Of a stretch of 64,000 nucleotides of DNA, positions 1-64,000 are shown in pieces. The translations under genes were made by a program, and so were the position numbers. Source of the stretch: Meiothermus sp. (GTDB lineage Bacteria > Deinococcota > Deinococci > Deinococcales > Thermaceae); assembly GCF_026004075.1 (NCBI RefSeq), contig NZ_BPIK01000002.1, forward strand, positions 620,001-684,000. The letters are read 5' to 3'. The notes beneath the pieces were generated by a model. That model was not told where the DNA came from, ran no database searches, and saw only the letters and a list, made by a program, of their open reading frames with translations. How positions within the stretch are numbered: position 1 is the first letter of the stretch; the number at the start of each line of letters is the position of its first letter.

Positions 1-2
1 AC

Positions 3-302
3 TTTGTCACCGATCATCGGCAATCCCTGGCCACACTCCCGCTAATCTATTTCCTGGTGTATAGCCAGTTACTCCAGGAATTCCCCCAGCGCATTGAGGA
101 AGTGCTGGGGCATCTTAGCGAGGTGCGCCGCGTGGTGGAGCCCCTTGAGGTCGCCATTTTCTCGCGAGACCAGCAGTCCATGCCTCCCGAGATGCTGGTC
201 AATTCCAAGGTCACCCCGCAAGGAGATTGGAGCGGCTGGGAGCGCCTCTCCACCTGGGCTGAGCGGGTGTATCAGCAGTTTGAAAAGCAGCCCAGCACAT
301 GA
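3..302 (+). CDS. C-terminal part of an unknown protein, truncated by the window edge
   Basis: The reading frame is open from base 3 and stops at a TGA at 300-302, so about 99 residues of the C-terminal end are visible; the start lies outside the window. The piece is mostly helical and charged, with a run of aliphatic residues near the left edge (LPLIYFLVY) that could be a short hydrophobic helix. No catalytic motif is visible and I do not recognise the family. A GTG at 57 could be an internal start, but the frame is open upstream of it, so a truncated longer gene is more likely. Confidence 0.45.
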   Translation, partial: FVTDHRQSLATLPLIYFLVYSQLLQEFPQRIEEVLGHLSEVRRVVEPLEVAIFSRDQQSMPPEMLVNSKVTPQGDWSGWERLSTWAERVYQQFEKQPST

Positions 303-598
303 GGAGAACTGCTTACGCACCGCACGCTACATGAAGATTCCCACACCAACCTCTGGGCCTGGCTCTCCACCAACTGCTCCCGGCTTTTGGGTCAGGCTCG
401 GTTGATCTGGCAAGGCTATGGACGGAAATCACCACTGGGGCTATCGTACAGGTTACAGGTTGGTTTGGCTGGGTTTGGTTGCTACAGGAAGGGTGACTGA
501 AAATGCACGTAGGAGAGACAGCGGTGGTTTTCCCTCTTCCCGCCTTAGCAGTCTCTTCCACCTGGAGAGGCCGCTCAGCATAGCCAACGGAGGTGGGT
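303..598. other. Intergenic gap with no gene recognised
   Basis: About 290 bases between the truncated ORF and the first universal stress protein. Short frames exist on both strands, but they lack ribosome binding sites and recognisable protein character. The promoter of the stress protein genes presumably lies here; I could not place convincing -35/-10 boxes. Confidence 0.5.
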
Positions 599-1576
599 AT
601 GTATCAATGCATTCTTTTGCCTATAGACGGCTCACCCCCCGGTGAGCATGCGGCAGAGGTTGGGCTGGCCCTTGCCAAGCGGCTAGGGGCTTCGGTGGTG
701 TTTGTGCACGTTATTGAGCCACAGCGCTACCGCGAGCTACACGACTACCAGGAAGCGCTCGAGCGAGCCCGCACGGTTGGGCGGGCCTTGTTGGAGCACT
801 GGGAGCGCAAAGCCCAGCATCTCAAGGTTGCCTGCGCCACCCAGCTCACCAGTACCCAGCCGGAAAGCCGCCCAGGCGTTGCAGAAGCCCTGGTGGACGC
901 TGGGGTTGCCCATGGCTGCGACCTGGTGGTAATGGGCACCCACGGGCGCACCGGCCTGCCCAGGGTGCTGCTGGGCAGCGTGGCCGAACGCATGGCCCGC
1001 CTGGCCCCCACACCACTCTTGCTGGTGCGGGGGGACGATACCGAGCCCACCTTGTTCAAGCGCATCTTGGTTGCCTTTGACGGCAGTGCCTATAGTGAGC
1101 TGGCTCTGCAACACGCCGATGCACTGGCCGGGGCCCTGAAGGCCAAGCTTTCGGTGGTGTACGTGGTACCCGATCTGACCCAGCTATACCTGAGTGCAGG
1201 GCGGGCTTGGATGTTTGCCGACCAGGCCCAACTACAGGCCCAACTATCCCAGGAGCAAGCCCGCCTGCGCGAACAAGGCGAGTTCATCTTGAAAGAAGCC
1301 ACAAAGCGCTGCGAACATAGCACGCAAGTGCACACCATACTGCGGGAGGCCGGACGGAGCCTGATTGGGGAGCGCATCTGCGAAGTGGCCAACGAGGAAA
1401 AAGCCGACCTGATCGTGATGGGCACACACGGGCACACCGGGCTGCGCAAGTTCTTACTGGGTAGCGTGGCCGAGGATGTAGCCCAGCAGGCCCGCCAGCC
1501 CATTCTGCTGGTACGCAACCCTGCCGCCCTGAACCACCCCGAAGAACGACACCTCCCCCCGCCTGGGGAGCGCTAA
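599..1576 (+). CDS. Tandem two-domain universal stress protein
   Basis: Two UspA domains in one chain of 325 residues. Each begins with the hydrophobic strand plus DGS signature (ILLPIDGS and ILVAFDGS) and ends with the ATP-loop pattern MGTHG(R/H)TGL...LLGSVAE, so both domains keep the G-2x-G-9x-GS nucleotide-binding motif. ATG 599 was chosen because GGAGGTGGG lies directly before it; the alternative GTG at 593 falls inside that ribosome binding site. Usp proteins bind ATP and support survival in starvation or oxidative stress; the specific role here is unknown. A second single-domain Usp follows 14 bases downstream, so they are probably cotranscribed. Confidence 0.9.
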   Translation: MYQCILLPIDGSPPGEHAAEVGLALAKRLGASVVFVHVIEPQRYRELHDYQEALERARTVGRALLEHWERKAQHLKVACATQLTSTQPESRPGVAEALVDAGVAHGCDLVVMGTHGRTGLPRVLLGSVAERMARLAPTPLLLVRGDDTEPTLFKRILVAFDGSAYSELALQHADALAGALKAKLSVVYVVPDLTQLYLSAGRAWMFADQAQLQAQLSQEQARLREQGEFILKEATKRCEHSTQVHTILREAGRSLIGERICEVANEEKADLIVMGTHGHTGLRKFLLGSVAEDVAQQARQPILLVRNPAALNHPEERHLPPPGER

Positions 1577-1590
1577 AGCAAGGAGGAACC

Positions 1591-2037
1591 ATGTACAAAC
1601 GAATTCTGATTCCGACCGATGGCAGTGCCCCTAGCGAAACCGCTGTTAAGGCAGGCCTCGAGCTGGCCAAAAGCCTGGGGGCCGAGACCACCTTGCTGTA
1701 TGTGGTAGAGCCGGTGATGGCCCGTATACTGATTGGCCCCGAGACCATTCCCTACTACCCCGACCTCACCCGTGACCTCGAGATAGCCGGCAAGCAGGCC
1801 CTCGAGCGGGCCGAGGGGTTCGCCCAGTACCTGGGGGTTCCGGCCAAGACCGAACTCAAGCAGGGCAATGCCGCCCAGGTGATTGTGGAGGAGGCTGCCG
1901 GGCACGACCTGGTGGTGATGGGCACCCACGGGCGCAGCGGGCTGGATCGGCTCCTGCTGGGATCGGTAACTCAAAAGGTATTGCAGCGAAGCCCCAAACC
2001 GATGTTGGTGGTACGAATGCATGAACCACCCCACTAA
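1591..2037 (+). CDS. Single-domain universal stress protein
   Basis: A 148-residue UspA-type protein, the normal length for one domain. It starts MYKRILIPTDGS and carries MGTHGRSGLDRLLLGSV near the C-terminus, the conserved ATP-binding loop. A strong AAGGAGG sits just before the ATG. It lies 14 bases behind the two-domain Usp and is probably in the same transcript. Cytoplasmic; no direct evidence for which stress it answers. Confidence 0.9.
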   Translation: MYKRILIPTDGSAPSETAVKAGLELAKSLGAETTLLYVVEPVMARILIGPETIPYYPDLTRDLEIAGKQALERAEGFAQYLGVPAKTELKQGNAAQVIVEEAAGHDLVVMGTHGRSGLDRLLLGSVTQKVLQRSPKPMLVVRMHEPPH

Positions 2038-2352
2038 CCCAGACCGCCACCAACCCCTACAACTACAACGGCTTTGTATTGTGCAGGACGGCGTGGGGTG
2101 ATTGTAGGACACGAAGCTATCGACGATAGATTGGGCGCTTTGATACTCTGAAAATACCAGAAGAGCCCACCACCTTCGTAGACGGCCCCGAGCAAAACTA
2201 CCCGCATTGCGAGGGGCCCTATAGCCCCGCCTCGACCCCTTCGACTGACTCAGAATCAGCGCTGTAACCGTGTCTTGACAGGCTCAGCGGTCGCAGGATT
2301 CAAAAAGTCAGGCTTTCGAGTTCGGTATGCGACATACTGGTCGAAAGCCGCT
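2038..2352. other. Intergenic gap with only weak dyads
   Basis: About 315 bases between the usp genes (plus strand) and the 3' end of the CstR gene (minus strand), which converge here. I see a small perfect dyad CTATCG-A-CGATAG near 2117-2129, and an imperfect one around 2315-2345 with GTATG-cga-CATAC at its centre. Neither has a T-run, so neither is a convincing terminator. No gene seen. Confidence 0.4.
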
Positions 2353-2628
2353 TTACCTGCGCAGCAGGCGCACGGCCTCCACGATGGCCTTGGTGTCCCC
2401 CTGGCCTCTGGCCAGGTCGGCCCGGCACTCTTCCAGGTAGGTCTCAAAGATGAGGTCGCCGGTGGCTTCCAGGGCGCTTCGGATGCCAGCCAGCAGCGTT
2501 AAGATTTCGCGGCAGTCGCGGTCTTCTTCCACCATCTTTTGCAGGCCCCGCACCTGCCCCTCCAGCCGCTTGAGCCGGTTCAGGACGCGAGTGCGGGCCT
2601 CGAGGTCGTGTTTTTTGACAGTACGCAT
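2353..2628 (-). CDS. cstR: CstR-like persulfide-sensing repressor (CsoR/DUF156 family), copy 1
   Basis: A 91-residue all-helical DUF156 protein with the family signature LNRLKRLEGQVRGLQKMVEE. It has exactly two cysteines, C39 (DRDC) and C68 (LEEC), 29 residues apart, as in the C31/C60 pair of Staphylococcus CstR. The histidine that binds Cu(I) in CsoR, four residues before the second Cys, is Tyr64 here, so a copper sensor is unlikely. CstR repressors lose DNA affinity when per- or polysulfides crosslink the two Cys. The ATG at 2628 lies just downstream of a palindromic operator (2632-2649), suggesting autoregulation; an upstream extension of the frame would run through that operator. It follows the Lgt-like/TlpA gene, as does its paralogue at 40223-40525. 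Confidence 0.85.
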   Translation of the reverse strand: MRTVKKHDLEARTRVLNRLKRLEGQVRGLQKMVEEDRDCREILTLLAGIRSALEATGDLIFETYLEECRADLARGQGDTKAIVEAVRLLRR

Positions 2629-2631
2629 GGC

Positions 2632-2649
2632 GTATCCCCAGGGGGTATC
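2632..2649 (-). promoter_or_regulatory. Candidate CstR operator in front of cstR copy 1
   Basis: The plus strand reads GTATCCCCAGGGGGTATC, a near-perfect palindrome that fits the ATAYCCCC-GGGGTAT element repeated in this window. It ends 3 bases before the cstR start codon, overlapping any plausible -10 region. This implies a very short leader and autorepression. The CstR assignment is inference from the regulator's family and proximity. Confidence 0.65.
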
Positions 2650-2695
2650 GTACCCCAAGGTGCCCGCTCCTTCCAACAGCGGAGCTCGAGCCGCG

Positions 2696-3508
2696 CTATT
2701 CCAACTGCCGCAAAAGCTCTTCAAGCTGGGCCCGGTTCACCGGCCCCAGGTGGCGGGCCAGCACCTTTCCATCGGCGCCAATCAGCAAAGTGGTGGGCAG
2801 CCCGCTTACCTGGAAGGCCCGCTGCAAGCCGGCGCTGTCCAGGAAAACCCGCGCCGAAAGCCCGGTCTGGGCCAGAAAGCCCTGGATGGCTCCCACGTCT
2901 TCGCCGGCGTTGAGCAGCACGATGGGGTAGCCCTTCTGCTGGTACTCCACCAAAAGGGGCATCTCGGCCCGGCAGGGTGGGCACCAGGTGGCCCAGAAGT
3001 TGAGCAGCATGGGCTTGGGGAGTTCAGCAAAGCGCACTTCCAGAGGGCGGGTTTGGGCGGGCTCGAGGTACTGCAGCACGCGGCTGGCATACTCGGGCGG
3101 CGCCGGGGTCTGGGCGGGCCGGGTCAGGCTAAACTGCACCCCCAGGGGTAACAACGCCAGTGCCAGCGCCGCGCCGCCCGGCACCAAGAGCCGTGGGCTT
3201 TCTTGGCGTAAGAGCCAGACCGCGGCCAGGGCCCCCACCGGAAGCCCCACCCACCAGTTCCAGCCCCCGCTGCGGATGTCCACAACACCCAGGAGGGCAG
3301 CCCCCAGGCTGGGCCAGGTGGAGAGGTGGGCCACCACATAGCCTATCCGGGCGGCCAGGAGCGTCGCCAGCAGCACCCACCAGGCTTTGCTTTCCAGGCC
3401 TTGCCGGGCGGCCAGCCAGGTAAAGGCCAGAACCCCCACCAGCAGGGCCAGGTTGGGCCAGCTCAGGGCCAGAGGGCCCAGCAAAAGGGCGTCCGGGCTG
3501 AGTTTCAT
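2696..3508 (-). CDS. Lgt-like membrane domain fused to a TlpA-type thioredoxin (copy 1)
   Basis: A 270-residue protein. The first ~125 residues form several membrane helices with Lgt-like landmarks (ARIGYV..., then VVDIRSGGW...GLPVGA), resembling a shortened prolipoprotein diacylglyceryl transferase fold. The C-terminal ~120 residues are a TlpA/ResA thioredoxin domain with NFWATWCPPC (active site about 175-179) and the cis-proline region SGLPTTLLIG. It is probably a membrane-tethered extracytoplasmic thiol reductase or sulfane-sulfur acceptor; whether the Lgt-like part is catalytic is unknown. ATG 3508 overlaps by 4 bases the stop of a 44-codon peptide upstream, and cstR copy 1 follows. A paralogue of equal length lies at 40604-41416. 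Confidence 0.8.
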   Translation of the reverse strand: MKLSPDALLLGPLALSWPNLALLVGVLAFTWLAARQGLESKAWWVLLATLLAARIGYVVAHLSTWPSLGAALLGVVDIRSGGWNWWVGLPVGALAAVWLLRQESPRLLVPGGAALALALLPLGVQFSLTRPAQTPAPPEYASRVLQYLEPAQTRPLEVRFAELPKPMLLNFWATWCPPCRAEMPLLVEYQQKGYPIVLLNAGEDVGAIQGFLAQTGLSARVFLDSAGLQRAFQVSGLPTTLLIGADGKVLARHLGPVNRAQLEELLRQLE

Positions 3509-3639
3509 CGGCTATACACCACCCATCCCAGCGCCAGCAGCGCGACCCAGGGGGCTACCCGGCATAATGAAAACCCACGCAAACGGCAGGCCAGCCCGCT
3601 GCGCAGGCGCTCCACCCCAACCTTTATAAAGCGCGTCAT
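3505..3639 (-). CDS. 44-residue membrane peptide, likely remnant of an anchored rhodanese
   Basis: A short frame from ATG 3639 to TGA 3507-3505, overlapping the TlpA-fusion start as ATGA. Its sequence (RLRSGLACRLRGFSLCRVAP, then a hydrophobic stretch ending VVYSR) matches the N-terminal anchor of the rhodanese at 41413-41844 (LRPFLACRVQGFSPCRVTP). In that second locus the anchor continues into a rhodanese domain and also ends with an ATGA overlap onto the paralogous TlpA fusion. An internal deletion that removed the catalytic domain but kept the anchor and the translational coupling explains both. An in-frame ATG at 3651 is possible but lies inside the -10 box. It may be only a coupling leader, or a functional small membrane protein. 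Confidence 0.6.
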   Translation of the reverse strand: MTRFIKVGVERLRSGLACRLRGFSLCRVAPWVALLALGWVVYSR

Positions 3640-3649
3640 ATCCGGGGTC

Positions 3650-3678
3650 ATTATACCCCAGGGGGATATAATCTGCAA
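3650..3678 (-). promoter_or_regulatory. Promoter with CstR-type operator filling the -35/-10 spacer
   Basis: On the minus strand: -35 TTGCAG (3678-3673), a spacer of exactly 17 bases, and -10 TATAAT (3655-3650). The near-palindrome TATACCCCAGGGGGATATA (plus strand, 3652-3670) fills the spacer, so a bound repressor would block RNA polymerase. The start of transcription should fall within a few bases of ATG 3639, giving an almost leaderless mRNA for the 44-residue peptide and the TlpA fusion. Confidence 0.75.
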
Positions 3679-3730
3679 AAGTTAGAGAAATTCCCATGCA
3701 CAACACACAGGAATAGCACATACGTTGGGA

Positions 3731-4159
3731 TTACTGCGCTTTGACGGGGGCTTCCACCAGCAGAGTGCCGCCCCCCTCGAGCCTCAGGGTGATCCGAACT
3801 AGCTTGCCCTCCTGCAGGGGTTCTTTAAGCATCATCAGCATGATGTGATAACCCCCGGGTTTGAGCTCGACCCTGCCCTTGGCCGGGATCTCCAGAAACT
3901 GAACGGGGCGCATCTGCATGACCTCTGTGCCCCCTGCACCTTTAACGATGGTGGTTTGGTGGATTTCTACCTTACCAGCCATGGGGCTTTCGACGGCAAT
4001 CACCCGAATGGCCCTGTCGCTGGGGTTGTAAAGGGTCATGAAGGCCCCGCTCACCGGGCCAGGTACCAGGCGAACCCAGGGATTTTCGGCTTTCAGGGCG
4101 GTTTGGGCAAGGCCCGTCAGGCCTATCAAACTCAACAAAACCAGTATTGTGCGTAGCAT
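3731..4159 (-). CDS. PCu(A)C-type periplasmic copper chaperone
   Basis: A 142-residue protein with a signal peptide (MLRTILVLLSLIGLTGLAQ) and a cupredoxin-like PCu(A)C domain. The Cu(I) motif is visible: VEIHQTT, then VMQM about ten residues on, then GGYHIMLM near the C-terminus, matching H-Mx(10)M-x(21)-HxM. These chaperones deliver copper to the CuA site of cytochrome oxidase. It lies ~110 bases downstream of a DUF2946 protein on the same strand, a common pairing in copper metabolism, and may share the operator-bearing promoter near 4664-4690. Confidence 0.88.
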   Translation of the reverse strand: MLRTILVLLSLIGLTGLAQTALKAENPWVRLVPGPVSGAFMTLYNPSDRAIRVIAVESPMAGKVEIHQTTIVKGAGGTEVMQMRPVQFLEIPAKGRVELKPGGYHIMLMMLKEPLQEGKLVRITLRLEGGGTLLVEAPVKAQ

Positions 4160-4269
4160 ACCTTGCTCCAGCTCGAGGCCTCAATGGCCTCTAAAGAAAG
4201 ACAGTTCAGGGTCGTGGATGTTCAAGTCCATCCTCAAGGGTTTTGTTCACGGTAACAGGTGTTACCCAC

Positions 4270-4653
4270 TTAGGCCCACAACGGAGGCCCCCGATAGGGA
4301 GTGTGTTCCCAGAAGCTATATCGGATGTACACCGGTTCCGTTGGTGTGGCTTGTAGCAGCCCTATCTGCACATCCGGCCGGACCTCTGTCGCAAACGCGG
4401 TTAATGCTATGACAAACGCAGAGTTCAGGCAGAGGGGGTAGTGGGGTTGGTGGGTATGGGGGGGTGAGGGGGTGGACTGGGTGTGGGAAGCCCCTGCAGC
4501 AAAGGTACAGACGTCAGCTTCTGCCAAAAAACTCACTGGCAGCACCTGGCTGCGCGGGTCGCGCAGCGCGTACTGGCTCGAGACCAAGAGCACCAGCCCC
4601 GCCAGGAAGAAAACCCAGCGGGTGCGGTGGACTCGAGCCGGAGCCGCCCACAT
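4270..4653 (-). CDS. DUF2946-like membrane protein linked to copper
   Basis: A 127-residue protein with one N-terminal membrane helix (WVFFLAGLVLLVSS), then the DUF2946 landmarks: EADVCTFAAG, a His-containing segment ending in YPLCLNSA (usual form HCPLC), a second hydrophobic stretch, and the typical RGPP near the end. The function of the family is not established; genes of this type often lie beside PCu(A)C chaperones, as here. ATG 4653 was chosen because a -10 box (TATACT, plus strand 4664-4669) ends about ten bases before it, implying a very short leader; the frame is open further upstream but would run through the promoter. A His/Cys-rich cluster fits metal binding. Confidence 0.65.
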   Translation of the reverse strand: MWAAPARVHRTRWVFFLAGLVLLVSSQYALRDPRSQVLPVSFLAEADVCTFAAGASHTQSTPSPPHTHQPHYPLCLNSAFVIALTAFATEVRPDVQIGLLQATPTEPVYIRYSFWEHTPYRGPPLWA

Positions 4654-4663
4654 ACTTGGAACC

Positions 4664-4690
4664 AGTATAGCCAGGCCCCCCCTAGGGGCA
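4664..4690 (-). promoter_or_regulatory. Promoter and possible operator for the DUF2946 gene
   Basis: A minus-strand -10 box TATACT lies at 4669-4664. Upstream of it, 4675-4690 carries a CCCC-TAGGGG core related to the window's repeated operator, but it lacks the flanking ATA/TAT arms. A weak TTTGCC sits at -35 distance. A degenerate CstR or CsoR site is possible, since it lies next to a good copy at 4706-4722. Confidence 0.45.
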
Positions 4691-4705
4691 AACGTCCCGC
4701 GACAC

Positions 4706-4730
4706 ATATCCCCCAGGGGTATGTTATACT
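4706..4730 (+). promoter_or_regulatory. CstR-type operator and extended -10 promoter of trxB
   Basis: ATATCCCCCAGGGGTAT (4706-4722) is a 17-bp near-palindrome, followed at once by the extended -10 TG-T-TATACT (TATACT at 4725-4730). A bound repressor would cover the -10/-35 region. It is the clearest operator copy on the plus strand and places thioredoxin reductase and the exporter behind it under the same inferred control. Confidence 0.72.
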
Positions 4731-4776
4731 GGCTCATAGAAAGAGCTGGCCTTAGGCTGGCGTAAGGAGACTGATC

Positions 4777-5715
4777 ATGAGCCAACTCTACGACGTGGTG
4801 ATTATCGGGGGCGGCCCCGCCGGGCTGACCGCAGGCATCTACACCGGACGGGCCAACCTCAAAACCCTCATCCTGGAAAAAGGCCTGCCGGGGGGCCAGA
4901 TTGCCCAGACCGAGGAGGTGGAGAACTACCCCGGCTTCCCCGAGCCCATCAGCGGGGCTGAGCTATCCGAACGCATGGTGCAGCAGGCCAAACGCTTTGG
5001 GGCCGAGATTGTGATGGACGAGGCCCAGGCCGTGGAAAAAACCCCGGAGGGTTTCGTGGTGCGGGGCTACGAGCAGGACTACCGCGCCCGCACGGTAATT
5101 CTGGCCACCGGGGCCAACCCCAAGAAACTGGGCGTACCCGGCGAAGAGAAGTTTTATGGCCGGGGTGTGAGCACCTGTGCTACCTGTGACGGCTTCTTTT
5201 ACCGGGGCAAGGAAGTGGTGGTGGTGGGCGGGGGCGACGCCGCGGTGGAGGAAGGTCTGTTCCTCACCAAGTTTGCCTCCAAGGTCACCCTGGTGCACCG
5301 CCGCGACACCCTGCGGGCCAACAAGACCGCCCAGGCCCGGGCTCTGGCCCACCCCAAGATGCAGTTCATCTGGGATACCGTGGTCGAGGAGGTGCTGGGC
5401 GAGGAGACTGTCACCGGGGTGCGCCTCAGAAACCTGAAGACCGGCGAGGTCTACGACTACCCTACCGACGGGGTCTTTGTTTTCATCGGGCATGAGCCCA
5501 ACACCGGCTTTTTGCAGGGGGTGGTGGAACTCCGGCCCGACGGCTACGTGGCGGTGCGGGACGAGATTTTCACTTCGGTTCCGGGGCTGTTTGCGGCGGG
5601 GGATGTGGCCGACCCCATCTACCGCCAGCTTTCCACCAGCGTGGGAGCCGGCACCCGTGCGGCCATGATGGCCGAGCGCTACCTGGCCGAACAGGAACAC
5701 GCCGCCGTGCACTAG
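4777..5715 (+). CDS. trxB: Thioredoxin-disulfide reductase
   Basis: A 312-residue low-molecular-weight thioredoxin reductase. Visible parts: FAD-binding [14 protein letters not shown] at the N-terminus, the redox-active CATC ([10 protein letters not shown]) in the middle, NADPH-binding [12 protein letters not shown] with HRRD behind it, and the C-terminal FAD loop LFAAGDVAD. It transfers electrons from NADPH to thioredoxin in the cytoplasm, and can feed thiol pools used for persulfide removal. Start ATG 4777 follows TAAGGAGA. The gene lies behind a CstR-type operator and is probably cotranscribed with the exporter 10 bases downstream. Confidence 0.95.
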
Positions 5716-5724
5716 GGGGTTCTT

Positions 5725-6792
5725 GTGGAAGCAGCAGTTCCAGCAGCGCCCAGCGTGCGCTACCTGAACCCGGCCTGGTTTGCGGCGGTGATGGGTACGG
5801 GGGTGCTGGCCCTGGCCCTGGCCCAGTTTGGCCTGGTGGGGCTGGCCTTGCCGGTCTACGGGCTGGCCCTCTTGTTCATGGCAGGGTTGCTGGGGCTCTA
5901 CCTGGCCAAGCTCCTGCGCTTTCCCCAGGCCGCCCTGGCCGATTTACAGCATCCCCTGCTGTCCCAGATGCTCCCCACGCTACCTATTGCCCTTCTGGTG
6001 CTGAGCCTGGCGACCCGGGCTCTGCCCCTGGGGCCCTGGGCGCTCCCTCTGGGCCAGGGGCTTTTTCTGCTGGGGACGCCGCTGATTTTCTTGGTGGGCC
6101 TGCTGGTGGTCTACTGGGTAAGCACCCGGCTCAGGCTGCCCATCGAGGCCGCCAGTGGAGCCTGGTTTATCCCACCGGTCTCGGCCCTGCTGGTGCCCAT
6201 GGCTGGAGGGCTCTGGCTTTCCAGTTTTCCCAAAGTCTGGCAAAAGGAGCTTTGGGTGGTGAGCGGCCTGTTCCTGGGGATTGGGCTTTTTCTGTTCTTG
6301 TTCGTGCTGCCGAGCTTTTTGCAGCGGTTGTATGGGTACGGCCGCCTCGAGCCCCACTTCCTGCCCTCGGTCTTCATTGGGCTGGCCCCGGTGGGCCTGC
6401 TGGTGCTGGCCCCCTGGCGCTGGCTCGAGGGCGGGGTGCAGGCCGGGCTCATCCCGGAGAGCTATGGGGCGGTCTGGCCGGTGATCGGGCTGGCGGTCTG
6501 GGGCCTGGGCCTGTGGTGGCTGGCCTACAGCCTGCTGCTGCTGCTGGATACCCTGCTGGTGGAGTGCCGCCGTACGCAGTTTCACTTTGCCCCCGGCTGG
6601 TGGGGGTTTGTCTTCCCCTTGGGGGCTTTTACCCTGGCCACGCTGGCGCTGGCTCGGGCGCTGGACTCGGCCTTCCTGGGCGGGCTGGCCTGGGGGCTGC
6701 TCGGGCTGTTGGGGGTGTTCTGGCTCTGGGTGATGTTCTACTCCTTTAGAGCCTGGGCCAGCCTGGGGGCTTTGCGACCGCCCAAAGGTTAG
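5725..6792 (+). CDS. TDT/SLAC1-family exporter, possibly sulfite efflux
   Basis: A 355-residue protein with about ten hydrophobic segments and the TDT-family N-terminal signature NPAWFAAVMGTGVLA, found in TehA, Mae1 and the yeast sulfite pump Ssu1. The fold is a ten-helix anion channel or transporter. Starts at GTG 5725, ten bases after trxB, so probably cotranscribed and under the same operator. Sulfite export is an inference from the CstR-type control and the nearby Sox genes; dicarboxylate or tellurite substrates cannot be excluded from sequence. Confidence 0.75.
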   Translation: MEAAVPAAPSVRYLNPAWFAAVMGTGVLALALAQFGLVGLALPVYGLALLFMAGLLGLYLAKLLRFPQAALADLQHPLLSQMLPTLPIALLVLSLATRALPLGPWALPLGQGLFLLGTPLIFLVGLLVVYWVSTRLRLPIEAASGAWFIPPVSALLVPMAGGLWLSSFPKVWQKELWVVSGLFLGIGLFLFLFVLPSFLQRLYGYGRLEPHFLPSVFIGLAPVGLLVLAPWRWLEGGVQAGLIPESYGAVWPVIGLAVWGLGLWWLAYSLLLLLDTLLVECRRTQFHFAPGWWGFVFPLGAFTLATLALARALDSAFLGGLAWGLLGLLGVFWLWVMFYSFRAWASLGALRPPKG

Positions 6793-6885
6793 TGGGCGAT
6801 TGGGACGCAATCGGAAAAAAGCTCTGGTAAACCATCGGTCTATGCGCCGTTGACGCGCCAAAATACTGGACTGATACCGTTTCCG

Positions 6886-6931
6886 CTTGAATCCTTCACC
6901 GTGGGGTGTAGTCAAAGGTGAAGGATTCAAG
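6886..6931. repeat. Perfect 15-bp inverted repeat, 16-base loop
   Basis: CTTGAATCCTTCACC (6886-6900) and its exact reverse complement (6917-6931) flank a 16-base loop. There is no T-run after it, so it is not a classical terminator. A second hairpin with the same loop length follows 21 bases later, suggesting one mobile or structural element (MITE- or REP-like). Copies elsewhere in the genome would decide. Confidence 0.7.
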
Positions 6932-6952
6932 CCGACCGAAGGGAGTAGAAAA

Positions 6953-7006
6953 GCATTTCGGTAATATCGTTTGGGCTTGCCGAAGTGAACGATACTACCG
7001 AAATGC
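6953..7006. repeat. 19-bp inverted repeat (18/19), 16-base loop
   Basis: The arm GCATTTCGGTAATATCGTT at 6953-6971 pairs with 6988-7006 with a single mismatch, around a 16-base loop. It lies next to the hairpin at 6886-6931 and has no poly-T tail. Together they form a ~120-base structured block upstream of tkt, possibly a non-autonomous repeat element or an RNA leader structure. Confidence 0.65.
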
Positions 7007-7158
7007 GTATGACCCTCGATGCTGGGCGCAGGAGCGCTTGCCAAATTGCGGCTCGAGGTTCAATAAGCATCATTTATCAAAAAAACCAAAACCATGCTTG
7101 ATGGTTTTAGTTTGCCGTGCCTAAACTACCTATAAGGCCACCTTGTGAAAGGAGACAC

Positions 7159-9134
<1,976 letters not shown>

Positions 9135-9138
<4 letters not shown>

Positions 9139-9836
9139 GGCGGGTTCGAGTACACCCCCTGCCCCTGGCCGCCCTGCCGGAGGCCGAAGTGATGCTGGTG
9201 GTGGATGTGATAAGGGCCACCAGTACGGCGGTGATGTTTTTGGAGGCAGGGGCGCAGGCTCTGTGGCTTACCGCGGATCTGGAGGCGGCCCGTGCCCTGC
9301 GGCAAAACGGCGAACTGCTGGCGGGCGAGATAGGCGGGCTCAGACCCGAAGGCTTCGACTTTGGCAACAGCCCACGCGAGGCAGCGTTGGCCGAACTCTG
9401 GGGCCGCACGGTAATCCACGCCACCACCAACGGCACCAAGGCCGCCCACAAGGCCGCCCAGGTGGCCCGCGAGGTAATGCTGGCCTCGCTCCTGAACGCC
9501 CCCGCTGCTGTGCAGCAGGCGGCCCGGCTGGGCGACGAGGTGGCCATCCTGTGCGCGGGCAAGGAGGGGCAGGTGGGCTTAGACGACCTCTACACCGCCG
9601 GGGTGCTGGCCCAGGCCCTGCTGGCCGAAGGGTTTGAGCCGGTGGGGGATGGGGTGCAGATGGCCCTGCACCTGGCGCAAAAGCCCGCCCGCCCCCTGCT
9701 CGAGGCCTCCGAGGCGGCCCTGGCCCTGGTGCGCGAGGGGCTGGGCGAGGATGTGGCCTTCTGTGCCCAGCTGGGCCTTTCGGAGCGGGTACCCCGGCTG
9801 CTGGAACGGCGCGGGGAGGCCCTGGTTTTTGCCTGA
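9135..9836 (+). CDS. ComB-family 2-phosphosulfolactate phosphatase-like protein
   Basis: A 233-residue ComB-family protein: N-terminal [12 protein letters not shown], the loop [25 protein letters not shown]-like segment ([12 protein letters not shown]), and [13 protein letters not shown]. In methanogens ComB dephosphorylates 2-phosphosulfolactate in coenzyme M synthesis. Bacterial members have few assigned roles. It overlaps tkt by 4 bases (ATGA) and precedes cbbY, so it is transcribed with Calvin-cycle genes. I infer that it may clear a phosphorylated side product or inhibitor rather than make coenzyme M, but nothing in the sequence proves this. Confidence 0.8.
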
Positions 9837-9866
9837 GGGCGCGGCTGCAAGACTGTAGGGGGAAGC

Positions 9867-10619
9867 GTGCAAGCACTGATTTTTGATGTAGACGGGGTCA
9901 TTGCCGAGACCGAGGAGGGCCACCGGCTGGCCTTCAACCGGGCCTTTGCCGAGGCGGGCCTCGAGATCGAATGGAATCGCGAACTCTACGAGCGGCTGCT
10001 GTGGGTGACCGGTGGCAAGGAACGCATCGCCCACTACCTCTACCACTGCCCCGAGTGCCCCAAACTGCTGGAGGCCGACATCGCCGGGCTTCACCGCCGC
10101 AAAACCGAACTCTACAACCAGATCGTGAGGGCGGGTGAGGTGCCCTTTCGTCCGGGGGTGCTGCGGCTGTGGCGCGAGGCCCGCCAGAAGGGGGTGCGCC
10201 TGGGCATCGCCACCACCACCTCGCTAGAAAACGTGCAGGTGTTGCTCGAGCAGGCCGGGCCGGAGGTGCCAGGCTGGTTTGAGTGCATTGTGGCGGGGGA
10301 CATGGTGGCGAAAAAGAAACCCGCGCCGGACGTATATATCCAGGCCTTACAGCAGATGAGGCTGAAGCCGGGAGAGGCCCTGGCCATCGAAGACTCCCAT
10401 AACGGCCTGATTGCCGCTCAGCAGGCGGGTCTGCCGGTTCTGATCACCTACAGCCACTACACCCGCAGCCAGTGCTTCGAGGGAGCCCTGGCGGTGCTGG
10501 ATCACCTTGGCGAGCCGGAGCTGCCGGCCCAGGTGCGGCAAGGGCCTAAAAGCACTGGCCTGGTGGTGACGGTGGAGCTGCTGCGGGATTGGTTACACTT
10601 GGCGACGACGCACGGGTGA
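9867..10619 (+). CDS. cbbY: CbbY-type HAD sugar-phosphate phosphatase
   Basis: A 250-residue HAD hydrolase. Motif I FDVDGVIAETEEGH holds the nucleophile and acid aspartates; TGGKERI is the CbbY cap signature; motif II TTT (IATTTS), motif III KKKPAPDVY and motif IV IEDSHNG follow in order. CbbY in red-type RuBisCO systems hydrolyses xylulose-1,5-bisphosphate, a misfire product that inhibits RuBisCO. The gene neighbourhood and the red-type RuBisCO support that role. Starts with GTG 9867 after AGGGGGA. The C-terminus is slightly longer than usual. Confidence 0.88.
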   Translation: MQALIFDVDGVIAETEEGHRLAFNRAFAEAGLEIEWNRELYERLLWVTGGKERIAHYLYHCPECPKLLEADIAGLHRRKTELYNQIVRAGEVPFRPGVLRLWREARQKGVRLGIATTTSLENVQVLLEQAGPEVPGWFECIVAGDMVAKKKPAPDVYIQALQQMRLKPGEALAIEDSHNGLIAAQQAGLPVLITYSHYTRSQCFEGALAVLDHLGEPELPAQVRQGPKSTGLVVTVELLRDWLHLATTHG

Positions 10620-10627
10620 AACCCACT

Positions 10628-10930
10628 ATGGTGCGGCACCTGATTGTCTTCAACACCCAAGCCCCAGAGGCCGAGGTGCAGCGGATGTTTGAGCAAGCCC
10701 GGAGGGTGCTGGGCCAGATTCCGGGGGTGGTGGGCTTCGAGCTGGGTAAGGCGGTGGGGGTGTCGCCCCGCTACCGCTATTTGCTGGTGGTGGATTTTGC
10801 CGATGAAAGCGTGATTACCTTCTACCGCGATCATCCCCTCCACCAGCAGTTCGCCAACACGGTGTTTCGCCCCATGGCCCCCGATCGACTCACCACCGAT
10901 TTCCTGAGGCTGTTTCCGGAGGAGGTATGA
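10628..10930 (+). CDS. Dabb-family (stress-responsive alpha/beta barrel) protein
   Basis: A 100-residue protein with the Dabb pattern: MVRHLIVF at the N-terminus, the alternating strand-helix region VGFELGKAV...YRYLLVVDFADESVITFYRDHPLHQQF, and VFRPMAPDRLTTDF at the end. Dabb domains form dimeric beta-barrels; most bacterial members have no assigned function. ATG 10628 lies 9 bases after the cbbY stop, and its stop overlaps the next gene by 4 bases, so it belongs to the tkt-cbbY transcript. A role in the Calvin-cycle context is only inferred. Confidence 0.75.
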   Translation: MVRHLIVFNTQAPEAEVQRMFEQARRVLGQIPGVVGFELGKAVGVSPRYRYLLVVDFADESVITFYRDHPLHQQFANTVFRPMAPDRLTTDFLRLFPEEV

Positions 10931-11211
10931 CCGCCGAGGTATTCCGCCGGATGCCCTACGCCGAGGCCGAGGCCAAAGCCCAGAAGGTGCTGGTAGACGG
11001 CTATGGGGAAGGGCTGGTGCTCCAGGGGAACGCGGGCTACTATGCGCTGTACTACCTGTTTGGCCTGCTGGGCCTGCGTGCGCCGGTGCCCTCGCACCCG
11101 CCCGACTGGGTGGCAGGGCCTCAGAGCGAGCCGGTTTTTATGGAGCCCTACCAGATGGCCCACTGGCTCGAGGCCAACGGGTATAACCTGTTTATCAACG
11201 AGTCGAAGTAG
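10927..11211 (+). CDS. Unknown small protein A, tandem paralogue pair
   Basis: 94 residues, not recognised. It shares a clear pattern with the next gene: PYAEAEAKA, DGYGEGLVL, GYYALYY, PxDWVAGP, then a C-terminal F-x-x-PY...HWLEANGY. The rich aromatic content (GYYALYYLF) suggests a compact domain, not a membrane helix. It overlaps the Dabb gene by ATGA and is followed after 8 bases by its paralogue. Location in the tkt-cbbY operon suggests a link to carbon fixation; no function can be given. Confidence 0.7.
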   Translation: MTAEVFRRMPYAEAEAKAQKVLVDGYGEGLVLQGNAGYYALYYLFGLLGLRAPVPSHPPDWVAGPQSEPVFMEPYQMAHWLEANGYNLFINESK

Positions 11212-11219
11212 GAGGGGGT

Positions 11220-11501
11220 ATGCCGGGGGTGCGTGAGTACGACGAACTGACCTATGCCGAGGCCAAACAACTGGCCCTGCGCCAGATGGGCGATGGTTAT
11301 GGGGATGCCCTGATTCTGCACGATGACCGGGGTTACTGGGCGCTGTACTACTTCTACTGGAGCCAGGAGCCGCCCGCCCTGGCCAAGCCCCACTGGATGG
11401 AGGGGCCAGTGGCCGACCCGGCCGCCTTTCGTCCGCCTTACGAGACCAAGCTCTGGCTCGAGGAAAACGGCTACGAAAGTTTCCAAAACGACCTTGACTG
11501 A
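11220..11501 (+). CDS. Unknown small protein B, tandem paralogue pair
   Basis: 93 residues, with a good AGGAGG before ATG 11220. It aligns along its whole length with the preceding protein: TYAEAKQLA, DGYGDALIL, GYWALYYF, PHWMEGP, and PYETKLWLEENGY. The pair evidently arose by tandem duplication and has diverged well beyond the shared motifs, so both copies are probably maintained by selection. Acidic, soluble, no catalytic motif seen. Last gene of the tkt cluster before a ~150-base gap. Confidence 0.7.
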   Translation: MPGVREYDELTYAEAKQLALRQMGDGYGDALILHDDRGYWALYYFYWSQEPPALAKPHWMEGPVADPAAFRPPYETKLWLEENGYESFQNDLD

Positions 11502-11648
11502 CATCTAGTATCTAATCGGAGCGTTGCTTTTGCAGACAGAGCCCCGGGAGCGGCCCAAACAAGGAAACGAGAATCCTCTGTAAACGGTGTGTAAGTACCC
11601 GGCAAACCAGCGTCTGATCGTCGTGATAGTGACCCAGAATAAGCCGGT

Positions 11649-12482
11649 GTGAATATGAGTGCGCTTCCTCGCCTTAACCGCCTGCTGGCTCCCGATGGCC
11701 GCTGTCTGGATGTGGCCCTGGATCATGGCATTTTTGGAGAGGGGAGCTTTCTGCAGGGCATTGAGAACCTGGCCCAGGCGGTAGCCACCCTGGTGCAGGC
11801 CGGCCCCGATGCCATCCAACTGACCCCCGGCCAGGCCCACCTTTTGCAACACCTGCCCGGTAAAAACAAGCCGGCTTTGGTGCTGCGAACCGACACCACC
11901 AACGTCTATGGCCCACGCCTGCCCCGCGTGCTGTTTTCCGAACTGATGGAGGAGGTTCTCGAGCAGGCCATCCGCTGGGATGCAGCCTGTGTGGTGGTCA
12001 ACCTGCTGTGGCTGCCCGACCAGCCCGAGCTTCTGCGCGAGAGCCTGCGCAACGTGGCCCGGCTCAAACCCCTCACCGAGCGCTATGGCTTCCCCTTGAT
12101 GGTGGAGCCTTTGGTGATGCAGGCCGGGGGGTATAGCGTGGACGGGGATGTGGAAAAGATTGTGCCGCTGGTGCGCCAGGCGGTGGAGTTGGGGGCCGAC
12201 CTGATCAAGGCCGACTTCACCACCGACCTCAGCCAGTACCACCGGGTGGTGGAGGCAGCCTCGAGCAGGCCGGTGCTGGTGCGGGGAGGGGGCCGCGTAG
12301 ACGATGCCACCCTGCTGGAGCGCACCTACCTGGTGTTGCAACAGGGCGCAAAAGGGGTTGTCTATGGGCGCAACATCATCCAGCACCCCAGGCCGCTGGA
12401 TCTGGTGCGGGCTTTGATGCAGGTCGTGCACCAGGGGGCCACCCCCGAGGCAGCCCTGGAAGCCCTGCGGGCTGGGGCATAA
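11649..12482 (+). CDS. DhnA-type class I aldolase (fructose-bisphosphate aldolase-like)
   Basis: A 277-residue TIM-barrel aldolase of the DhnA/FbaB family. LDVALDHG near the N-terminus, the barrel strand ADLIKADFTTD with the candidate Schiff-base lysine, VLVRGGGR and the phosphate-binding end GAKGVVYGRNIIQHP all match. It could make or split fructose-1,6- or sedoheptulose-1,7-bisphosphate in the Calvin cycle; other DhnA substrates are possible. GTG 11649 and ATG 11655 are both in frame; neither has a strong ribosome binding site. Overlaps the next gene by one base. One of three aldolases in the window. Confidence 0.8.
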   Translation: MNMSALPRLNRLLAPDGRCLDVALDHGIFGEGSFLQGIENLAQAVATLVQAGPDAIQLTPGQAHLLQHLPGKNKPALVLRTDTTNVYGPRLPRVLFSELMEEVLEQAIRWDAACVVVNLLWLPDQPELLRESLRNVARLKPLTERYGFPLMVEPLVMQAGGYSVDGDVEKIVPLVRQAVELGADLIKADFTTDLSQYHRVVEAASSRPVLVRGGGRVDDATLLERTYLVLQQGAKGVVYGRNIIQHPRPLDLVRALMQVVHQGATPEAALEALRAGA

Positions 12483-13855
12483 TGGGGAGGGAGATGATGC
12501 GCTCGAGCCCAGAAACCTATCACCTGATGACCGACGATACCCCATCGCGGGATCGGGGTGTATTGCCGCCCGATGATCCCCTGCGCCTTCAGCTCCACAA
12601 CGAACTGCATGCCCGCCCCACCCCCCGCATCCGCCTGCCGGCCCTGGTGGTGCAGGTGGCGGTGCGGCACGAGGGGGTTTCGCGCGAAGCCGAGCTCGAG
12701 CACCTGCGCCAGCTCTCGGGCCTGGGGGAACTCGAGCTCGACCAGCTCGCCGGCACCTACCTGCGCCTGCGCCTGCCGGGGGGCTCGCTGCGCTGGGAGC
12801 GGCACACCGAGTTCAGCACCTATACCCTGGTGCAACACCTGCCCGCCATTGCGCCCAGCCCCGACGCCGATCTCCTGGGCCATCTAGTGGTGGACACAAG
12901 CTGGCTGCGGGGGATTCCCGGTCGTACCCTTTCGGCGGTCAAGCTGATTATGCTGCACGGGCCGGTGGAGGAGGCACTCAACATCGCCCGTCCCTGGCTC
13001 GGTGCGCACGGGGTGGTGGCCTCGCTGATGGGCCGGAATGGGCATAGCTGCGCCGTGACCGATTTCCGCCTGCGGCAAAGCGGTTTTGAGCGCATGGTGG
13101 TGGTGGCCCCGCCGGAGACCAGCGAGACCCGCGCAGGCCGTATTGCGGCCCGGCTCTTGGAGATGGAGGCCTACCGCATGATGGCCTTGCTGGGGTTTCC
13201 GGTGGCCCGGAGCTTGCGGCCCATGCTGCTGGAATCGGAGCAGGCCCTGGCCCAGATGACTGCCCGCATCCGCGATACCAACCAGGCCGATGCCGGTTTG
13301 CTGGACGAGCTCGAGGCTCTGGCGGCCAGGGTGGAGCACGCTATGGCTGAGCACGGCTACCGCTTTAGCGCCACCGCAGCCTACCACGCCCTGGTCAGGG
13401 CCCGCCTGGCCGAACTGCGCGAGGCCCCCATCCCCGGCACCCAGACCATCGGCGAGTTTTTGCAGCGCCGCTTCAGCCCGGCCATGGCCACGGTGGACTC
13501 CACCGCCCAGCGCCTGGCCGCCCTCTCCCAGCGCATCGAGCGGGCCGGGGCCCTGCTGCGTACCCGCGCAGACATCGCCCTCGAGACCCAGAACCAGGAG
13601 CTTTTGCACAAACTCAAGCGCGGCCAGGAGATGCAGTACCAGCTCCAGCGCACCGTCGAGGGCCTCTCCATTGCGGCCATCTCCTACTATGTGGTGGGCT
13701 TGCTGTACTACCTCTTCAAGGCCGGTAAGGAGGCCGGCCTGCCCATCTCGCCCGAGCTGGCGGCAGGGCTGGCCATCCCGGGGGTGATGGCCGCGGTCTG
13801 GTGGCTTACCCGCCAGATTCACCACCGGCTGACCGCACAGCAAGGCCGGGAGTAG
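12482..13855 (+). CDS. DUF3422 membrane-anchored protein
   Basis: A 457-residue protein with the DUF3422 hallmark NELHARP close to the N-terminus, a long helical middle part with coiled-coil-like stretches (residues ~240-390), and one or two hydrophobic segments near the C-terminus (SIAAISYYVVGLLYYLF, AGLAIPGVMAAVWWL). The family is uncharacterised and found mostly in proteobacteria. Its ATG overlaps the stop of the aldolase gene (TAATG), so the two are translationally coupled. The role is unknown. Confidence 0.8.
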   Translation: MGREMMRSSPETYHLMTDDTPSRDRGVLPPDDPLRLQLHNELHARPTPRIRLPALVVQVAVRHEGVSREAELEHLRQLSGLGELELDQLAGTYLRLRLPGGSLRWERHTEFSTYTLVQHLPAIAPSPDADLLGHLVVDTSWLRGIPGRTLSAVKLIMLHGPVEEALNIARPWLGAHGVVASLMGRNGHSCAVTDFRLRQSGFERMVVVAPPETSETRAGRIAARLLEMEAYRMMALLGFPVARSLRPMLLESEQALAQMTARIRDTNQADAGLLDELEALAARVEHAMAEHGYRFSATAAYHALVRARLAELREAPIPGTQTIGEFLQRRFSPAMATVDSTAQRLAALSQRIERAGALLRTRADIALETQNQELLHKLKRGQEMQYQLQRTVEGLSIAAISYYVVGLLYYLFKAGKEAGLPISPELAAGLAIPGVMAAVWWLTRQIHHRLTAQQGRE

Positions 13856-13863
13856 CGGCTTGC

Positions 13864-14763
13864 TCAGGAAAGCAGCATATCCCGCAAGGCTTCGGCGGCG
13901 GGGTTGCCCAGCTCTTCAGGGTAGATCAGCCAGAAAAGCCGCCGCAACTCCATGCCCTTAATCCGCAACGCCCGCAGGTTGCCCACCTTGACGTTGGGCC
14001 GCACCACCACATTGGAAACGATACCCACCCCGGCCCCCTCGAGCACCAGCCGCTTGGTGACCTCGTGGTTGTCGGTGTAGAAGATGGGGTTGACCTCGAG
14101 GCCGGCCTGCTCCAGGGCCGATCCCAATACCCGGTAGGTCATGGCCCCAGGCTCCCGCACGATGAGCGGAACTTCGGCCAGCAACTCGGGGGCGATTTCG
14201 TCCTTTCGGGCCCAGGGGTGCTCGGGGGGCACGATGACCACCAGCTCATCCTCGTAAAAGAGTTGCCGCTGGAAGCCTGGCAGGTGCTCGATGGCCTCCA
14301 CCACGGCCAGCTCAATTTCACCTTGCACCAGCTGTTGGGTCAGGCGTTCGGAGCTGCCACTCTCTAGCTTGATGCGAATGTCCGGGTACAGCCGCTTGAA
14401 CTCGGTTAGGTAACGCGGCAGCACATACACCGCCATGGTAGTCGCGGCACCAATCTCCACCCGCCCGGTCTCGAGGCGCTCTAAGGCCTGAGCTGCTTGC
14501 ATAAAACTTTCCAGCGCCTCTATGGCACGCCGGGCTTCTGGCAGCAAGTTCTGGCCCACCTTGGTCAGTATCAGGCGCCGACCCTGGCGCAGAAAAAGCG
14601 GCTGGCCGATTTGCTGCTCCAGGGCCCGCAGGTGCTGACTTACTCCCGGCTGGGTCATGCCTAGGCTCAGGGCTGCGCGGCCCACGCTGCCCTCCTGTAC
14701 CACGCACAAAAATACCCGCAGGGCCTGGGGATTGGGAAAGGGGCGCCGTTCAATCATAAGCAT
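13864..14763 (-). CDS. cbbR: LysR-family regulator of the Calvin operon (CbbR)
   Basis: A 299-residue LysR protein: N-terminal winged helix with SVGRAALSLGMTQPGVSQHLRALEQQIGQPLFLRQGR, a linker helix, then the two-lobed effector domain. It is divergent from glpX-cbbLS with only 77 bases between, the classic arrangement of cbbR. CbbR activates cbb genes in response to metabolites such as RuBP or NADPH. It converges with DUF3422 downstream. ATG 14763 gives the normal LysR length. Confidence 0.87.
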   Translation of the reverse strand: MLMIERRPFPNPQALRVFLCVVQEGSVGRAALSLGMTQPGVSQHLRALEQQIGQPLFLRQGRRLILTKVGQNLLPEARRAIEALESFMQAAQALERLETGRVEIGAATTMAVYVLPRYLTEFKRLYPDIRIKLESGSSERLTQQLVQGEIELAVVEAIEHLPGFQRQLFYEDELVVIVPPEHPWARKDEIAPELLAEVPLIVREPGAMTYRVLGSALEQAGLEVNPIFYTDNHEVTKRLVLEGAGVGIVSNVVVRPNVKVGNLRALRIKGMELRRLFWLIYPEELGNPAAEALRDMLLS

Positions 14764-14840
14764 ATGTTATCAAAAACTTGTAAATAAAACTTGCACTATT
14801 TGTCACAAATGCCTACTCTGGGCCTACCAGGAGGTGAGAT
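14764..14840 (+). promoter_or_regulatory. cbbR/cbb divergent promoter region with operator-like elements
   Basis: For the cbb operon: -35 TTGCAC (14791-14796), a 17-base spacer, and -10 TACTCT (14814-14819). The spacer contains a perfect palindrome ATTTGT-C-ACAAAT (14798-14810). Upstream are TTATCAAAAA (14767-14776) and two AAAACTTG repeats (14773-14780 and 14786-14793), in the place expected for CbbR binding. The ribosome binding site AGGAGGTGA precedes ATG 14841. CbbR binding is inferred. Confidence 0.65.
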
Positions 14841-15830
14841 ATGCTGGCCATCGAACGCCCTACCCGTAACCTGTCGTTGGATCTGGTGCGCAGCACCGAG
14901 GCCGCAGCTTTGGCGGCGGCCCGCTGGGTGGGGCTGGGCAACAAGAACGACGGCGACCAGGCTGCGGTAGATGCCATGCGGCTGCTCCTGGGCAGCATTC
15001 CCATGCGGGCTCGAGTGGTCATCGGCGAGGGCGAGAAAGACAAGGCCCCCATGCTCTACAACGGCGAAGAACTGGGCACCGGCCAGGGCCCCGAGACCGA
15101 CCTGGCCGTGGATCCCATCGAGGGCACCCGGCTGGTGGCCCACGGGCGGGGTGGGGCCATCAGCGTGATTGCTGCGGCGGAAAGGGGCGGGCTCTTCAAC
15201 CCCGGCCCTGGCTTTTACGCGGCCAAGCTGGTGGTAGGGCCCGAAGCAAAGGAGGCTATTGATCTGGCCGCTAGCCCCGAGGAGAACCTGCGCGCGATTG
15301 CCAAAGCCCTGGGCAAGAAGGTGCGGGAGATGACGGTGTTCGTGCTGGACAAACCCCGCCACGCCCGGCTCATAGACCAGATTCGCTATGCCGGGGCGCG
15401 GGTCAGCCTGCATACCGATGGGGATGTTGGCGGGGCCCTGGCTGCGGTGCTGCCCGATACCGGTATTGACGTGCTGATGGGCACGGGCGGAACTCCCGAA
15501 GGGGTTATTGCGGCGGTAGCGGTCAAGGCCCTGGGCGGGGGGATGCAGATGCGGCTCGACCCCCAGAGCGAGGAGGAGCGCTGGGCCCTGGTCAACAGCG
15601 AGTACAGCACCCAGCGTATCTACACCCTCGAGGAGCTTTGCCCCGCCGAGGACACCCAGTTTGCCGCCACCGGTATCACCGACGGGCAGTTTTTGCGCGG
15701 CGTGCGCTACAGGGGTGCCTATGCCCTAACCCACAGCCTGGTGATCCGGGGCCACACCGGCACCCTGCGCTACATCGAGTCGCACCATCGCCTGGAGAAA
15801 CTGCGGGCGATTAGCGGAGAGCTTTACTGA
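14841..15830 (+). CDS. glpX: GlpX-type fructose-1,6-/sedoheptulose-1,7-bisphosphatase
   Basis: A 329-residue class II FBPase. Metal and substrate motifs are visible: LGNKNDGDQAAVDAMR, VVIGEGEKDKAPML, the phosphatase core LAVDPIEGTRLVA and MGTGGTPEGVIAAVA. It removes the C1 phosphate of FBP, and in autotrophs often of SBP, to regenerate RuBP. It is the first gene of the cbb operon and lies 12 bases before cbbL. Cytoplasmic. Confidence 0.93.
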   Translation: MLAIERPTRNLSLDLVRSTEAAALAAARWVGLGNKNDGDQAAVDAMRLLLGSIPMRARVVIGEGEKDKAPMLYNGEELGTGQGPETDLAVDPIEGTRLVAHGRGGAISVIAAAERGGLFNPGPGFYAAKLVVGPEAKEAIDLAASPEENLRAIAKALGKKVREMTVFVLDKPRHARLIDQIRYAGARVSLHTDGDVGGALAAVLPDTGIDVLMGTGGTPEGVIAAVAVKALGGGMQMRLDPQSEEERWALVNSEYSTQRIYTLEELCPAEDTQFAATGITDGQFLRGVRYRGAYALTHSLVIRGHTGTLRYIESHHRLEKLRAISGELY

Positions 15831-17285
<1,455 letters not shown>

Positions 17286-17294
17286 GGAGGTTTT

Positions 17295-17717
17295 ATGCGT
17301 ATCCACCAAGGAACTTTTTCTTTCCTGCCCGACCTGACCGACGAGCAAATCGAAAAGCAGATTGATTACATCCTGCGCAATGGCTGGTCGGTCTCCATCG
17401 AGTACACCGACGACCCCCACCCCTACAACACCTACTGGCTGATGTGGGGCCTGCCCATGTTCGACCTCAAGGACGCAGCCGCGGCCATGTTCGAGTTCAA
17501 GAAGTGCCGCGAAGCCTTTCCAAACCACTACATCAAGATCAACGGCTTTGATTCCAGTCCCATGTGGCAGGCCCAGCGGGTGAGCTTCATCGCCCACCGG
17601 CCCACCCAGGACGACCCTGGCTTCCGCCTCAAGCGCACCCTGTGGTCGGACGGGCGGGTGCAGAAGTACGGCCTCGAGCCCTACGCCACCGATAAACCCG
17701 CCGGAGAACGCTACTAG
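17295..17717 (+). CDS. cbbS: RuBisCO small subunit, red-type with C-terminal extension
   Basis: A 140-residue small subunit, ten bases after cbbL, with GAGGAGG before the ATG. It begins [19 protein letters not shown] and has [12 protein letters not shown] and KINGFDSS, typical of the red lineage. The C-terminal ~30 residues ([21 protein letters not shown]) correspond to the extension that forms the central beta-barrel in red-type enzymes, which argues for form IC/ID rather than the green type. Confidence 0.95.
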
Positions 17718-17728
17718 CGAGGCCCACC

Positions 17729-18640
17729 ATGACCGAGACCCAGCACGCTGCCGACCTTAAGACCCTGCTCCAGGAAACCGGGGTGCCCGAGGTGCTGGAG
17801 CGACTCGACCAGGAGTTGATTGGGCTGGCCCCGGTCAAAGGGCGCATCCGCGAGATTGCAGCCTATCTGGTGGTGGACAAGCTGCGGCGTGAGCTGGGCC
17901 TGGGGGGGTCGCGCCCGGTGCTGCACATGGCCTTTACGGGCAACCCTGGTACCGGCAAGACCACCGTGGCGATGCGCATGGCCACCATCCTGAACCGCCT
18001 GGGCTACATCCGGCGCGACCACCTGGTGGTGGCCAGCCGCGACGATCTGGTAGGCCAGTACATCGGCCACACCGCACCCAAAACCAAAGAGGTGCTGAAG
18101 CGGGCCATGGGCGGGGTGCTCTTTATTGACGAGGCCTACAGCCTGTACCGCTCGGAGAACGAGCGGGACTACGGTCAGGAGACCATCGAAATTCTGTTGC
18201 AGGTGATGGAAAACCAGCGGGAAGACCTGGTGGTGGTGCTGGCGGGCTACGCCGATAAGATGGAGCAGTTCTTCAGCTTGAACCCCGGTATGCGCTCGCG
18301 CATTGCCCACCACATTCAGTTCCCCGACTATTCCCACGACGAACTGGTGGCCATTGGGCAATTGATGCTTCGCGAGCAGAACTATTATCTGAGCGAAGCG
18401 GCAGCCCAGGCTTTTTCCGAGTACGTGGCCTGCCGGATGCGACTGCCCAACTTTGCCAATGCCCGTAGCATCCGCAACGCCATTGATCGCTTCAAGCTGC
18501 GCCAGGCCCGTCGCCTGTTCGAACGGGGGGGGCAGGTCTCCACCGATGACCTGCGCCGCATCGAGGAAGCCGACATCCGGGCCAGCCAGGTATTTCTGGA
18601 GTGCCAGGAGTTAGAGAAAGGAGGGGAGCATGCCCCATAG
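17729..18640 (+). CDS. cbbX: CbbX, red-type RuBisCO activase (AAA+)
   Basis: A 303-residue AAA+ protein. Walker [18 protein letters not shown], the pore-loop region [14 protein letters not shown], Walker [13 protein letters not shown], and sensor residues in [17 protein letters not shown] are present. CbbX hexamers pull on the RuBisCO large-subunit C-terminus to release inhibitory sugar phosphates, and are activated by RuBP. Lies between cbbS and prk; its end overlaps prk by 11 bases. Confidence 0.95.
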
Positions 18641-19598
18641 ACCTTTTATGCTGGGCATCGCAGGCGATTCGGGGGTGGGCAAGACCACCATCAGCAGCGG
18701 CATCGCTCGCTTGCTGGGGCAGGAGCGCACCACCAATATCTGCGTGGACGACTACCACAAGTACGACCGTAAACAGCGGGCAGAGCTGCAAATCACCCCG
18801 CTCAACCCGGAGTGCAACTACATGGACATCATGGAGCAGCACGTGCGGCTGCTCTCGCTGGGCGAGCCCATCTTGAAGCCGGTATACAACCACTCCACCG
18901 GTACCTTCGACCCACCGGTGTACATCCCGGCCCCCCGGCCCATCGCCGAGGGAAATCGGCATATTCCCCGGGCGGTGGTACTCGAGGGCCTACTCACCCT
19001 GTTTTCTCAGCCCATGCGCGAACGCTACCACCTTAAGGTCTACATCGACCCCGAGGAAGACCTGCGCCGGGAGTGGAAGGTCAAGCGCGATGTGAGCAAG
19101 CGCGGCTACACCCCCGAGCAGGTAGTAGCCGATATCGAGCGGCGTATGCCGGACTCCAAAGCCTATATCTGGCCGCAGAAGGAGTACGCCGACATCGTGG
19201 TGCGCTTCTATCGGCCCCCCGGCTACGACCCCGAGAAACCCAGCACCCTCTCGGTGCGCATTACCCTCAAGCGCAGCCTGCCCAAACTCGACCTGACCGA
19301 GGTGCTGCACTCGGCCTACGAGGACGAACCCTCGGTCATCCGGCTCGAGGCCCGCAAAGAAGCCGACGTGCTGGATATCTCGGGGGGCATGGAGCCAGAG
19401 CGGGCTGCCGTCTTCGAACGCCTGATCTGGGAGCAACTCGGCCAGCACGCCGAGCACTTCAACCCCGAACTTATTGGCACTTTCTGGGACAAAGGGGGGC
19501 AGAGCTACCCACTGGCCCTGACTCAACTGGTTATCGCGTATTATCTGGTACATATGCGCGAGCAAGCCATCCAGAAAGGAGCCCTGGCCTATGCCTAA
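18630..19598 (+). CDS. prk: Phosphoribulokinase, resembling the plant/cyanobacterial class
   Basis: A 322-residue P-loop kinase: [21 protein letters not shown] is the Walker A, followed by [27 protein letters not shown] and [13 protein letters not shown], all as in cyanobacterial/plant (class II) PRK rather than the proteobacterial class I sequence. [16 protein letters not shown] and [10 protein letters not shown] support this. The C-terminal third is distinct from cyanobacterial PRK and lacks visible regulatory Cys pairs. It phosphorylates ribulose-5-phosphate to RuBP. Overlaps cbbX and rpe. Confidence 0.92.
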
Positions 19599-20265
19599 AC
19601 TCCTGGTAGCCCCGTCCATCCTCACCGCCGATTTTGCCCGCCTGGGCGAACAGATCCGCGAGGCCGAGGCGGCGGGGGTGGACTGGATTCACCTGGACGT
19701 GATGGACGGGCGCTTCGTGCCCAACCTGACCTTTGGCCCGCTGGTGGTGGAAGCCATCCGCAAGGTCACCGCCTTGCCCCTGGACGTGCACCTGATGATT
19801 GTGGAGCCCGAGCGCTACATAGCCGACTTCGCCCGGGCCGGGGCCGACTGGATTACGGTGCACCACGAGGCCACCCCTCACGCCCACCGGGCGGTGCAGC
19901 AGATCAAAGAACTGGGCAAGAAAGCCGGTCTGGCTATCAACCCCGGCACGCCCCTCGAGGCTTTGCTACCCCTGCTGCCCGAACTCGACCTGGCCCTCCT
20001 GATGAGCGTGAACCCCGGCTTTGGTGGGCAAAAGTACATCCCCGCCAGCACCGAGCGCATCCGCCGGCTGAGCGGCCTGCGCCAGCACCTGAACCCGGCC
20101 TGCCTGATCCAGGTAGACGGGGGTATCAAGCCCGAGAATGTGGCCGAGGTGTTCCGGGCCGGGGCCGATGTGGTGGTGGTCGGCAGCGCCTTGTTTAATA
20201 ACCGGCCTGTGGCCGAAAATATGGAAAAACTGATGGGAGAGGTATATGCCGCTGGCTCTAGGTAA
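19591..20265 (+). CDS. rpe: Ribulose-phosphate 3-epimerase
   Basis: A 224-residue TIM barrel. It starts with [19 protein letters not shown], then [45 protein letters not shown] and VDGGIKPEN, covering all metal and catalytic sites of Rpe. Interconverts xylulose- and ribulose-5-phosphate. The start overlaps the end of prk by 8 bases and its end overlaps fba by 20 bases, so translation is likely coupled. Confidence 0.95.
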
Positions 20266-21169
20266 AGACGTTCTCGAAAAAGCACGGCGCGAAGGCTATG
20301 CTGTGCCCAGCTTCAACACCAACAACCTCGAGATCACCCAGGCCATCCTCGAGACCGCCGAGGCCCTCCGGGCCCCGGTCTTCATCCAGGTCTCGGATGG
20401 GGCCCGCAAGTACGCCGGGCTGGAGAACCTGTCCAACCTGGTGCGGGATATGGCCAGCCGGGTCAGCGTTCCGGTGGTGCTGCACCTCGACCACGGAGCC
20501 GATTACAAGATGGTCTTGCAGGCCCTCCGGGCTGGGTTTACCAGCGTGATGATAGATGCCTCGCACCATCCTTTCGAGGAAAACGTGCACGAGACCAAAA
20601 AGTGCGTGGAGGCGGCCCATGCCGTGGGGGTGAGCGTGGAGGCCGAGCTGGGGCGCCTGCAGGGTATCGAGGACAACATCGTGGTAGATGCCAAAGATGC
20701 CTTCCTCACCGACCCCGACGAGGCCGCGCGCTTTGTGGAGGCCACCGGGATTGACTACTTAGCCATCGCCATCGGCACCTCCCACGGGGCCTACAAGGGC
20801 AAGGGGCGGCCCTACATTGACCACGCCCGCCTCGAGCAGATCGCCGCCAAAGTCTCCCTGCCGCTGGTGCTGCACGGCTCCTCGGGCGTGCCGCAGTGGC
20901 TCAAGGACAAGATGGCTGCTACCGGGGCCGACCTGGGCGACCCCACCGGTATCCACGACGAAGACGTAAAAAAAGCCATTCCCAACGGCATCGCTAAAAT
21001 TAACATTGACACCGACCTGCGCCTGGCCCTCACCGCTGGCATCCGCGAGGTGGTGGTGGGCAACCCCAAAGAGTTCGACCCCCGCAAAATCCTGGGTAAG
21101 GGGCGGGACTACCTCAAGCAGGTCATCAAAGAAAAGTTCGAGCTGATGGGCACGGTGGGCCGCGCGTGA
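20246..21169 (+). CDS. fba: Class II fructose-bisphosphate aldolase
   Basis: A 307-residue zinc-dependent aldolase. Landmarks: [18 protein letters not shown], the zinc/catalytic segment [35 protein letters not shown], the second zinc His in LHGSSGVP, and KINIDTDLR. It condenses DHAP with GAP or erythrose-4-phosphate in the Calvin cycle. Its start lies inside the 3' end of rpe behind GGGAGAGG. This is the aldolase embedded in the cbb operon; two DhnA-type aldolases lie elsewhere in the window. Confidence 0.95.
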
Positions 21170-21645
21170 ACCGCCTTGAGCAGGCCATTCAGAACCTACT
21201 CTGGAACGCCCGCTGGGTGATGCTGCTGCCGGTGGTGGGGCTTCTGGCCGGGGCCGTCTATTTTGCGGTGCAGACGGGGCTCGAGGTCTGGCGGGCCCTG
21301 GGCTCGGGGAGCCTGGATAAAGCCCTGCCCCTGATGGTGGGGGCCGTAGACCTGGCCCTGCTGGCCTCGGTGCTCATCATCTTTGCCCTGGGCCTGTACG
21401 AGCTCTTTATCGCCGATATCCGGCGGCCCGAGGGGGGCCTTAACAACGTGCTGGTGGTTAAAAGCCTCAACGACCTCAAGACCAAGCTCGGCCAGGTGAT
21501 CCTGATGATTCTGATCGTCAAGTTTTTCGAGAAGGCCCAGGCCTTTGCGCCCAAAGCCGCCCTCGACTTCCTCTTCTATGCCGGTGCAGTGGCCCTGCTG
21601 GGGGCGGCCTTGTGGCTGGTACAGGCCGAAAAGTCCGGCAAATAA
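21166..21645 (+). CDS. YqhA/UPF0114-family membrane protein
   Basis: A 159-residue protein with three to four hydrophobic helices, the family stretch LYELFIADIRRPEGGLNNVLVVKSLNDLKTKLGQVILMILIVKF, and a soluble C-terminal tail. The function is unknown. It starts with GTG 21166 overlapping the fba stop by 4 bases, so it is cotranscribed with the Calvin genes, though a role in carbon fixation is not established. Confidence 0.8.
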   Translation: MNRLEQAIQNLLWNARWVMLLPVVGLLAGAVYFAVQTGLEVWRALGSGSLDKALPLMVGAVDLALLASVLIIFALGLYELFIADIRRPEGGLNNVLVVKSLNDLKTKLGQVILMILIVKFFEKAQAFAPKAALDFLFYAGAVALLGAALWLVQAEKSGK

Positions 21646-21678
21646 CCTTTAGTTATCCCTTTGATAACCCCAGGTGGC

Positions 21679-21708
21679 TTGCAAACGGAATCTGGCTGTT
21701 CATACTAT
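21679..21708 (+). promoter_or_regulatory. Promoter of the cytochrome c gene
   Basis: TTGCAA (21679-21684), an 18-base spacer and TACTAT (21703-21708), followed by GCTGGAGGTGAT as ribosome binding site for the TTG start at 21728. It makes the cytochrome gene a separate unit from the cbb operon. Confidence 0.55.
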
Positions 21709-21727
21709 AAGCTGGAGGTGATACAAC

Positions 21728-22195
21728 TTGATCAAACGTAATATTTCCCTGCTGCTTGCCTCGGCCACGCTAGTGCTGGGCTTGGGTGTTCTGCAGACGG
21801 CTGCAGCCCAGGCCAGCCCCCTCTACGCCCAGTGCCAGGGCTGCCACCAGCCCACCGGCGCCGGTATCCCTGGGGTCTTCCCCCCGCTGGCGGGCCACGT
21901 ACCCGAGATTCTGGCCGCCAAGGGTGGCCGCGAGTTCCTGATCCAGGTGCTGCTCCATGGCCTGCAAGGGCAGATTACCATCAAGGGGGCCAAATACCAG
22001 GGGGCCATGCCCGCCTATGCCCAGCTCAAGGATGAAGATATCGCGGGGTTGCTTAACCACATCTCCACCCAGTGGGGCAACAAGTTCCCCGCGGGCCAGC
22101 AAGCCTTTACCGCGGCTGAGGTCAAAGCCCAGCGCGCCAAAACCATGACGGCTGCGCAGGTGCTCGAGGCCCGCAACAAGCTGGGCTTGAAGTAA
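21728..22195 (+). CDS. Secreted monohaem c-type cytochrome
   Basis: A 155-residue protein with a cleavable signal peptide (LLLASATLVLGLGVLQTAAAQA) and a class I cytochrome c domain: haem site CQGCH, PPLAGH, and the distal methionine probably in GAMPAYAQL. A helical tail follows (EVKAQRAKTMTAAQVLEARNKLG). Acts in the periplasm as an electron carrier; Sox-derived electrons are a plausible source because sox genes lie just beyond the terminator. The only suitable start is TTG 21728, supported by GGAGGTGAT. Confidence 0.85.
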   Translation: MIKRNISLLLASATLVLGLGVLQTAAAQASPLYAQCQGCHQPTGAGIPGVFPPLAGHVPEILAAKGGREFLIQVLLHGLQGQITIKGAKYQGAMPAYAQLKDEDIAGLLNHISTQWGNKFPAGQQAFTAAEVKAQRAKTMTAAQVLEARNKLGLK

Positions 22196-22205
22196 ACCCA
22201 CACAA

Positions 22206-22241
22206 CAAAAACACCCAGGCCCGCGGGTCTGGGTGTTTTTT
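22206..22241 (+). terminator. Strong intrinsic terminator
   Basis: AAACACCCAGGCC / GGTCTGGGTGTTT form a stem of about 13 pairs with one mismatch, a GCG loop and a T-run (TTTTTT). It ends the cytochrome transcript, just before the convergent sox cluster; the A-rich left side could also serve the minus strand. Confidence 0.88.
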
Positions 22242-22280
22242 ATCAGAACCTCATTGTATCCAGTGCAGGGGTTGGGGTGG

Positions 22281-22577
22281 TCAGATTATCTTGCGCAGAA
22301 TCATGGCGATGTGGCCTTTGCTAAGCTCGGCATCGCCCGCCGCGGCCTGCGCCTCCCAGGCATTCAGGTATTCTTCCAGCACCACGCTGGCCACCGAGTC
22401 CATGGCCTTACGGGTTGCGTTGATCTGATCCAGTAGCTCGCCCAGAGGGCGTCCTTCCTCGGCCATCCGCTGCAAGCCGCGTACCTGCCCCTCGATGCGC
22501 TTGAAGCGCCGGAGGATGCCTTCCAGGGCTTCGGGGTCGGTAAGCGGGCGGTCTAGCTTGGATTTGCCAGGGTTCAT
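22281..22577 (-). CDS. CsoR/DUF156-family protein without any cysteine
   Basis: 98 residues with the DUF156 core RRFKRIEGQVRGLQRMAEEGR, but both sensing positions are changed: GRPLGEL replaces the first Cys site and EEYLNAWEA the second. The protein contains no Cys at all, so it cannot act as a persulfide or Cu(I) sensor in the known way. It ends the sox minus-strand run, 12 bases after ccdA. It may be a constitutive binder, a heteromer partner of the two CstR-like proteins, or sense something else. Confidence 0.75.
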   Translation of the reverse strand: MNPGKSKLDRPLTDPEALEGILRRFKRIEGQVRGLQRMAEEGRPLGELLDQINATRKAMDSVASVVLEEYLNAWEAQAAAGDAELSKGHIAMILRKII

Positions 22578-22589
22578 TGGCCCCTCCGC

Positions 22590-23258
22590 TCACAGCCGCT
22601 CTTGCAGCCACTCGGGGGTTATCTTGAGGAAGAAGCTGTTGAGCTGGGTGTAGGTGCCGGTAAGCAGGAGAATCCCTACCGCGATCAGCACCACACCCGC
22701 CACAATTTCCACCGCATGGGAAAGCCGGGCGGCGCGCCTCAGGAAGGCTCGAGCCCGTTCGGCAAAAAGGGCCACCAACATAAAGGGCACGGCCAGCCCC
22801 AGGATGTAGGCCACCAGCAGATGGATGCCCCCGCCGGTGGCGGTGAGGGTGAGGATGCCCCCCAAAATGGGGCCAATGCAGGGTGTCCAGCCCAGCCCCA
22901 GCACGATGCCCAGCACGAAGGCCCCCCAGGGGCGGTCGGTGGGGCCCTGGTAGCGCAGGTTCACCCCCCACTTGGGCTTGAGGCCCAGCATATAGAGCCC
23001 CAGCAGGATGAGCACCCCGCCCCCAATGCGCCCCAGCAGGTCGCGGTACTCGAAGAGCAAGCCCCCCAGCAGGGTAAAGGGCAGGCCCAGCAAAAAGAAG
23101 ATGGCCGAAAAGCCCAGCACAAAGAAGAGGGCGTTGCGGATGGGGCGGCCCTGCTGTCCCCCCAGGTATAGCAGGTAGGTGGGCACCAGGGGGAGCACAC
23201 AGGGCGACAGGAACGAGAGGATTCCTGCCAGGAAAGCGATGGGGAGGCTCAGGGTCAT
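22590..23258 (-). CDS. ccdA: CcdA/DsbD-type thiol electron transporter
   Basis: 222 residues, six membrane helices, with the CcdA signatures LSFLSPCVLPLVPTYL and LGWTPCIGPILGG carrying the two redox Cys. It passes reducing power from cytoplasmic thioredoxin to extracytoplasmic thioredoxin-like proteins, here probably SoxW and the TlpA-type proteins, for SoxY reduction and cytochrome c maturation. Last but one gene in the sox minus-strand run. Confidence 0.92.
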   Translation of the reverse strand: MTLSLPIAFLAGILSFLSPCVLPLVPTYLLYLGGQQGRPIRNALFFVLGFSAIFFLLGLPFTLLGGLLFEYRDLLGRIGGGVLILLGLYMLGLKPKWGVNLRYQGPTDRPWGAFVLGIVLGLGWTPCIGPILGGILTLTATGGGIHLLVAYILGLAVPFMLVALFAERARAFLRRAARLSHAVEIVAGVVLIAVGILLLTGTYTQLNSFFLKITPEWLQERL

Positions 23259-23274
23259 GGTCTGGGCTCGAGGA

Positions 23275-24000
23275 CTACCCCAAGACCGGGCAGGTCGTGG
23301 GCACTTTGGTGTGCTCGGCGTAGGGGATGACGGTGGCTTTGCTCACCTCTTCGCGGGCCCGGGCGGTGGTGCGGAACAGGTCGCGCAGGGCCTGGTTCTG
23401 GGCCCGGAAGAACTCATCGAACTGGGGATTGCCTAAAAAGCCCATGGCGTAGGCTTCGTCCTTGGCAGCGTCGTACTCGAGCACCACCGCAGCCAGGGCG
23501 TGGGGGGCGGGCCCCCCTTTGACCTCGCCGCCCCGGGTCACGTCGAAAGCCGAAAGGTGTGAGCAGCAGACCATCCGGGGGCCGCGGTTTCCTTCGGGCT
23601 TGTAGTAGCCCATGGCCCCCAGGTTGGGGGCAGCGTAGCTGTAGGCGTGCGGGCAGATGCTGGTATAGGCCACGATGCTCTTGCCCTTGCCCACCCCACC
23701 AGGCCAGCGGTAGTTCTTACCGTCCGGCATCTTCACGTCCACCGGGGAGAGCTCGGCGTCCACATTGACCAGGATGTTGGGGGTGGCTGCAAAGGGATAG
23801 GCAAAAACAAAGGGCTCGTGGGGCTTGAGGGTGCTCAGCTTGAGGGGGTTGCCGGCCTTGTCCACTAGCAGGGCTTTGGGGAAGCTAGTGGCGCTGGACT
23901 GGGCCTGCACGAACTCGAGCATTCCCAAAGGCGAAAGCTTGAGCAGCAGGCCCAGGGAGGTACCTTTGGCCAGCAGGTCGAGAAAATTGCGTCGATCCAT
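23275..24000 (-). CDS. Rieske-type iron-sulfur protein of the Sox cluster
   Basis: 241 residues. An N-terminal MDRRNFLDLLAKGTSLGLLLKL resembles a Tat signal or anchor; the Rieske cluster ligands are in SICPHAYSY and VCCSHLSAFD (C-x-H ... C-x-x-H). The C-terminal ~60 residues are helical and charged. It lies 9 bases after soxD, so it probably takes part in electron transfer from SoxCD or replaces a missing redox domain. Assignment to a particular complex is inference. Confidence 0.8.
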   Translation of the reverse strand: MDRRNFLDLLAKGTSLGLLLKLSPLGMLEFVQAQSSATSFPKALLVDKAGNPLKLSTLKPHEPFVFAYPFAATPNILVNVDAELSPVDVKMPDGKNYRWPGGVGKGKSIVAYTSICPHAYSYAAPNLGAMGYYKPEGNRGPRMVCCSHLSAFDVTRGGEVKGGPAPHALAAVVLEYDAAKDEAYAMGFLGNPQFDEFFRAQNQALRDLFRTTARAREEVSKATVIPYAEHTKVPTTCPVLG

Positions 24001-24009
24001 GCTTAACCT

Positions 24010-24576
24010 CTAGGGGAGCCTGATCCAGGGGAAGCGTTTCTGGGTGTTGGGGTCGAGCTCCAACAGGGCGCGGGCCGGCATCTGCACCTTGGGCAGGGTC
24101 TGGGCGTTCATGGGCTCACTGCCGTCAATGACCCCGTTCTGATACAGGATGTAGGCCACCACTGCATACACCTCGTCGTTGCTGAGGATGCCCGGCGTGG
24201 CAAAGGGCATGGCCCGGCGGGTGTAGTCGAAGAGGGTGGTGGCGTACTGCCAGTAGTTCCCGATGGCAAAGTCCACCGAGTCCACCTCTTTGGTGATGGG
24301 GAAGGGCTCGGAGACCAGCCGGGTAAAGGCCCCCCCTTCGCCGGCAGCGCCGTGGCAGCTCGCACAGTGGGTGGCATAGACCTTAGCCCCCTCATCTACC
24401 GTGCCCTGGCCGGGGGGCAGCCCCACCCCGTTGGCCAGGATGGAGGGTCGGATGTTCCACTCCTGCACCTCCTGCTCGCTGAGTGGGGTGCCAATCTGGT
24501 AGCGCCCCTGGGCCAGCACCAAAGCCGAGAGGGCCAGGGCCGAAAGGGCCACATAGAACCACTTGCGCCGCATCAC
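24010..24576 (-). CDS. soxD: SoxD-like monohaem cytochrome c
   Basis: 188 residues with a signal peptide and one haem site, CASCHG, in a class I cytochrome context (GQGTVDEGAKVYATHCASCHGAAGEGG); SRRAMPF-like FDYTRRAMPFATPG supplies the axial Met. It pairs with SoxC, as in SoxCD sulfur dehydrogenase, but Paracoccus SoxD is about twice as long with two haems, so this is the short form. Starts with GTG 24576 or ATG 24573, overlapping the soxC stop. Confidence 0.82.
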   Translation of the reverse strand: MMRRKWFYVALSALALSALVLAQGRYQIGTPLSEQEVQEWNIRPSILANGVGLPPGQGTVDEGAKVYATHCASCHGAAGEGGAFTRLVSEPFPITKEVDSVDFAIGNYWQYATTLFDYTRRAMPFATPGILSNDEVYAVVAYILYQNGVIDGSEPMNAQTLPKVQMPARALLELDPNTQKRFPWIRLP

Positions 24577-25868
24577 GATTCACCTCCACAGCCGCCCCGA
24601 CCCACCGCGCCGAGCCGGGCGGGGGCTCCGGCCAGGGTCTTGTCACCATTGACCACCTTGCCATCGGCCCCAATCCGCCAGGCCTGGATGGCGTTGTAGT
24701 GGTAGCGGTTGTTGCGGGCCCACTTAGCGAAAAACTCCTCCTGGGTGGGCTGGGTGTTGCCTTTTTCGTCCCAGGCCCGGCTCATGATAACCGTCTCGCG
24801 GCCATCCCAGACCCAGTTGTACTTGAAGCGCACCACCGAGAGCGCATCGGGGGCGGGCTCGAGGCTGGCCTGTTTCCAGGTTTTGCCCCCGTCCAGCGAG
24901 ATCTCCACCCGGCGGATGCGCCCGTGGCCGCTCCAGGCCAGGCCGCGAATCTCGTGGAAGCCCCGCGAAATCTGCTGCAACCCCGAAGGATAGGTGATGA
25001 TGGACTCCGGATCCATCACCCAGGTAAAGGCATAGATTTTGCCGTCGGCCATCACGTCGGTGTATTCCGAGGTCTCGTCCTTGCTCATCACCGGGGTGTC
25101 GGTCACCTGGATACGCCGCAGCCACTTGACCTGGATGCTCCCCTCCCAGCCCGGCACCACCAGGCGCACTGGATAGCCCTGCTCGGGCCGGATGGCCTCG
25201 CCGTTTTGGGCGTAGGCCACCAGCACATCGTCCAGGGCCTTTTCCAGCGGCAGGCTGCGGGTATAGGCGGCAGCGTCCTGCCCCTCGGGAATTAGCCAGC
25301 GGGCGCCTTCCTTGAGGCCCGCTTCCTTGAGCAGAATCGAAAGGGGCACCCCCGTCCAGGAAGAGTTGGAGACCAGGCCCCGGCTGCGGGTGGCGGTCAG
25401 GGTCATGTCGGGGGGGTTGCGGTAGCCGTTCTGGCCGTTGCCGGCGCACTCGATGAAGTAAGTACGGGTGACCGAGGGCAGGCGCTTGAGGTCTTGCAGG
25501 GTGAACATCAGGGGCCGCTCGACCATCCCGTGAATTACCAGCCGGTAGTCGGCCGGGTTCACGTTGGGCACGCCCCCGTGGTGCCGCTCGAAATGCAGCG
25601 AGCTGGGGGTAATGACGCCCTCGAGCTTCTCCAACGGGGAAAAGTCGGCGCCGGTGTGGCGGCTGCGCAGGTTGGGCGAGATATAGCGAATCACGTCCTT
25701 TTCAAACTCGCTGCGCTCGCCATACTCGCGCAGGGTAGTCCCCAACACCTTCATGGTGTCGGTAGCGCCTTGGGGAATTTTGCTCTGGGCCAGACCCCCG
25801 GAGAGCTTTACAAAGGCTCCGGCAGCCGCCCCTTTGCTCAGGAGTTGCAACAGTTTACGACGGTTCAT
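24573..25868 (-). CDS. soxC: SoxC sulfur dehydrogenase, molybdopterin subunit
   Basis: 431 residues of the sulfite-oxidase fold. A twin-Arg-like N-terminus (MNRRKLLQLLSKGAAAGAF), the Mo-ligand Cys in FIECAGNGQNGY, SNSSWTGVPL, and the dimerisation domain with WSGHGRIRRVEISLDGGKTW are present. With SoxD it oxidises the SoxY-bound sulfane sulfur by six electrons. ATG 25868 was taken as start because it begins the Tat-like signal; the longer frame has no support. Confidence 0.92.
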   Translation of the reverse strand: MNRRKLLQLLSKGAAAGAFVKLSGGLAQSKIPQGATDTMKVLGTTLREYGERSEFEKDVIRYISPNLRSRHTGADFSPLEKLEGVITPSSLHFERHHGGVPNVNPADYRLVIHGMVERPLMFTLQDLKRLPSVTRTYFIECAGNGQNGYRNPPDMTLTATRSRGLVSNSSWTGVPLSILLKEAGLKEGARWLIPEGQDAAAYTRSLPLEKALDDVLVAYAQNGEAIRPEQGYPVRLVVPGWEGSIQVKWLRRIQVTDTPVMSKDETSEYTDVMADGKIYAFTWVMDPESIITYPSGLQQISRGFHEIRGLAWSGHGRIRRVEISLDGGKTWKQASLEPAPDALSVVRFKYNWVWDGRETVIMSRAWDEKGNTQPTQEEFFAKWARNNRYHYNAIQAWRIGADGKVVNGDKTLAGAPARLGAVGRGGCGGES

Positions 25869-25927
25869 CCGGTATGTTCTCCTTGGATGGGGTGGGGTAG
25901 ACGCAGCCCCCACCCCGTGCCCCAGGC

Positions 25928-27220
25928 TCAAGCACCTGGGCCAAACATGTCGCCCCACAGGCCTCGAGCCCACTCCAGGGCCAGTGCGCCATTGGGCTTG
26001 GAACGGTTGTTATCTACAGTGGACTGCTGCCGAATCTGCCGGGTGGCCTCGTCCCAGTTGTGCTTATGCGAGACCCAGATGGACTCCTCGCTGCTTACAA
26101 AGCTATAGCAGATGTTGTCGGGCAGCGGGTTGGCAATCTCATCCGGGCGCTTGCCAGCAATGCGCTGGGCGATGTGTTCGGCGATGATCTTGCCGTCGTT
26201 GTAGGCCACCTGCCCGCTCTTGGGGTAGGGCACGTTGCCAATCACGTCGCCGATGATGTAAACCCGGTCGTCCCGCTCGGAGAGGAACGAAGGTAGCCGC
26301 ACGTTGGCCCAGCGGTCGCCCAGCCCTGCCGTGCGTACAATTTCGCCAGCTTTCATGGGCGGGATGATGTTAGCCATGTCGAACTTGAACTCGCCCAGGG
26401 GGGTCTTGACTTCCTTCCTGGCGTAGTCAATGGCCGTGACCTCGGCCTGAGGAATGTACTGGATGTAGTCTTTGTAGAGATCGTTGTAGGCGGCAATAAA
26501 GCCAGGGCCTTTGGAGACGGGGCCGGGGTTGGCGTCCAGCACAATCACCTTGCCCTTGATCTGGTTGGTCTTGAGGTAGTAGGCCAGCATGGCCGCCCGT
26601 TCATAAGGCCCTGGGGGGCAGCGGTAGGGCGGCTTGGGGATGGCCAGCACCAGATCGCCGCCCTCGAAGTTGTCGAGCTGGCGTTTGAGGGCGATGTGCT
26701 CCCAGGGCTTGAAGCCCACTGGTAGGAACTGCTTGACCTCGCTGTAGCCCTGGATGGCCTCGTACATGTAGTCAATGCCGGGCGAGACCACCAGGTAGTT
26801 GTAGAAGACCAGGCCGCTGGTGGTACGCACATAGCGGCCCGCCCGGTTGACCTCGATGGCCCGCTCGTTGATGATGGTGACCCCAGCCTTGGCCACATTG
26901 GTGTAATCGAAGACGATGAAGTCGAGATCCTTCACCCCGCCCAGGTACAGGTTACTCATAGGGCAGGACATGAAGGCGGGGTTTTTCTCGATCAACACTA
27001 CCTCGATGTTGGGGTTCTTGCGCCGCAGGTGCCGGGCCGTGCTCACGCCACCCCAGCCCCCGCCGATAATCACCACGCGGTTGCCCCTGGCCGGCCCCAG
27101 CACGCTGCTGGGCTTGCTGAAAAACTCCTGGGCAAAGGCGCTGCTGGCTGCCGCCGCACCCGCTGCCGCACCCGCTGCCGCACCCGCTTTTAGAAGCTTA
27201 CGACGCGTTACCTTGCTCAT
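25928..27220 (-). CDS. soxF: Flavocytochrome c sulfide dehydrogenase flavoprotein (SoxF/FccB type)
   Basis: 430 residues. Tat-like signal SKVTRRKLLKAGAAAGAAAG..., FAD motif RVVIIGGGWGGVSTARHL, and the redox-active cysteine pair in MSCPMSNLYLGG and RCPPGPYERAA, as in FccB. VYIIGDVIGNVPYPKSGQVAYNDGK gives the FAD end. It oxidises sulfide outside the cytoplasm. ATG 27220 follows GGGAGGAAGC. It heads a sub-operon soxF-soxC-soxD-Rieske-ccdA. Confidence 0.9.
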   Translation of the reverse strand: MSKVTRRKLLKAGAAAGAAAGAAAASSAFAQEFFSKPSSVLGPARGNRVVIIGGGWGGVSTARHLRRKNPNIEVVLIEKNPAFMSCPMSNLYLGGVKDLDFIVFDYTNVAKAGVTIINERAIEVNRAGRYVRTTSGLVFYNYLVVSPGIDYMYEAIQGYSEVKQFLPVGFKPWEHIALKRQLDNFEGGDLVLAIPKPPYRCPPGPYERAAMLAYYLKTNQIKGKVIVLDANPGPVSKGPGFIAAYNDLYKDYIQYIPQAEVTAIDYARKEVKTPLGEFKFDMANIIPPMKAGEIVRTAGLGDRWANVRLPSFLSERDDRVYIIGDVIGNVPYPKSGQVAYNDGKIIAEHIAQRIAGKRPDEIANPLPDNICYSFVSSEESIWVSHKHNWDEATRQIRQQSTVDNNRSKPNGALALEWARGLWGDMFGPGA

Positions 27221-27271
27221 GCTTCCTCCCATAACCCGAGCCACCCCGGAGGCCTCTTCTCCGGTATCTTC

Positions 27272-27321
27272 CGTGTGCTTGGGCTTAGACGTAAGTTTAA
27301 CAGATTTTATCCAAGCACACG
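27272..27321 (-). promoter_or_regulatory. Upstream region of soxF with an 11-bp inverted repeat
   Basis: CGTGTGCTTGG (27272-27282) and CCAAGCACACG (27311-27321) are perfect complements 28 bases apart, framing an AT-rich stretch that could hold the soxF promoter. They could be operator half-sites or an RNA stem. The element separates soxF from the upstream DUF302 gene. Confidence 0.45.
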
Positions 27322-27347
27322 AAAGCTATAACGTTGGGTTATAGCGC

Positions 27348-28214
27348 CTATTGCCGGGGGCGATAGGGTTGGCCGCCGACCCCTTCCAGAATCTGGCTCA
27401 TCACCCGCCGGGCTTCCTGGAGCATGCCCATGGTTTTCTGGTTTTGCGCCACGCCTGGCATGATACCCATCAGCATGGGCTCAATGGCCCCTACCAGCAC
27501 GCCGCCGGGCATGGGGGCCACAAAGAAACGGCAGGGCGCGGCAAAGCCACCGGCAGGCTGGGCCATGAACATCTCGTAGGCCCACTCGCTCTTGCAAGGC
27601 TGGATGCCGACTACCTCGCCCATCTTGACCGAGGGCAGCACGTTGAGGCCGTTATTCCCCAGCTCGCTTTCGATTAAGAGGGTGAGTTCATCCACGTTGC
27701 CCCCCTCGACCACGTACATCAGGGCTGGCATCATGCCGGAGCTGGGGTCGGGCATCATGGCCGGTGCCACCTTACGGGGCAGCCCCAGGCTGGCAATTAC
27801 CGCTTTGAGCTTGGCCCCCAAGAGCCGGCTCTTGGTGTTTTTGACCCCCAGCATGGCAAACATCAGGTCGGGGTCGAAGGTGCCCACCGTGACCATCCCA
27901 GGCCGGGCGGCGTGCACGTAGATGGTGGGGGGCAGGATGATGGCGGTCATCACGTTTTCCTGCACCGCAGCCAGCACCCCGGCCTCGGGCTCGAGCACCA
28001 TCAGCAGGTAGTCGGGGAAGTCGGCCTTGAAGTTTTTGACCTGTCCACCCAGGTTCAGGGTGCGGGCCACCTTGAGCCCCTGGGCGCCAACGGCGGCCTC
28101 GACCTGGGCCTGGGCCTCGGCCACGCTAACCCCGCGCAGGGTGGTTTCCAGCGACTGGGCCAGGGCCGATAGCGAGAGAATAAAACCCAATAACAGCGTC
28201 CACTTGATCTTCAT
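27348..28214 (-). CDS. Secreted DUF302-type protein with two related halves
   Basis: 288 residues with a signal peptide (LLLGFILSLSALA). The first half matches DUF302 (AAVGAQGLKVARTLNLGGQ, then PDYLLMVLEPEAGVLAAV and TAIILPPTIYVHA); the second half has a weaker repeat of the pattern, with two Cys (IQPCKSEW and AAPCRFF). DUF302 proteins are found in several sulfur-oxidation loci but lack a known activity. It sits between the rhodanese and soxF in the sox cluster. Confidence 0.7.
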   Translation of the reverse strand: MKIKWTLLLGFILSLSALAQSLETTLRGVSVAEAQAQVEAAVGAQGLKVARTLNLGGQVKNFKADFPDYLLMVLEPEAGVLAAVQENVMTAIILPPTIYVHAARPGMVTVGTFDPDLMFAMLGVKNTKSRLLGAKLKAVIASLGLPRKVAPAMMPDPSSGMMPALMYVVEGGNVDELTLLIESELGNNGLNVLPSVKMGEVVGIQPCKSEWAYEMFMAQPAGGFAAPCRFFVAPMPGGVLVGAIEPMLMGIMPGVAQNQKTMGMLQEARRVMSQILEGVGGQPYRPRQ

Positions 28215-28223
28215 AGGCCTCCT

Positions 28224-28655
28224 CTAGGGTCTTTGTACCGGCAGGCCCAGCTCGAGCCAGGCCCGAAAACCCCCATTCAGGTTCTTGACTTCGCGGTAGC
28301 CCAGGGCCCGCAAATAGGCCGCCGCCACCGCACTGACATGCCCGGTGCCGCAATAGACCAGGATGGGCTTATCTTTTTCTTTGGGTAGCTCACCCAGACG
28401 GTCGGGTAGCTGGCTGATGTGGATGTGCACCGAGCCGGGCAGGAAGCCCCTCGAGCGCTCCTCGGCGGTGCGAACGTCCAGGATAAAAGGCTCGAAGACC
28501 TCTACAAAGTCCTTGGCCTCGGCGGCGTAGAGCAGGTAGCTGGCGGGGTTTGTTTTCTTGATGAAGTTGCCCATCTCCTGCAGTGAGGCCGGGCTCATCT
28601 CCTGGGCCAGGCCCAGGCTACCCAGCAGTACCAGCACAATCCAACCCCTACGCAT
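28224..28655 (-). CDS. Secreted rhodanese-like sulfurtransferase
   Basis: 143 residues. Signal peptide MRRGWIVLVLLGSLGLAQ, then one rhodanese domain: FILDVRTAEERSRGFLPGSVHIHISQL, active loop VYCGTGHVSA with the catalytic Cys, and YREVKNLNGGFRAW. ATG 28655 was chosen for the strong AAAGGAGG before it and the signal peptide. Located after soxA1; probably moves sulfane sulfur in the periplasm. Confidence 0.85.
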   Translation of the reverse strand: MRRGWIVLVLLGSLGLAQEMSPASLQEMGNFIKKTNPASYLLYAAEAKDFVEVFEPFILDVRTAEERSRGFLPGSVHIHISQLPDRLGELPKEKDKPILVYCGTGHVSAVAAAYLRALGYREVKNLNGGFRAWLELGLPVQRP

Positions 28656-28666
28656 AGATGCCTCCT

Positions 28667-29464
28667 TTAGCGGGTGAACCCTGGTAGTTCGGTGAACGTG
28701 TTCTTGCCCTTGGTGGCCTCGGTCAGCATATACACGGAGAGGGCAATCATGGGTTCGGAGTAGTGATCGGGCGGGTGAATGCCCACCGACTCGTAGCAGA
28801 AGGCGATGCGGTCTTGCAGGGTGTAGAGTTTGTCGGCCTCGAAGCGGTAGGCGGGCCACTCGTTGGATAAGCCCTGGCGCGGGCTGCGCACCGGCGAGAG
28901 CCGCACCCGGCCCCCGGCGTAGGCATCGTGACAGATGGCGCAGTTCATGTCGCGGTCGCCGGCCCGGTGGTACCACAGCTCGCGGCCCAGGTTGTACATG
29001 GCGATCTCCTGGGAGGTTTTGGGCACCACATTGATGGGCATCTCGCTGGACTTGGAGGCCACGTAGGCGGTGAGGGCTTTCACATCATCGCGCTTGATTT
29101 CTTCGGGTTTGAAGCCCTGTAGCCGCACCATGCAGCTCACGATGCGCGTCTCGAGGTCCTCCACCCGCCTGGTATCGGCAAAGTAACGGGGGAGCTGCGT
29201 CAGGGCGCCCTCGAGCTTCCCCGGCCCCAGGCCGAAGTCGCAGGCCTCGAGGCTGGCGTTCTTGGGGCCGCGCTTCTGGGCAAAAAGCTCTTCGCCTTGG
29301 GCGGCATACAGCTCGCCGGGCAGGATGCCGGCAGTCTGGCGGAACAGCTCCCGCTGCCGCTCAGCTTCCTTGTAGGGGTCTACTTCTTGCTGCTGGGTGA
29401 GGGCGATGCTCAGGCCCAACCCCAGCGCCAACAAAAATCCAATCCACAGGCTGCGGTTGCGCAT
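28667..29464 (-). CDS. soxA: SoxA cytochrome, copy 1
   Basis: 265 residues with a signal peptide. The haem motif is CAICH (MNCAICHDAYAG); the conserved C-terminal RIAFCYESVGIHPPDHYSEP carries the Cys expected to ligate haem and carry the persulfide. SoxA, with SoxX, couples thiosulfate to the SoxY Cys. Only one CxxCH is present; the N-terminal Cys pair (LEACDFG, IVSCMVR) stands where diheme SoxA has its first haem. Eleven bases before the rhodanese gene; the second copy lies at 32402-33193. Confidence 0.9.
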   Translation of the reverse strand: MRNRSLWIGFLLALGLGLSIALTQQQEVDPYKEAERQRELFRQTAGILPGELYAAQGEELFAQKRGPKNASLEACDFGLGPGKLEGALTQLPRYFADTRRVEDLETRIVSCMVRLQGFKPEEIKRDDVKALTAYVASKSSEMPINVVPKTSQEIAMYNLGRELWYHRAGDRDMNCAICHDAYAGGRVRLSPVRSPRQGLSNEWPAYRFEADKLYTLQDRIAFCYESVGIHPPDHYSEPMIALSVYMLTEATKGKNTFTELPGFTR

Positions 29465-29468
29465 AACA

Positions 29469-30032
29469 TCACCTCTTGGCATTGACCGGCGAGGCCGGGT
29501 CGAGCAGGAAAGCGGTTACGTGGGCGGTTTCCTCCGGGGTCAGAATGCCGTGGTGGCCGGCCCGGTACATCAGCGAGCAGGGCATGGAAGCCCAGGCGTT
29601 GTAAATCTTGTCGTAGGTGTACTTGACCACCGCCTCGCTGGTGCCGCGCTGTCCGTAATTCACCAGCCCTGGCCCCATCCGCCCGGCCCCTGCTTCCTTG
29701 GGGTCGCCGGTGTGGCAGGCGTAGCAGTTACCCTTGCGGGGATTGGTGAAAAGGGCCTCGCCCTGTTTCCAGTCCCCCATCAGCTTGCCGTCGGCGGGGT
29801 ACTTAATCAGAGCCCGCTGGCGCTCGAGGAAGGCCCCTACCAGCTCTGGGGGCAGTTTGTCGCGGTACTGCGAGCACAGGGCCTGGTCGGGATCTTGCTT
29901 CATGGTCTCAGCAAACTTACTGCCGCCGCTCTGAATAGCCTGCTGCACCCGCTGCTGAAAGGGGCCCTGCTGGGAAAGGGTGAGCCCCGCCAGCAGCACG
30001 ACTAAAACTCCTAAGGTATACCTTTTCTTCAC
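29469..30032 (-). CDS. soxX: SoxX cytochrome, copy 1
   Basis: 187 residues, signal peptide at the N-terminus, haem motif CYACHTG, and typical SoxX pattern MGDWKQGEALFTNPRKGNCYACH with MGPGLVNYGQRGTSEAVVKYTYDKIYNAWASMPCSLMYRAGHHGILT. It forms the SoxAX thiosulfate-binding enzyme with the adjacent SoxA. Begins with GTG 30032. Confidence 0.92.
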   Translation of the reverse strand: MKKRYTLGVLVVLLAGLTLSQQGPFQQRVQQAIQSGGSKFAETMKQDPDQALCSQYRDKLPPELVGAFLERQRALIKYPADGKLMGDWKQGEALFTNPRKGNCYACHTGDPKEAGAGRMGPGLVNYGQRGTSEAVVKYTYDKIYNAWASMPCSLMYRAGHHGILTPEETAHVTAFLLDPASPVNAKR

Positions 30033-30051
30033 TTCTTGTCCTCCTCAATGG

Positions 30052-31758
30052 TTATCCGGGCAGTACATAGCGCTGATCCAGCACCCGCATACTGGGGCGC
30101 GGGGGGATGTTAACGGTCTTGACCTGCTTGAGGTACTCGGCAATCAGGTCGTAGATGGGGCGGGGGGTGTATTTTTCCACCAGGGTGCCGCTGCGCTGGA
30201 GGCGACCCCCAAAGGATGCCAGGGTGTACTCCCGGTTGGGATCGAGGCGGCGGCCCTGAATCGCCACGTTGCGGATGCGCTGGCCGGTGGGGGCGTTTAC
30301 TGCCAGATCGTAGGTGAGGCCGAAAACCCGGCTCATGTCGCCGCCCTGCTGGTAGAAGGGATCGGGGTTAAAGGTGTTGGCTGCTACATCCTCGAGCACG
30401 GCGTGCAGGCGCTCGCCCTTGAGCTTGAACACATAGACTTCGGGGTAGGTAAAGCCGGTGAAGGCCAGGATTTTATCCATGGTGATGGGCTGGCCCGGCA
30501 GAATGGCCGTGCCCCAGCGGGTGCCAGTACTGAAAGCTACCTCTACCTCGGGGTAGGCCGCCCGAACCGCCCGCCCGGCCAGCTCGTCCAGGGTGGAGTA
30601 GGTGGAGTCGCGCTTGTACAGCAGGGTCTCGGTGGTGCCCAGCACCTGGTCGAGGTAGTCCAGGTGGGGGGCGTAGGCTTCGCGGATGAAGGCCTCGAGC
30701 CCAGGGTCGGGCTTGATCAGGTTGGTGGCTACCGGCAGGGTCTTGGCCCGTATATCGGCAATCCCCCCTTTCTTCATCTGTAGGTCTACCCGCACCACGG
30801 CCTTGCCCGCCGAACCTCCGGCCACCAGCCAGGTATTGCCCACCCGGATGGGCGCCGGGGTGAAGTCGTGGGTATGGCCAGTCAGAATCAGATCCAGGCC
30901 CTTGATGCGCCCGGCCAGGGCCAGATCCAGCGGCACGCCGTTGTGGGAGAGCATCACCACCGCGTCTACGCCCTTGCCCCGCAGCTCGTCCACATACTTC
31001 TGTAGCTCGTTTTCCCGGACGCCAAAGGAGAGCCCCTCGGAGAACTCCTCGGGGTGTGAGACCTTCACATAGGGGAAGGTTGAGCCAATCAGGCCTATGG
31101 TATAGCCGCCGATTTCGTGGATGGCGTAAGGCTCGTAGATGGGGTCGCCAAACAGGTCGTCCACGATGTTGAAGCTGATGATTTTAGCCTTCAGGGCCTG
31201 CACCAGCTCCTCCACGCGCGCACGCCCCAGGGTGTACTCCCAGTGGAAGACCATGTGGTCGAAGCCCACCCGGTTCATCCAATCCACCATGACCTGCCCC
31301 TTGGTCAGAAGCGAGATACCGGAGTTGGTCCAGGTATCCCCGCCGTCCAGTACCAGGGTGCGCTTTTCGCCCGCCAGCGCTTTTTGCTGCTGGATCAGGG
31401 CCCCGATATAGGCCCCACCCCCCATCGGCCCGAACCGCTGGGCCAGGGTTGCAAAGTCCACCGAGGCGAAGGTGTAGGCCTCGAGGCTACCCCGCCGGAT
31501 GCCGTAGTAGCGCAAAAATGCCTCGCCGGTGAGGTAGCCAGGCCTGCCCTCCAGGGCTTTGGCCGCCAGCAGGTTGGGCGGCTCCATGAAATAGTGGGGC
31601 CGCAGCTGGCCGTGCAGGTCGGTGTTAAAGAGGAGGGTAACGTTGCCAAAAGGAGGCAGATCGTATAGGGCCTCGGGGCGTTCCATGGCCTGGGCGAAGG
31701 CTTTGGGAGAGGTAATACCCAAGGCCAGCATGAGTTGTATCAGTTCACGTCGGGTCAA
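30052..31758 (-). CDS. soxB: SoxB thiosulfohydrolase
   Basis: 568 residues of the metallophosphoesterase/5'-nucleotidase family. Tat-like signal (TRRELIQLMLALGIT), Mn-binding residues in NTDLHGQLRPHYF, LDGGDTW, VMLSHNG and LTGHTHDF. SoxB releases sulfate from SoxY-cysteine-S-sulfonate. The start is a TTG at 31758 directly after AAAGGAGG; no better start exists upstream. Flanked on both sides by soxXA pairs. Confidence 0.93.
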   Translation of the reverse strand: MTRRELIQLMLALGITSPKAFAQAMERPEALYDLPPFGNVTLLFNTDLHGQLRPHYFMEPPNLLAAKALEGRPGYLTGEAFLRYYGIRRGSLEAYTFASVDFATLAQRFGPMGGGAYIGALIQQQKALAGEKRTLVLDGGDTWTNSGISLLTKGQVMVDWMNRVGFDHMVFHWEYTLGRARVEELVQALKAKIISFNIVDDLFGDPIYEPYAIHEIGGYTIGLIGSTFPYVKVSHPEEFSEGLSFGVRENELQKYVDELRGKGVDAVVMLSHNGVPLDLALAGRIKGLDLILTGHTHDFTPAPIRVGNTWLVAGGSAGKAVVRVDLQMKKGGIADIRAKTLPVATNLIKPDPGLEAFIREAYAPHLDYLDQVLGTTETLLYKRDSTYSTLDELAGRAVRAAYPEVEVAFSTGTRWGTAILPGQPITMDKILAFTGFTYPEVYVFKLKGERLHAVLEDVAANTFNPDPFYQQGGDMSRVFGLTYDLAVNAPTGQRIRNVAIQGRRLDPNREYTLASFGGRLQRSGTLVEKYTPRPIYDLIAEYLKQVKTVNIPPRPSMRVLDQRYVLPG

Positions 31759-31816
31759 AAAACCTCCTTTCCCCAGGCCTAGGCCCGCCGGGGAACGCGT
31801 TGAAGTTTGAGAAACG

Positions 31817-32392
31817 TTAGCGCTTCAGCGCCGGTTTGGTGTTGAAGTCCGAAGCCGGGTCGAGCAGGTAGGCCACCACATGGGCGATCTCCTCCGGCTT
31901 GAGCAGTCCGTTATGCCCAAAGCGGTACATCACCGTGCAGGGGAAGTAGGCCCAGGTGTTGTAAATCACCTCGTAGGTGTACTTCTGTACTGCCTCAGAA
32001 GTGCCGCGCTGGCCATACTTCTCCAGGCTGGGCCCTACATTGCCCCCAATGTTGCGGGGAGAGCCCACGTGGCAGGAGAAGCAGTTGCCGCGGGCCAGGG
32101 TGTTGAAGATGGCATCGCCCTGCTTCCAGTCCCCCATCAGTTTGCCGTCGGCAGGGTATTTGATGGTCTGGCGCTGAGCCTCGATGAAGGGGCCCAACAC
32201 ATCAGCGGGTAGCCTGTTGCGGTGGATGGAGCACAGAGCCTGGTCGGGGGCCTGTCTGAGCAGGATGTTGGAGTAGTTCTGCCCCCCTGCCTGAATCAAC
32301 CGCTGGAGCTCGGCGTCAATGTAAGACGGGCCGGTCTGCCCGAGCGCCAGACCCAGGAGCACCAGGAGCGTAAGCAAATAGATGCGCTGCAC
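31817..32392 (-). CDS. soxX: SoxX cytochrome, copy 2
   Basis: 191 residues with a signal peptide and CFSCH haem motif (GNCFSCHVGSPRNIGG). It shares with copy 1 KYPADGKLMGDWKQGDAIF, EKYGQRGTSEAVQKYTYEVIYNTWAYFPCTVMYRFGHNGLL, so the two are clear paralogues. Starts with GTG 32392 behind AGGAGGG. It pairs with the SoxA copy 2 just upstream. Confidence 0.9.
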   Translation of the reverse strand: MQRIYLLTLLVLLGLALGQTGPSYIDAELQRLIQAGGQNYSNILLRQAPDQALCSIHRNRLPADVLGPFIEAQRQTIKYPADGKLMGDWKQGDAIFNTLARGNCFSCHVGSPRNIGGNVGPSLEKYGQRGTSEAVQKYTYEVIYNTWAYFPCTVMYRFGHNGLLKPEEIAHVVAYLLDPASDFNTKPALKR

Positions 32393-32401
32393 AAGACCCT
32401 C

Positions 32402-33193
32402 CTAGCGTATGAAACCGGGCAAGTCCATCCGGGCCCCGTTGGCCTGCACGTTCATGAATAGGGTCAGGGCGATGATGGGCTCGGAGTAGAAGTCGGGTGC
32501 GGGCATGCTGAGGTTGCTGTAGCAAGCCCGGATGCGGTCGGCCATGGTCCAGGCCTGGTCATTGGAGTAGCGGAAGGCAGGCCAGTGGCTGGCGGCACGT
32601 TTGTCCTTGAGGATGTCGGAGTAGGGGAGCACCCCCGCCCGCCTGCCTACGTAGGTCACGTGGCAGGTTGCACAGCCCATATCGCGCGGGCCGGCCCGCA
32701 GATAAAAGAGCCGCTCGCCCAGCTCATAGAGCTTTTTCTCCTGGGGCATCAGGGGACGTACCGTTACCGGCTGCTCGTTGGAGAGCGAGGCCAGGTAAAA
32801 CGCGATCGCTACCACATCGCTGCGCTTGATCTCCTCCGGTTTGAAGCCCTGCAAGCGAATCATGCAGGTGCGGATGCGCGAGTCGAGGTCTTCGACGCGC
32901 CGGGTATCGAAGAAGTAACGGGGCAGCCGCCCCACCACCCCCTCGAGCTTCCCCGGCCCCCGGCCAAAGTCGCAGGCCTCGAGGCTCGCTTGCTTGGGCC
33001 CGCGCTTGGCTTTGAATAACTGCTCGCCCTGCTCCACATACAGGTCGCTGGGAAGAATCCCTCCGCTCTGCTCCAGAAGCTGCTTCTTCTGCTTCTCGGC
33101 CTCCTTGGCCGGATCATCTTCTTCCTGGGCCAGCACCATCAGGCTAAAAAGGGCTAGAGCAACCGCCCCTACCAAACGCCAGAAGCGACCCAT
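32402..33193 (-). CDS. soxA: SoxA cytochrome, copy 2
   Basis: 263 residues. Signal peptide, charged linker, CDFGRGPGKLEG, TCMIRLQGF, haem site CATCHVTYVG and the ligand region IRACYSNLSMPAPDFYSEP all parallel copy 1. It probably forms a second SoxAX enzyme with SoxX copy 2; mixed pairs are possible. Lies 9 bases after soxZ, in the same run soxW-soxY-soxZ. Confidence 0.9.
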   Translation of the reverse strand: MGRFWRLVGAVALALFSLMVLAQEEDDPAKEAEKQKKQLLEQSGGILPSDLYVEQGEQLFKAKRGPKQASLEACDFGRGPGKLEGVVGRLPRYFFDTRRVEDLDSRIRTCMIRLQGFKPEEIKRSDVVAIAFYLASLSNEQPVTVRPLMPQEKKLYELGERLFYLRAGPRDMGCATCHVTYVGRRAGVLPYSDILKDKRAASHWPAFRYSNDQAWTMADRIRACYSNLSMPAPDFYSEPIIALTLFMNVQANGARMDLPGFIR

Positions 33194-33202
33194 CCGAACC
33201 TC

Positions 33203-33529
33203 CTAGGCCAGGGTGAGATCTGCGGTTTTTTCGCCAGTCTGGCCGTTCAGGTCTTTGCAGGTGACCTTGAGCTGACCGGCTTTGTTGGCCTTCATCTTGA
33301 AGGCGAACAAGGGGTTGGCGCTGGTGCCAGGGCCCGGCTTGACCTGGGCGATGAGCTGCCCGTCCATGGTCACGTTGACCTCGTTGATGTGGTCGGCAGG
33401 AATTAACTTCCCGCTGGCGTCCCGGCGGGTACCGGGCTCCATGGGGTGTTGTACGACAATCTGCACCCGAACTTCATCGCCCGCTTTGGGTTTGGCTGGG
33501 TTGAAACGAACCAAGATGTTAATCGCCAT
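33203..33529 (-). CDS. soxZ: SoxZ carrier subunit
   Basis: 108 residues with the SoxZ pattern IRVRFNPAKPKAGDEV-like start (NILVRFNPAKPKAGDEVRVQIVVQHPMEPG), HINEVNVTMDGQLI and PLFAFKMKANKAGQLKVTCKDLNG. It forms the SoxYZ heterodimer that carries sulfur intermediates. Starts at ATG 33529 with AAGGAGG; the upstream GTG/ATG extension is unsupported. Confidence 0.93.
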   Translation of the reverse strand: MAINILVRFNPAKPKAGDEVRVQIVVQHPMEPGTRRDASGKLIPADHINEVNVTMDGQLIAQVKPGPGTSANPLFAFKMKANKAGQLKVTCKDLNGQTGEKTADLTLA

Positions 33530-33540
33530 GTCATGCCTCC

Positions 33541-34002
33541 TTAACCGCAACCGCCTACCGTGACCCGCACCGACTGCGCGGCCATCAACAACTTGCCGTC
33601 TTTGGTCTCGACCACGGCCCGCACCGGGGCGGTTTCGGCGACCCGCACGCGGGTGGCGTAGTAGGGTAGAACCCCGTTGAGAATGACCGTAAAGAGCAGG
33701 GGATTGGCGTTCTTGTCACAGAAGCAGTGAATGGCCTTGACCTGATCGGCGGGCAGGCTGGCCTCGATCTCCACCGGTACGTTGGCGCCCGACTCGGCGA
33801 TGGTAGGGGCCACCAGCTTGACCTGCTGCGAGAGGGTCAAGTCTTTGAAGCTCTTGCCCAGAACCTGTTGCAAGCCCTTCTCGAGGTTGGCGATGTCCTC
33901 GCCCTCGAGGCCTCCCTGGGCCAGTGCCGCCGTGAGCTGATTGGCCAGCACGGTTCCGGCAACGGCCCCTGCCGATGCTTTTAGAAATGTTCTTCTATCC
34001 AC
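33541..34002 (-). CDS. soxY: SoxY sulfur-carrier subunit
   Basis: 153 residues. Tat-like N-terminus VDRRTFLKASAGAVAG, a SoxY fold, and the swinging-arm C-terminus VGGCG whose Cys holds the sulfur substrate. The start GTG 34002 was chosen because GGGAGGTG lies in front of it and it begins the Tat signal. Overlaps soxW by 8 bases. Exported, folded, as SoxYZ. Confidence 0.93.
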   Translation of the reverse strand: MDRRTFLKASAGAVAGTVLANQLTAALAQGGLEGEDIANLEKGLQQVLGKSFKDLTLSQQVKLVAPTIAESGANVPVEIEASLPADQVKAIHCFCDKNANPLLFTVILNGVLPYYATRVRVAETAPVRAVVETKDGKLLMAAQSVRVTVGGCG

Positions 34003-34429
34003 AACCTTCACCTCCCACCTTCGCACAGATTTGCTGAAGTTCGTTCAGAAACTGTGCACGGGTTCGGCTACCGAATAGCCGGCCCGCTTCTTTCAACGTA
34101 CCCCCTTGGGGTACGAAGAAGACAAAACTGGGTGTGCCAAACGCCCGCATTTGCGTGCTCAGGGCGCGACCTTCGGGGCTATGGCTGTCCACGCTGGCGA
34201 CCACAAAGCGGCGCTCGAGGATGCTCGAGACCCTCGGGTCGGACAGCACATGGGTGTTCATCTGGTCGCAGTAAGGACAGGCTTCACTCCAGAAATAGAC
34301 CATCAAAATGCGTCCATGCGCCTGGGCATACTGGCTGGCCTGGGCATAGGGATACCAGCGCTCGAAGTCTACCCCCTGGGCGTTGACGCCCACCAGGGCC
34401 CCGAGCATTAGTAATAAGATGTACCGCAT
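33995..34429 (-). CDS. soxW: SoxW-type periplasmic thioredoxin
   Basis: 144 residues with a signal peptide (ILLLMLGALVGVNAQ) and a thioredoxin-fold domain with active site SEACPYCDQM; FGTPSFVFF supplies the cis-Pro. An extra Cys pair at the C-terminus (QQICAKVGGEGCG). SoxW keeps SoxYZ reduced, receiving electrons via CcdA. It is the first gene of the main sox operon and sits 28 bases downstream of an operator-bearing promoter. Confidence 0.85.
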   Translation of the reverse strand: MRYILLLMLGALVGVNAQGVDFERWYPYAQASQYAQAHGRILMVYFWSEACPYCDQMNTHVLSDPRVSSILERRFVVASVDSHSPEGRALSTQMRAFGTPSFVFFVPQGGTLKEAGRLFGSRTRAQFLNELQQICAKVGGEGCG

Positions 34430-34456
34430 AGCGCACCGAAAGTTTTCGATTACCTA

Positions 34457-34485
34457 TTAATACTACCTGGGGGTATGCACGTCAA
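34457..34485 (-). promoter_or_regulatory. Sox operon promoter with CstR-type operator in its spacer
   Basis: On the minus strand: -35 TTGACG (34485-34480), a 17-base spacer, and -10 TATTAA (34462-34457). The element ATACTACCTGGGGGTAT (plus strand, 34460-34476) occupies most of the spacer and -10; one half is perfect, the other has one inserted mismatch. Implies that sox expression is released by sulfane sulfur via a CstR-like repressor. Confidence 0.7.
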
Positions 34486-34489
34486 CTCT

Positions 34490-34776
34490 GACCCAAAGCG
34501 CCCAGGTTGACCAGCAAGCGGTTGTACGAGGCAGCAAATGCGCTTGGTACACATTATCACTGGCTTTATTCCATTTAGATATAGCTTTCATCACTACCTT
34601 GACTCGAGGGCCTACCCCAATGTAAGGATTTATCGAGCTACGAATCTTACACAAGAACTAGAGCGTCCCTTGATGAGCGGTAAAGTCTGCCGCAGAAAGA
34701 CTTTTTGGATTCTTGTTTAATCGTGTAACCTAACCCCTTGTGCACAAAGTCAGCTTGCTATTTAATTCATAGCAAC
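34490..34776. other. AT-richer intergenic stretch without a clear gene
   Basis: About 290 bases between the sox promoter and the next operator. The base composition is visibly lower in GC than the neighbours. A 60-codon frame at 34538-34720 exists but has no ribosome binding site or family resemblance. A perfect dyad TTGCTAT/ATAGCAA (34755-34761 and 34769-34775) lies at the right edge. Confidence 0.45.
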
Positions 34777-34793
34777 ATACCCGATATAGGTAT
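34777..34793 (+). promoter_or_regulatory. Degenerate CstR-type operator upstream of a TlpA-like gene
   Basis: ATACCCGATATAGGTAT is 17 bp long with perfect ATACC/GGTAT arms, the same size and arm sequence as the other operators, but the G/C core is weaker. It lies 19 bases before the gene start at 34812. Confidence 0.45.
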
Positions 34794-34811
34794 CGACCCA
34801 CGGGAGGAAAC

Positions 34812-35291
34812 ATGAAACGTTTGCTTGCAACCCTCATTTTGTTTACGGTAGGCCTGGCCGTCTCGCCCGGACAGGTTGCCCCGGACTTCCGGCTGCGCAA
34901 TATATCCGGCAAGGTCTACACCCTGGCCAGTTTTAAGGGCAAGCCGGTGGTAATTACTTTCTGGGCCAGTTGGTGCCCCATCTGCCGGGCTGAGTTTCCC
35001 AAGTTGCACCAGCTTGCACAGGAGTACCAGGTGCCTTTTGTGGTCATTAGCCGTGAGCCCCGCGACACCGAACAGGTGGTGCGGGATTACATGAAAAACT
35101 ACCCCCGATTTCTGCCCCTCCTGGCCCAGCCTGGTGGCGATAACCCGGTTGCTGTAGCCAATCGCTATAAGGTGTTGGGCCAGCCCTGGACTTTTGTGCT
35201 CGATGGCGAGGGTAAGGTAGTAAACCTTTATGCTGGCAAGGTGGAGGTCGAGTCCCTCAAGGACGACCTCGCCCTGGCGGGCTATGAGTGA
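34812..35291 (+). CDS. TlpA/ResA-like secreted thiol-disulfide protein
   Basis: 159 residues: signal peptide MKRLLATLILFTVGLAVSPG, then APDFRLRNISGKVYTLASFKGKPVVITFWASWCPICRAEFPK with redox site WCPIC, and LGQPWTFVLDGEGKVV near the end. It reduces or transfers disulfides outside the cytoplasm. GGGAGGAAAC precedes the ATG. It is divergent from the sox operon across a ~380-base region and is probably part of the same sulfur module. Confidence 0.88.
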   Translation: MKRLLATLILFTVGLAVSPGQVAPDFRLRNISGKVYTLASFKGKPVVITFWASWCPICRAEFPKLHQLAQEYQVPFVVISREPRDTEQVVRDYMKNYPRFLPLLAQPGGDNPVAVANRYKVLGQPWTFVLDGEGKVVNLYAGKVEVESLKDDLALAGYE

Positions 35292-35375
35292 ATTACTCGA
35301 TGCATTGACAGGGTAGATGCCACATGAAAAGTAGCCACACGGCTATGTCTTGGTCGTGTGGCGGGCGGGTGGAAT

Positions 35376-35828
35376 TTAGTGAAGGGTGCGCTCTTTGTGC
35401 ATGAGCGCAGCCAGATTAAACACAATGTCTTTGGATAGACGGTCGAAGTCGGCCTCGAGCATGGCCTGAGCAGCCTCCACCCCACGCATGCGGAGGGTTT
35501 GCACCACCCGGGCGGCGTAGAGGTGGAATGTACGGTGCGTTTCCCGCAGGGCCGTAAACTCGGGGTGCAGGGCCAGGGTGCTGCGGGCGGCCTGACCATA
35601 AAGCCAATGACCCAGCAGGCACTGGTTGTCCTGCATGATGACGCCAATATCAAGCTCTTCGTTGGAGTGGCCCAGGATGGCATCTTCGAGGCGCTTACGC
35701 CAGGCCAGATGGGCGTTGATCACGGCCTGGACATCCAGGCCCATAAAGTGCTGCTCTGCTGCATCTAACTTGGGGGCTTCCGTGGGTTGTTTGCGGCCCC
35801 AGTTACGGAGCCAGTCCAATAGATTCAT
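35376..35828 (-). CDS. Stand-alone CZB (chemoreceptor zinc-binding) domain protein
   Basis: 150 residues. The CZB zinc set is visible: His40 (INAHLAWRKRL), Cys70 in QDNQCLLGHWLYG, His88 or His98 and His102 (HRTFHLYA). CZB domains bind zinc tightly and, through the Cys, sense hypochlorous acid or redox state; here there is no methyl-accepting domain, so it would act alone or with a partner. It lies between sulfur genes; its substrate is unknown. Confidence 0.78.
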   Translation of the reverse strand: MNLLDWLRNWGRKQPTEAPKLDAAEQHFMGLDVQAVINAHLAWRKRLEDAILGHSNEELDIGVIMQDNQCLLGHWLYGQAARSTLALHPEFTALRETHRTFHLYAARVVQTLRMRGVEAAQAMLEADFDRLSKDIVFNLAALMHKERTLH

Positions 35829-36066
35829 ACGAGTTACAAAGTACGAGGAATTTATGGAAAAGCCGTGGGGGGAGGCCTTTCGGGGAGCGTTAAATGCTGT
35901 TACCTCGTGTTACGCGCATACAGCACACCGAGGAAGCTATTTTATGCGTACCTGGCGTGAGCTTAAGCACTACACCCATCGCACCCGCCAGACGTGTATG
36001 ATGTCTACTTTGGAAAATACCCGGCTTTGGTGACGAACGCGAACGCAGATTCAACCGTAAACTGGC

Positions 36067-36831
36067 TTACCCATGTAACACCTTGGGCAGGTTCTGCCAC
36101 AGGATGAAAACCCCCATCACCACTAAAAACCCGGCAAAGCCGCGCCGCAGGGTGAGCTGGGGGATCGAGGCCGCCAGGCGGCCCCCAAACAGGCTGCCCA
36201 CAATGCCCAGCGCCGCGAAGATCAGCACGATATCCCAGTGGACGGTGTAGCCCTGCTCGGGTAGCAGGTGCAGGTACTTATAGAACCCACTGCCCGATTT
36301 CATGGCTACAATCAGCAGGCTGGTGCCCACGGCCAGGTACATGGGCAGCCCGCCCAGCAAGACCAGGGCCGGGACAATTAAAAACCCTCCACCCACCCCC
36401 ACCAGGCCGGTGAGGATGCCCACTACCAGGCCATCCAGGACGATTTTTAGGTAAGAGCGTTTTTGTGTGGGGGCCTCGAGCCGCGGGGGGCGGAACATCA
36501 TGTAGGCGGCCAGCAGCATTACCACTGCAAACAGCCCCAGTTGCCAGACCCCCGGCACCCATTTGGAAAAGTAGGCCCCCAGGTAGGTGCCGGCCATGCC
36601 CGGCAGGCCAAAAAACAGCACGTTGCGCCAGTCTATCTGGGCCTTGAGGGCGTAGGGTATGGCCCCCACCAGGGCAATCAGGCCCACGATGGCCAGCGAC
36701 TCGGCAATGGCCAGTTTGTCGGGCTCTCCCACCAGGTAGACCAGGATGGGTACCGTGAGGATGGAGCCACCCGAGCCCAGCATGCCCAGGGCCAGGCCAA
36801 TCAGAATTGCACCTATCCAGGCTAAGAACAT
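36067..36831 (-). CDS. TauE/SafE-family sulfite/sulfoacetate-type exporter
   Basis: 254 residues, eight hydrophobic helices, with the TauE hallmark GSGGSILTVPILVYL near the N-terminus and a second internal repeat GVGGGFLIVPALVLL. The family exports sulfite, sulfoacetate and other sulfur anions. ATG 36831 overlaps the 3' end of the rhodanese at 36822-37172, so it is in the same transcript as a train of rhodaneses; thiosulfate or sulfite transport is a reasonable inference. Confidence 0.85.
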   Translation of the reverse strand: MFLAWIGAILIGLALGMLGSGGSILTVPILVYLVGEPDKLAIAESLAIVGLIALVGAIPYALKAQIDWRNVLFFGLPGMAGTYLGAYFSKWVPGVWQLGLFAVVMLLAAYMMFRPPRLEAPTQKRSYLKIVLDGLVVGILTGLVGVGGGFLIVPALVLLGGLPMYLAVGTSLLIVAMKSGSGFYKYLHLLPEQGYTVHWDIVLIFAALGIVGSLFGGRLAASIPQLTLRRGFAGFLVVMGVFILWQNLPKVLHG

Positions 36832-37172
36832 GGGGCCTCCTCGGGTTTGAACGGTGCTTCGGCCACCTGGGTTGCGGTGCGCTCGAGCGGGTAACCCTGG
36901 GCCGCGTAGCCCTGGATACCTCCCACCAGCTTCCCCACCTCGAGGCCCTCGTACCCCAGCACCTCGGCGGCCAGTCCGGCCCGGCTGCCCGTAGCACAGA
37001 TGGTCACGACGGGGCTTTTCAGGGTATCCAGCGCCTCCAAAAGCTGCTCCAGGGGAAGGTTGCGCGAACCCGGAATATGCCCGCTGGCGAACTCTTCCGG
37101 CGAACGCACGTCCAGGAGCACAGCCCCGCGCTTTTGCCAGAGGGAAAGCTCGTTGGGGAAGACGTCCTGCAT
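36822..37172 (-). CDS. Single-domain rhodanese, variant active loop
   Basis: 116 residues: VLLDVRSPEEFASGHIPGSRNLPL, then ICATGSRAGLAAEVL with catalytic Cys in the loop CATGSR, and LVGGIQGYAAQGYP. It starts at ATG 37172, one base overlapping the preceding rhodanese. Cytoplasmic. It probably passes sulfane sulfur between carriers; the different active-site loops along this array suggest different partners. Confidence 0.85.
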   Translation of the reverse strand: MQDVFPNELSLWQKRGAVLLDVRSPEEFASGHIPGSRNLPLEQLLEALDTLKSPVVTICATGSRAGLAAEVLGYEGLEVGKLVGGIQGYAAQGYPLERTATQVAEAPFKPEEAPCS

Positions 37173-37513
37173 CACTTCACCGGGAGTTTGTGCCGCTTCC
37201 AGGCTTCTATGCCGCCTACCAGGTTGTAAGCTTTGTAGCCCTTGGCGGCCAGAAAACGCGCGGCCAGGGCGCTGCGTGCGCCGCTTCGGCACTGGCAGAT
37301 GATTTCTTTGTCCCTGGGCAGCTTCTCCCATTCGCTGGCCAGCCGATCGAGCGGCAGGGCCTGCGAGCCGGGGATTTTGCCCTCCTGGCGCTCCAGTGGG
37401 GTACGGACATCCAGAATAATGGCGCCGGCCCTGGCTTTTTCGTGGGCCTCAACTGGGCTGAGGCGGCCCACTGCCGCCCCGCCACCCAATAGGTTTTTAA
37501 GCCAGCCGATCAA
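37172..37513 (-). CDS. Single-domain rhodanese
   Basis: 113 residues with a short hydrophobic N-terminus (MIGWLKNLLGGGAAVG), IILDVRTPLERQEGKIPGS, active loop CQCRSGARSAL and YNLVGGIEAWKRH. The CRSGARS loop is typical of thiosulfate sulfurtransferases. Coupled to its neighbours by overlapping start and stop codons on both sides. Confidence 0.87.
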   Translation of the reverse strand: MIGWLKNLLGGGAAVGRLSPVEAHEKARAGAIILDVRTPLERQEGKIPGSQALPLDRLASEWEKLPRDKEIICQCRSGARSALAARFLAAKGYKAYNLVGGIEAWKRHKLPVK

Positions 37514-38172
37514 CGCTCCACCTCAAAGCCTGCGCTCATCCAGCCGTAGGTGCCGCCCTCGAGGTTGCCCACGTTTTCCTTGGCAAAGCCGTGCCCCACC
37601 AGGTACTCCGAGGCCTGCGACGAACGGCCCCCGGAGGCGCAGACCACCACCAGCTTGCGGTCTTTGGGTAGTTTGCCCACCTCGCTCACGAAGCGCCCCA
37701 GCGGGATATTGACCGCGCCGGGTACGTGGCCCATGGCGTACTCGTAGGGTTCGCGCACGTCCACGACGTAGGCCCCTGCGTCCACCCAGGCCTTGGCCTC
37801 GTGCGGGGTGAGCTCGGTGAAGGCGGTCTCGCGGTAGGTCACCTCCACCGGGACGGTGTCCAAGGGCAGCCCGGCGCGGTACCACGCCAGGATGCCCCCG
37901 TCGAGGTTGAGCACCCGGGCGTAGCCCTTGGCCGCCAGCCAGGCCGCCGCCTGCGCCGAGCGGCCCCCGCTGCGGCAGTAGAGCACCACCGGCTCGTCCT
38001 CAGGCAGCTCGGCGGCCCGCCCGGCGAACTCGGACAGCGGCACCAGCTTGGCGCCGGGGATGCGGGAGTTGGCGAACTCCTCGGCCTCGCGCACGTCCAC
38101 GAAGAGGACCTTCTCCTCGAGCAGCTCCTGCGCTTGTTGGGGGGTGATGTCCTTGTAGGGCACGGTCAACAT
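37510..38172 (-). CDS. Tandem rhodanese with two active domains
   Basis: 220 residues made of two rhodanese domains. The first has VLFVDVREAEEFANSRIPGAK with YCRSGGRSAQAAAWL; the second has YVVDVREPYEYAMGHVPGAVN with VCASGGRSSQASEYL. Both keep the catalytic Cys, unlike classic two-domain rhodaneses where the first is dead. Coding sequence from here leftward in gene order is noticeably richer in GC than the rhodanese downstream. Confidence 0.88.
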   Translation of the reverse strand: MLTVPYKDITPQQAQELLEEKVLFVDVREAEEFANSRIPGAKLVPLSEFAGRAAELPEDEPVVLYCRSGGRSAQAAAWLAAKGYARVLNLDGGILAWYRAGLPLDTVPVEVTYRETAFTELTPHEAKAWVDAGAYVVDVREPYEYAMGHVPGAVNIPLGRFVSEVGKLPKDRKLVVVCASGGRSSQASEYLVGHGFAKENVGNLEGGTYGWMSAGFEVER

Positions 38173-38188
38173 GGTTCTCCTCCGTCGT

Positions 38189-38503
38189 TTAGATCGGGTT
38201 GGCGCAGGGGATCCCCGTCTCGCGCCAGGCCTTGATGCCGCCCTCGAGGTGCCAGACCTTGCGGTAGCCCAGCGCCAGGAGGGTCTTCAGGGCTTCTTGG
38301 GAGCGGTTGCCGCTGCGGCAGTACAGCAGCACCGGCTCTTCGCGCTCGAGGCGGAGCGGGGCCAAGGCCCCGAGGGTGCCGAGGGGGAGCCGCAGGGCGC
38401 CCGGCAGCACCCCCTCCGCCCACTCCTCCGGCTCGCGCACGTCCACCACCCGGTAGCGCTCGAGGGTGCGGTAAGCCGTCTTGGGGTCGAGGTTTCGGGT
38501 CAT
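38189..38503 (-). CDS. Single-domain rhodanese
   Basis: 104 residues: VVDVREPEEWAEGVLPGALRLPL, active loop YCRSGNRSQEALKTL and WHLEGGIKAWRETGIP. Close to the minimal length of the domain. Sits 16 bases upstream of the two-domain rhodanese and 58 bases downstream of the persulfide dioxygenase fusion in the same direction. Confidence 0.88.
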   Translation of the reverse strand: MTRNLDPKTAYRTLERYRVVDVREPEEWAEGVLPGALRLPLGTLGALAPLRLEREEPVLLYCRSGNRSQEALKTLLALGYRKVWHLEGGIKAWRETGIPCANPI

Positions 38504-38561
38504 GGTGCGTCCCTTCAGGAGACCCCCGGGCCCGCGGGCTCGGGGTCAGGCAAATCTTCCC

Positions 38562-40004
<1,443 letters not shown>

Positions 40005-40029
40005 CAGCAAACCTCCTAAGCGCAAGGCT

Positions 40030-40071
40030 ATATCCCCGGGGGGTATATGTCAAGTACCCCTAGGGGGTATT
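40030..40071 (-). promoter_or_regulatory. Twin CstR-type operators at the persulfide dioxygenase promoter
   Basis: ATATCCCCGGGGGGTATAT (40030-40048) and GTACCCCTAGGGGGTATT (40054-40071) lie side by side, with centres about 24 bases apart. On the minus strand TTGACA (40053-40048) lies between them as -35, so the first operator fills the spacer toward a TAGCCT/TATAGC -10 region; the -10 is imperfect. Two sites could allow cooperative repression. Confidence 0.72.
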
Positions 40072-40222
40072 GGATGGCCTCGAGGTCGTGCGGCACGGTA
40101 CGGCCTCCCACCAGGGCTCGAGCCCCCCGCCCTCGCGTAACCCTGACCCCGGCCCACGCGTGGGCCGGGGCGGAAAGCCCGGCTCATCCAGGTCCTCCAC
40201 CCCGGCCGCGCGTGGCGCCCGC

Positions 40223-40525
40223 TCAGCGGCGCAGCAGGCGCACGGCCTCCACGATGCCCCGCGTGTCCCCCTGGCCCTTGGCTAAGTCGGCCTGGCACTC
40301 CTCGAGGTAGGTCTCGAAGATGATGTCGCCGGTGGCCTCGAGGGCGCTGCGCACGCCGGAGAGCAGGGTGAGGATCTCGCGGCAGTCGCGGCCCTCCTCG
40401 ACCATCTTCTGCAGGCCGCGCACCTGGCCCTCCAGGCGCTTGAGGCGGTTGAGCACCTGCTCCTTGGTCGGGGGAGCGGGCCGGGGCTTGCGCTGGGTTC
40501 GGGTTCGGTTCGCAACGGCACTCAA
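40223..40525 (-). CDS. cstR: CstR-like persulfide-sensing repressor, copy 2
   Basis: 100 residues with an extra basic N-terminus (TRTQRKPRPAPPTK) before the DUF156 core. The two cysteines, C48 and C77, are 29 apart and the copper histidine is again Tyr, so it should sense persulfide like copy 1; the two share nearly the whole core. It begins with a TTG at 40525 (GAGGTG upstream). It lies behind the second TlpA fusion, with an operator (40545-40562) before it, and just upstream of the dioxygenase-rhodanese genes. Confidence 0.83.
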   Translation of the reverse strand: MSAVANRTRTQRKPRPAPPTKEQVLNRLKRLEGQVRGLQKMVEEGRDCREILTLLSGVRSALEATGDIIFETYLEECQADLAKGQGDTRGIVEAVRLLRR

Positions 40526-40544
40526 GGTTCACCTCGCGGGCTGG

Positions 40545-40562
40545 GTATCCCTCAGGGGTATC
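40545..40562 (-). promoter_or_regulatory. CstR-type operator in front of cstR copy 2
   Basis: GTATCCCTCAGGGGTATC, an 18-bp palindrome with one mismatch, between the 3' end of the TlpA fusion (40604) and the cstR start at 40525. Suggests autoregulation like copy 1. Confidence 0.65.
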
Positions 40563-40603
40563 CCCCGCGTATCAGTCTATCCCACGGGCGCGCCGGGGGT
40601 GGT

Positions 40604-41416
40604 CTACCGCAGCCGCTGGAGGAGCTCCTCGAGCTGCGCCCGGTTGACGGGGCCGAGGTGGCGCGCCAGGACCCGCCCGTCCGCCCCGATCAGCAAGGTG
40701 GTAGGCAGGCCGCTGACCCGGAAGCTCTCCCGCAGGTTGGCGCTGTCCAGGAAGACCCGCGCCGACAGGCCGGCCTCGCGCAGGAAGCCCTCGACGGCCC
40801 CCGCACCCTCCCCGGCGTTGAGCAGCACGACGGGGTAGCCCTTCTGCTGGTACTCCGCCAGCAGGGGCATCTCGGTGCGGCAGGGCGGGCACCAGGTGGC
40901 CCAGACGTTGAGCAGCATGGGCTTGGGCAGGTCGCCGAAGCGCGCGGGGGAGGGCTGGGAGCGGCCGGGCTCGAGGTAGGCCAGCGGCCGCGCGTCGAGG
41001 GCCGGGCTCTCGAGGGCCAAGCCGGGGCGCAGCAGCGCCTGCTGGAGCCCGAGCGGGAGCGCGGCCAGGGCGAGCGCGCCGGCGGCGGGGACCAGGAGCC
41101 GGCCGGCCTCCCGGCGCAGCAGGGCCCCGGCCGTCAGCGCGCCCCCGGCCAGCCCCCACGCCCAGCTCCAGCCCCCGCTGCGGACGTCCACGACCCCCAG
41201 CAGGGCCGAGGCGGGGTCGGGCCAGGTCCCCAGGTGCTCCAGCACGTACCCCAGCCGGGCCGCCAGGAGCGCCGCCAGCAGCACCCACCACCCCCGGGCC
41301 TCCAGGCCCCGGCGCGCCGCCAGCGCGGTGAAGGCCAGGGCCCCCAGCAGCAGGGCCAGGTTGGGCCAGCTCAGGGCCAGCGGCCCCAGCAGGAGGGCGT
41401 CGGGGGTCAGGCTCAT
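40604..41416 (-). CDS. Lgt-like membrane domain fused to a TlpA-type thioredoxin (copy 2)
   Basis: 270 residues, the same length as copy 1 (2696-3508) and alignable end to end: PDALLLGPLALSWPNLALL, RSGGWSWAWGLAGGAL, LLNVWATWCPPCRTEM, LPTTLLIGADGRVLARHLGPVNRAQLEELL. The N-terminal part is more Ala/Leu rich. Membrane-bound, thioredoxin domain probably outside. Its ATG overlaps the stop of the upstream rhodanese (ATGA), so expression is coupled to it; cstR copy 2 follows downstream. Confidence 0.82.
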   Translation of the reverse strand: MSLTPDALLLGPLALSWPNLALLLGALAFTALAARRGLEARGWWVLLAALLAARLGYVLEHLGTWPDPASALLGVVDVRSGGWSWAWGLAGGALTAGALLRREAGRLLVPAAGALALAALPLGLQQALLRPGLALESPALDARPLAYLEPGRSQPSPARFGDLPKPMLLNVWATWCPPCRTEMPLLAEYQQKGYPVVLLNAGEGAGAVEGFLREAGLSARVFLDSANLRESFRVSGLPTTLLIGADGRVLARHLGPVNRAQLEELLQRLR

Positions 41417-41844
41417 CGCTCCAGAGGATAGCCCGCCGACTGCCAGGCCAGTATGCCGCCCTGCACGTTGCGCACGTCCTTGAAGCCGAGCTCGGCCAGC
41501 GTCCGGCTGGCCTGTACCGAGCGGTTGCCGCTGCGGCAGATCACGTACACCGGGGCGTCCTTGGGGAGCTGCCCGGCCCGGGCGGCCACCTGCCCCAGGG
41601 GCAGCAGGGTGGACCCCGGCACGTGCCCCTCGGCGTACTCGTAGGGCTCGCGCACGTCCAGCACGACGCGGCCGGGCTCGCTGGCGGCCCGAAGCTCCTG
41701 CACGCTCACGTCCTTGTAGCCCGGCTTGGGGGCGCAGCCGTTGAACAACATGAGGACCGCCAGGACCGCCAGGAGCCAGGGCGTCACCCGGCACGGCGAG
41801 AAGCCCTGCACCCGGCAGGCCAGGAAGGGGCGCAGGCGGCCCAT
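41413..41844 (-). CDS. Membrane-anchored or lipoprotein rhodanese
   Basis: 143 residues: N-terminal anchor LRPFLACRVQGFSPCRVTPWLLAVLAVLMLFNGCAP, with a lipobox-like FNGC, then a rhodanese domain VVLDVREPYEYAEGHVPGS, active loop ICRSGNRSVQASRTL and NVQGGILAWQ. The anchor resembles the 44-residue peptide of the first locus. Its stop overlaps the TlpA-fusion start; its start overlaps the stop of a 39-residue ORF. Sulfane-sulfur transfer at the outer face is the likely role. Confidence 0.83.
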   Translation of the reverse strand: MGRLRPFLACRVQGFSPCRVTPWLLAVLAVLMLFNGCAPKPGYKDVSVQELRAASEPGRVVLDVREPYEYAEGHVPGSTLLPLGQVAARAGQLPKDAPVYVICRSGNRSVQASRTLAELGFKDVRNVQGGILAWQSAGYPLER

Positions 41845-41963
41845 CAGCGCACGCCTCCGATGGTCTCGAGAACGGCCTCCACGAAGGCCCGCCCGGGCCG
41901 GCCGTCCAGCGCCTGCTGCACCTGTTCGCGGATTTCGTCGGGGAGCATCTTCTCCATGTCCAT
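41844..41963 (-). CDS. 39-residue small protein at the head of the rhodanese-TlpA operon
   Basis: MDMEKMLPDEIREQVQQALD... with ATG 41963 after GAGGAAAAGCC and a stop overlapping the next ATG. Acidic, amphipathic, no Cys and no known motif. Position just behind the operator promoter suggests it is translated first in the transcript. It could be a leader or a small regulatory protein; not recognised. Confidence 0.5.
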   Translation of the reverse strand: MDMEKMLPDEIREQVQQALDGRPGRAFVEAVLETIGGVR

Positions 41964-41997
41964 GGCTTTTCCTCTGGGCTCCGTAGAGCCTCGCTCC

Positions 41998-42026
41998 ACT
42001 ATACCCCGGGGGGATATATCTGTAAA
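41998..42026 (-). promoter_or_regulatory. Promoter with CstR-type operator in its 17-bp spacer
   Basis: On the minus strand: -35 TTTACA (42026-42021), 17-base spacer, -10 TATAGT (42003-41998). The palindrome ATACCCCGGGGGGATATAT (plus strand, 42001-42019) fills the spacer, as in the promoter at 3650-3678. It drives the 39-residue protein, the rhodanese and the second TlpA fusion. Confidence 0.75.
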
Positions 42027-42052
42027 GCAAGCCGTAATCGGCCCGGCAATAC

Positions 42053-42107
42053 TTGAACAAACGCTCATGTATTGCTAGACTCCTGCTATAGCTGAGCGGT
42101 TGCTCAG
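42053..42107 (+). promoter_or_regulatory. P-type ATPase promoter with ArsR/SmtB-type dyad
   Basis: TTGAAC (42053-42058), 17-base spacer, TAGACT (42076-42081). Downstream is the dyad CTGAGC-GGTT-GCTCAG (42092-42107), and TTGAAC...TCATG overlaps the -35 in a SmtB-like half-site. The ArsR-type regulator at 44408 is the natural candidate to bind; this is an inference. Confidence 0.6.
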
Positions 42108-42140
42108 ATATTGAAACCGCGTTCTCAAGGAGGAGCCCTG

Positions 42141-44366
<2,226 letters not shown>

Positions 44367-44407
44367 CCGCCCGCGGCCTGTGGCATACTCGAGACGAGGT
44401 TATCGCG

Positions 44408-44779
44408 ATGCCGACCGCTTTAGACCGAGCCGCCGCCTGCGAGGAGCGGGGCATCCACCCCGAAGCCCTCGAGACGGCCCGCCGGGCCGCTCCCGACGAG
44501 GCGCGCGTGGCGCGGGCGAGCAGCCTGCTCAAGGCGGTGAGCGACCCCACCCGGCTGCGCATCCTGGCCGCGCTGGCCGCGACCGAGCTGTGCGTGTGCG
44601 ACCTCGCCGCCCTCACCGGCACCAGCGAGTCGGCGGTGAGCCACCAGCTAAGGCTGCTGCGGGAGGAGCGGCTGGTGGCCTTCCGCAAGGAGGGGCGCAT
44701 GGCCTACTACCGGCTGATGGACCACCACGTCACCGAGCTCATCCGCAGCGCGCTCGAGCACGCCCAGGAGCCCGGCTGA
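44408..44779 (+). CDS. ArsR/SmtB-family metal-responsive repressor
   Basis: 123 residues, winged helix: [58 protein letters not shown]. The metal motif ELCVCDL (alpha3 site of CadC/ArsR type) and a C-terminal [14 protein letters not shown] with alpha5 His residues suggest Zn/Cd/Pb sensing. It is downstream of the P-type ATPase and probably represses it by binding the dyad near 42092. Confidence 0.88.
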
Positions 44780-44827
44780 GCCGGCCGCCCTCGCGCCCGC
44801 CTCCCCAAAGAACGGGCTCCCGGAAAG

Positions 44828-44950
44828 TCAAACCAGGCCCTGCTGGGCGGCCAGCGCGGCGGCGCGGGCGCGGGTGTCGGCGCCGAGCTTGTTGAGGATG
44901 GAGGTGACGTGGAACTCGGCGGTGTGCTCGGCAACGCCCGGATCATCGTG
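44828..44950 (-). pseudogene. Fragment of a NarL/LuxR-type response regulator HTH
   Basis: The minus strand reads DDPGVAEHTAEFHVTSILNK..., ending in RAAALAAQQGLV and a stop. This is the typical C-terminal HTH of LuxR/NarL regulators (usual form GVSEHTVKFHVSSILAKLG). The upstream part of the helix-turn-helix and the whole receiver domain are absent, so it is a decayed remnant. Confidence 0.6.
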
Positions 44951-45212
44951 CGCGATCGGTTTTGCTGAGCCTGGCAGGGTCGGGGTGTGCAACCGCTACC
45001 CGTCGGGGAACTTGACCATCAGGAGGGAAGATGGGGTGAAGCCGGGGTCGCGGCTGGATCGAGCGGCCCTGCTCCTCCTGTCTGCCGGTCGTCAAGCGCC
45101 ATGCGGCAAGGGTGCATGCTCCACCCGGGCGGGATGGCCGAACCGCGTGGCTTGCGCCTGGAGGATGCGCAGGCGGGTTGGCCACTAGCTTTACGCAGAT
45201 TTAACATGGGGT

Positions 45213-45239
45213 CTTTACACTACACGCTGTAGTGTAAAG
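45213..45239. promoter_or_regulatory. Perfect palindrome, probable BlaI-type operator
   Basis: CTTTACACTACA-CGC-TGTAGTGTAAAG: two 12-base arms around 3 bases, ending 13 bases before the acetyltransferase ATG. The ACTACA/TGTAGT core resembles the BlaI/MecI operator TACTACA-TGTAGTA. The BlaI-like repressor gene lies 1.4 kb downstream, so it is the obvious candidate binder. Confidence 0.62.
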
Positions 45240-45252
45240 GGGGGTCCCCGCC

Positions 45253-45792
45253 ATGAATCACTTTCTCGTCGACGTTCTTCCCTGGGAGCAGCAAGTCTGG
45301 ATCGTCCCCCCGGAGCAGCTTTCGCTCAGCCAGTACGTGCGCTACCGCTGGTGGAAAGCCCGCACTTTCCGGAGCTCGCTCAAGCTCTCCCGGCCTCAGT
45401 GGTACGGCTTCTTGAGCCATGAAGGCCGGTGGGTGAGCATGCTGGAAATCGTCCACCGCCCGGCGAAGGTCGGGGTGGAGGACGTGCGGCTGGGCTTGGT
45501 AGGGGCGGTGACCACTCTCCCGCAAGCGAGGGGCAAAGGCTACGCCTCCGTGCTGCTGCGGGAGAGCATCGGGTTCATCGGCGACCGGCTTAAGTGCGAT
45601 TTCGCCTGGTTGATGTGCGCGGAGGATCTGGTCCCCTTCTATGAACGCCTGGGCTGGCAGCGCGTGCAAGGGCCGTTTTACTTCCAGCAGCCCGGCGGCA
45701 GGGTGCAGGGTGAGTTGGCGGCAATGGCGTTCGCCTGTCAGGGCAGGTCCTGGCCGGAAGGGGAGCTCGACCTGTGCGGCCTGCCCCTCTAG
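45253..45792 (+). CDS. GNAT acetyltransferase, aminoglycoside AAC(2')-like architecture
   Basis: 179 residues. Acetyl-CoA loop LPQARGKGYASVLLRESIGF, PFYERLGWQRV, and a C-terminal ending ...LAAMAF...WPEGELDLCGLPL similar in layout to AAC(2') and related GNATs. Substrate is unknown. Preceded by a palindromic operator and converging with the M56/BlaI pair, which implies induction by a cell-wall or antibiotic signal; resistance function is an inference. Confidence 0.75.
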   Translation: MNHFLVDVLPWEQQVWIVPPEQLSLSQYVRYRWWKARTFRSSLKLSRPQWYGFLSHEGRWVSMLEIVHRPAKVGVEDVRLGLVGAVTTLPQARGKGYASVLLRESIGFIGDRLKCDFAWLMCAEDLVPFYERLGWQRVQGPFYFQQPGGRVQGELAAMAFACQGRSWPEGELDLCGLPL

Positions 45793-46667
45793 CAGCTCTG
45801 ACCCGGGCCGTGGGGTAACCAGTCCCGCAGATGCCACTCCAGAGGCGCGGCGTGCAGCAGGAGTGGTACGAGGGACAGTGCCGCCAGGATGAGCGCGCTT
45901 TTCACCACAGCCGCCCGCCAGCGGTGCCCCTCAAAAAGAGGCGCCGGTTGCCCCAAGACGGCCTGCACCCGCAGAGCCAGGCTCGAGCCTAGAATTTCAG
46001 CATTCGGGGCCGACTCTGCATGGGCATGCCGTGCGAGGCGCAACAAGGCCGAGGCCACCACGTCACCGCCCACCACCGCCGCCGCCCGGTCGGCGTCGAG
46101 CTCTTCCCGTAACCACCAGGCCCGCTGCAGGAGCGGTGCGACGGGCAGGAATGCCGTGGCGGCGGTCAGGCCGGCCACCCACAGGCCACGTTTGACCGAG
46201 CGGCGCATCAGATGGTACCGCTCGTGCAGCAGGACAGCTTTGAGCTCCTCGCGGGGCAGCAGCTCGACCAGGCCCCGGCTCACCACCACCTCGGAGAGCT
46301 GGGTGAAGGCGAACACGTCGGGCCGGTCCACGTATACCACCCGCCTCAAGCCCAGGCTCTGCGCGAGCTCGCTGAGATCGGGGGGCTGGGCGGCCCCGCC
46401 GACCTCACGGCGCAGTGAGGCCAGCAGAGCCCACCTCGTGACCAGCTCGCGCAGCATCCGGAAAGCCGCGAGAGCCCCTGGACCCAGCGCGGCCAGCAGA
46501 ACCAGCCCGACGGCCGCCTCTCCTGCCCGGAGGGCGAACCAGCAGTCCCCGAGCCAGTCCAAGGCCCCGCTCATGCCCGGGTGACCGCTGGTGCCTGCCA
46601 CCAGCAGCAACGGCGCCCCCAGCAGCAGCAGCAAGGTGAGCAGGCTGGCCTCGATGGCGCGACCCAT
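45789..46667 (-). CDS. M56-family (BlaR1/MecR1-type) membrane metallopeptidase, short form
   Basis: 292 residues with four to five membrane helices and the zinc-protease motif HERYH (LLHERYHLMRRS) followed by EELDADRAAA. It corresponds to the protease part of BlaR1 but lacks the C-terminal penicillin-binding sensor, so it must respond to a different signal. It is the partner of the BlaI-like repressor 4 bases upstream and would cleave it to induce. Its 3' end overlaps the acetyltransferase stop by 4 bases. Confidence 0.85.
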   Translation of the reverse strand: MGRAIEASLLTLLLLLGAPLLLVAGTSGHPGMSGALDWLGDCWFALRAGEAAVGLVLLAALGPGALAAFRMLRELVTRWALLASLRREVGGAAQPPDLSELAQSLGLRRVVYVDRPDVFAFTQLSEVVVSRGLVELLPREELKAVLLHERYHLMRRSVKRGLWVAGLTAATAFLPVAPLLQRAWWLREELDADRAAAVVGGDVVASALLRLARHAHAESAPNAEILGSSLALRVQAVLGQPAPLFEGHRWRAAVVKSALILAALSLVPLLLHAAPLEWHLRDWLPHGPGQSC

Positions 46668-46671
46668 AGGC

Positions 46672-47088
46672 TCACGAGCCTTCCCGTTTGCGCCGCAGTA
46701 GGGCCTCGAGCTCGGCGATGCGCCCGGGATCCTCGCGCTCGAGCGCAGCGACGAACTGGGCCACCGCGTAGTCCCCGAAATCGCGCACCAGACCTACCAC
46801 AACGTCGTGGGTCAACCCCTCTACGAAGGCTTCCCTGGACAGGGCCGCTCCGTAGACCGAGCGCCTCCCACCCGGTTGGCAGCGGGTCACCAGCCCTTTG
46901 GCGACCAGGCGACTGAGCACCGTCATCACCGTGTTGAAGGCTAGCCGCTGCGGCAACAAGGCCTTCTGCACCTCCGCGATCGTCTGGGGCCCATGCTTCC
47001 ACAGCACTTCCATCACCGCCGCCTCGAGGCCGCCCAGGACCCGCTGCAACCCCTGCTCGTTGAGGTGGAACGAGCGCACCTCGCCCAT
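46672..47088 (-). CDS. BlaI/MecI-family repressor
   Basis: 138 residues with the BlaI winged helix: LGGLEAAVMEVLWKHGPQTIAEVQKAL...AFNTVMTVLSRLVAKGLVTR, plus a helical C-terminal dimerisation part. Forms a two-gene unit with the M56 peptidase. A dyad (47100-47117) lies just upstream for autoregulation, and the palindrome at 45213-45239 is a second candidate target. Confidence 0.87.
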   Translation of the reverse strand: MGEVRSFHLNEQGLQRVLGGLEAAVMEVLWKHGPQTIAEVQKALLPQRLAFNTVMTVLSRLVAKGLVTRCQPGGRRSVYGAALSREAFVEGLTHDVVVGLVRDFGDYAVAQFVAALEREDPGRIAELEALLRRKREGS

Positions 47089-47099
47089 AGGCTCAGTGT

Positions 47100-47117
47100 A
47101 CCTGTCGGAGGACAGGT
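47100..47117 (-). promoter_or_regulatory. BlaI-type autoregulatory dyad in the repressor promoter
   Basis: ACCTGTC-GGAG-GACAGGT is a perfect dyad. On the minus strand it fills a 17-base spacer between TGTAAA and TACACT (-10), followed by the BlaI-like start at 47088. Its core differs from the palindrome at 45213, so the two may not bind the same protein. Confidence 0.5.
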
Positions 47118-47344
47118 TTTACATGGTCGTGACTGCCTTAGCTGCACTCCGTGTGCGCGTTTGGGCCAATCAAGGTCTTGAAACCTCGTCAAAGTACCGT
47201 CGGCACTGCGTAGCGGGTGACGGGTAGCTAAATGCCCACTTCAAGGACGCTCGAGGCCTGCTCGGTAGAGTTGATGGCCGCAACCTTAGCCTGGCCGCGG
47301 AGGGCTTTACGGAAACTTAACCGTAAAACCTTAACTTGACAGGC
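47118..47344. other. Intergenic stretch with a 7-bp dyad
   Basis: Between the BlaI promoter and the secreted hydrolase. TTTACGG (47306-47312) and CCGTAAA (47321-47327) form a dyad shortly before the hydrolase start. No gene seen. Confidence 0.45.
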
Positions 47345-48319
47345 ATGGTCAGAATCCTGCCATCCCTTGGCATCGCAGCGCTCCTGTCCAGCGGCCTCGC
47401 CCTGGGCCAGAGCAAGCAGCCTGACCCCCTCAGCATCGAGGCCCTGCGCGCCCGCAGTTACCCGGGCAGCGCCATCACCGTCGAGCGCACCCTCACCTCG
47501 GGCGCGAACTACCGGCGCTACATCGCCTCCTACCGTTCCGATGGCCTGAAGATTTTCGCCCTCTTGACCGTACCCTCGGGCACCAAGCCGAAGAGCGGCT
47601 GGCCCGCCGTCGTGTTTAACCACGGTTACATCCCGCCCGAACAGTACCGCACCACCCAGCGCTACGAGGCGTACGTGGACGCACTGGCCAGGGCGGGCTA
47701 TGTCGTGTTCAAGCCGGATTACCGGGGGCACGGCAATTCCGAGGGCCAGGCCGAGGGAGCCTACTGGTTTCCGGGCTACACCATCGACGTGCTCAACGCA
47801 GTCTCCTCGCTGGCGAAGCTTAAGGAAGTCGATGCCGGGCGTCTGGGCATGTGGGGACACTCGATGGGTGGCTACCTCACCCTGCGGGCCATGGTCGTCG
47901 ACAAGCGCATCAAGGCCGGGGTGATCTGGGCGGGAGTGGTGGCACCCTACACTGACCTCGTCAACAATTGGCGGCGACCGTACATGGGTGGGCAACCCTC
48001 AACTCGGGTACAGCAGCGCAGGCGGGAGATCTTCGATCGCTTCGGCACTCCCGAGCAGAACCCCGGGTTCTGGAACGCTATTTCGGCCAACAGCTACCTG
48101 GCAGAAGGCATGGCGCCGATCCAGCTTCATCATAGCCCTGCCGATACCCACGTCCCCTACGCCTTTTCGCAGACCTTGGCGCGGCAACTCAAGGCGGCCG
48201 GGCAGCCGTATGAGTTCTATAGCTACGCCGGAGACGACCACAACCTGAGCAAGAACTTCGCCCAGGCTATGCGGCGCTCGGTGGCGTTCTTCGACCGCTA
48301 CCTGAAAGGGGGATCGTGA
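47345..48319 (+). CDS. Secreted alpha/beta hydrolase, dienelactone-hydrolase/peptidase S9-like
   Basis: 324 residues. Signal peptide MVRILPSLGIAALLSSGLALGQ, oxyanion region VVFNHGYIPP, nucleophile elbow GHSMGGYL, and the acid and His in SPADTHVPY and DDHNLSKN. Probably an extracytoplasmic esterase or peptidase; the substrate cannot be told. ATG 47345 begins the signal peptide, but no clear ribosome binding site lies before it; the TTG at 47336 is the alternative. Overlaps the next gene by 4 bases. Confidence 0.82.
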   Translation: MVRILPSLGIAALLSSGLALGQSKQPDPLSIEALRARSYPGSAITVERTLTSGANYRRYIASYRSDGLKIFALLTVPSGTKPKSGWPAVVFNHGYIPPEQYRTTQRYEAYVDALARAGYVVFKPDYRGHGNSEGQAEGAYWFPGYTIDVLNAVSSLAKLKEVDAGRLGMWGHSMGGYLTLRAMVVDKRIKAGVIWAGVVAPYTDLVNNWRRPYMGGQPSTRVQQRRREIFDRFGTPEQNPGFWNAISANSYLAEGMAPIQLHHSPADTHVPYAFSQTLARQLKAAGQPYEFYSYAGDDHNLSKNFAQAMRRSVAFFDRYLKGGS

Positions 48320-49359
48320 ACCGGCGGATCGTGCACCTCCTGTTGCCCGTGCTTCTGTCCACGGCCGGGGCCGTGCCCGGGGCGGTGCGGCTGGAAGGCG
48401 TTCGCCACGAGTACCAACGCCTCAACAACTGCGGCCCCGTCACGATCGGGATGGCCCTGAGCTTCTGGGGGAGCAAGCTGACGCAGTACCAGTCCGCTCC
48501 TGTGTTGAAGCCCAACCGGGCCGACAAGAACGTCTCGCCCGATGAGCTGGCAGCTTATGCCCGCAGCCAGGGCTACGCCGTGCACGGGGGCGCAGCCGGC
48601 GATTTGGCGTTGATCAGGCGGCTGGTGGCAGCGGGTTACCCGGTAATCGCCCAGACCTGGTTCGTCAGCGACCAAGGCGGCATGGGTCACTACCGTCTGA
48701 TTACCGGCTACGACGAACGAGGGGGCTATTTGTGGGCCTACGACTCCTACAACGGCCCCAACATACGCCTCGAGTACACGGAGTTTGACAGCCTGTGGCA
48801 GGTGTACAACCGCACCTATCTAGTGGTTTATCCCAAAAGCCGTGAGGGGGAAGTGCGCAAGTTGCTGGGTGATCGGGTGAACGCGGGATGGGAAGACCAG
48901 CACGCCCGGGCGGTAGCCCTCCAGGAAACCCGGACCCAGCCCCGTAACGCCTTCGCCTGGTTCAACCTGGGCACCAGCCTGCTTAAGCTGGGCGACGCCG
49001 TGGGGGCTGCCCAAGCCTACGACCAAGCCCGCGGCCTGCCGGTCAACCGGGCCTATGACCCCGACCGGCCCGGCGGGATGCTGGGTAATTGGCCTTGGCG
49101 TACCCTGTGGTACCAGTTTGGTCCCCTGGAGGCTTACTACAAGGTGGCCCGCCATGGCGAGGTGGTTTCCTTAGCTAGTGAGACCCTGCGGTGGGCTCCC
49201 GACCATGAGGAGTCGTACTACTGGCGCGGCAAAGCCCGGGCTGCGCTGGGACAGCGTAATCTAGCCCTGGCTGACTTCCGGGCAGCCCTGCGCTATAGAC
49301 CCGGCTATGCCGAAGCCCGGGCTGCGCTGCGGGAATTGCAGGCGAAAGCCGCACGCTAG
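48316..49359 (+). CDS. Exported C39-like cysteine peptidase with TPR repeats
   Basis: 347 residues: signal peptide, then a C39 family peptidase domain with NNCGPVTIGMAL (nucleophile Cys), GHYRLITGYDE (catalytic His) and YDSYNGPN (Asp). From about residue 200 on there are TPR-like helices (NAFAWFNLGTSLLKLGDAVGAAQAYDQA and YWRGKARAALGQRNLALADFRAAL). Such proteins may process peptides or act as assembly factors. Starts with GTG 48316, coupled to the hydrolase. Confidence 0.82.
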   Translation: MNRRIVHLLLPVLLSTAGAVPGAVRLEGVRHEYQRLNNCGPVTIGMALSFWGSKLTQYQSAPVLKPNRADKNVSPDELAAYARSQGYAVHGGAAGDLALIRRLVAAGYPVIAQTWFVSDQGGMGHYRLITGYDERGGYLWAYDSYNGPNIRLEYTEFDSLWQVYNRTYLVVYPKSREGEVRKLLGDRVNAGWEDQHARAVALQETRTQPRNAFAWFNLGTSLLKLGDAVGAAQAYDQARGLPVNRAYDPDRPGGMLGNWPWRTLWYQFGPLEAYYKVARHGEVVSLASETLRWAPDHEESYYWRGKARAALGQRNLALADFRAALRYRPGYAEARAALRELQAKAAR

Positions 49360-49746
49360 GCTCAAAACTGGATCGTGCCAGTCCCCTCGCCGAAGCGGCG
49401 GGGTATCATGCCGATGATCCAGTCGGTAGCAGCCACGTAGGTCCAGGGCGACCCCTACGATCACCGCGATCCCGGAGAGGCCAATTAGCGTTGCTGCGGT
49501 CAAGATGAGGGTTTCATACCCGATTCGGTTAGTTCGTCACCGTTCGGTGACGAACTGACCCGACCGAAGTTATCCGCGTGGCGGAGGGCGGTAGCGCCCC
49601 TCGGGAGGGATACGCTTGCTTCGCCGACCGTCAGGGAGGGGTATGCTCTGGGACCCGAAAAGATAGCCTCCGGGGCTCTTCGGTTTGGAAGATTATCTTT
49701 TTGAATCCGGTATCGTATAGGCTCCAAGGGCAGCTAAGGTCGTGGA
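49360..49746. other. Gap with a hairpin and a probable gene remnant
   Basis: About 390 bases. On the minus strand 49370-49503 codes, in two frames, for a hydrophobic piece (TLIGLSGIAVIVGVALD) and then YVAATDWIIGMIPRRFGE up to a stop, which looks like a frameshifted membrane-protein remnant. A perfect hairpin at 49531-49556 follows. I see no intact gene. Confidence 0.4.
49531..49556. terminator. Perfect 11-bp hairpin without T-run
   Basis: AGTTCGTCACC-GTTC-GGTGACGAACT. A stable stem of 11 pairs and a 4-base loop, but no T-run on either side. It could be a weak bidirectional terminator between the C39-TPR gene and the PIG-L-like gene, or an operator. Confidence 0.45.
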
Positions 49747-50487
49747 TCAGAGCAACCGTTCCAACCGAAAGGGGAACTGATGCCTGAACGCCTCGGCCAT
49801 GGTGGCCCCGGCATGGCTCAGCAGTCCGTGATAGAGCGCCGACGACTTGTCCATTTCGCGATGCAGCGAGCGCCCCAGCTCGAGGTCGGACAGGTGGGCA
49901 TATCCAGGAACAATGGTCTCCAGTGACTCTGGGTTAAGCCTGCTGCGCAGCACCTGTGCAGTGAAGGCCATCTGCCCCTCGAGCACCCCCAGGGCCTGTT
50001 GCTTGAGGGCAAAGGTGGATCCGATCTCGACCACACAGTTGGGGTTGTGCGGCGACATGTAGTAGAGGTCGCGGATCAGGTGGCGCTCAAACCCGCCACA
50101 CTCCTCGATGCGCCAGTCCCGTCCGGCCAACGAGGCCGCCTCGAGATACAAGAGCATGAGCAGTCTGCGGTCGGGGTCGAGGTCGGCATAGGAATGCTCG
50201 GGGTCTTGCGTGATCAGGATGTCCGGGCGGGTCTCCCGGATCAGTCGCACCAGCTTGATTTTGGAGGGGGTGTCGAGCTGGGTCTCGCCGACCTGAAACT
50301 CCAGGAACCGCACCGACCGTACCCCCAAGATCTTCGCGGCTTGCTCGATCTGGGGGCGGGTCTGCGGCCTGGACAGCACCACGGCAGCGTGTACGGCATC
50401 GCCCCCCTGGGCGTGCAGGGCCAGCGTACCACCCACTTCCACGATCTCCAGGCCATAGGTCGCCAACATCAGAATGCTTTTGGGCAT
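49747..50487 (-). CDS. PIG-L/LmbE-fold protein lacking the zinc ligands
   Basis: 246 residues with the PIG-L deacetylase layout: a first strand and loop before VGGTLALHAQGGDAVHAAVVL, LEFQVGETQLDTPSKIKLVRLIRETRPDILITQDPEHSYADLDPDR, and a C-terminal helix. The zinc motif AHPDDE is here ATYGLE, and the third ligand His in the DPDxR region is also missing, so deacetylase activity is unlikely. It lies 4 bases after dppC in an ABC transporter operon, suggesting a binding or regulatory role. Confidence 0.7.
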   Translation of the reverse strand: MPKSILMLATYGLEIVEVGGTLALHAQGGDAVHAAVVLSRPQTRPQIEQAAKILGVRSVRFLEFQVGETQLDTPSKIKLVRLIRETRPDILITQDPEHSYADLDPDRRLLMLLYLEAASLAGRDWRIEECGGFERHLIRDLYYMSPHNPNCVVEIGSTFALKQQALGVLEGQMAFTAQVLRSRLNPESLETIVPGYAHLSDLELGRSLHREMDKSSALYHGLLSHAGATMAEAFRHQFPFRLERLL

Positions 50488-50491
50488 ACGA

Positions 50492-51370
50492 TCAACCTTT
50501 GCGCAAGCGCGGGAACAGATAGCCTTCCAAAGCGCGGCCGGTAAGGGCGAAACCCAGCACCGCTAACGTGATCATCACCCCCGGGGGCACCACCCACCAG
50601 GGCCACGAACCGTTGAGAAAAGCCCCGCGAATCTGGGCGTAATAGAGGATGGAACCCCAGCTCTTGCGCACCGGGTCACCCAAGCCCAAGAAGGAGAGTG
50701 AGGCTTCGATCAGGATGCTGCCGGATGCCACCAGAATGAACTGCGAGACTGCGATGGGCAGCACCCCGGGCAGGATGTGGCGGAAGAGGATGTGGAAGTC
50801 GCTAGCCCCCAGGGCCCTGGCCCCTTCGACGTAGGTCGCCCCGCGCAAGGCCAGCACCCCGGAACGGATCACTCGAGCGGGTCGCGCCCAGATGACCAGC
50901 ATGATGGCGGCAATCAGGTTGCCGGTGCTTGGTCCTAGATAGGCGGCCACCACGATCATCAGCGGGATGAAGGGCAGCACCAGCATCACGTCCACCAGGC
51001 GCATCAGCGCCCCGTCCAGCCAGCCACCGCTGTAGCCCGCTACCAGACCCACCAACGTACCGATCAAGATGGCGCCTGCCGCAGCGCTAAAGCCGATCAG
51101 GAGCGAAACCCGCGTACCCACGATTAGCTCGGAGAGAATGTCCTGACCCACGTCGTTGGTGCCCAGCAGATGGGCGCTCGAGGGTTGCTCAAAGGGTTTG
51201 CCGCTGGGCAGGGTGGGGTCATAGGGGGCGATCAGCGGGCCGAACAGGGCTAAAAACAACATCAAGGTCAGCAAGCCCAGGCCCGTAACGCCGACAGGGC
51301 TAGCCAGAAGCATCTTCGAAAGCTCGCGCCAGCGTCTTGATCGGGCCGAAGCAACAGCAGAGCTAACCAT
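50492..51370 (-). CDS. Peptide/nickel ABC permease, DppC type
   Basis: 292 residues, about six helices and the permease EAA loop VEGARALGASDFHILFRHILPGVLP. ATG 51370 was chosen; the overlap with dppB's end is 8 bases. No ATP-binding gene follows or precedes in this operon, so the ATPase must be encoded elsewhere or shared. Confidence 0.9.
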   Translation of the reverse strand: MVSSAVASARSRRWRELSKMLLASPVGVTGLGLLTLMLFLALFGPLIAPYDPTLPSGKPFEQPSSAHLLGTNDVGQDILSELIVGTRVSLLIGFSAAAGAILIGTLVGLVAGYSGGWLDGALMRLVDVMLVLPFIPLMIVVAAYLGPSTGNLIAAIMLVIWARPARVIRSGVLALRGATYVEGARALGASDFHILFRHILPGVLPIAVSQFILVASGSILIEASLSFLGLGDPVRKSWGSILYYAQIRGAFLNGSWPWWVVPPGVMITLAVLGFALTGRALEGYLFPRLRKG

Positions 51371-52328
51371 GTGAACCCCGTACCCTGGGGTCAACCAGGG
51401 GATAGAGCAAGTCTGCCAGCAGGTTGAAAAGCAACACCGAAAGCGTCACCAGGAAAAAGGCCCCCTGCAGCAAGGGGTAATCGCGGTTGGTGGCCGACTC
51501 AAACAGCAGCCGCCCCACCCCTGGATAGGAGAACACCGTCTCGATTACTGCGGCCCCGCCCACCAGCGTTCCCAGGTTGAGCATGAACACCGTGAACACC
51601 GGGAGGATGGCGTTGCGCAGGGCGTGCTTGTAAAGCACCTGGCGCTCGGCCATTCCCTTGGCCCGGGCGGTGCGGATGTAGTCCTCTCCCAGCACGGCGA
51701 GCATCGCGTAGCGCATCACCAGGTAGGTGCCGGAGAGGCTGGCGATGGTGAGGGTGGTGGCGGGCAATACCAGGTGACGCGTCACGTCTACCACCGCCGA
51801 CCAGCCCTGGTAGTTGGCCCACGCAGTTCTGGCCCCGAAAACCGGGAAGATCTGTAGCTGCACGGCGAAGATCGCCACCAGCATCATCCCCAGCCAGAAG
51901 GTGGGCACCGCGTCAAGGGCGATCGAGCCGGCCAGGGTGGTGTTGTCCAGCATCCCCCCACGCCGCCAGGCGGCCAGGGCCCCTACGATGACGCCGAAGA
52001 GCGAGGAGAGGAGCAGGGCGGTTGCAGTGAGCAGAAGAGTCCAGGGTAGGCGCTCGAGCAGGATCGAGCGCACCGGACGATTTTCCTGGTAGCTGTAGCC
52101 GAGATCGCCACGGGCCAACTGGCCCAGGTAGCGCAAGAACTGCACCAGCAGCGGCTGGTCCAAGCCCGCGCGCTGGAGGATGGCCTGGCGCTGCTCGGGG
52201 CTCAGCGTGGCCACCTCATCACCAGCGAGGAACTGCAACGGGCTGCCCGGCATAGCCCGGGGCAGGAAGAAGTTCACCGTCACTGCGACCAGCAGCACCA
52301 GGAGGTATTGGCCCAGGCGATTGAGCAT
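51363..52328 (-). CDS. Peptide/nickel ABC permease, DppB type
   Basis: 321 residues: MLNRLGQYLLVLLVAVTVNFFLPRAMPGSPLQFL at the N-terminus, six helices and the EAA loop RTARAKGMAERQVLYKHALRNAILPV. Forms the membrane channel with DppC. ATG 52328 lies 10 bases after the solute-binding protein gene. Confidence 0.92.
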   Translation of the reverse strand: MLNRLGQYLLVLLVAVTVNFFLPRAMPGSPLQFLAGDEVATLSPEQRQAILQRAGLDQPLLVQFLRYLGQLARGDLGYSYQENRPVRSILLERLPWTLLLTATALLLSSLFGVIVGALAAWRRGGMLDNTTLAGSIALDAVPTFWLGMMLVAIFAVQLQIFPVFGARTAWANYQGWSAVVDVTRHLVLPATTLTIASLSGTYLVMRYAMLAVLGEDYIRTARAKGMAERQVLYKHALRNAILPVFTVFMLNLGTLVGGAAVIETVFSYPGVGRLLFESATNRDYPLLQGAFFLVTLSVLLFNLLADLLYPLVDPRVRGSHG

Positions 52329-52338
52329 CGACTGCCCT

Positions 52339-53937
52339 TTACTGCCCTTGCAAGAAGGAGCGCTTGTTGATGATGCCCTGGCCCTTCTGGAACTTCCATC
52401 CGTCATAGGCCTCGGGCCGGTAGGCGTAGACCCCGTCGGCATACCACAAGGTGATAAAGGGTAGATCGCGCGCGATGATGGTCTGAACCTGTGTCGCGAG
52501 CTGCTTGCGCTGGTCGAAGTCCACGGTGGTGACCATGCGCTCCGTGAGGCTGTCCACCGTAGGGTTCTTGTAACCGCCGATGTTGAGCGTCCCGGCAGCA
52601 GGGTTGGAGTTAAACAGCCCGCGCAGGTTGAGCTGCGAGGTCACCGGGGCGGACCATCCCCACATGGCCAACTCGAAGTTGCGGCCTTTGGCCACGTCGA
52701 AGTCCGGCCAAACTGCCTGTTGCACCGTGGTGGGGTCGAGCGAGCGTACGTTGAAGACGATGCCTGCGGGCCGAACCTGCTGGGCGATCAGCTCCGCGGC
52801 ACGGATGCGCAAAGGGTTGTTGGACTGCACCAGAAGCGTGAACTCCAGCCGCTTGCCGTCCTTGCCCACGCGTACACCCCCCGCGCCGGCCCGGTAGCCC
52901 AGCGAGTCCAGCACCTTCCCGGCCTCGGCTACGCTCAGGCGCTTGTACTCACGGGTGGCCGCACTGTAGAAGGGCGACTGCGGGTGCACGAAGCCGGCGT
53001 TGCCGGGAGTGCCGTAGCCGAGCAGCAACGTCTCGACCAAGCCCTTGGTGTCGATCAAGCCGGCCACCGCCTGGCGGAAGCGGACTTCGTTGAACGGCGG
53101 GATCGTGGTGTTGAACTGCAGCAGGGTGCTGGCATACCCTGGCCCCCGCACCACCTTGAGCCGTGGGTTATTGGAGAACTGGCCGATCAGTTCGGGCAAC
53201 ACCTCGCGGCTGGTCGCGCTGATCTGCCCGGCCTGTAGGGCCTGGAAGGTCGAGGTGGCGTCTTTGATGATGCTCAACACCACCTCGTCCGCACCGGGTT
53301 TGCCGCCAAAGTAGCTGGGATTCTCCACCAGCCGGTACGACTGGTCCGGGCGGTGCTCCACCAGCTTGAAGGGGCCGCTGCCCGTGGCGTTCTTGAAAGC
53401 CCTGGGGTCGGTGACGTTCTGCCAGAGGTGCTGGGGCAGGATGGGCACGTCGGCCAGCGTGACCTGCTGGAAGTTGGCCTCGGGCCGGGGAAGGGTGATG
53501 ACTACTGTGCGTTCATCCGGCGTGCGGATGTCGGAGATGCCGCGCACCGCGGTAGCGAAACGTCCGATCAGGGGGTACTTCTTGTAGTACTCGTAGGAGA
53601 ACTTCACGTCGGCGCTGGTCAGGGGTTTGCCGTCATGCCACACAGCGCCCTCGCGGAGCTTGATGGTCCACTGCCGGCCCCCGTTCGTGCTGGTGACGCT
53701 CTCCGCCAGCCAAGGGCGGGGCACGTCGCCTAGGTCGTTGAGCATCAGGGTGTCGAACACCAGGGACAGCATGTTGTAACCGGGGTAGCCGGTCACGTAC
53801 GTGTAGGGAGTTAGCTCTCCCTCATCCTGGGGTATGGCGAGAATGATGCGCTGGCCAGTGTGACCGGCCAGTGCGGCACCTGTCAGCAGCGCGAAGGACA
53901 CAGCCAGGACTAACGACAGCACGTTGAATCGCTTCAT
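52339..53937 (-). CDS. Extracellular solute-binding protein family 5 (peptide type)
   Basis: 532 residues with a signal peptide (RFNVLSLVLAVSFALLTGAALAG) and the SBP-5 architecture (LAESVTSTNGGRQWTIKLREGAVWHDGKPLTSADVKFSYEYY, then TGSGPFKLVEHRP). It captures peptides or similar ligands for DppBC. ATG 53937 starts the signal peptide. First gene of the operon dppA-B-C-PIG-L-like. Confidence 0.92.
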   Translation of the reverse strand: MKRFNVLSLVLAVSFALLTGAALAGHTGQRIILAIPQDEGELTPYTYVTGYPGYNMLSLVFDTLMLNDLGDVPRPWLAESVTSTNGGRQWTIKLREGAVWHDGKPLTSADVKFSYEYYKKYPLIGRFATAVRGISDIRTPDERTVVITLPRPEANFQQVTLADVPILPQHLWQNVTDPRAFKNATGSGPFKLVEHRPDQSYRLVENPSYFGGKPGADEVVLSIIKDATSTFQALQAGQISATSREVLPELIGQFSNNPRLKVVRGPGYASTLLQFNTTIPPFNEVRFRQAVAGLIDTKGLVETLLLGYGTPGNAGFVHPQSPFYSAATREYKRLSVAEAGKVLDSLGYRAGAGGVRVGKDGKRLEFTLLVQSNNPLRIRAAELIAQQVRPAGIVFNVRSLDPTTVQQAVWPDFDVAKGRNFELAMWGWSAPVTSQLNLRGLFNSNPAAGTLNIGGYKNPTVDSLTERMVTTVDFDQRKQLATQVQTIIARDLPFITLWYADGVYAYRPEAYDGWKFQKGQGIINKRSFLQGQ

Positions 53938-54206
53938 TTCCCCTCCCGTACACAGCCGCAATCCCCACCCTCAGAATAAGCCGAGCGTTGAGCGAAGTGG
54001 GCGAGGTTGCGTGGTGTTAATGGGAGAACGATGGCATTGAATTGTTAAGCTAATGTAAAGCCGCCCACGGAGGAGTCAGGAAACCGCTTCCCGGCGAGGG
54101 CAGGACGCGCATCAGGGCGGTGAGCCGGGCATTGCCCCGCCGTTAGGTGACCCCACGCTCCGCAGACCCGGCCCCGCTCCTACCCGCCACACCGGCGGGT
54201 CTTTCG

Positions 54207-54238
54207 GGCGACGGTGGTTCGCCAAAACCACCGTCGCC
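54207..54238. repeat. Perfect 13-bp inverted repeat
   Basis: GGCGACGGTGGTT-CGCCAA-AACCACCGTCGCC. Very stable, but no T-run, located between two divergent promoters. It may be a regulatory or structural element; a terminator is unlikely here. Confidence 0.6.
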
Positions 54239-54267
54239 GCCGGCCTACAGCTCGAGCGGTTTATATA

Positions 54268-54295
54268 TTTGTCTATCCGGATAAAAGGATATAAT
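54268..54295 (+). promoter_or_regulatory. Promoter/operator of the ArsR-MFS operon, leaderless type
   Basis: TTTGTC (54268-54273), 16-base spacer containing TATCCGGATA (54274-54283), and a perfect TATAAT (54290-54295) just 7 bases before ATG 54303, so the mRNA would be nearly leaderless. The central dyad could be the ArsR binding site. Confidence 0.62.
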
Positions 54296-54302
54296 CAACG
54301 GC

Positions 54303-54644
54303 ATGGAGCGCCACGGCGTTTCGTACCCACCCCCCCAGCAAGACTTCGAGCGAGTCCTGAGGACATTCCAGGCCCTGGCTGAGACCGCCCGCCTGCGCAT
54401 CGCCCTGGGCATGATCGAGGGGGAGCAGAGCGTGGGTTGCCTGGTCGAGCGCCTCGACCTGCCCCAGAGCACCGTCTCGAGGCACCTCGCGGCGCTACGG
54501 GCGGCTGAGGTGGCGACGGCCCGCCGCGAGGGGACCAAGGTGTTCTACCGCCTCAAGAGCCACATCGCCGACCTGCTGACCCAGGCCTTCGCCCACGCCG
54601 AGCACCAGCGGCTGGGGCTTCCCGAACACGGGGCTTCGCGGTGA
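54303..54644 (+). CDS. ArsR-family winged-helix repressor
   Basis: 113 residues: FERVLRTFQALAETARLRIALGMIEGEQSVGCLVERLDLPQSTVSRHLAALRAAEVATARREGTKVFYRL. The usual metal-binding ELCVCDL is replaced by QSVGCLVERL with a single Cys, so it may respond to another signal. It overlaps the MFS gene by 4 bases. Confidence 0.85.
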   Translation: MERHGVSYPPPQQDFERVLRTFQALAETARLRIALGMIEGEQSVGCLVERLDLPQSTVSRHLAALRAAEVATARREGTKVFYRLKSHIADLLTQAFAHAEHQRLGLPEHGASR

Positions 54645-55855
54645 AGGTCCTCCTCCCCTTCCGGAGTCTGCGCAACCCGCTTTTCGCCCGGCTCTACGCC
54701 GCGCAGACTACCAGCCTGTTGGGCGACGCCTTTACCTGGGTGGGTCTGGCTCTGCTGGCCTTTGAGGTGGGTGGGGCACGGTCGGCGGCGATTCTGGCCG
54801 GGGCGCTCACGCTGCGGGTTACGGCCTTCGTGGCTCTCTCGCCGCTGGCGGGAGCCTTGGCCGACCGGATGGACCGCAAGACCCTGATGGTCGCTGCCGA
54901 CCTGGGGCGAATGGTGGTCATCGGGCTGATGCCCCTGGTAAGTGAGGTCTGGCAGGTCTACGTGCTGATGTTTGCCCTTAACGCGCTCACCGCCTTTTTC
55001 ACCCCCGCGTATCAGGCAGCCCTGCCTCAGGTGACGCGGCAGAAGGACTACGCTCAGGCCATCGCGCTTTCTGGAGCGACCTACGAGGTGCTGGGGGTGC
55101 TCGGCCCCGGGGTGGCGGGTGCGATCGCCGGGCTGATCGGGGCACGGAACATTTTCTTCTTGGACGCGGGGACCTTTTTGATCTCGGCCCTGCTCATCTT
55201 GACCCTGCCGGTGAGGCTGCGGGTGGATCGGTCGTCGGACACGGCACAGGCCACCACGTTACGCGACGTTCAGGACGGAACACTGCGGTTATGGCAGGAC
55301 GCCCCGATGCGCTACGCGCTGCTGCTGGAGTTGGTCGCGGCGGTATCGGGTGCGCTGATTTTGGTGGGCACGGTAGGGCTGGTGCGGGGGCAGCTCGAGC
55401 TGGGCGACCTCGAGTACGGCTGGGGGATGGCGGCCTTCGGGGTCGGGGCCACGCTGGCGGCCCTGGCGGTGGGCGCCCTGGAGGGGCGCCTGCCCCGCAC
55501 CACCTTCGTGCTGCTGGGGGCGCTGGTCTCCACACTGGCGGTGCTGCCCGCCAATTTCGTTCCGTTCATCCCTTTGCTGCTCCTGTGGATCCTTGCCGGG
55601 GCGGGCCAGAACTGGGTTAACCTGCCTACTCAAACACTCATCGCCGACCGCACCCCTGAAGCGTTCCAGGGGCGGGTCTACGGGGCACACTTCGCCTGGA
55701 GCCACCTGTGGTGGGCGTTGACTTACCCCCTGGCCGGCTGGCTGGGGAGCCGCTTCGCCGAGCAGTCCTTCTTATACGGCGGTTTCGTGGCCGTAGTTCT
55801 GCTCGCCGGAGTGATGCTCCAGCCCAGGCTCAGGAACCGGGCGACGCCGGGGTGA
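54641..55855 (+). CDS. MFS transporter, macrolide/drug-efflux type
   Basis: 404 residues, 12 helices, motif A AGALADRMDRKTLMVAADLGRM, and the shape of the MefA/enterobactin exporter branch. Starts with GTG 54641 inside the ArsR stop. Substrate unknown; with an ArsR regulator it may export a metal-linked compound or drug. Confidence 0.82.
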   Translation: MKVLLPFRSLRNPLFARLYAAQTTSLLGDAFTWVGLALLAFEVGGARSAAILAGALTLRVTAFVALSPLAGALADRMDRKTLMVAADLGRMVVIGLMPLVSEVWQVYVLMFALNALTAFFTPAYQAALPQVTRQKDYAQAIALSGATYEVLGVLGPGVAGAIAGLIGARNIFFLDAGTFLISALLILTLPVRLRVDRSSDTAQATTLRDVQDGTLRLWQDAPMRYALLLELVAAVSGALILVGTVGLVRGQLELGDLEYGWGMAAFGVGATLAALAVGALEGRLPRTTFVLLGALVSTLAVLPANFVPFIPLLLLWILAGAGQNWVNLPTQTLIADRTPEAFQGRVYGAHFAWSHLWWALTYPLAGWLGSRFAEQSFLYGGFVAVVLLAGVMLQPRLRNRATPG

Positions 55856-56012
55856 GTCGGCAAAACGTCCCCGCCCGGCTCTGCCCCTCTAGGGCAGTCG
55901 CCGCCGCAAGGGCGAGCCCTCGGGGCGACCGAGCGCCCCGAACGGGAGCGGGGCGGGAGGCCGGTGATGGGATTAAATCCCTTCGGCGGCCAGGAGGGTT
56001 GACCCGTTGGGC
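55856..56012. other. Convergent gap, no gene
   Basis: Between the MFS stop and the 3' end of the GntR gene. GC-rich with short complementary GC stretches; no T-run terminator seen. Confidence 0.4.
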
Positions 56013-56714
56013 CTATGGGCTCTTGGCCAGTTTGCCCAATACCCGCCTCGAGAAACGGTCGGTGGCTCCCTCCCAGTTGCCTTCGAGGGCCTCCAGGGCT
56101 TTGCGGCTTTTGCCCGTGCGGAGCGACTCCACGATGACTTGATGTTCTTTTACGGACTCCATCGCGTCCTTGGAGTCGAAGTGGGCCAGCTCGAAGCGGC
56201 GTAATTTAACCTTCAAATCCGCCAAGAGCTGTGCCAACTCGCGGTTGCCCGAGCGCTCGATCCAGACCTGGTGGAAGGCGTTGTCCGCCGCCAGCGCCGC
56301 CTTGGCGTCGTGGCGTTCGATGGCCTGAGCCAGACGGGCGTTGGCCGCTTCCAGGGTCAGGAAATCGGCCTCGGTCAGCTTGAACTGAGCCAGCTCCAGG
56401 GCGTAGACCTCCAGGCGCTGCACGATGCCGTACAACTCATCGGCCTGCTCGGGGTCGAGCCGCGCTACCCGGGTCCACTTGTGCGAGGCGGTCTCGATCA
56501 GGCCCTCGTCCTCGAGCCGGCGTAGCGCCTCGCGAACCGGGGTACGGCTGACCTCGAGCGCTTCCGCCAGTTCGACATCCTTGATGACCTCACCCGGCCT
56601 GAGTGTGCCGTCGATGATCCAATCCCGCAGCTGTTTGTACACCTGTTCCCGGGCCAGCTCCCGCTTGACCTTACGAACCTGTGATGGCAGTGGCACACGT
56701 GAAGTATACCTCAA
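56013..56714 (-). CDS. GntR/FCD-family transcription regulator
   Basis: 233 residues: N-terminal winged helix (QLRDWIIDGTLRPGEVIKDVELAEALEVSRTPVREALRRLEDEGLIE) and an all-helical FCD effector domain with the HxxH-type metal or ligand positions. Divergent from a PLP-enzyme/amino-acid ABC operon and probably its regulator. The track start TTG 56714 has no good ribosome binding site; GTG 56696 with GAGG before it is an alternative. Confidence 0.85.
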   Translation of the reverse strand: MRYTSRVPLPSQVRKVKRELAREQVYKQLRDWIIDGTLRPGEVIKDVELAEALEVSRTPVREALRRLEDEGLIETASHKWTRVARLDPEQADELYGIVQRLEVYALELAQFKLTEADFLTLEAANARLAQAIERHDAKAALAADNAFHQVWIERSGNRELAQLLADLKVKLRRFELAHFDSKDAMESVKEHQVIVESLRTGKSRKALEALEGNWEGATDRFSRRVLGKLAKSP

Positions 56715-56717
56715 CCC

Positions 56718-56746
56718 TTGACTTGTAGTATCAAATATGCAATATA
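56718..56746 (+). promoter_or_regulatory. Promoter of the PLP-enzyme/ABC operon
   Basis: TTGACT (56718-56723), 17-base spacer, AATATA (56741-56746). The ATG at 56737 lies inside this promoter, so translation should start further down, at GTG 56833. Confidence 0.55.
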
Positions 56747-56789
56747 TTACTGTGTCGCCAGCCCAAGCCCAACCCCCTGCTGCTCACAG

Positions 56790-56831
56790 GGTTCGGCTAC
56801 CCAAGTTAAGGGTTCGGCCACCGGAGTTAAG
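56790..56831 (+). repeat. 21-bp tandem direct repeat before the PLP-enzyme start
   Basis: 56790-56810 and 56811-56831 are 18/21 identical (GGTTCGGC...AGTTAAG). They lie in the leader if GTG 56833 is the true start; a GntR operator or leader duplication is possible. Confidence 0.55.
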
Positions 56832-56832
56832 C

Positions 56833-58020
56833 GTGTTTGACCTCGACAAAGCCCGCAGGGAGACTCCTGGGGTGAACCATGTGGTTCACCTCAACAACGC
56901 CGGGGCGGCGCTGATGCCCCAAGCTGTGTTGGATGCAGTCAAGGCCCACCTGGAATTGGAAGCGCACACCGGCGGTTACGAGGCGGCCCGTGCGCGGGAG
57001 GGGGAGTTGAGCGCAGTGTATACCTCGCTGGCGCGGCTGCTGGGCTGCCATCCCGATGAAGTGGCGGTGGTGGAAAACGCCACCCGGGCTTGGGACATGG
57101 CCTTTTACAGCATCCCCTTCCGGGCGGGAGACGTGATCCTCACCAGCCAGGCCGAGTACGCCAGCAACTACATCGCCTACCTCCAGGTATCCCGGCGCAC
57201 CGGGGCGGTGGTCGAGGTCATCCCTGACGATGAGCACGGTCAGGTAGACGTCGAGGCCCTTTCAAGGATGCTCAAGAAGCGGGTCAAGCTGGTCTCGATC
57301 ACCCACATCCCGACCAACGGGGGGCTGGTCAATCCCGCAGCCGAGATCGGAAGGCTCACCCGAGCGCACGGGGTGCTGTACCTGCTGGATGCCTGCCAGT
57401 CGGTGGGGCAGATGCCCGTAGACGTACAAGAAATCGGCTGTGACCTGCTTTCAGCGACCAGCCGCAAGTACCTGCGGGGCCCGCGTGGGGTGGGCTTCCT
57501 CTATGCTCGCAGGGAGGTGTTGCAGCGGCTCGAGCCACCCTTCCTCGACCTCCATGCCGCGACCTGGGTAGCACCCGACCGCTACGAGATCGAGCCCGGC
57601 GCCAGGCGCTTCGAGAACTGGGAGTGCAACGTCGCGGGCAAGCTGGGCCTTGGAGCCGCGGTCGATTACGCGCTGGCCTGGGGGCTGGAGAACACGTGGC
57701 CCAGGGTGCGGGCCCTGGCCGAGCAAGTGCGCAGGGGCCTGGGCGAGGTTCCCGGGTGCGAGGTGCTCGACCTGGGTCGCGAACGGTGTGGCATCATCTC
57801 GTTCACCCTCGAGGGCTACGCCCCCGACCAGATACGCGACTGCCTGCGGCGGCAAGGCATCAACGTCAATGTCTCCCGCGCCCCTTCCACATTCTTGGAC
57901 ATGACCCGGCGGGGCATCAAGGAATTGGTGCGGGCGAGTGTCCATTACTACAACAGCGAGACCGAACTTGAGCGGTTTCTGGTCGCGCTCGGGCGACTCG
58001 AGCAGGAAGTGCGGGCTTAG
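56833..58020 (+). CDS. Class V aminotransferase-fold PLP enzyme (EgtE/isopenicillin-epimerase branch)
   Basis: 395 residues from GTG 56833. VVHLNNAGAALMP at the substrate pocket, VENATRAWDMAFYSI, DACQSVGQMPVDVQEIGCDLLSATSRKYLRGPRGVGFLYARR with the PLP lysine in SRKYL, and EGYAPDQIRDCLRRQGINVNVS. Likely a C-S lyase or transaminase. GTG 56833 with GGAG before it was preferred to ATG 56737, which lies in the promoter. The operon continues into an amino-acid ABC transporter, so the substrate is probably an imported amino acid, perhaps sulfur-containing. Confidence 0.8.
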   Translation: MFDLDKARRETPGVNHVVHLNNAGAALMPQAVLDAVKAHLELEAHTGGYEAARAREGELSAVYTSLARLLGCHPDEVAVVENATRAWDMAFYSIPFRAGDVILTSQAEYASNYIAYLQVSRRTGAVVEVIPDDEHGQVDVEALSRMLKKRVKLVSITHIPTNGGLVNPAAEIGRLTRAHGVLYLLDACQSVGQMPVDVQEIGCDLLSATSRKYLRGPRGVGFLYARREVLQRLEPPFLDLHAATWVAPDRYEIEPGARRFENWECNVAGKLGLGAAVDYALAWGLENTWPRVRALAEQVRRGLGEVPGCEVLDLGRERCGIISFTLEGYAPDQIRDCLRRQGINVNVSRAPSTFLDMTRRGIKELVRASVHYYNSETELERFLVALGRLEQEVRA

Positions 58021-58040
58021 GCGGGCTTAAGGAGGTAGGC

Positions 58041-58877
58041 ATGCGGAGCAATTTCCCGAACAGCGGTTGGCTCACGGTCGCGGTGCTTGGGCTGTTGGCG
58101 GTAGGGGGTATCGGCCTGTGGCAAAGAGGTGGTGCCCAAGCCGGCGATCTGCTGTCGCGGGTCAGGGCCGCCGGGGTGCTGCGGGTGGCCAACACCCAGG
58201 CCAGCCCGCCCTGGAGCATGATCGACGACAAAAAGCAGCTCGTGGGCTTTGACGTTGACGTGGCTTATGAATTGGCCAAGCGCCTGGGCATTCCCAAGGT
58301 GGAATTCGTCGCCGGGCGTTTCGCCGACTTCATCGCGGGCATCGAAGCGAACAAGTACGACATCGTAATCTCAGGACAGACCGTCACCGAAGAACGCAAG
58401 AAGGTGGTGGATTTCTCCATCCCCTATCAGGCCATCAGCGTGTCGGTGTTCACCCGTCCGAGCCGGGTGGGCCAGTTCAAGAGCTTGGAGGACCTGAGCG
58501 GTAAGCGGGTGGCGGTGACTTCGGGCTCAACCCAGGAGAAGTTCGTCCGCGAGAAGGTCCCCGGGGCCATCCCTAAGACCTACGAAAACGGCACCCTGGC
58601 GCTCATGGACGTGGCCTTCGGCCGTGCCGACGCGGGGCTTTTCAACCGCTTCGTGGGCGCTTATCTCGCCCAGAAAAACGGGCTGCTGGTGGCCCCCGCC
58701 TTCGACCTGGGGGTGGAGCTCAACGCCATGAGCTTCCGCAAGGGTGAGGCCGCGTTCAAGGCGGCGGTGGATAAGGCGCTGGCCGACATGATTGCCGACG
58801 GCACGCTCACCGCCATCTCCAAGAAGTGGCTCGGCGGGCAAGACATGGCGGCGGCGCTGGCGAAGTATGCCAAATAA
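58041..58877 (+). CDS. Polar amino-acid ABC transporter, solute-binding protein
   Basis: 278 residues with an N-terminal membrane-anchor/signal (GWLTVAVLGLLAVGGIGL), then the SBP-3 fold: GVLRVANTQASPPWSMIDDKKQLVGFDVDVAYELAKRLG, ISGQTVTEERKKVVDFSIPY. AAGGAGG precedes the ATG. Binds an amino acid outside the cell. Confidence 0.9.
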   Translation: MRSNFPNSGWLTVAVLGLLAVGGIGLWQRGGAQAGDLLSRVRAAGVLRVANTQASPPWSMIDDKKQLVGFDVDVAYELAKRLGIPKVEFVAGRFADFIAGIEANKYDIVISGQTVTEERKKVVDFSIPYQAISVSVFTRPSRVGQFKSLEDLSGKRVAVTSGSTQEKFVREKVPGAIPKTYENGTLALMDVAFGRADAGLFNRFVGAYLAQKNGLLVAPAFDLGVELNAMSFRKGEAAFKAAVDKALADMIADGTLTAISKKWLGGQDMAAALAKYAK

Positions 58878-58897
58878 GCAGCAGGGGAGGCTGGTAG

Positions 58898-59548
58898 ATG
58901 CTCGAGCTACTCCAACAGGCCGCACCCTTCTTGCTCCAAGCTCTGTGGACAACCATCTGGCTGGGTGTGGTTTCGTTCGTCCTCAGCCTGGCGGTGGGGC
59001 TGGTGGTGGCGGTGGCTCGGATGTACGGCCCCTGGCCGCTGCGGGCCCCAGCCGTCGCGTTCGTTTCACTCGTCCGTGGCACCCCTTTACTCACCCAAAT
59101 CCTGCTGGTCTATTACGGCCTGCCACAACTGGGATTCACCATTGAAGCCATCCCGGCGGTCGTTTTGACCTTGGCCCTGCACGCCGGAGCCTACACCAGT
59201 GAGGACATGCGCGGCGGCATCCAGTCGGTGGACAAGGGGCAGTGGGAGGCAGGCTATTCCAGTGGCATGACCTTCGCCCAGGTGATGCGGCGGATCATCC
59301 TGCCGCAGGCGATACGTGTGATCACGCCCTCGCTGGGCAACCGCTTCATCACCATGATGAAGGACACCTCGCTGGCCTCGGTGGTAACGGTGGTGGAGCT
59401 GACGCGGGTGGCCGAGCAGATCGGTTCGGCTACTTTCCGCTACATGCAGATGTTCGTGATCGTGGCCCTCATCTACTGGGTCGTCAACTCGCTCTTGTCG
59501 CTGGGCCAGGCCAAACTCGAGGAGCGGATGCGGAGGGCCTACCAATGA
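58898..59548 (+). CDS. Polar amino-acid ABC transporter, permease
   Basis: 216 residues, HisMQ family: five helices, [25 protein letters not shown], and the EAA loop [22 protein letters not shown]. Overlaps the ATPase gene by 4 bases. Confidence 0.92.
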
Positions 59549-60351
59549 ACCACCAGGAAATGCACGTGCACGGAGTGCCGCACGCTCACGGTGGGGTCTG
59601 CCAGATTCGTGCCGAAAACATCCACAAGCGCTTCGGTTCGCTCGAGGTGCTCAAGGGGGTCTCGCTTACGGTCCACAAGGGCGAGGTGGTGGTGATCATG
59701 GGGCCTTCGGGTTCAGGAAAGACCACCTTCATCCGCTGTCTGAACTTCCTTGAGGAGCCCGATCAAGGCCGGGTGGTCGTTTGTAACGTGGAGGTGGACT
59801 GTGGGGTGAGGGCTGCTAGCCGTGAGCGCAGCGGCAAGATCCGCCAACTGCGCACCCGGGCGGCGATGGTCTTCCAATCCTTCAACCTCTTCCCCCACAT
59901 GACCGCGCTAGGCAACGTGATCGAAGGACCGATCCAGGTGCTGGGTATGAAGCGCGAGGAAGCCGTAAAGTTGGGCGAACAGCTCTTGGCCAAGGTGGGG
60001 CTGGCTGAAAAACGTGACGAGTACCCGTCGAGGCTTTCTGGGGGACAAAAGCAAAGGGTGGCCATCGCCCGCGCCCTGGCCATGAACCCCGAGGTGGTGT
60101 TGTTCGACGAGCCCACCAGTGCCCTGGACCCGGAGTTGCACGAGGAGGTCCTGCAAACGATGCGGCAGCTCGCCAGGGACGGGATGACCATGATCGTCGT
60201 CACCCACGAGGTCAAGTTCGCCCACGACGTGGCCGATCGGGTAGTGTTCATGGCGGACGGGACGGTGGTCGAGGAGGGGGTGCCCCAGGAAATCCTGGTC
60301 AATCCCAAGCACCCGCGCACGCGAGCCTTCCTCCGTTTGGTCGAGCACTGA
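59545..60351 (+). CDS. Polar amino-acid ABC transporter, ATP-binding protein
   Basis: 268 residues: Walker [19 protein letters not shown]-loop [17 protein letters not shown], signature [17 protein letters not shown], Walker [14 protein letters not shown], and the H-loop [15 protein letters not shown]. The N-terminus is extended by a His-rich piece ([17 protein letters not shown]), unusual for this class and possibly metal-binding. Confidence 0.93.
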
Positions 60352-60618
60352 GCGGAGGCGGTATGGCTCGGCCGGTTGGTGGTCGATGGCGGTCGAGAAT
60401 CGCCGCCTTCCGTTCGCAAGCCTCCTGGGCAGTGCCTCGTGGGTTCGGGGCCGGGGAAACGGCTGCGGCTCTCGAGCATGGTCCCAGAGGCGCACTGTGC
60501 GTAGCGTACCGTCATGGTGTCCTGTCCCTCGCCCCCCGTTTTGCTAGCGGTTGACGGCTTTTTCGGCTTCTCCCTCCTACCTTCCGCGTCAGGCCCATCA
60601 GGTACATTTGGTACATTT
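60352..60618. other. Gap ending in a tandem 9-mer
   Basis: No gene seen. GGTACATTT occurs twice in tandem at 60601-60609 and 60610-60618, directly before ATG 60619; it may be a promoter or operator element. Confidence 0.45.
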
Positions 60619-61500
60619 ATGCCCTGGCTTTTGCCCAAGCCCATCCCTGAAAGCTCCGACCGGCTCCTCCAGCGCTGGCTGGGCGGGCTGGCCGAGCGGC
60701 TGTCGGACCCCTCCACCGACCGCTACGCCCTGGTGCGGGACGAGCTCGCGCGCATCCTGCACGCGCGGCCCTACGACGAGCTGGCCGAGGCGGCGCCCAT
60801 GGCGGCCTTCGCCCTCGACGCGCGCAACGCCACCTTCGAGGCCGAGCACTACGTCGCCACCGACCCCGAGAGGTTCGACCGGGTCAAGCCGCTGCTGTGG
60901 CTGTGGAAGGCCCTCGACCTCACGCCGCTGGGGCAGTCGGTGCACTCGGGCGTGGCCATCCGCCGGGCGCTGGCCCCCTTCATCTTCAGGCGCGTGGGGC
61001 GCAACCCCAAGTTCTTCCAGAACGTGGAGTTCAGCGTGGGGTACAACCTCGAGCTCGGCGACGACGTGGTGGTGCACCGCTACGCCCTCCTCGACGACAT
61101 CGGCGGGCTGGTGATCGGCGACCGCTCGTCCGTCTCCGACTACGTCAACCTCTACAGCCACACCCACCACGTGCTGGCCTCGCCCGACGTGACCCTCAGG
61201 CAGACCCTCATCGGCTCGGGGGTGCGCATCACCTACCACGCCACCGTGCTGGCCGGGGTGTGCGTCGGCGACGACGCGCTCATCGGCACCGGGGCCGTGG
61301 TCACCAAGGACGTCCCGCCCCACGCCGTCGCGCTGGGCGTCCCGGCCAGGCCGGTGCGCTACAAGGTGCGCCACGACTGCCCCTACTGCCGCCGCGGCGA
61401 GCCCCACCCCTCGCAGTGCCAGGACCGCCTCCCCGACCGCAAGCCCAACCCCGACTACCCCGACTTCCTCAAGCCCGGCTTCGGGACGCGGGAGGCGTGA
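60619..61500 (+). CDS. Left-handed beta-helix (hexapeptide) acyltransferase
   Basis: 293 residues. A helical N-terminal part, then hexapeptide turns NVEFSVGYNLELGDDVVVHRYALLDDIGGLVIGDRSSVSDYVNLYSHTH... and TVLAGVCVGDDALIGTGAVVTKDVPPHAVALGVPARPVRYK. A C-terminal tail holds DCPYCRRGEPHPSQC, a small Cys cluster that could bind zinc. Acetylates or acylates an unknown substrate, perhaps a cell-surface sugar. Composition is very GC-rich. Confidence 0.82.
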   Translation: MPWLLPKPIPESSDRLLQRWLGGLAERLSDPSTDRYALVRDELARILHARPYDELAEAAPMAAFALDARNATFEAEHYVATDPERFDRVKPLLWLWKALDLTPLGQSVHSGVAIRRALAPFIFRRVGRNPKFFQNVEFSVGYNLELGDDVVVHRYALLDDIGGLVIGDRSSVSDYVNLYSHTHHVLASPDVTLRQTLIGSGVRITYHATVLAGVCVGDDALIGTGAVVTKDVPPHAVALGVPARPVRYKVRHDCPYCRRGEPHPSQCQDRLPDRKPNPDYPDFLKPGFGTREA

Positions 61501-61718
61501 GAGCCGCCCGCGGGGGCGGCCAGCCCTCAGCCCTCAGCCGTCAGCGGGAGGCTAATCGCTAGTGGCCTGTGGGGAACCTCTCCTGGTGGACGGTGGCGAA
61601 CTGACTGGGTCTGGTACTCCTCACGAGAGGAGTGGGGGTCCGGGGGCTTCCCAGCGGGCCCCCGGCTGCCGCATGCCGGCATAGTTTGACCCTCGGCACT
61701 TCAGGGACAATCTTCCCT
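61501..61718. other. GC-rich gap with short repeats
   Basis: After the acyltransferase: a GC-rich stem GCCGCCC-GCGG-GGGCGGC near 61503-61520, then short repeats (CAGCCCT / CAGCCCT / CAGCCGT). No gene. Confidence 0.45.
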
Positions 61719-61746
61719 TATCCCACCCCATCTGGGGTGGGATACT
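61718..61746 (+). promoter_or_regulatory. Promoter with a CsoR-type copper operator
   Basis: TATCCCACCCCA-TC-TGGGGTGGGATA (61719-61744) is a perfect 12+12 palindrome. The right half TGGGGTGGGATA is what I recall from the M. tuberculosis CsoR operator. It nearly fills a promoter: TTATCC (61718-61723), 17-base spacer, GATACT (61741-61746). Unlike the CstR-type sites here, it has the CCCACCCC pattern, so a copper-sensing CsoR encoded elsewhere is the likely binder. Confidence 0.68.
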
Positions 61747-61816
61747 CGAGGCTATAGGGTGCGCCCTGGCCCTGGGACCACCGAGCCAACCGGCAAACCC
61801 GAGGAGGGTGTTTGAC

Positions 61817-62041
61817 GTGCAAGGCAGAGCCAACATCCGAACCGTTGCCTGGGTTGTCACCCTGCTTCTGGGCGTAATTCTCTACCTGCTGTACCCGGCG
61901 TTGCTGCCCTACCTGCTGGCGGGCGCCATGGTGCTGATGCACCTGGGGGGTCACGGAGGGCACGGCCACGGCACGTGTCAGCCCGACACGGACCCCGACC
62001 GAACGGATCAGCCGAAAGAGCGCAGGCCTCACCAACACTGA
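61817..62041 (+). CDS. Small His-rich membrane protein (DUF2933-like)
   Basis: 74 residues with two membrane helices (TVAWVVTLLLGVILYLLYP and LPYLLAGAMVLMHLGG) followed by a His/Gly-rich tail GGHGGHGHGTCQPD and QH at the end. Similar small proteins with a His tail occur in copper-resistance operons. GTG 61817 was chosen for the AGGAGG 9 bases before it. A CsoR-type palindrome lies upstream. Confidence 0.7.
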   Translation: MQGRANIRTVAWVVTLLLGVILYLLYPALLPYLLAGAMVLMHLGGHGGHGHGTCQPDTDPDRTDQPKERRPHQH

Positions 62042-62080
62042 AGACGAGCCCGGCGCCGGCGGGCGCCGGCGGAGCCCGAC

Positions 62081-62965
62081 ATGAACACGTTCAACCGCAA
62101 CCTCGACCACCTTCCCTTAGGCGTGCGCAGCCGACTTGAAACCCTGTTGAGCCGGACGGGGGGCCGCCTTGCCGTGTTGCCCATCGACCAGGGTCTGGAG
62201 CACGGCCCTATCGACTTCCTCGACTCCCCCGAGGCCGCCGACCCCGAGCACCAGTTCCGCCTGGCGGCCGAGGCCGGCTTTTCCGGCATCGCCGCGCACC
62301 TGGGCTTGGCCGAGAAGTACCTGCCCGATCATGCCGGCCAGGTTCCGTTAATCCTCAAGCTCAACGGCAAGACCGGCATTCCTCCGGACGAGGAGGCCTT
62401 CAGCCCCCTCACCGCCGGCGTGGAGGACGCCCTCCGGCTGAACGCACAGGCGGTCGGTTATACCCTCTACGTCGGCTCACCCGCCCAGGACCGCGACATC
62501 GCTCAATTTCAGCGGGTACGGGCGGAGGCCGGGCGCTACGGCCTTCCCGTCATCGTCTGGGCCTACCCGCGGGGCCGCTGGGTTGACCAGAAGGGGGGTA
62601 AGGATTCGCCCTACGCCGTCGAATACGCCGTGCGGGTCGCCCTTGAGCTCGGGGCGGACGTGGTCAAGGTCAACATCCCGCGCTACGACCCCGCCCGTAA
62701 GGAGCAATACCCCGGTGAATACAAGAACCTGGAGCTTTCGCCTCACCAGGCCCTGCGGCGGGTGGTGGATCTGGCGGGGCGAGCGCTGGTGATCGTCTCG
62801 GGCGGGGCACGCCTGTCAGAGGACGCCGCCGTTGCCCAGGCCCGGCTCGCCCTCGAGGCCGGGGCGGCGGGGTTGATCTTCGGGCGCAACATCTGGCAGC
62901 GCCCCTTCCCCCGGGCCCTGGAGCTTTCCCGGCGGCTGCTGGATCTGGTCAGAGGCCGGAACTGA
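62081..62965 (+). CDS. Class I fructose-bisphosphate aldolase, FbaB/DhnA type
   Basis: 294 residues. LPIDQGLEHGPIDFLDSP, GYTLYVGSPAQDRDI, and VVKVNIPRYD with the likely Schiff-base lysine, then VSGGARLSED and GLIFGRNIWQRPFP. Second DhnA-type aldolase in the window. It follows the His-rich protein by 39 bases and so may be copper-regulated in this operon, possibly a replacement for the metal-dependent aldolase under copper stress (inference). Confidence 0.85.
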   Translation: MNTFNRNLDHLPLGVRSRLETLLSRTGGRLAVLPIDQGLEHGPIDFLDSPEAADPEHQFRLAAEAGFSGIAAHLGLAEKYLPDHAGQVPLILKLNGKTGIPPDEEAFSPLTAGVEDALRLNAQAVGYTLYVGSPAQDRDIAQFQRVRAEAGRYGLPVIVWAYPRGRWVDQKGGKDSPYAVEYAVRVALELGADVVKVNIPRYDPARKEQYPGEYKNLELSPHQALRRVVDLAGRALVIVSGGARLSEDAAVAQARLALEAGAAGLIFGRNIWQRPFPRALELSRRLLDLVRGRN

Positions 62966-62973
62966 GGTGGGAG

Positions 62974-64000
62974 ATGTACCTGTGGCACCTCACCCCCGAC
63001 GCCCCCCGTACCCCTGTGAGGGTAAGCCCCGGTGAGGCGGTACGCCTGGTGATCGGAAGCTGGCCCATCGAGCCGGGGCAGCGGGTTTGGCTCGAGCTCC
63101 AGGGCCCGGCCGGCGAACCCACGCGGCTCGAGGCCCGCTGGGCACACAACCAGGGTGAAAACAGCTACTGGCAGGTCGAGCTGGGGCCATTCACCCGGGG
63201 TGAGCGGGTGCGCTACAGGATCCTCGGCGCATCCCCCGCGGGTGAGGTCTCGGGGCCGGAAGGGGGCTTCACCGCCGGGCCCAAGCTCTACCTGGCCCTG
63301 CTGTGGCACCAGCACCAGCCGCTGTACAAGGACAGTGCCCGCCCGGGGGCAGCGGGCAGCCACCGCCAGCCCTGGGTACGGCTCCACGCCCTGCGCGACT
63401 ACTACGCGATGGCGGCCCTGGTGGCCCAGCATCCTGGGGTGCACCTCAGCGTCAACCTGACCCCGGTGCTGTTGTGGCAGCTCGAGGACTACCTGGAGCG
63501 AGGGGCCACCGACCGGGCCCTCGAGCTCTCCTTAAAGCCCGCCGAGACCCTGAGCGTGGCCGAGCAGGAGTTCGTGCTCTCCTACTTCTTCGAGGCCGAC
63601 TGGCACCACCAGATCTACCCCCACCCGCGCTACCGCGAGCTCTTCAGCCGGCGGGCGGAGGGGAAGCCCTTCAGCGCTCAGGATCTGCGCGACCTGCAGA
63701 TGTGGTTCAACCTGAGCTGGTTCGGCCTGGAGTTCCGCGAGGGCGAGGTGGCGCTCCCCACCGGCGAGACGGCCTCGGTGCGGCGCTTCGTGGAGCAGGG
63801 GCGGGGCTTTAGCCAGGCCGACCTCGAGGCCCTGCTGGCCGAACAGTACAAGGTGATGCGGGCGGTGATCCCGCTGCACCGGCAGCTTCAGGAGCGGGGC
63901 CAGGTCGAGGTCTCCACCACGCCCTTTTACCACCCCATCCTGCCCCTGCTGCTGGACAGCGACGGCGCCACCCTCGACCGCCCCGGCGCCGCCCTCCCGG
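62974..64000 (+). CDS. GH57-family glycoside hydrolase, 5' part
   Basis: The frame is open from ATG 62974 to the window end, giving 342 residues. A beta-rich N-terminal domain (about 1-105) precedes the GH57 catalytic core: LWHQHQPLYKD (motif 1), then TTPFYHPILPLL (motif 2) near the end of the window. GH57 enzymes act on alpha-glucans such as glycogen; the rest of the active site is outside the window. Its start lies 9 bases after the aldolase, so they are cotranscribed. Confidence 0.9.
   Translation, partial: MYLWHLTPDAPRTPVRVSPGEAVRLVIGSWPIEPGQRVWLELQGPAGEPTRLEARWAHNQGENSYWQVELGPFTRGERVRYRILGASPAGEVSGPEGGFTAGPKLYLALLWHQHQPLYKDSARPGAAGSHRQPWVRLHALRDYYAMAALVAQHPGVHLSVNLTPVLLWQLEDYLERGATDRALELSLKPAETLSVAEQEFVLSYFFEADWHHQIYPHPRYRELFSRRAEGKPFSAQDLRDLQMWFNLSWFGLEFREGEVALPTGETASVRRFVEQGRGFSQADLEALLAEQYKVMRAVIPLHRQLQERGQVEVSTTPFYHPILPLLLDSDGATLDRPGAALP

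Follow-up and report, generated by a model that had tools for sequence, protein, structure and literature searches.

The general type-2 operator of the CsoR family has the form TAC-X9-GTA and is represented by the operator of the Streptomyces copper CsoR, ATATACCCCTNAGGGGTATAT, as given in the available part of PMC3902906. The CstR repressor of Staphylococcus aureus is believed to have a single operon under its direct control (PMC5480029, PMC9774590, in the parts available), and the CstR-like YrkD of Bacillus licheniformis is described as also repressing its own promoter (PMC9918477, likewise in part). In Thermus thermophilus HB8, the Sox repressor is TTHA1953, which according to the accessible portion of its description did not respond to NaHS (PMC10318464); no other sulfur regulator of this family with an experimental characterisation was found in the order. 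A literature search, whose coverage left out the main CstR papers, gave among the matches listed no published account of the regulon predicted here for Meiothermus, a genus of hot-spring bacteria.

Palindromes in the Window

An earlier note on this DNA had listed about ten ATAYCCC...GGGTAT elements in the window, i.e., the whole 64-kb stretch that was analysed. Seven of the ten are near-perfect 17-bp palindromes of the form RTAYCCCYNRGGGRTAY (class 1), which scored 21.6 to 26.9 bits on a matrix built from other genomes only, some of whose orthologous training sites are identical in sequence to the window sites. The element at 34460 is half-degenerate, that at 34777 is of another class, and 4675-4690 was rejected as a site, the 17-mer there scoring -22.7. 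The matrix used for most scans was trained on the window's own seven sites, and its scores are circular to that extent: the genome scan that the earlier note had proposed gave 23 to 27 bits for these sites and 13 to 16 bits for several weaker places, and 200 Markov-simulated windows contained no site of at least 23 bits on the same matrix. In the own genome, no tie to sulfur genes was made for the 13- to 16-bit sites L009, L010, L013, L016, and L020. The ATAYCCC...GGGTAT pattern with up to three mismatches had 54 matches, against 19.9 expected and a shuffle maximum of 35. A palindrome overlooked in the earlier note, with a similar one in G013, is located at 34098-34114 within the codons of soxW; it was rejected as an operator and is probably codon-driven.

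Table 1. Repressor genes, candidate operators and neighbouring genes in the window.
Feature	Position	Strand	Remarks
cstR1, CstR-like repressor, CsoR/RcnR family (PF02583)	2353-2628	-	Cys-Tyr-Cys
Class-1 operator (predicted) before cstR1	2632-2648		25.3 bits, other-genome matrix; would serve autoregulation
TlpA-type thiol:disulfide protein, copy 1 (TlpA1)	2696-3508	-	N-terminal LGT-like membrane part, weak match
Class-1 operator (predicted) before short leader ORF and TlpA1	3653-3669		fills spacer of TTGCAG-17-TATAAT
Class-1 operator (predicted) before trxB-SLAC1	4706-4722		trxB site kept in other loci
trxB, thioredoxin reductase	4777-5715	+	TIGR01292 over cut-off
SLAC1/TDT-type exporter	5725-6792	+	sulfite export presumed
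CsoR-family paralogue without either sensor cysteine	22281-22577	-	apparently last gene of sox cluster
sox cluster: ccdA, soxD, soxC, flavocytochrome c flavoprotein, rhodanese, two soxA/soxX-type pairs, soxB, soxZ, soxY, soxW	22590-34429	-	several names from Pfam domain and gene order
soxW operator variant (candidate), ATACCCCCAGGTAGTAT on the minus strand	34460-34476		between TTGACG and TATTAA
Class-2 operator (candidate) before TlpA, ATACC-N7-GGTAT	34777-34793		conserved
TlpA/ResA-like thioredoxin, divergent from soxW	34812-35291	+
TauE/SafE exporter and rhodanese genes, PDO island	36067-38172	-
Persulfide dioxygenase (PDO), two rhodanese domains, CstB-like layout	38562-40004	-	Lactamase_B and Rhodanese
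Class-1 operator (predicted), proximal of tandem before PDO	40030-40046		beside TTGACA
Class-1 operator (predicted), distal of PDO tandem	40054-40070		24 bp centre to centre
cstR2, second CstR-like repressor	40223-40525	-	Cys-Tyr-Cys
Class-1 operator (predicted) before cstR2	40545-40561		same in G003, G004, G007
TlpA fusion, copy 2 (TlpA2, 40604-41416), and rhodanese lipoprotein-like gene (41413-41844)	40604-41844	-	domain matches
Class-1 operator (predicted), rhodanese-TlpA2 operon / divergent heavy-metal ATPase	42001-42017		matrix score
Heavy-metal ATPase	42111-44366	+	best score Zn/Cd/Hg/Pb type

The features are given in Table 1. PDO, cstR2, TlpA2, and soxW are all read from the minus strand, and the leader ORF before TlpA1 was read by eye at about 3505-3639. 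The PDO protein matched PDB entries 3tp9 (E 8e-133) and 3r2u (E 2e-103), and the tandem of class-1 sites before its gene is also present in G004 and G007. The CsoR-family gene at 22281-22577, overlooked in the earlier note, is the third of the family in the window.

Distribution and Placement of the Sites

The exact form of the palindrome was found at seven sites in the own genome and its reversed control at none. The pattern, derived from the window, was then searched in G001-G021 (17 other Meiothermus and four neighbouring genomes, outside Thermus and g5), each of which had one to seven sites, while the control gave none except in one genome with a single match. In 27 Thermus genomes there were four single matches, which on reading fall within ORFs or next to transposase-like genes; the one g5 genome had no match. 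The earlier note had raised the question whether the element occurs equally often away from promoters; of the ten exact sites of the looser pattern RTAYCCYNNNRGGRTAY in the genome, nine are upstream of genes and one is in the soxW coding region.

For 65 of the 68 exact sites across G001-G020, a target gene (PDO, trxB, thioredoxin-led operon, cstR1/2, TlpA fusion, or rhodanese) starts within 200 bp; two more were assigned by eye and one, L200, is coding. The distances between site and start are near-fixed: 33-35, 45, or 58-59 bp for PDO, 56-64 and 88 bp for trxB, 27-57 bp for the thioredoxin operon, 12-28 bp for cstR1/2 (nine cases of strict sites before orthologues), and 123-183 bp for TlpA. 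In a test starting from the genes, 16 of the 19 trxB loci that are neither from Thermus nor from g5 had a site of at least 20 bits, compared to one of ten Thermus loci, the trxB promoters of G003, G006, and G012 being without it, and the best PDO locus per genome had the site in 22/22 genomes outside Thermus and g5 compared to 0/8 in Thermus. Among the matched genes of the fetched loci, 17 of 27 cstR and 10 of 24 TlpA/rhodanese genes, many of them inside operons, had no site of their own, and no site was directly upstream of SQR (0/11) or TauE (0/2), two gene types that are part of the classical cst regulon. Trueperaceae and a related MAG contributed five clade members, three of which had similar sites at 89-151 bp upstream of the matched gene, and a fourth a weaker one at -90.

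CsoR-Family Repressors and Their Predicted Regulon

The earlier note had taken the palindrome as a signature of CstR. That reading was too narrow, because it is a general type-2 CsoR operator, shared with the copper CsoR of Streptomyces (PMC3902906, in part), and therefore sequence alone cannot name which of the seven CsoR-family proteins that might bind it does so. The CstR-like repressor matched PF02583 with 81.8 bits (cut-off 22.8) and PDB 7mq1/7mq2 (E 1e-12), the latter being CstR according to a figure legend of PMC9774590; NCBIfam matches to RicR, FrmR, and RcnR were far below cut-off. Phylogenetic analysis placed CstR1, CstR2, and CstR3 (encoded outside the window at C2:431883) in a single clade AB of 42 rows (SH-aLRT 97), in a tree without a full known CstR and with group labels set beforehand from short sequence motifs. 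This clade keeps a cysteine at each of the two sensor positions, those of C31 and C60, with the fingerprint Cys-Tyr-Cys in 39/42 members and Cys-Phe-Cys in 3/42; the solved CstR fragment has Cys-Asn-Cys, the solved CsoR Cys-His-Cys, and the copper-type genes of this genome Cys-His-His. CstR1-3 stand apart from the Thermus group C and are not orthologues of TTHA1953, whose orthologue is at C2:344715, outside the window; group C likewise lacks the copper His. Thus, to judge from sequence, the repressors are likely the CstR-like clade of the CsoR family rather than copper-type proteins.

An alternative is a regulon for copper or another metal, with the repressors acting as metal sensors of the CsoR type and the thiol proteins handling copper. 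In its favour, the operator is similar in sequence type to those of copper CsoR proteins, genes for a heavy-metal ATPase and a PCu(A)C chaperone are nearby, and a Microbacterium CsoR with Cys-His-Cys has the same palindrome at -78. Such a regulon is very improbable: the copper-ligand His is absent from all 42 clade members, and the copper-type CsoR genes of this genome adjoin copA/copZ elsewhere, one with a different, TtCsoR-like operator upstream. In the fetched loci, moreover, a site is just upstream of PCuAC in 0/9 orthologues, and for the 42111 ATPase the best-scoring model is the Zn/Cd/Hg/Pb type. Two of three ATPase genes of this kind in the fetched loci have an upstream site. Copper handling, which the earlier note had listed beside sulfur and thiol handling for the genes behind these elements, was not upheld.

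Binding of all these sites by the group C orthologue of TTHA1953 instead of the CstR clade is improbable as well. TTHA1953 has the only experimental record found for a sulfur regulator of this family in the order, and its 20-bp consensus is readable as two overlapping TAC-N9-GTA modules, of which Thermus and g5 have examples at trxB (11/11 loci), PDO (8/8), and soxW (10/10). Yet Thermus has group C and lacks the exact palindrome at these promoters, TAT replaces TAC on one side in 13 of 18 distinct class-1 sites, and G003 and G004 have exact sites and no group C gene. The sites also stand before cstR1, cstR2, and the cstR3 operon themselves, and TTHA1953 showed no appreciable binding to the TtCsoR site or to a candidate with a four-base C-tract in the available part of PMC10318464. 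The 20-bp motif, TACNNTACNNNNGTANNGTA, matched the window at chance level (four matches with three mismatches each, 4.2 expected) and was rejected as an account of the window sites.

The RTAYCCCYNRGGGRTAY palindromes are thus very probably operators of the CstR-like clade (cstR1, cstR2, and cstR3), predicted to control genes of reactive-sulfur detoxification. This CstR-type regulon, as proposed in the earlier note, is well supported by the Cys-(Tyr/Phe)-Cys fingerprint, the separate clade, the G/C-tract palindromes at the repressors' own and the sulfurtransferase/PDO promoters, the conservation of detoxification targets in 20 other genomes, and the placement of the copper-type genes beside copA/copZ. 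We infer that with reduced sensor cysteines a tetramer or a pair of tetramers would occupy the 17-bp site, which by eye overlaps either the -10 element or the spacer between -35 and -10, and would block transcription. Persulfides or polysulfides would link the two cysteines across subunits and release the repressor, and persulfide dioxygenase-rhodanese, thioredoxin-rhodanese, TlpA-type reductant carriers, thioredoxin reductase with the SLAC1 exporter, and the repressors themselves would then be made.

Elements on the Sox Side

The sox genes encode thiosulfate oxidation for energy. The soxW element at 34460 scored 16.6 bits on the other-genome class-1 matrix, 13.9 on the Thermus matrix, and 15.1 on the window-trained matrix, the last no higher than several unassigned places of the genome (13-16 bits); despite this modest score, it was taken as a class-1 relative because it is conserved in the soxW promoter. 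The promoter has only one TAC-N9-GTA module and does not match the TTHA1953 operator. The element at 34777 belongs to the TAC-N9-GTA class that in Thermus marks the soxW, trxB, and PDO promoters. A genus-wide scan for ATACC-N7-GGTAT gave five sites against three for the control in the own genome and 0-6 against 0-2 in the 17 others, with recurring sites at SQR and at a microprotein (both among 13 fetched stretches) and at TlpA; with enrichment modest and most sites lacking an assigned gene, it was rejected as proof of a second regulon.

The earlier note had joined Sox and detoxification in one regulon, which would put the sox operon and TlpA, along with the detoxification genes, under direct repression by the CstR proteins. 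This is conceivable but rather doubtful. The related soxW element stands between -35 and -10, is kept in 13 of the 17 soxW-bearing Meiothermus genomes, and in one of its halves matches the class-1 half-site exactly or almost exactly. G004, furthermore, has soxW with a CCCC-type site, no group C gene at E 0.001, and CsoR-family genes of the CstR clade and copper type only. The Thermus elements at soxW, trxB, and PDO suggest that a single regulator for all may be ancestral, and in Thermus one regulator may serve both Sox and detoxification. Nevertheless, the second half of the soxW element departs from class 1 and keeps [TC]AGTA[TC] in 11/11 aligned genomes, and the 34777 element scored 5.1 bits on class 1 against 17.3 on the Thermus matrix. 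The best soxW site is below 5 (class 1) in G006, G008, G011, and G015 although the CstR clade is present, and G008 and G015 retain TAC-N9-GTA at soxW. The sox-side elements are thus Thermus-like, and the Sox repressor there is TTHA1953. The link between detoxification and Sox probably runs through paralogues that, like their operators, are related. The sox and TlpA promoters, with their related but different TAC-N9-GTA elements, would probably answer mainly to the TTHA1953 orthologue and perhaps also to the cysteine-less paralogue encoded in the sox cluster, and cross-binding may occur at soxW. This paralogue lacks both sensor cysteines and therefore cannot respond to sulfur through them. No tie between it and the soxW site is claimed, because relatedness confounds the pattern (in G006 a related gene is present without the site, and in G019 and G020 the site is present without a detected gene).

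As a tentative scenario, an ancestral TTHA1953-like regulon for Sox and detoxification, as seen in the Thermus TAC-N9-GTA modules, may have split in Meiothermus. A duplicated CstR clade would have taken detoxification with a re-tuned TATCCCC half-site, and sox would have kept the old operator type and gained the cysteine-less paralogue as a thiol-blind partner or brake. The system provides a natural example of a regulon divided among paralogous repressors, one of which lacks its sensor residues, and a concrete, testable regulon for reactive-sulfur defence across a thermophile genus that also carries sox genes, in which defence-side and energy-side operators are told apart by sequence. A further prediction is that in Thermus, trxB and PDO may be under the control of TTHA1953 besides sox, a point that could escape a search with the published 20-bp form.

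Comparison with Known Systems

The S. aureus CstR/cst operon (PMC5480029, PMC9774590) and YrkD (PMC9918477), in the parts of these accounts available, resemble the present system in CsoR-family membership, in two cysteines at the sensor positions, and in the control, predicted for Meiothermus, of PDO and rhodanese-type genes. Meiothermus belongs to a different phylum, and unlike in S. aureus there are several paralogues of the repressor and the operons are scattered, trxB-SLAC1 and the TlpA fusions among them. TTHA1953 shares the family, the bacterial order, sulfur targets, and the soxW promoter, but unlike CstR1-3 it belongs to the group C clade, and PDO and trxB are not among its targets in the accessible portion of PMC10318464. 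In Streptomyces lividans, the CsoR operator has practically the same palindrome and spacing as here, and the repressor at that palindrome senses copper (PMC3902906, in part).

A conserved palindrome across the genus

The earlier note had described about ten similar elements in the window. With up to three mismatches, its pattern gave 54 matches against 19.9 expected, and the sequences were present as it had read them, with small shifts in coordinates; the class-1 palindrome (a 17-bp CCCC-GGGG palindrome, the putative CstR operator) held for seven sites only (window starts 2632, 3653, 4706, 40030, 40054, 40545 and 42001). Alignment of these seven revealed the half-site RTAYCCCY on either side of a single free central base. 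A matrix built from them recovered the seven at 23 bits or more in the window and none in 200 Markov-simulated windows; since this test is circular, the matrix coming from the same sites, the pattern was tested in other genomes.

The window spans C2:620001-684000 of the own genome (3.25 Mb, contigs C1 and C2). This genome was compared with 17 other Meiothermus genomes, further genera of the same family (g2, g3 and g5, the last with one genome) and 27 genomes taken as Thermus because their TTHA1953-like proteins group with named Thermus records. CstR1 of the window is 98% identical to CstR1 of M. taiwanensis, which places the window in Meiothermus insofar as one protein can. The exact form RTAYCCCYNRGGGRTAY, matched by five of the seven window sites (3653 and 42001 are one base off), occurred seven times in the own genome, where the reversed control gave none, 1-7 times in each of the 17 other Meiothermus and 1-5 times in four g2/g3 genomes; the reversed control was absent from those 21 genomes, except for one match in one genome. 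In Thermus a single match was found in 4 of 27 genomes, by our own reading within ORFs or near transposase-like genes, and the exact-pattern scan found none in the g5 genome. Five further fetched places in the own genome carried sites of 13-16 bits with no tie to sulfur genes found, so a score in that range, such as that of the soxW site, says little unless the site is conserved.

Genes behind the sites

All 68 exact sites of genomes G001-G020 (the 7 sites of G021 were left out) were listed with their surroundings and compared with reference proteins of the window and own genome. A target start lay within 200 bp of 65 of them, which bears out the earlier siting of the palindrome before sulfur and thiol genes; the remaining three were contig-end sites before trxB and before a TlpA leader (by eye) and one site within a coding region. 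The tally in the table exceeds 65 since two sites serve two divergent genes each.

Targets of class-1 sites and coordinates of features (own genome unless stated; PDO, persulfide dioxygenase; L, fetched DNA stretch)
Feature	Coordinates	Sites among the 65 placed in G001-G020
PDO		23
Thioredoxin-led operon (including rhodanese and a cstR)		17
trxB		13
cstR1/2		9
TlpA fusion or its rhodanese		4
Another rhodanese		1
Second PDO, tandem strong sites before gene	C1:8022 and 8047	
Thioredoxin-rhodanese-cstR3 operon, strong site before operon	C2:433263	
39-aa membrane protein gene, strong site before gene	C2:535618 (C2:535618-535786; L018 2619-2787)	
SoxC-like operon, strong site before operon	C1:1371 (C1:1371-1601; L008)	
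Transposase-like ORF, two copies	L008 51-857; L017 2674-3480	
CsoR-family gene after ccdA	window 22281-22577 (minus)	
soxA copies, similar stretch	window 29081-29275 and 32813-33007	
Palindrome within soxW coding region	window 34098-34114	
Second cluster	window 36904-42384	

In the same loci, no site of at least 15 bits was found within about 220 bp upstream of PCuAC (0/9), SLAC1, the exporter gene after trxB (0/12), SQR (0/11), TauE (0/2), rhod8b (0/16) or rhod17 (0/14), which are weak controls, as several are inner operon genes. A heavy-metal ATPase had an upstream site in two of three cases (shared divergent region), and among the fetched loci 10 of 27 matched cstR genes and 14 of 24 TlpA/rhodanese genes had a site of their own. 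Because the surveyed loci had been picked for having sites, a second test took the genes as its starting point, with each genome's best locus and the best 30 loci per gene (20 bits as threshold for trxB). Among these best 30 loci, trxB had a site of at least 20 bits in 16 of 19 outside Thermus and g5 (those without were G003, G006 and G012), in 1 of 10 in Thermus and 0 of 1 in g5, while the PDO locus had one in 22 of 22 genomes outside Thermus and g5 (G019 from the target survey) versus 0 of 8 in Thermus.

Several arrangements were observed alongside. The 39-aa predicted single-pass membrane protein, for which Pfam and NCBIfam searches returned no match, begins 41 bp after its palindrome; the arrangement recurs in G005, G007 and G018 and, by sequence, in G013. 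The operon for a SoxC-like molybdenum enzyme, the second such enzyme, and a cytochrome c has ATACCGCCGGGGGGTAT and ATACCCGATATCGGTAT upstream. A 268-aa transposase-like ORF has copies near the C1-end sulfur genes and near the cstR3 operon, identical over the first 60 residues compared. In six other Meiothermus genomes (L245-L250) a gene for a 402-aa SQR-like flavoprotein has the palindrome ATACCCCC[CT]A[TC]AGGTAT 37-38 bp before its start (measured from an inner Met in L249; the ORF is broken off in L248).

The probable regulator clade

The own genome has seven CsoR-family genes. A quick-method tree, built on 99 columns from 104 members of the family, left many forks open. In it CstR1, CstR2 and CstR3 formed clade AB (42 rows, SH-aLRT 97), joined by relatives that come from g2 and g3 as well as from Trueperaceae and a related MAG. 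Group C was made up of the TTHA1953 orthologues found in Thermus and Meiothermus, with cysteine-less genes (group D) beside it, and group E comprised genes resembling those adjoining copA/copZ. The three sensor positions read Cys-Tyr-Cys (39 members) or Cys-Phe-Cys (3) in clade AB, Cys-Phe-Cys (26/26) in group C and Cys-His-His (16/16) in group E, and neither sensor cysteine is present in 12 of 13 group D members; a solved CstR has Cys-Asn-Cys and a solved CsoR Cys-His-Cys. Of the own genome's two group E genes, one has CCCCACCCCCCGGGGGGTGGGG before copZ, near in sequence to the TtCsoR site CCCCACCCCACCTGGGGTGGGG given in PMC10318464. These fingerprints and the TtCsoR-like operator of the group E gene argue against copper as the signal of clade AB; the His is missing from group C as well, and the fingerprint by itself cannot tell AB from C. 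The proposed link with copper handling found no support: PCuAC had no upstream site in the surveyed loci, and clade AB has no copper-type His.

Among the other family members, the one that follows ccdA by 12 bp, where the sox cluster ends, has Leu and Trp in place of both sensor cysteines, and similar genes in 10 other Meiothermus genomes have Phe and Trp. A very divergent CsoR-like group (L302, L303, L304; four tree genes from G003, G012 and G019) is without the usual sensor pattern.

Putative operators on the Sox side

TTHA1953 of T. thermophilus is a sox repressor with the consensus TACNNTACNNNNGTANNGTA, according to PMC10318464; one possible reading of this consensus is a pair of TAC-N9-GTA modules that overlap at a distance of five bases, and TAC-X9-GTA is already known, from PMC3902906, as common to CsoR operators. 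TAC-N9-GTA occurred before trxB in 11 of 11 loci (that of g5 and the best 10 of the 26 matching Thermus genomes), before PDO in 8 of 8 Thermus loci (best 8 of 26) and before soxW in 10 of 10 loci (best 10 of 24), with a background of 1.5-2.4% in random window stretches of equal length. The Thermus trxB and PDO promoters may thus be under the control of TTHA1953 or some other CsoR-like protein. The palindromes lie at similar positions in the Thermus (one g5) trxB/PDO loci L331-L336, L339-L343 and L366-L373.

In the window, the soxW element (34460; minus strand ATACCCCCAGGTAGTAT) recurs in 13 of 17 Meiothermus genomes with soxW, the own genome counted, and its second half reads [TC]AGTA[TC] in 11 of 11 aligned genomes. 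It is altered in G001, G002 and G004; the best class-1 score before soxW is below 5 in G006, G008, G011 and G015, with TAC-N9-GTA kept in G008 and G015. The TlpA element (34777) reads ATACC-N7-GGTAT in 10 of 11 aligned genomes. Scored by the Thermus-site matrix against the class-1 matrix, 34777 gave +12 bits, 34460 -2.7 bits and the seven core sites about -5 to -12 bits, which makes 34777 akin to the Thermus type and 34460 intermediate. In G004, soxW and its site are present and no group C gene was found, a pattern that speaks for the CstR clade as the possible regulator there. The single regulon that the earlier note drew around both detoxification and Sox finds only partial support: the soxW site, intermediate and present in G004 without a group C gene, may belong to it, and the TlpA site, akin to the Thermus type, probably does not.

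Genes of soxA type and of cytochrome c (soxX) type are each present twice in the sox cluster, and a stretch of the two soxA copies is 80.5% identical. The palindrome GTACCCCCTTGGGGTAC lies within the soxW coding region, with a similar one in G013.

Predicted mechanism, origin and known counterparts

The window PDO, with two rhodanese domains, resembles the solved 3tp9 and 3r2u over almost its full length, the latter of which we take to be staphylococcal CstB, and around it lie genes for rhodaneses, TauE and thiol-reducing proteins. By eye, the element falls within the promoter spacer of PDO (TTGACA), TlpA1 (TTGCAG-17-TATAAT) and soxW (TTGACG-17-TATTAA). Known CstR represses by occupancy and is released when persulfide cross-links two cysteines, as described in PMC5480029 and PMC9774590. 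By analogy, a CstR-like repressor would occupy the promoter sites until persulfide cross-linking of its two cysteines released it, and the predicted targets fit such control.

The second cluster, which carries PDO, cstR2, TlpA2 and its own operators, matches the DNA of G003, a member of another genus, at 95-97% identity and that of G007 at 94-96%; it is probably a horizontally transferred cassette. The stretch from 38 to 44 kb has a G+C content of 69-74%, above the window's 64.6%, but some other 2-kb bins also reach 68-70%. The first and second copies share 85% of their DNA in cstR and 76% in TlpA.

Taken together, sites, targets and regulator clade make a CstR-like regulon for reactive-sulfur defence, conserved across the genus, a well-supported prediction from genome comparison, in agreement with the CstR assignment first proposed. 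In the literature searchable here we found no description of the regulon's extent, of its separation from the Sox operators or of the cysteine-less paralogue; the operator itself is of a known type, and the regulator of a known kind.

Follow-up and report, generated by a model that had tools for sequence, protein, structure and literature searches.

What keeps in place a 44-codon ORF that resembles a rhodanese gene stripped of its catalytic domain, at the head of an operon for a membrane redoxin? The window analyzed here is a 64 000-nucleotide stretch of a Meiothermus sp. contig (NZ_BPIK01000002.1), and unless another locus is named, coordinates refer to it. The answer that we consider best, with a probability of about 0.6, is that a former enzyme gene is retained as a first cistron whose translation supplies ribosomes to the downstream TlpA fusion, and that its peptide is itself still under selection.

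The locus and its second copy

The operon consists of the following elements.

2353..2628, minus strand: cstR, CstR/CsoR-family repressor, downstream of the TlpA fusion
2696..3508, minus strand: TlpA/ResA-type redoxin with an N-terminal Lgt-like membrane domain (the TlpA fusion)
3505..3639, minus strand: short ORF, rhodanese signal-peptide remnant, 44 amino acids plus stop
3517..3523, minus strand: GGTGGTG, Shine-Dalgarno (SD)-like, for the TlpA fusion, within the last short-ORF codons
3650..3679, minus strand: promoter TTTGCA-18-TATAAT, with the short-ORF ATG 10 nt past the -10 element
3652..3670: CstR-type palindromic operator TATATCCCCCTGGGGTATA, overlapping the promoter spacer and the -10 element

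The short ORF, read from 3639 to 3505 on the minus strand, encodes MTRFIKVGVERLRSGLACRLRGFSLCRVAPWVALLALGWVVYSR*, and its TGA sits within the ATGA that opens the 270-amino-acid TlpA fusion at 3508 of the same strand, as the earlier note had described; eight bases separate the GGTGGTG from the tlpA ATG. Residues 9-31 (VERLRS...PW) match a rhodanese N-terminus, and the segment VERLRSGLACRLRGFSLCRVAPW corresponds almost residue for residue to the beginning of the rhodanese of genome G004 (MERLRSFLACRVQGFSLCRVMPW), from its start codon. Nothing else of the enzyme remains: the short ORF has no Pfam match, the rhodanese domain PF00581 included, and it ends in GWVVYSR*, without the lipobox cysteine of a lipoprotein signal peptide. 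The charge of +5 to +8 and the hydrophobic stretch of about 15 residues make a membrane location of the peptide plausible, although the shortness of this stretch and an Arg, Lys or Asn close to it in most species count against it. The cstR product carries Cys39 and Cys68, with a tyrosine replacing the CsoR histidine ligand, a residue pattern that assigns it, by prediction, to the CstR subfamily.

A related block lies some distance away in the window.

40223..40525, minus strand: second-copy cstR
40604..41416, minus strand: second-copy TlpA fusion, 71% identical to the first
41413..41844, minus strand: full lipoprotein rhodanese with a CR...FSxCRVxPW N-terminal region
41844..41963, minus strand: 39-amino-acid ORF overlapping the rhodanese start, between promoter and rhodanese
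42000..42018: second-copy CstR-type operator

The series of cstR, TlpA fusion, anchored protein and operator promoter thus occurs twice, as previously claimed, with the rhodanese as the anchored protein of the second block; the claimed makeup, however, leaves out the small ORF at 41844-41963. The anchors, which had been called the same, are similar but not identical (LACRLRGFSLCRVAPW and LACRVQGFSPCRVTPW). That of the second copy does lead into a full rhodanese (143 amino acids; PF00581 match, E 1e-20; CRSGNR at residue 103), but this anchor is a lipoprotein signal peptide, which ends in the lipobox LFNGC.

The second block is part of a recently transferred sulfur/metal island and not a local duplication, because it is 96-98.5% identical, over the aligned pieces, to DNA of another genus. 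The region 37500-44800, which encodes a persulfide dioxygenase, rhodaneses, a heavy-metal ATPase and an ArsR-type regulator, is mostly 94-99% identical among this genome, G007 and G021, and G003, from another genus, joins at this level over the stretch compared, about 37500-42400. Among the genomes with the short peptide, the second copy was found in G000, G007 and G021.

The rhodanese is ancestral and the short form derived

The short ORF is no chance occurrence. Its peptide is encoded at the same place in ten further Meiothermus genomes, 11 altogether, and three more genomes have diverged short leaders. The genus names used for the relatives depend on G009 and G001, which we take to be M. 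ruber and A. silvanus, respectively. When 50 genomes of the family were searched at the DNA level for the pattern CR...S-x-C...PW, 16 of the 18 matches fell at the short-ORF locus or the second copy and the other two at unrelated places, with none for the reversed control pattern. The stop/start overlap typical of translationally coupled pairs, seen here between the short ORF and the TlpA fusion, recurs in 13 of the 14 loci that lack the rhodanese; in G015, the short ORF stops 4 bases before the tlpA start. The most reduced leader is found in G011 (locus L018), where MTPWIAESFAVGWGRCG*, a mere 17 codons, overlaps the tlpA start, with a degenerate operator upstream.

The TlpA fusion is present in all five genera of the family, and a full lipoprotein or exported rhodanese precedes it in the seven Thermus-like loci read, which come from the small-genome genus and the one next to it, and likewise in G012, both g3 genomes and two Allomeiothermus-like genomes. 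In the maximum likelihood tree of the TlpA fusion, all 13 rhodanese-less rows lie beyond one branch, which amounts to one state change, with the support of that branch (93/95) being just below the threshold set for a demonstrated clade. Given that the outgroup loci carry the rhodanese and that a single branch separates the two states, the rhodanese is ancestral and the short form derived, with the domain most likely lost once. A single clade of the motif-bearing short forms, without G010, G011 and G015, is neither demonstrated nor rejected (AU test, p 0.22). The opposite polarity, with the short form as the ancestor, is ruled out by the TlpA-fusion tree. The cross-genome comparison proposed earlier accordingly gives a derived short form whose sequence is homologous to, not unrelated to, that of the rhodanese. 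An in-frame deletion that kept the overlap, as suggested in the earlier note, is the simplest account, with end points that cannot be placed from the sequence, and it has to be supplemented by a second deletion on the 5' side, which took the upstream oxidoreductase and its SD leader.

In relatives at the order level, the 4 kb stretches read contain the TlpA fusion accompanied by neither a rhodanese nor an oxidoreductase, so that the pairing probably originated within the family. Elsewhere in the short-peptide genomes, a close homologue of the lost rhodanese (73%) is found only in G006, where it adjoins an intact oxidoreductase and a persulfide-dioxygenase cluster. A full-length relative of the oxidoreductase is present in 18 of the 18 genomes of the genus and, in both examined (G000 and G009), is followed by another rhodanese and cstR, so that the lost enzyme activity was probably redundant.

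A probably leaderless start

In the peptide-bearing loci, the distance from the -10 element to the ATG is 6-13 nt, and no SD sequence lies ahead of the ATG; in G018, the conserved TATAAT is located 6 nt before the ATG, and a second TATTAT overlaps the start. Leaderless mRNAs arise in Deinococcus radiodurans from a -10 motif located about 6-7 bp ahead of the ORF, and such -10-adjacent leaderless genes are reported to be common in the Deinococcus-Thermus phylum (PMC12340547). Because the ATG follows the -10 element and operator so closely, the short-ORF mRNA is probably leaderless or nearly so. The likeness to the genes of PMC12340547 extends to both features, a -10 element placed a few bp upstream of the start codon and the lack of an SD sequence, but what is described there is a general gene pattern whereas in Meiothermus it serves a stub cistron that overlaps the next gene. 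In the second copy, the first ATG comes about 40 nt after the -10 element, and the interval contains an SD-like AGAGG. From this difference we infer that the operon was originally SD-led and became, probably, leaderless through the loss of the upstream gene.

Two kinds of constraint on the short ORF

For the analysis of substitutions, 36 codons were numbered from V/MERLRS to the last residue, so that adding 8 gives the residue of the 44-amino-acid peptide. The pattern of changes indicates two distinct constraints, with the cysteine motif conserved as protein and the last six codons frozen as DNA. At this 3' end, pS is 0.0, compared with 0.27-0.64 upstream, the synonymous sites being invariant in 10 genomes; codons 1-30 show 1.2 third-position changes per codon, a rate that predicts about six changes across the five third positions free to vary in codons 30-35, where none is seen.

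The frozen 3' end is what would be expected if only translation through the short ORF mattered and the peptide were a by-product, and the short ORFs that persist in G010, G015 and G011 (in the last as the 17-codon ORF alone), with the motif lost or altered and the TlpA fusion retained, point the same way. The earlier suggestion of a translated leader fits the frozen end, these further-eroded leaders and the promoter. As a complete explanation, however, the by-product reading is doubtful in view of codons 7-18 (residues 15-26, the cysteine motif), for which omega is 0.10-0.17 in nine to ten species and synonymous sites are near saturation (pS 0.55-0.64). In these residues, 34 nucleotide changes correspond to 10 amino-acid changes, fewer than in all 2000 neutral simulations, and the two cysteines and the Pro-Trp do not vary at all across 11 species. 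Because selection on the cysteine motif is this strong, the peptide appears to be more than a spacer in the species that keep the motif; because G010, G015 and G011 have lost or altered it, the role of the peptide does not appear to be universal.

These same observations bear on the converse possibility, that of a small membrane protein with a job of its own, for example as a partner of the TlpA fusion active in thiol or persulfide chemistry, the coupling being incidental. The low dN/dS of the cysteine motif agrees with the earlier idea of an independent function, and both functions may hold. Three lineages already have the conserved Cys-x7-Cys arrangement in their rhodanese signal peptide, and it outlasted the loss of the domain; moreover, the operon includes a redoxin and is under a CstR-type operator. 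We nevertheless regard this possibility as tentative at best, given that the TlpA fusion stays where the motif is gone or altered and that the peptide matches no known family. A related and somewhat less probable proposal is that the cytoplasmic n-region of the lipoprotein signal peptide (CR-x4-FS-x-C-x3-PW) is a functional module in its own right, for instance one that acts on the TlpA fusion as a thiol- or persulfide-reactive membrane peptide, and that it outlived the exported enzyme for this reason.

An RNA attenuator, in which the folded coding region would conceal the tlpA start and release it only when opened by a ribosome, is very improbable. RNAalifold does pair the GGCTGGCCTGCC region with the tlpA SD sequence, but the accessibility of the tlpA start site is not below that of shuffled leaders in most species, the folding energies are mostly weaker than those of the shuffles, and compensatory changes occur in only 4 of the 39 pairs. 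By these three measures, there is no support for a conserved RNA fold that masks the tlpA start, and no conserved structure was found that would account for the cysteine motif or for the frozen 3' end. Loss of the catalytic domain could also mark a decaying pseudogene without function, which is barely credible for an ORF whose frame at the tlpA start has been preserved in 14 species, under purifying selection in at least nine.

Gutted oxidoreductase genes upstream

An intact gene for a protein disulfide oxidoreductase precedes the rhodanese in G012, G001, G002, G037 and G049. The 39-amino-acid ORF of the second copy, MDMEKMLPDEIREQVQQAL joined to DGRPGRAFVEAVLETIGGVR, looks like both ends of this approximately 235-amino-acid protein (TIGR02187) with the core gone: only ~16 N-terminal and ~20 C-terminal residues are left, without the two thioredoxin folds and CPYC of TIGR02187, for which the intact G006 homologue scores over the cut-off. 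The C-terminal match is short, and the assignment of this end rests mainly on position and on the comparison with G012 (GGQPDRAFVEAVLKAG). In G004, the oxidoreductase gene is cut to a 44-amino-acid ORF with other end points (MEKIFPDDIRKQVREVPGAIQQPVEVAVF-TPLETLLMLGTGGVR); judging from the two sequences, neither stub can descend from the other. Each has stayed in frame and still overlaps the rhodanese start. The pair, from the same oxidoreductase gene in two lineages, is located at 41844-41963 on the minus strand here and at about 4192-4323 on the minus strand of locus L039. These enzyme stubs look like leaders only, which favours the reading of the peptide as a by-product, and as parallel in-frame remnants of the upstream enzyme they also count for retention of the rhodanese remnant as a ribosome-loading first cistron with a selected peptide.

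How the first cistron might work

Under this preferred explanation, an ancestor of Meiothermus would have had an operon encoding, in this order, a protein disulfide oxidoreductase, a periplasmic lipoprotein rhodanese and the TlpA fusion. Loss of the rhodanese domain, and of the oxidoreductase together with its SD leader, would have left the rhodanese signal-peptide region as a first cistron of about 40 codons directly behind the CstR-controlled promoter. Ribosomes would enter at the 5' ATG, translate the short ORF and terminate at the ATGA, where the internal GGTGGTG would help them to start the TlpA fusion. The peptide, with its cationic N-terminus, cysteine pair and short hydrophobic helix, is still under selection in most species and would probably reside in the membrane. 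The short ORF would be kept mainly because the mRNA is leaderless or nearly so, and if ribosomes pass from cistron to cistron via overlaps, an enzyme at the front could be lost only if the reading frame and both its ends were preserved, a view supported by the 17-codon ORF of G011 that still overlaps tlpA.

Precedents exist separately for leaderless leader ORFs, for overlapping cistrons and for CstR regulons. A close parallel is offered by the mycobacterial polycysteine short ORFs, which are leaderless and act on the next gene by translation, sensing the cysteine supply (Canestrari et al. 2020, via PMC9031893). As described there, these ORFs, like the one in Meiothermus, contain cysteine and lie at the 5' end of an operon, but they have contiguous cysteine codons, whereas the Meiothermus ORF has no such run, only two single cysteine codons seven residues apart (Cys-x7-Cys); unlike them, it has no conserved attenuator and descends from a rhodanese gene. 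The CstR regulons and the CstR-like Thermus repressor TTHA1953 (PMC10318464) likewise have a two-cysteine CsoR-family protein beside rhodanese genes, and Cys39 and Cys68 bear identical residue numbers in TTHA1953; the Meiothermus operator TATAYCCCNNNGGGGTATA differs from the TTHA1953 motif TACNNTACNNNNGTANNGTA, and, unlike in those regulons, the target includes an enzyme-less stub. A limited literature search found no report of an exported enzyme of which the signal-peptide region alone persists as a leader cistron. The locus would be a clear case of an enzyme gene turned leader cistron: where mRNAs are leaderless and cistrons overlap, the front of a dead enzyme may be unremovable without silencing the downstream operon. 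The parallel oxidoreductase stubs suggest that this recurs, and some conserved 'small proteins' may be such stubs.

Two neighbours of the operon deserve mention. A PCu(A)C copper chaperone gene (3731-4159, minus strand) lies directly upstream of the operator on the same strand. A further CstR-type operator, with two mismatches, at 4705-4723 precedes the thioredoxin reductase gene trxB (4777-5715), which suggests that trxB shares a CstR-type regulon with the short-ORF operon.
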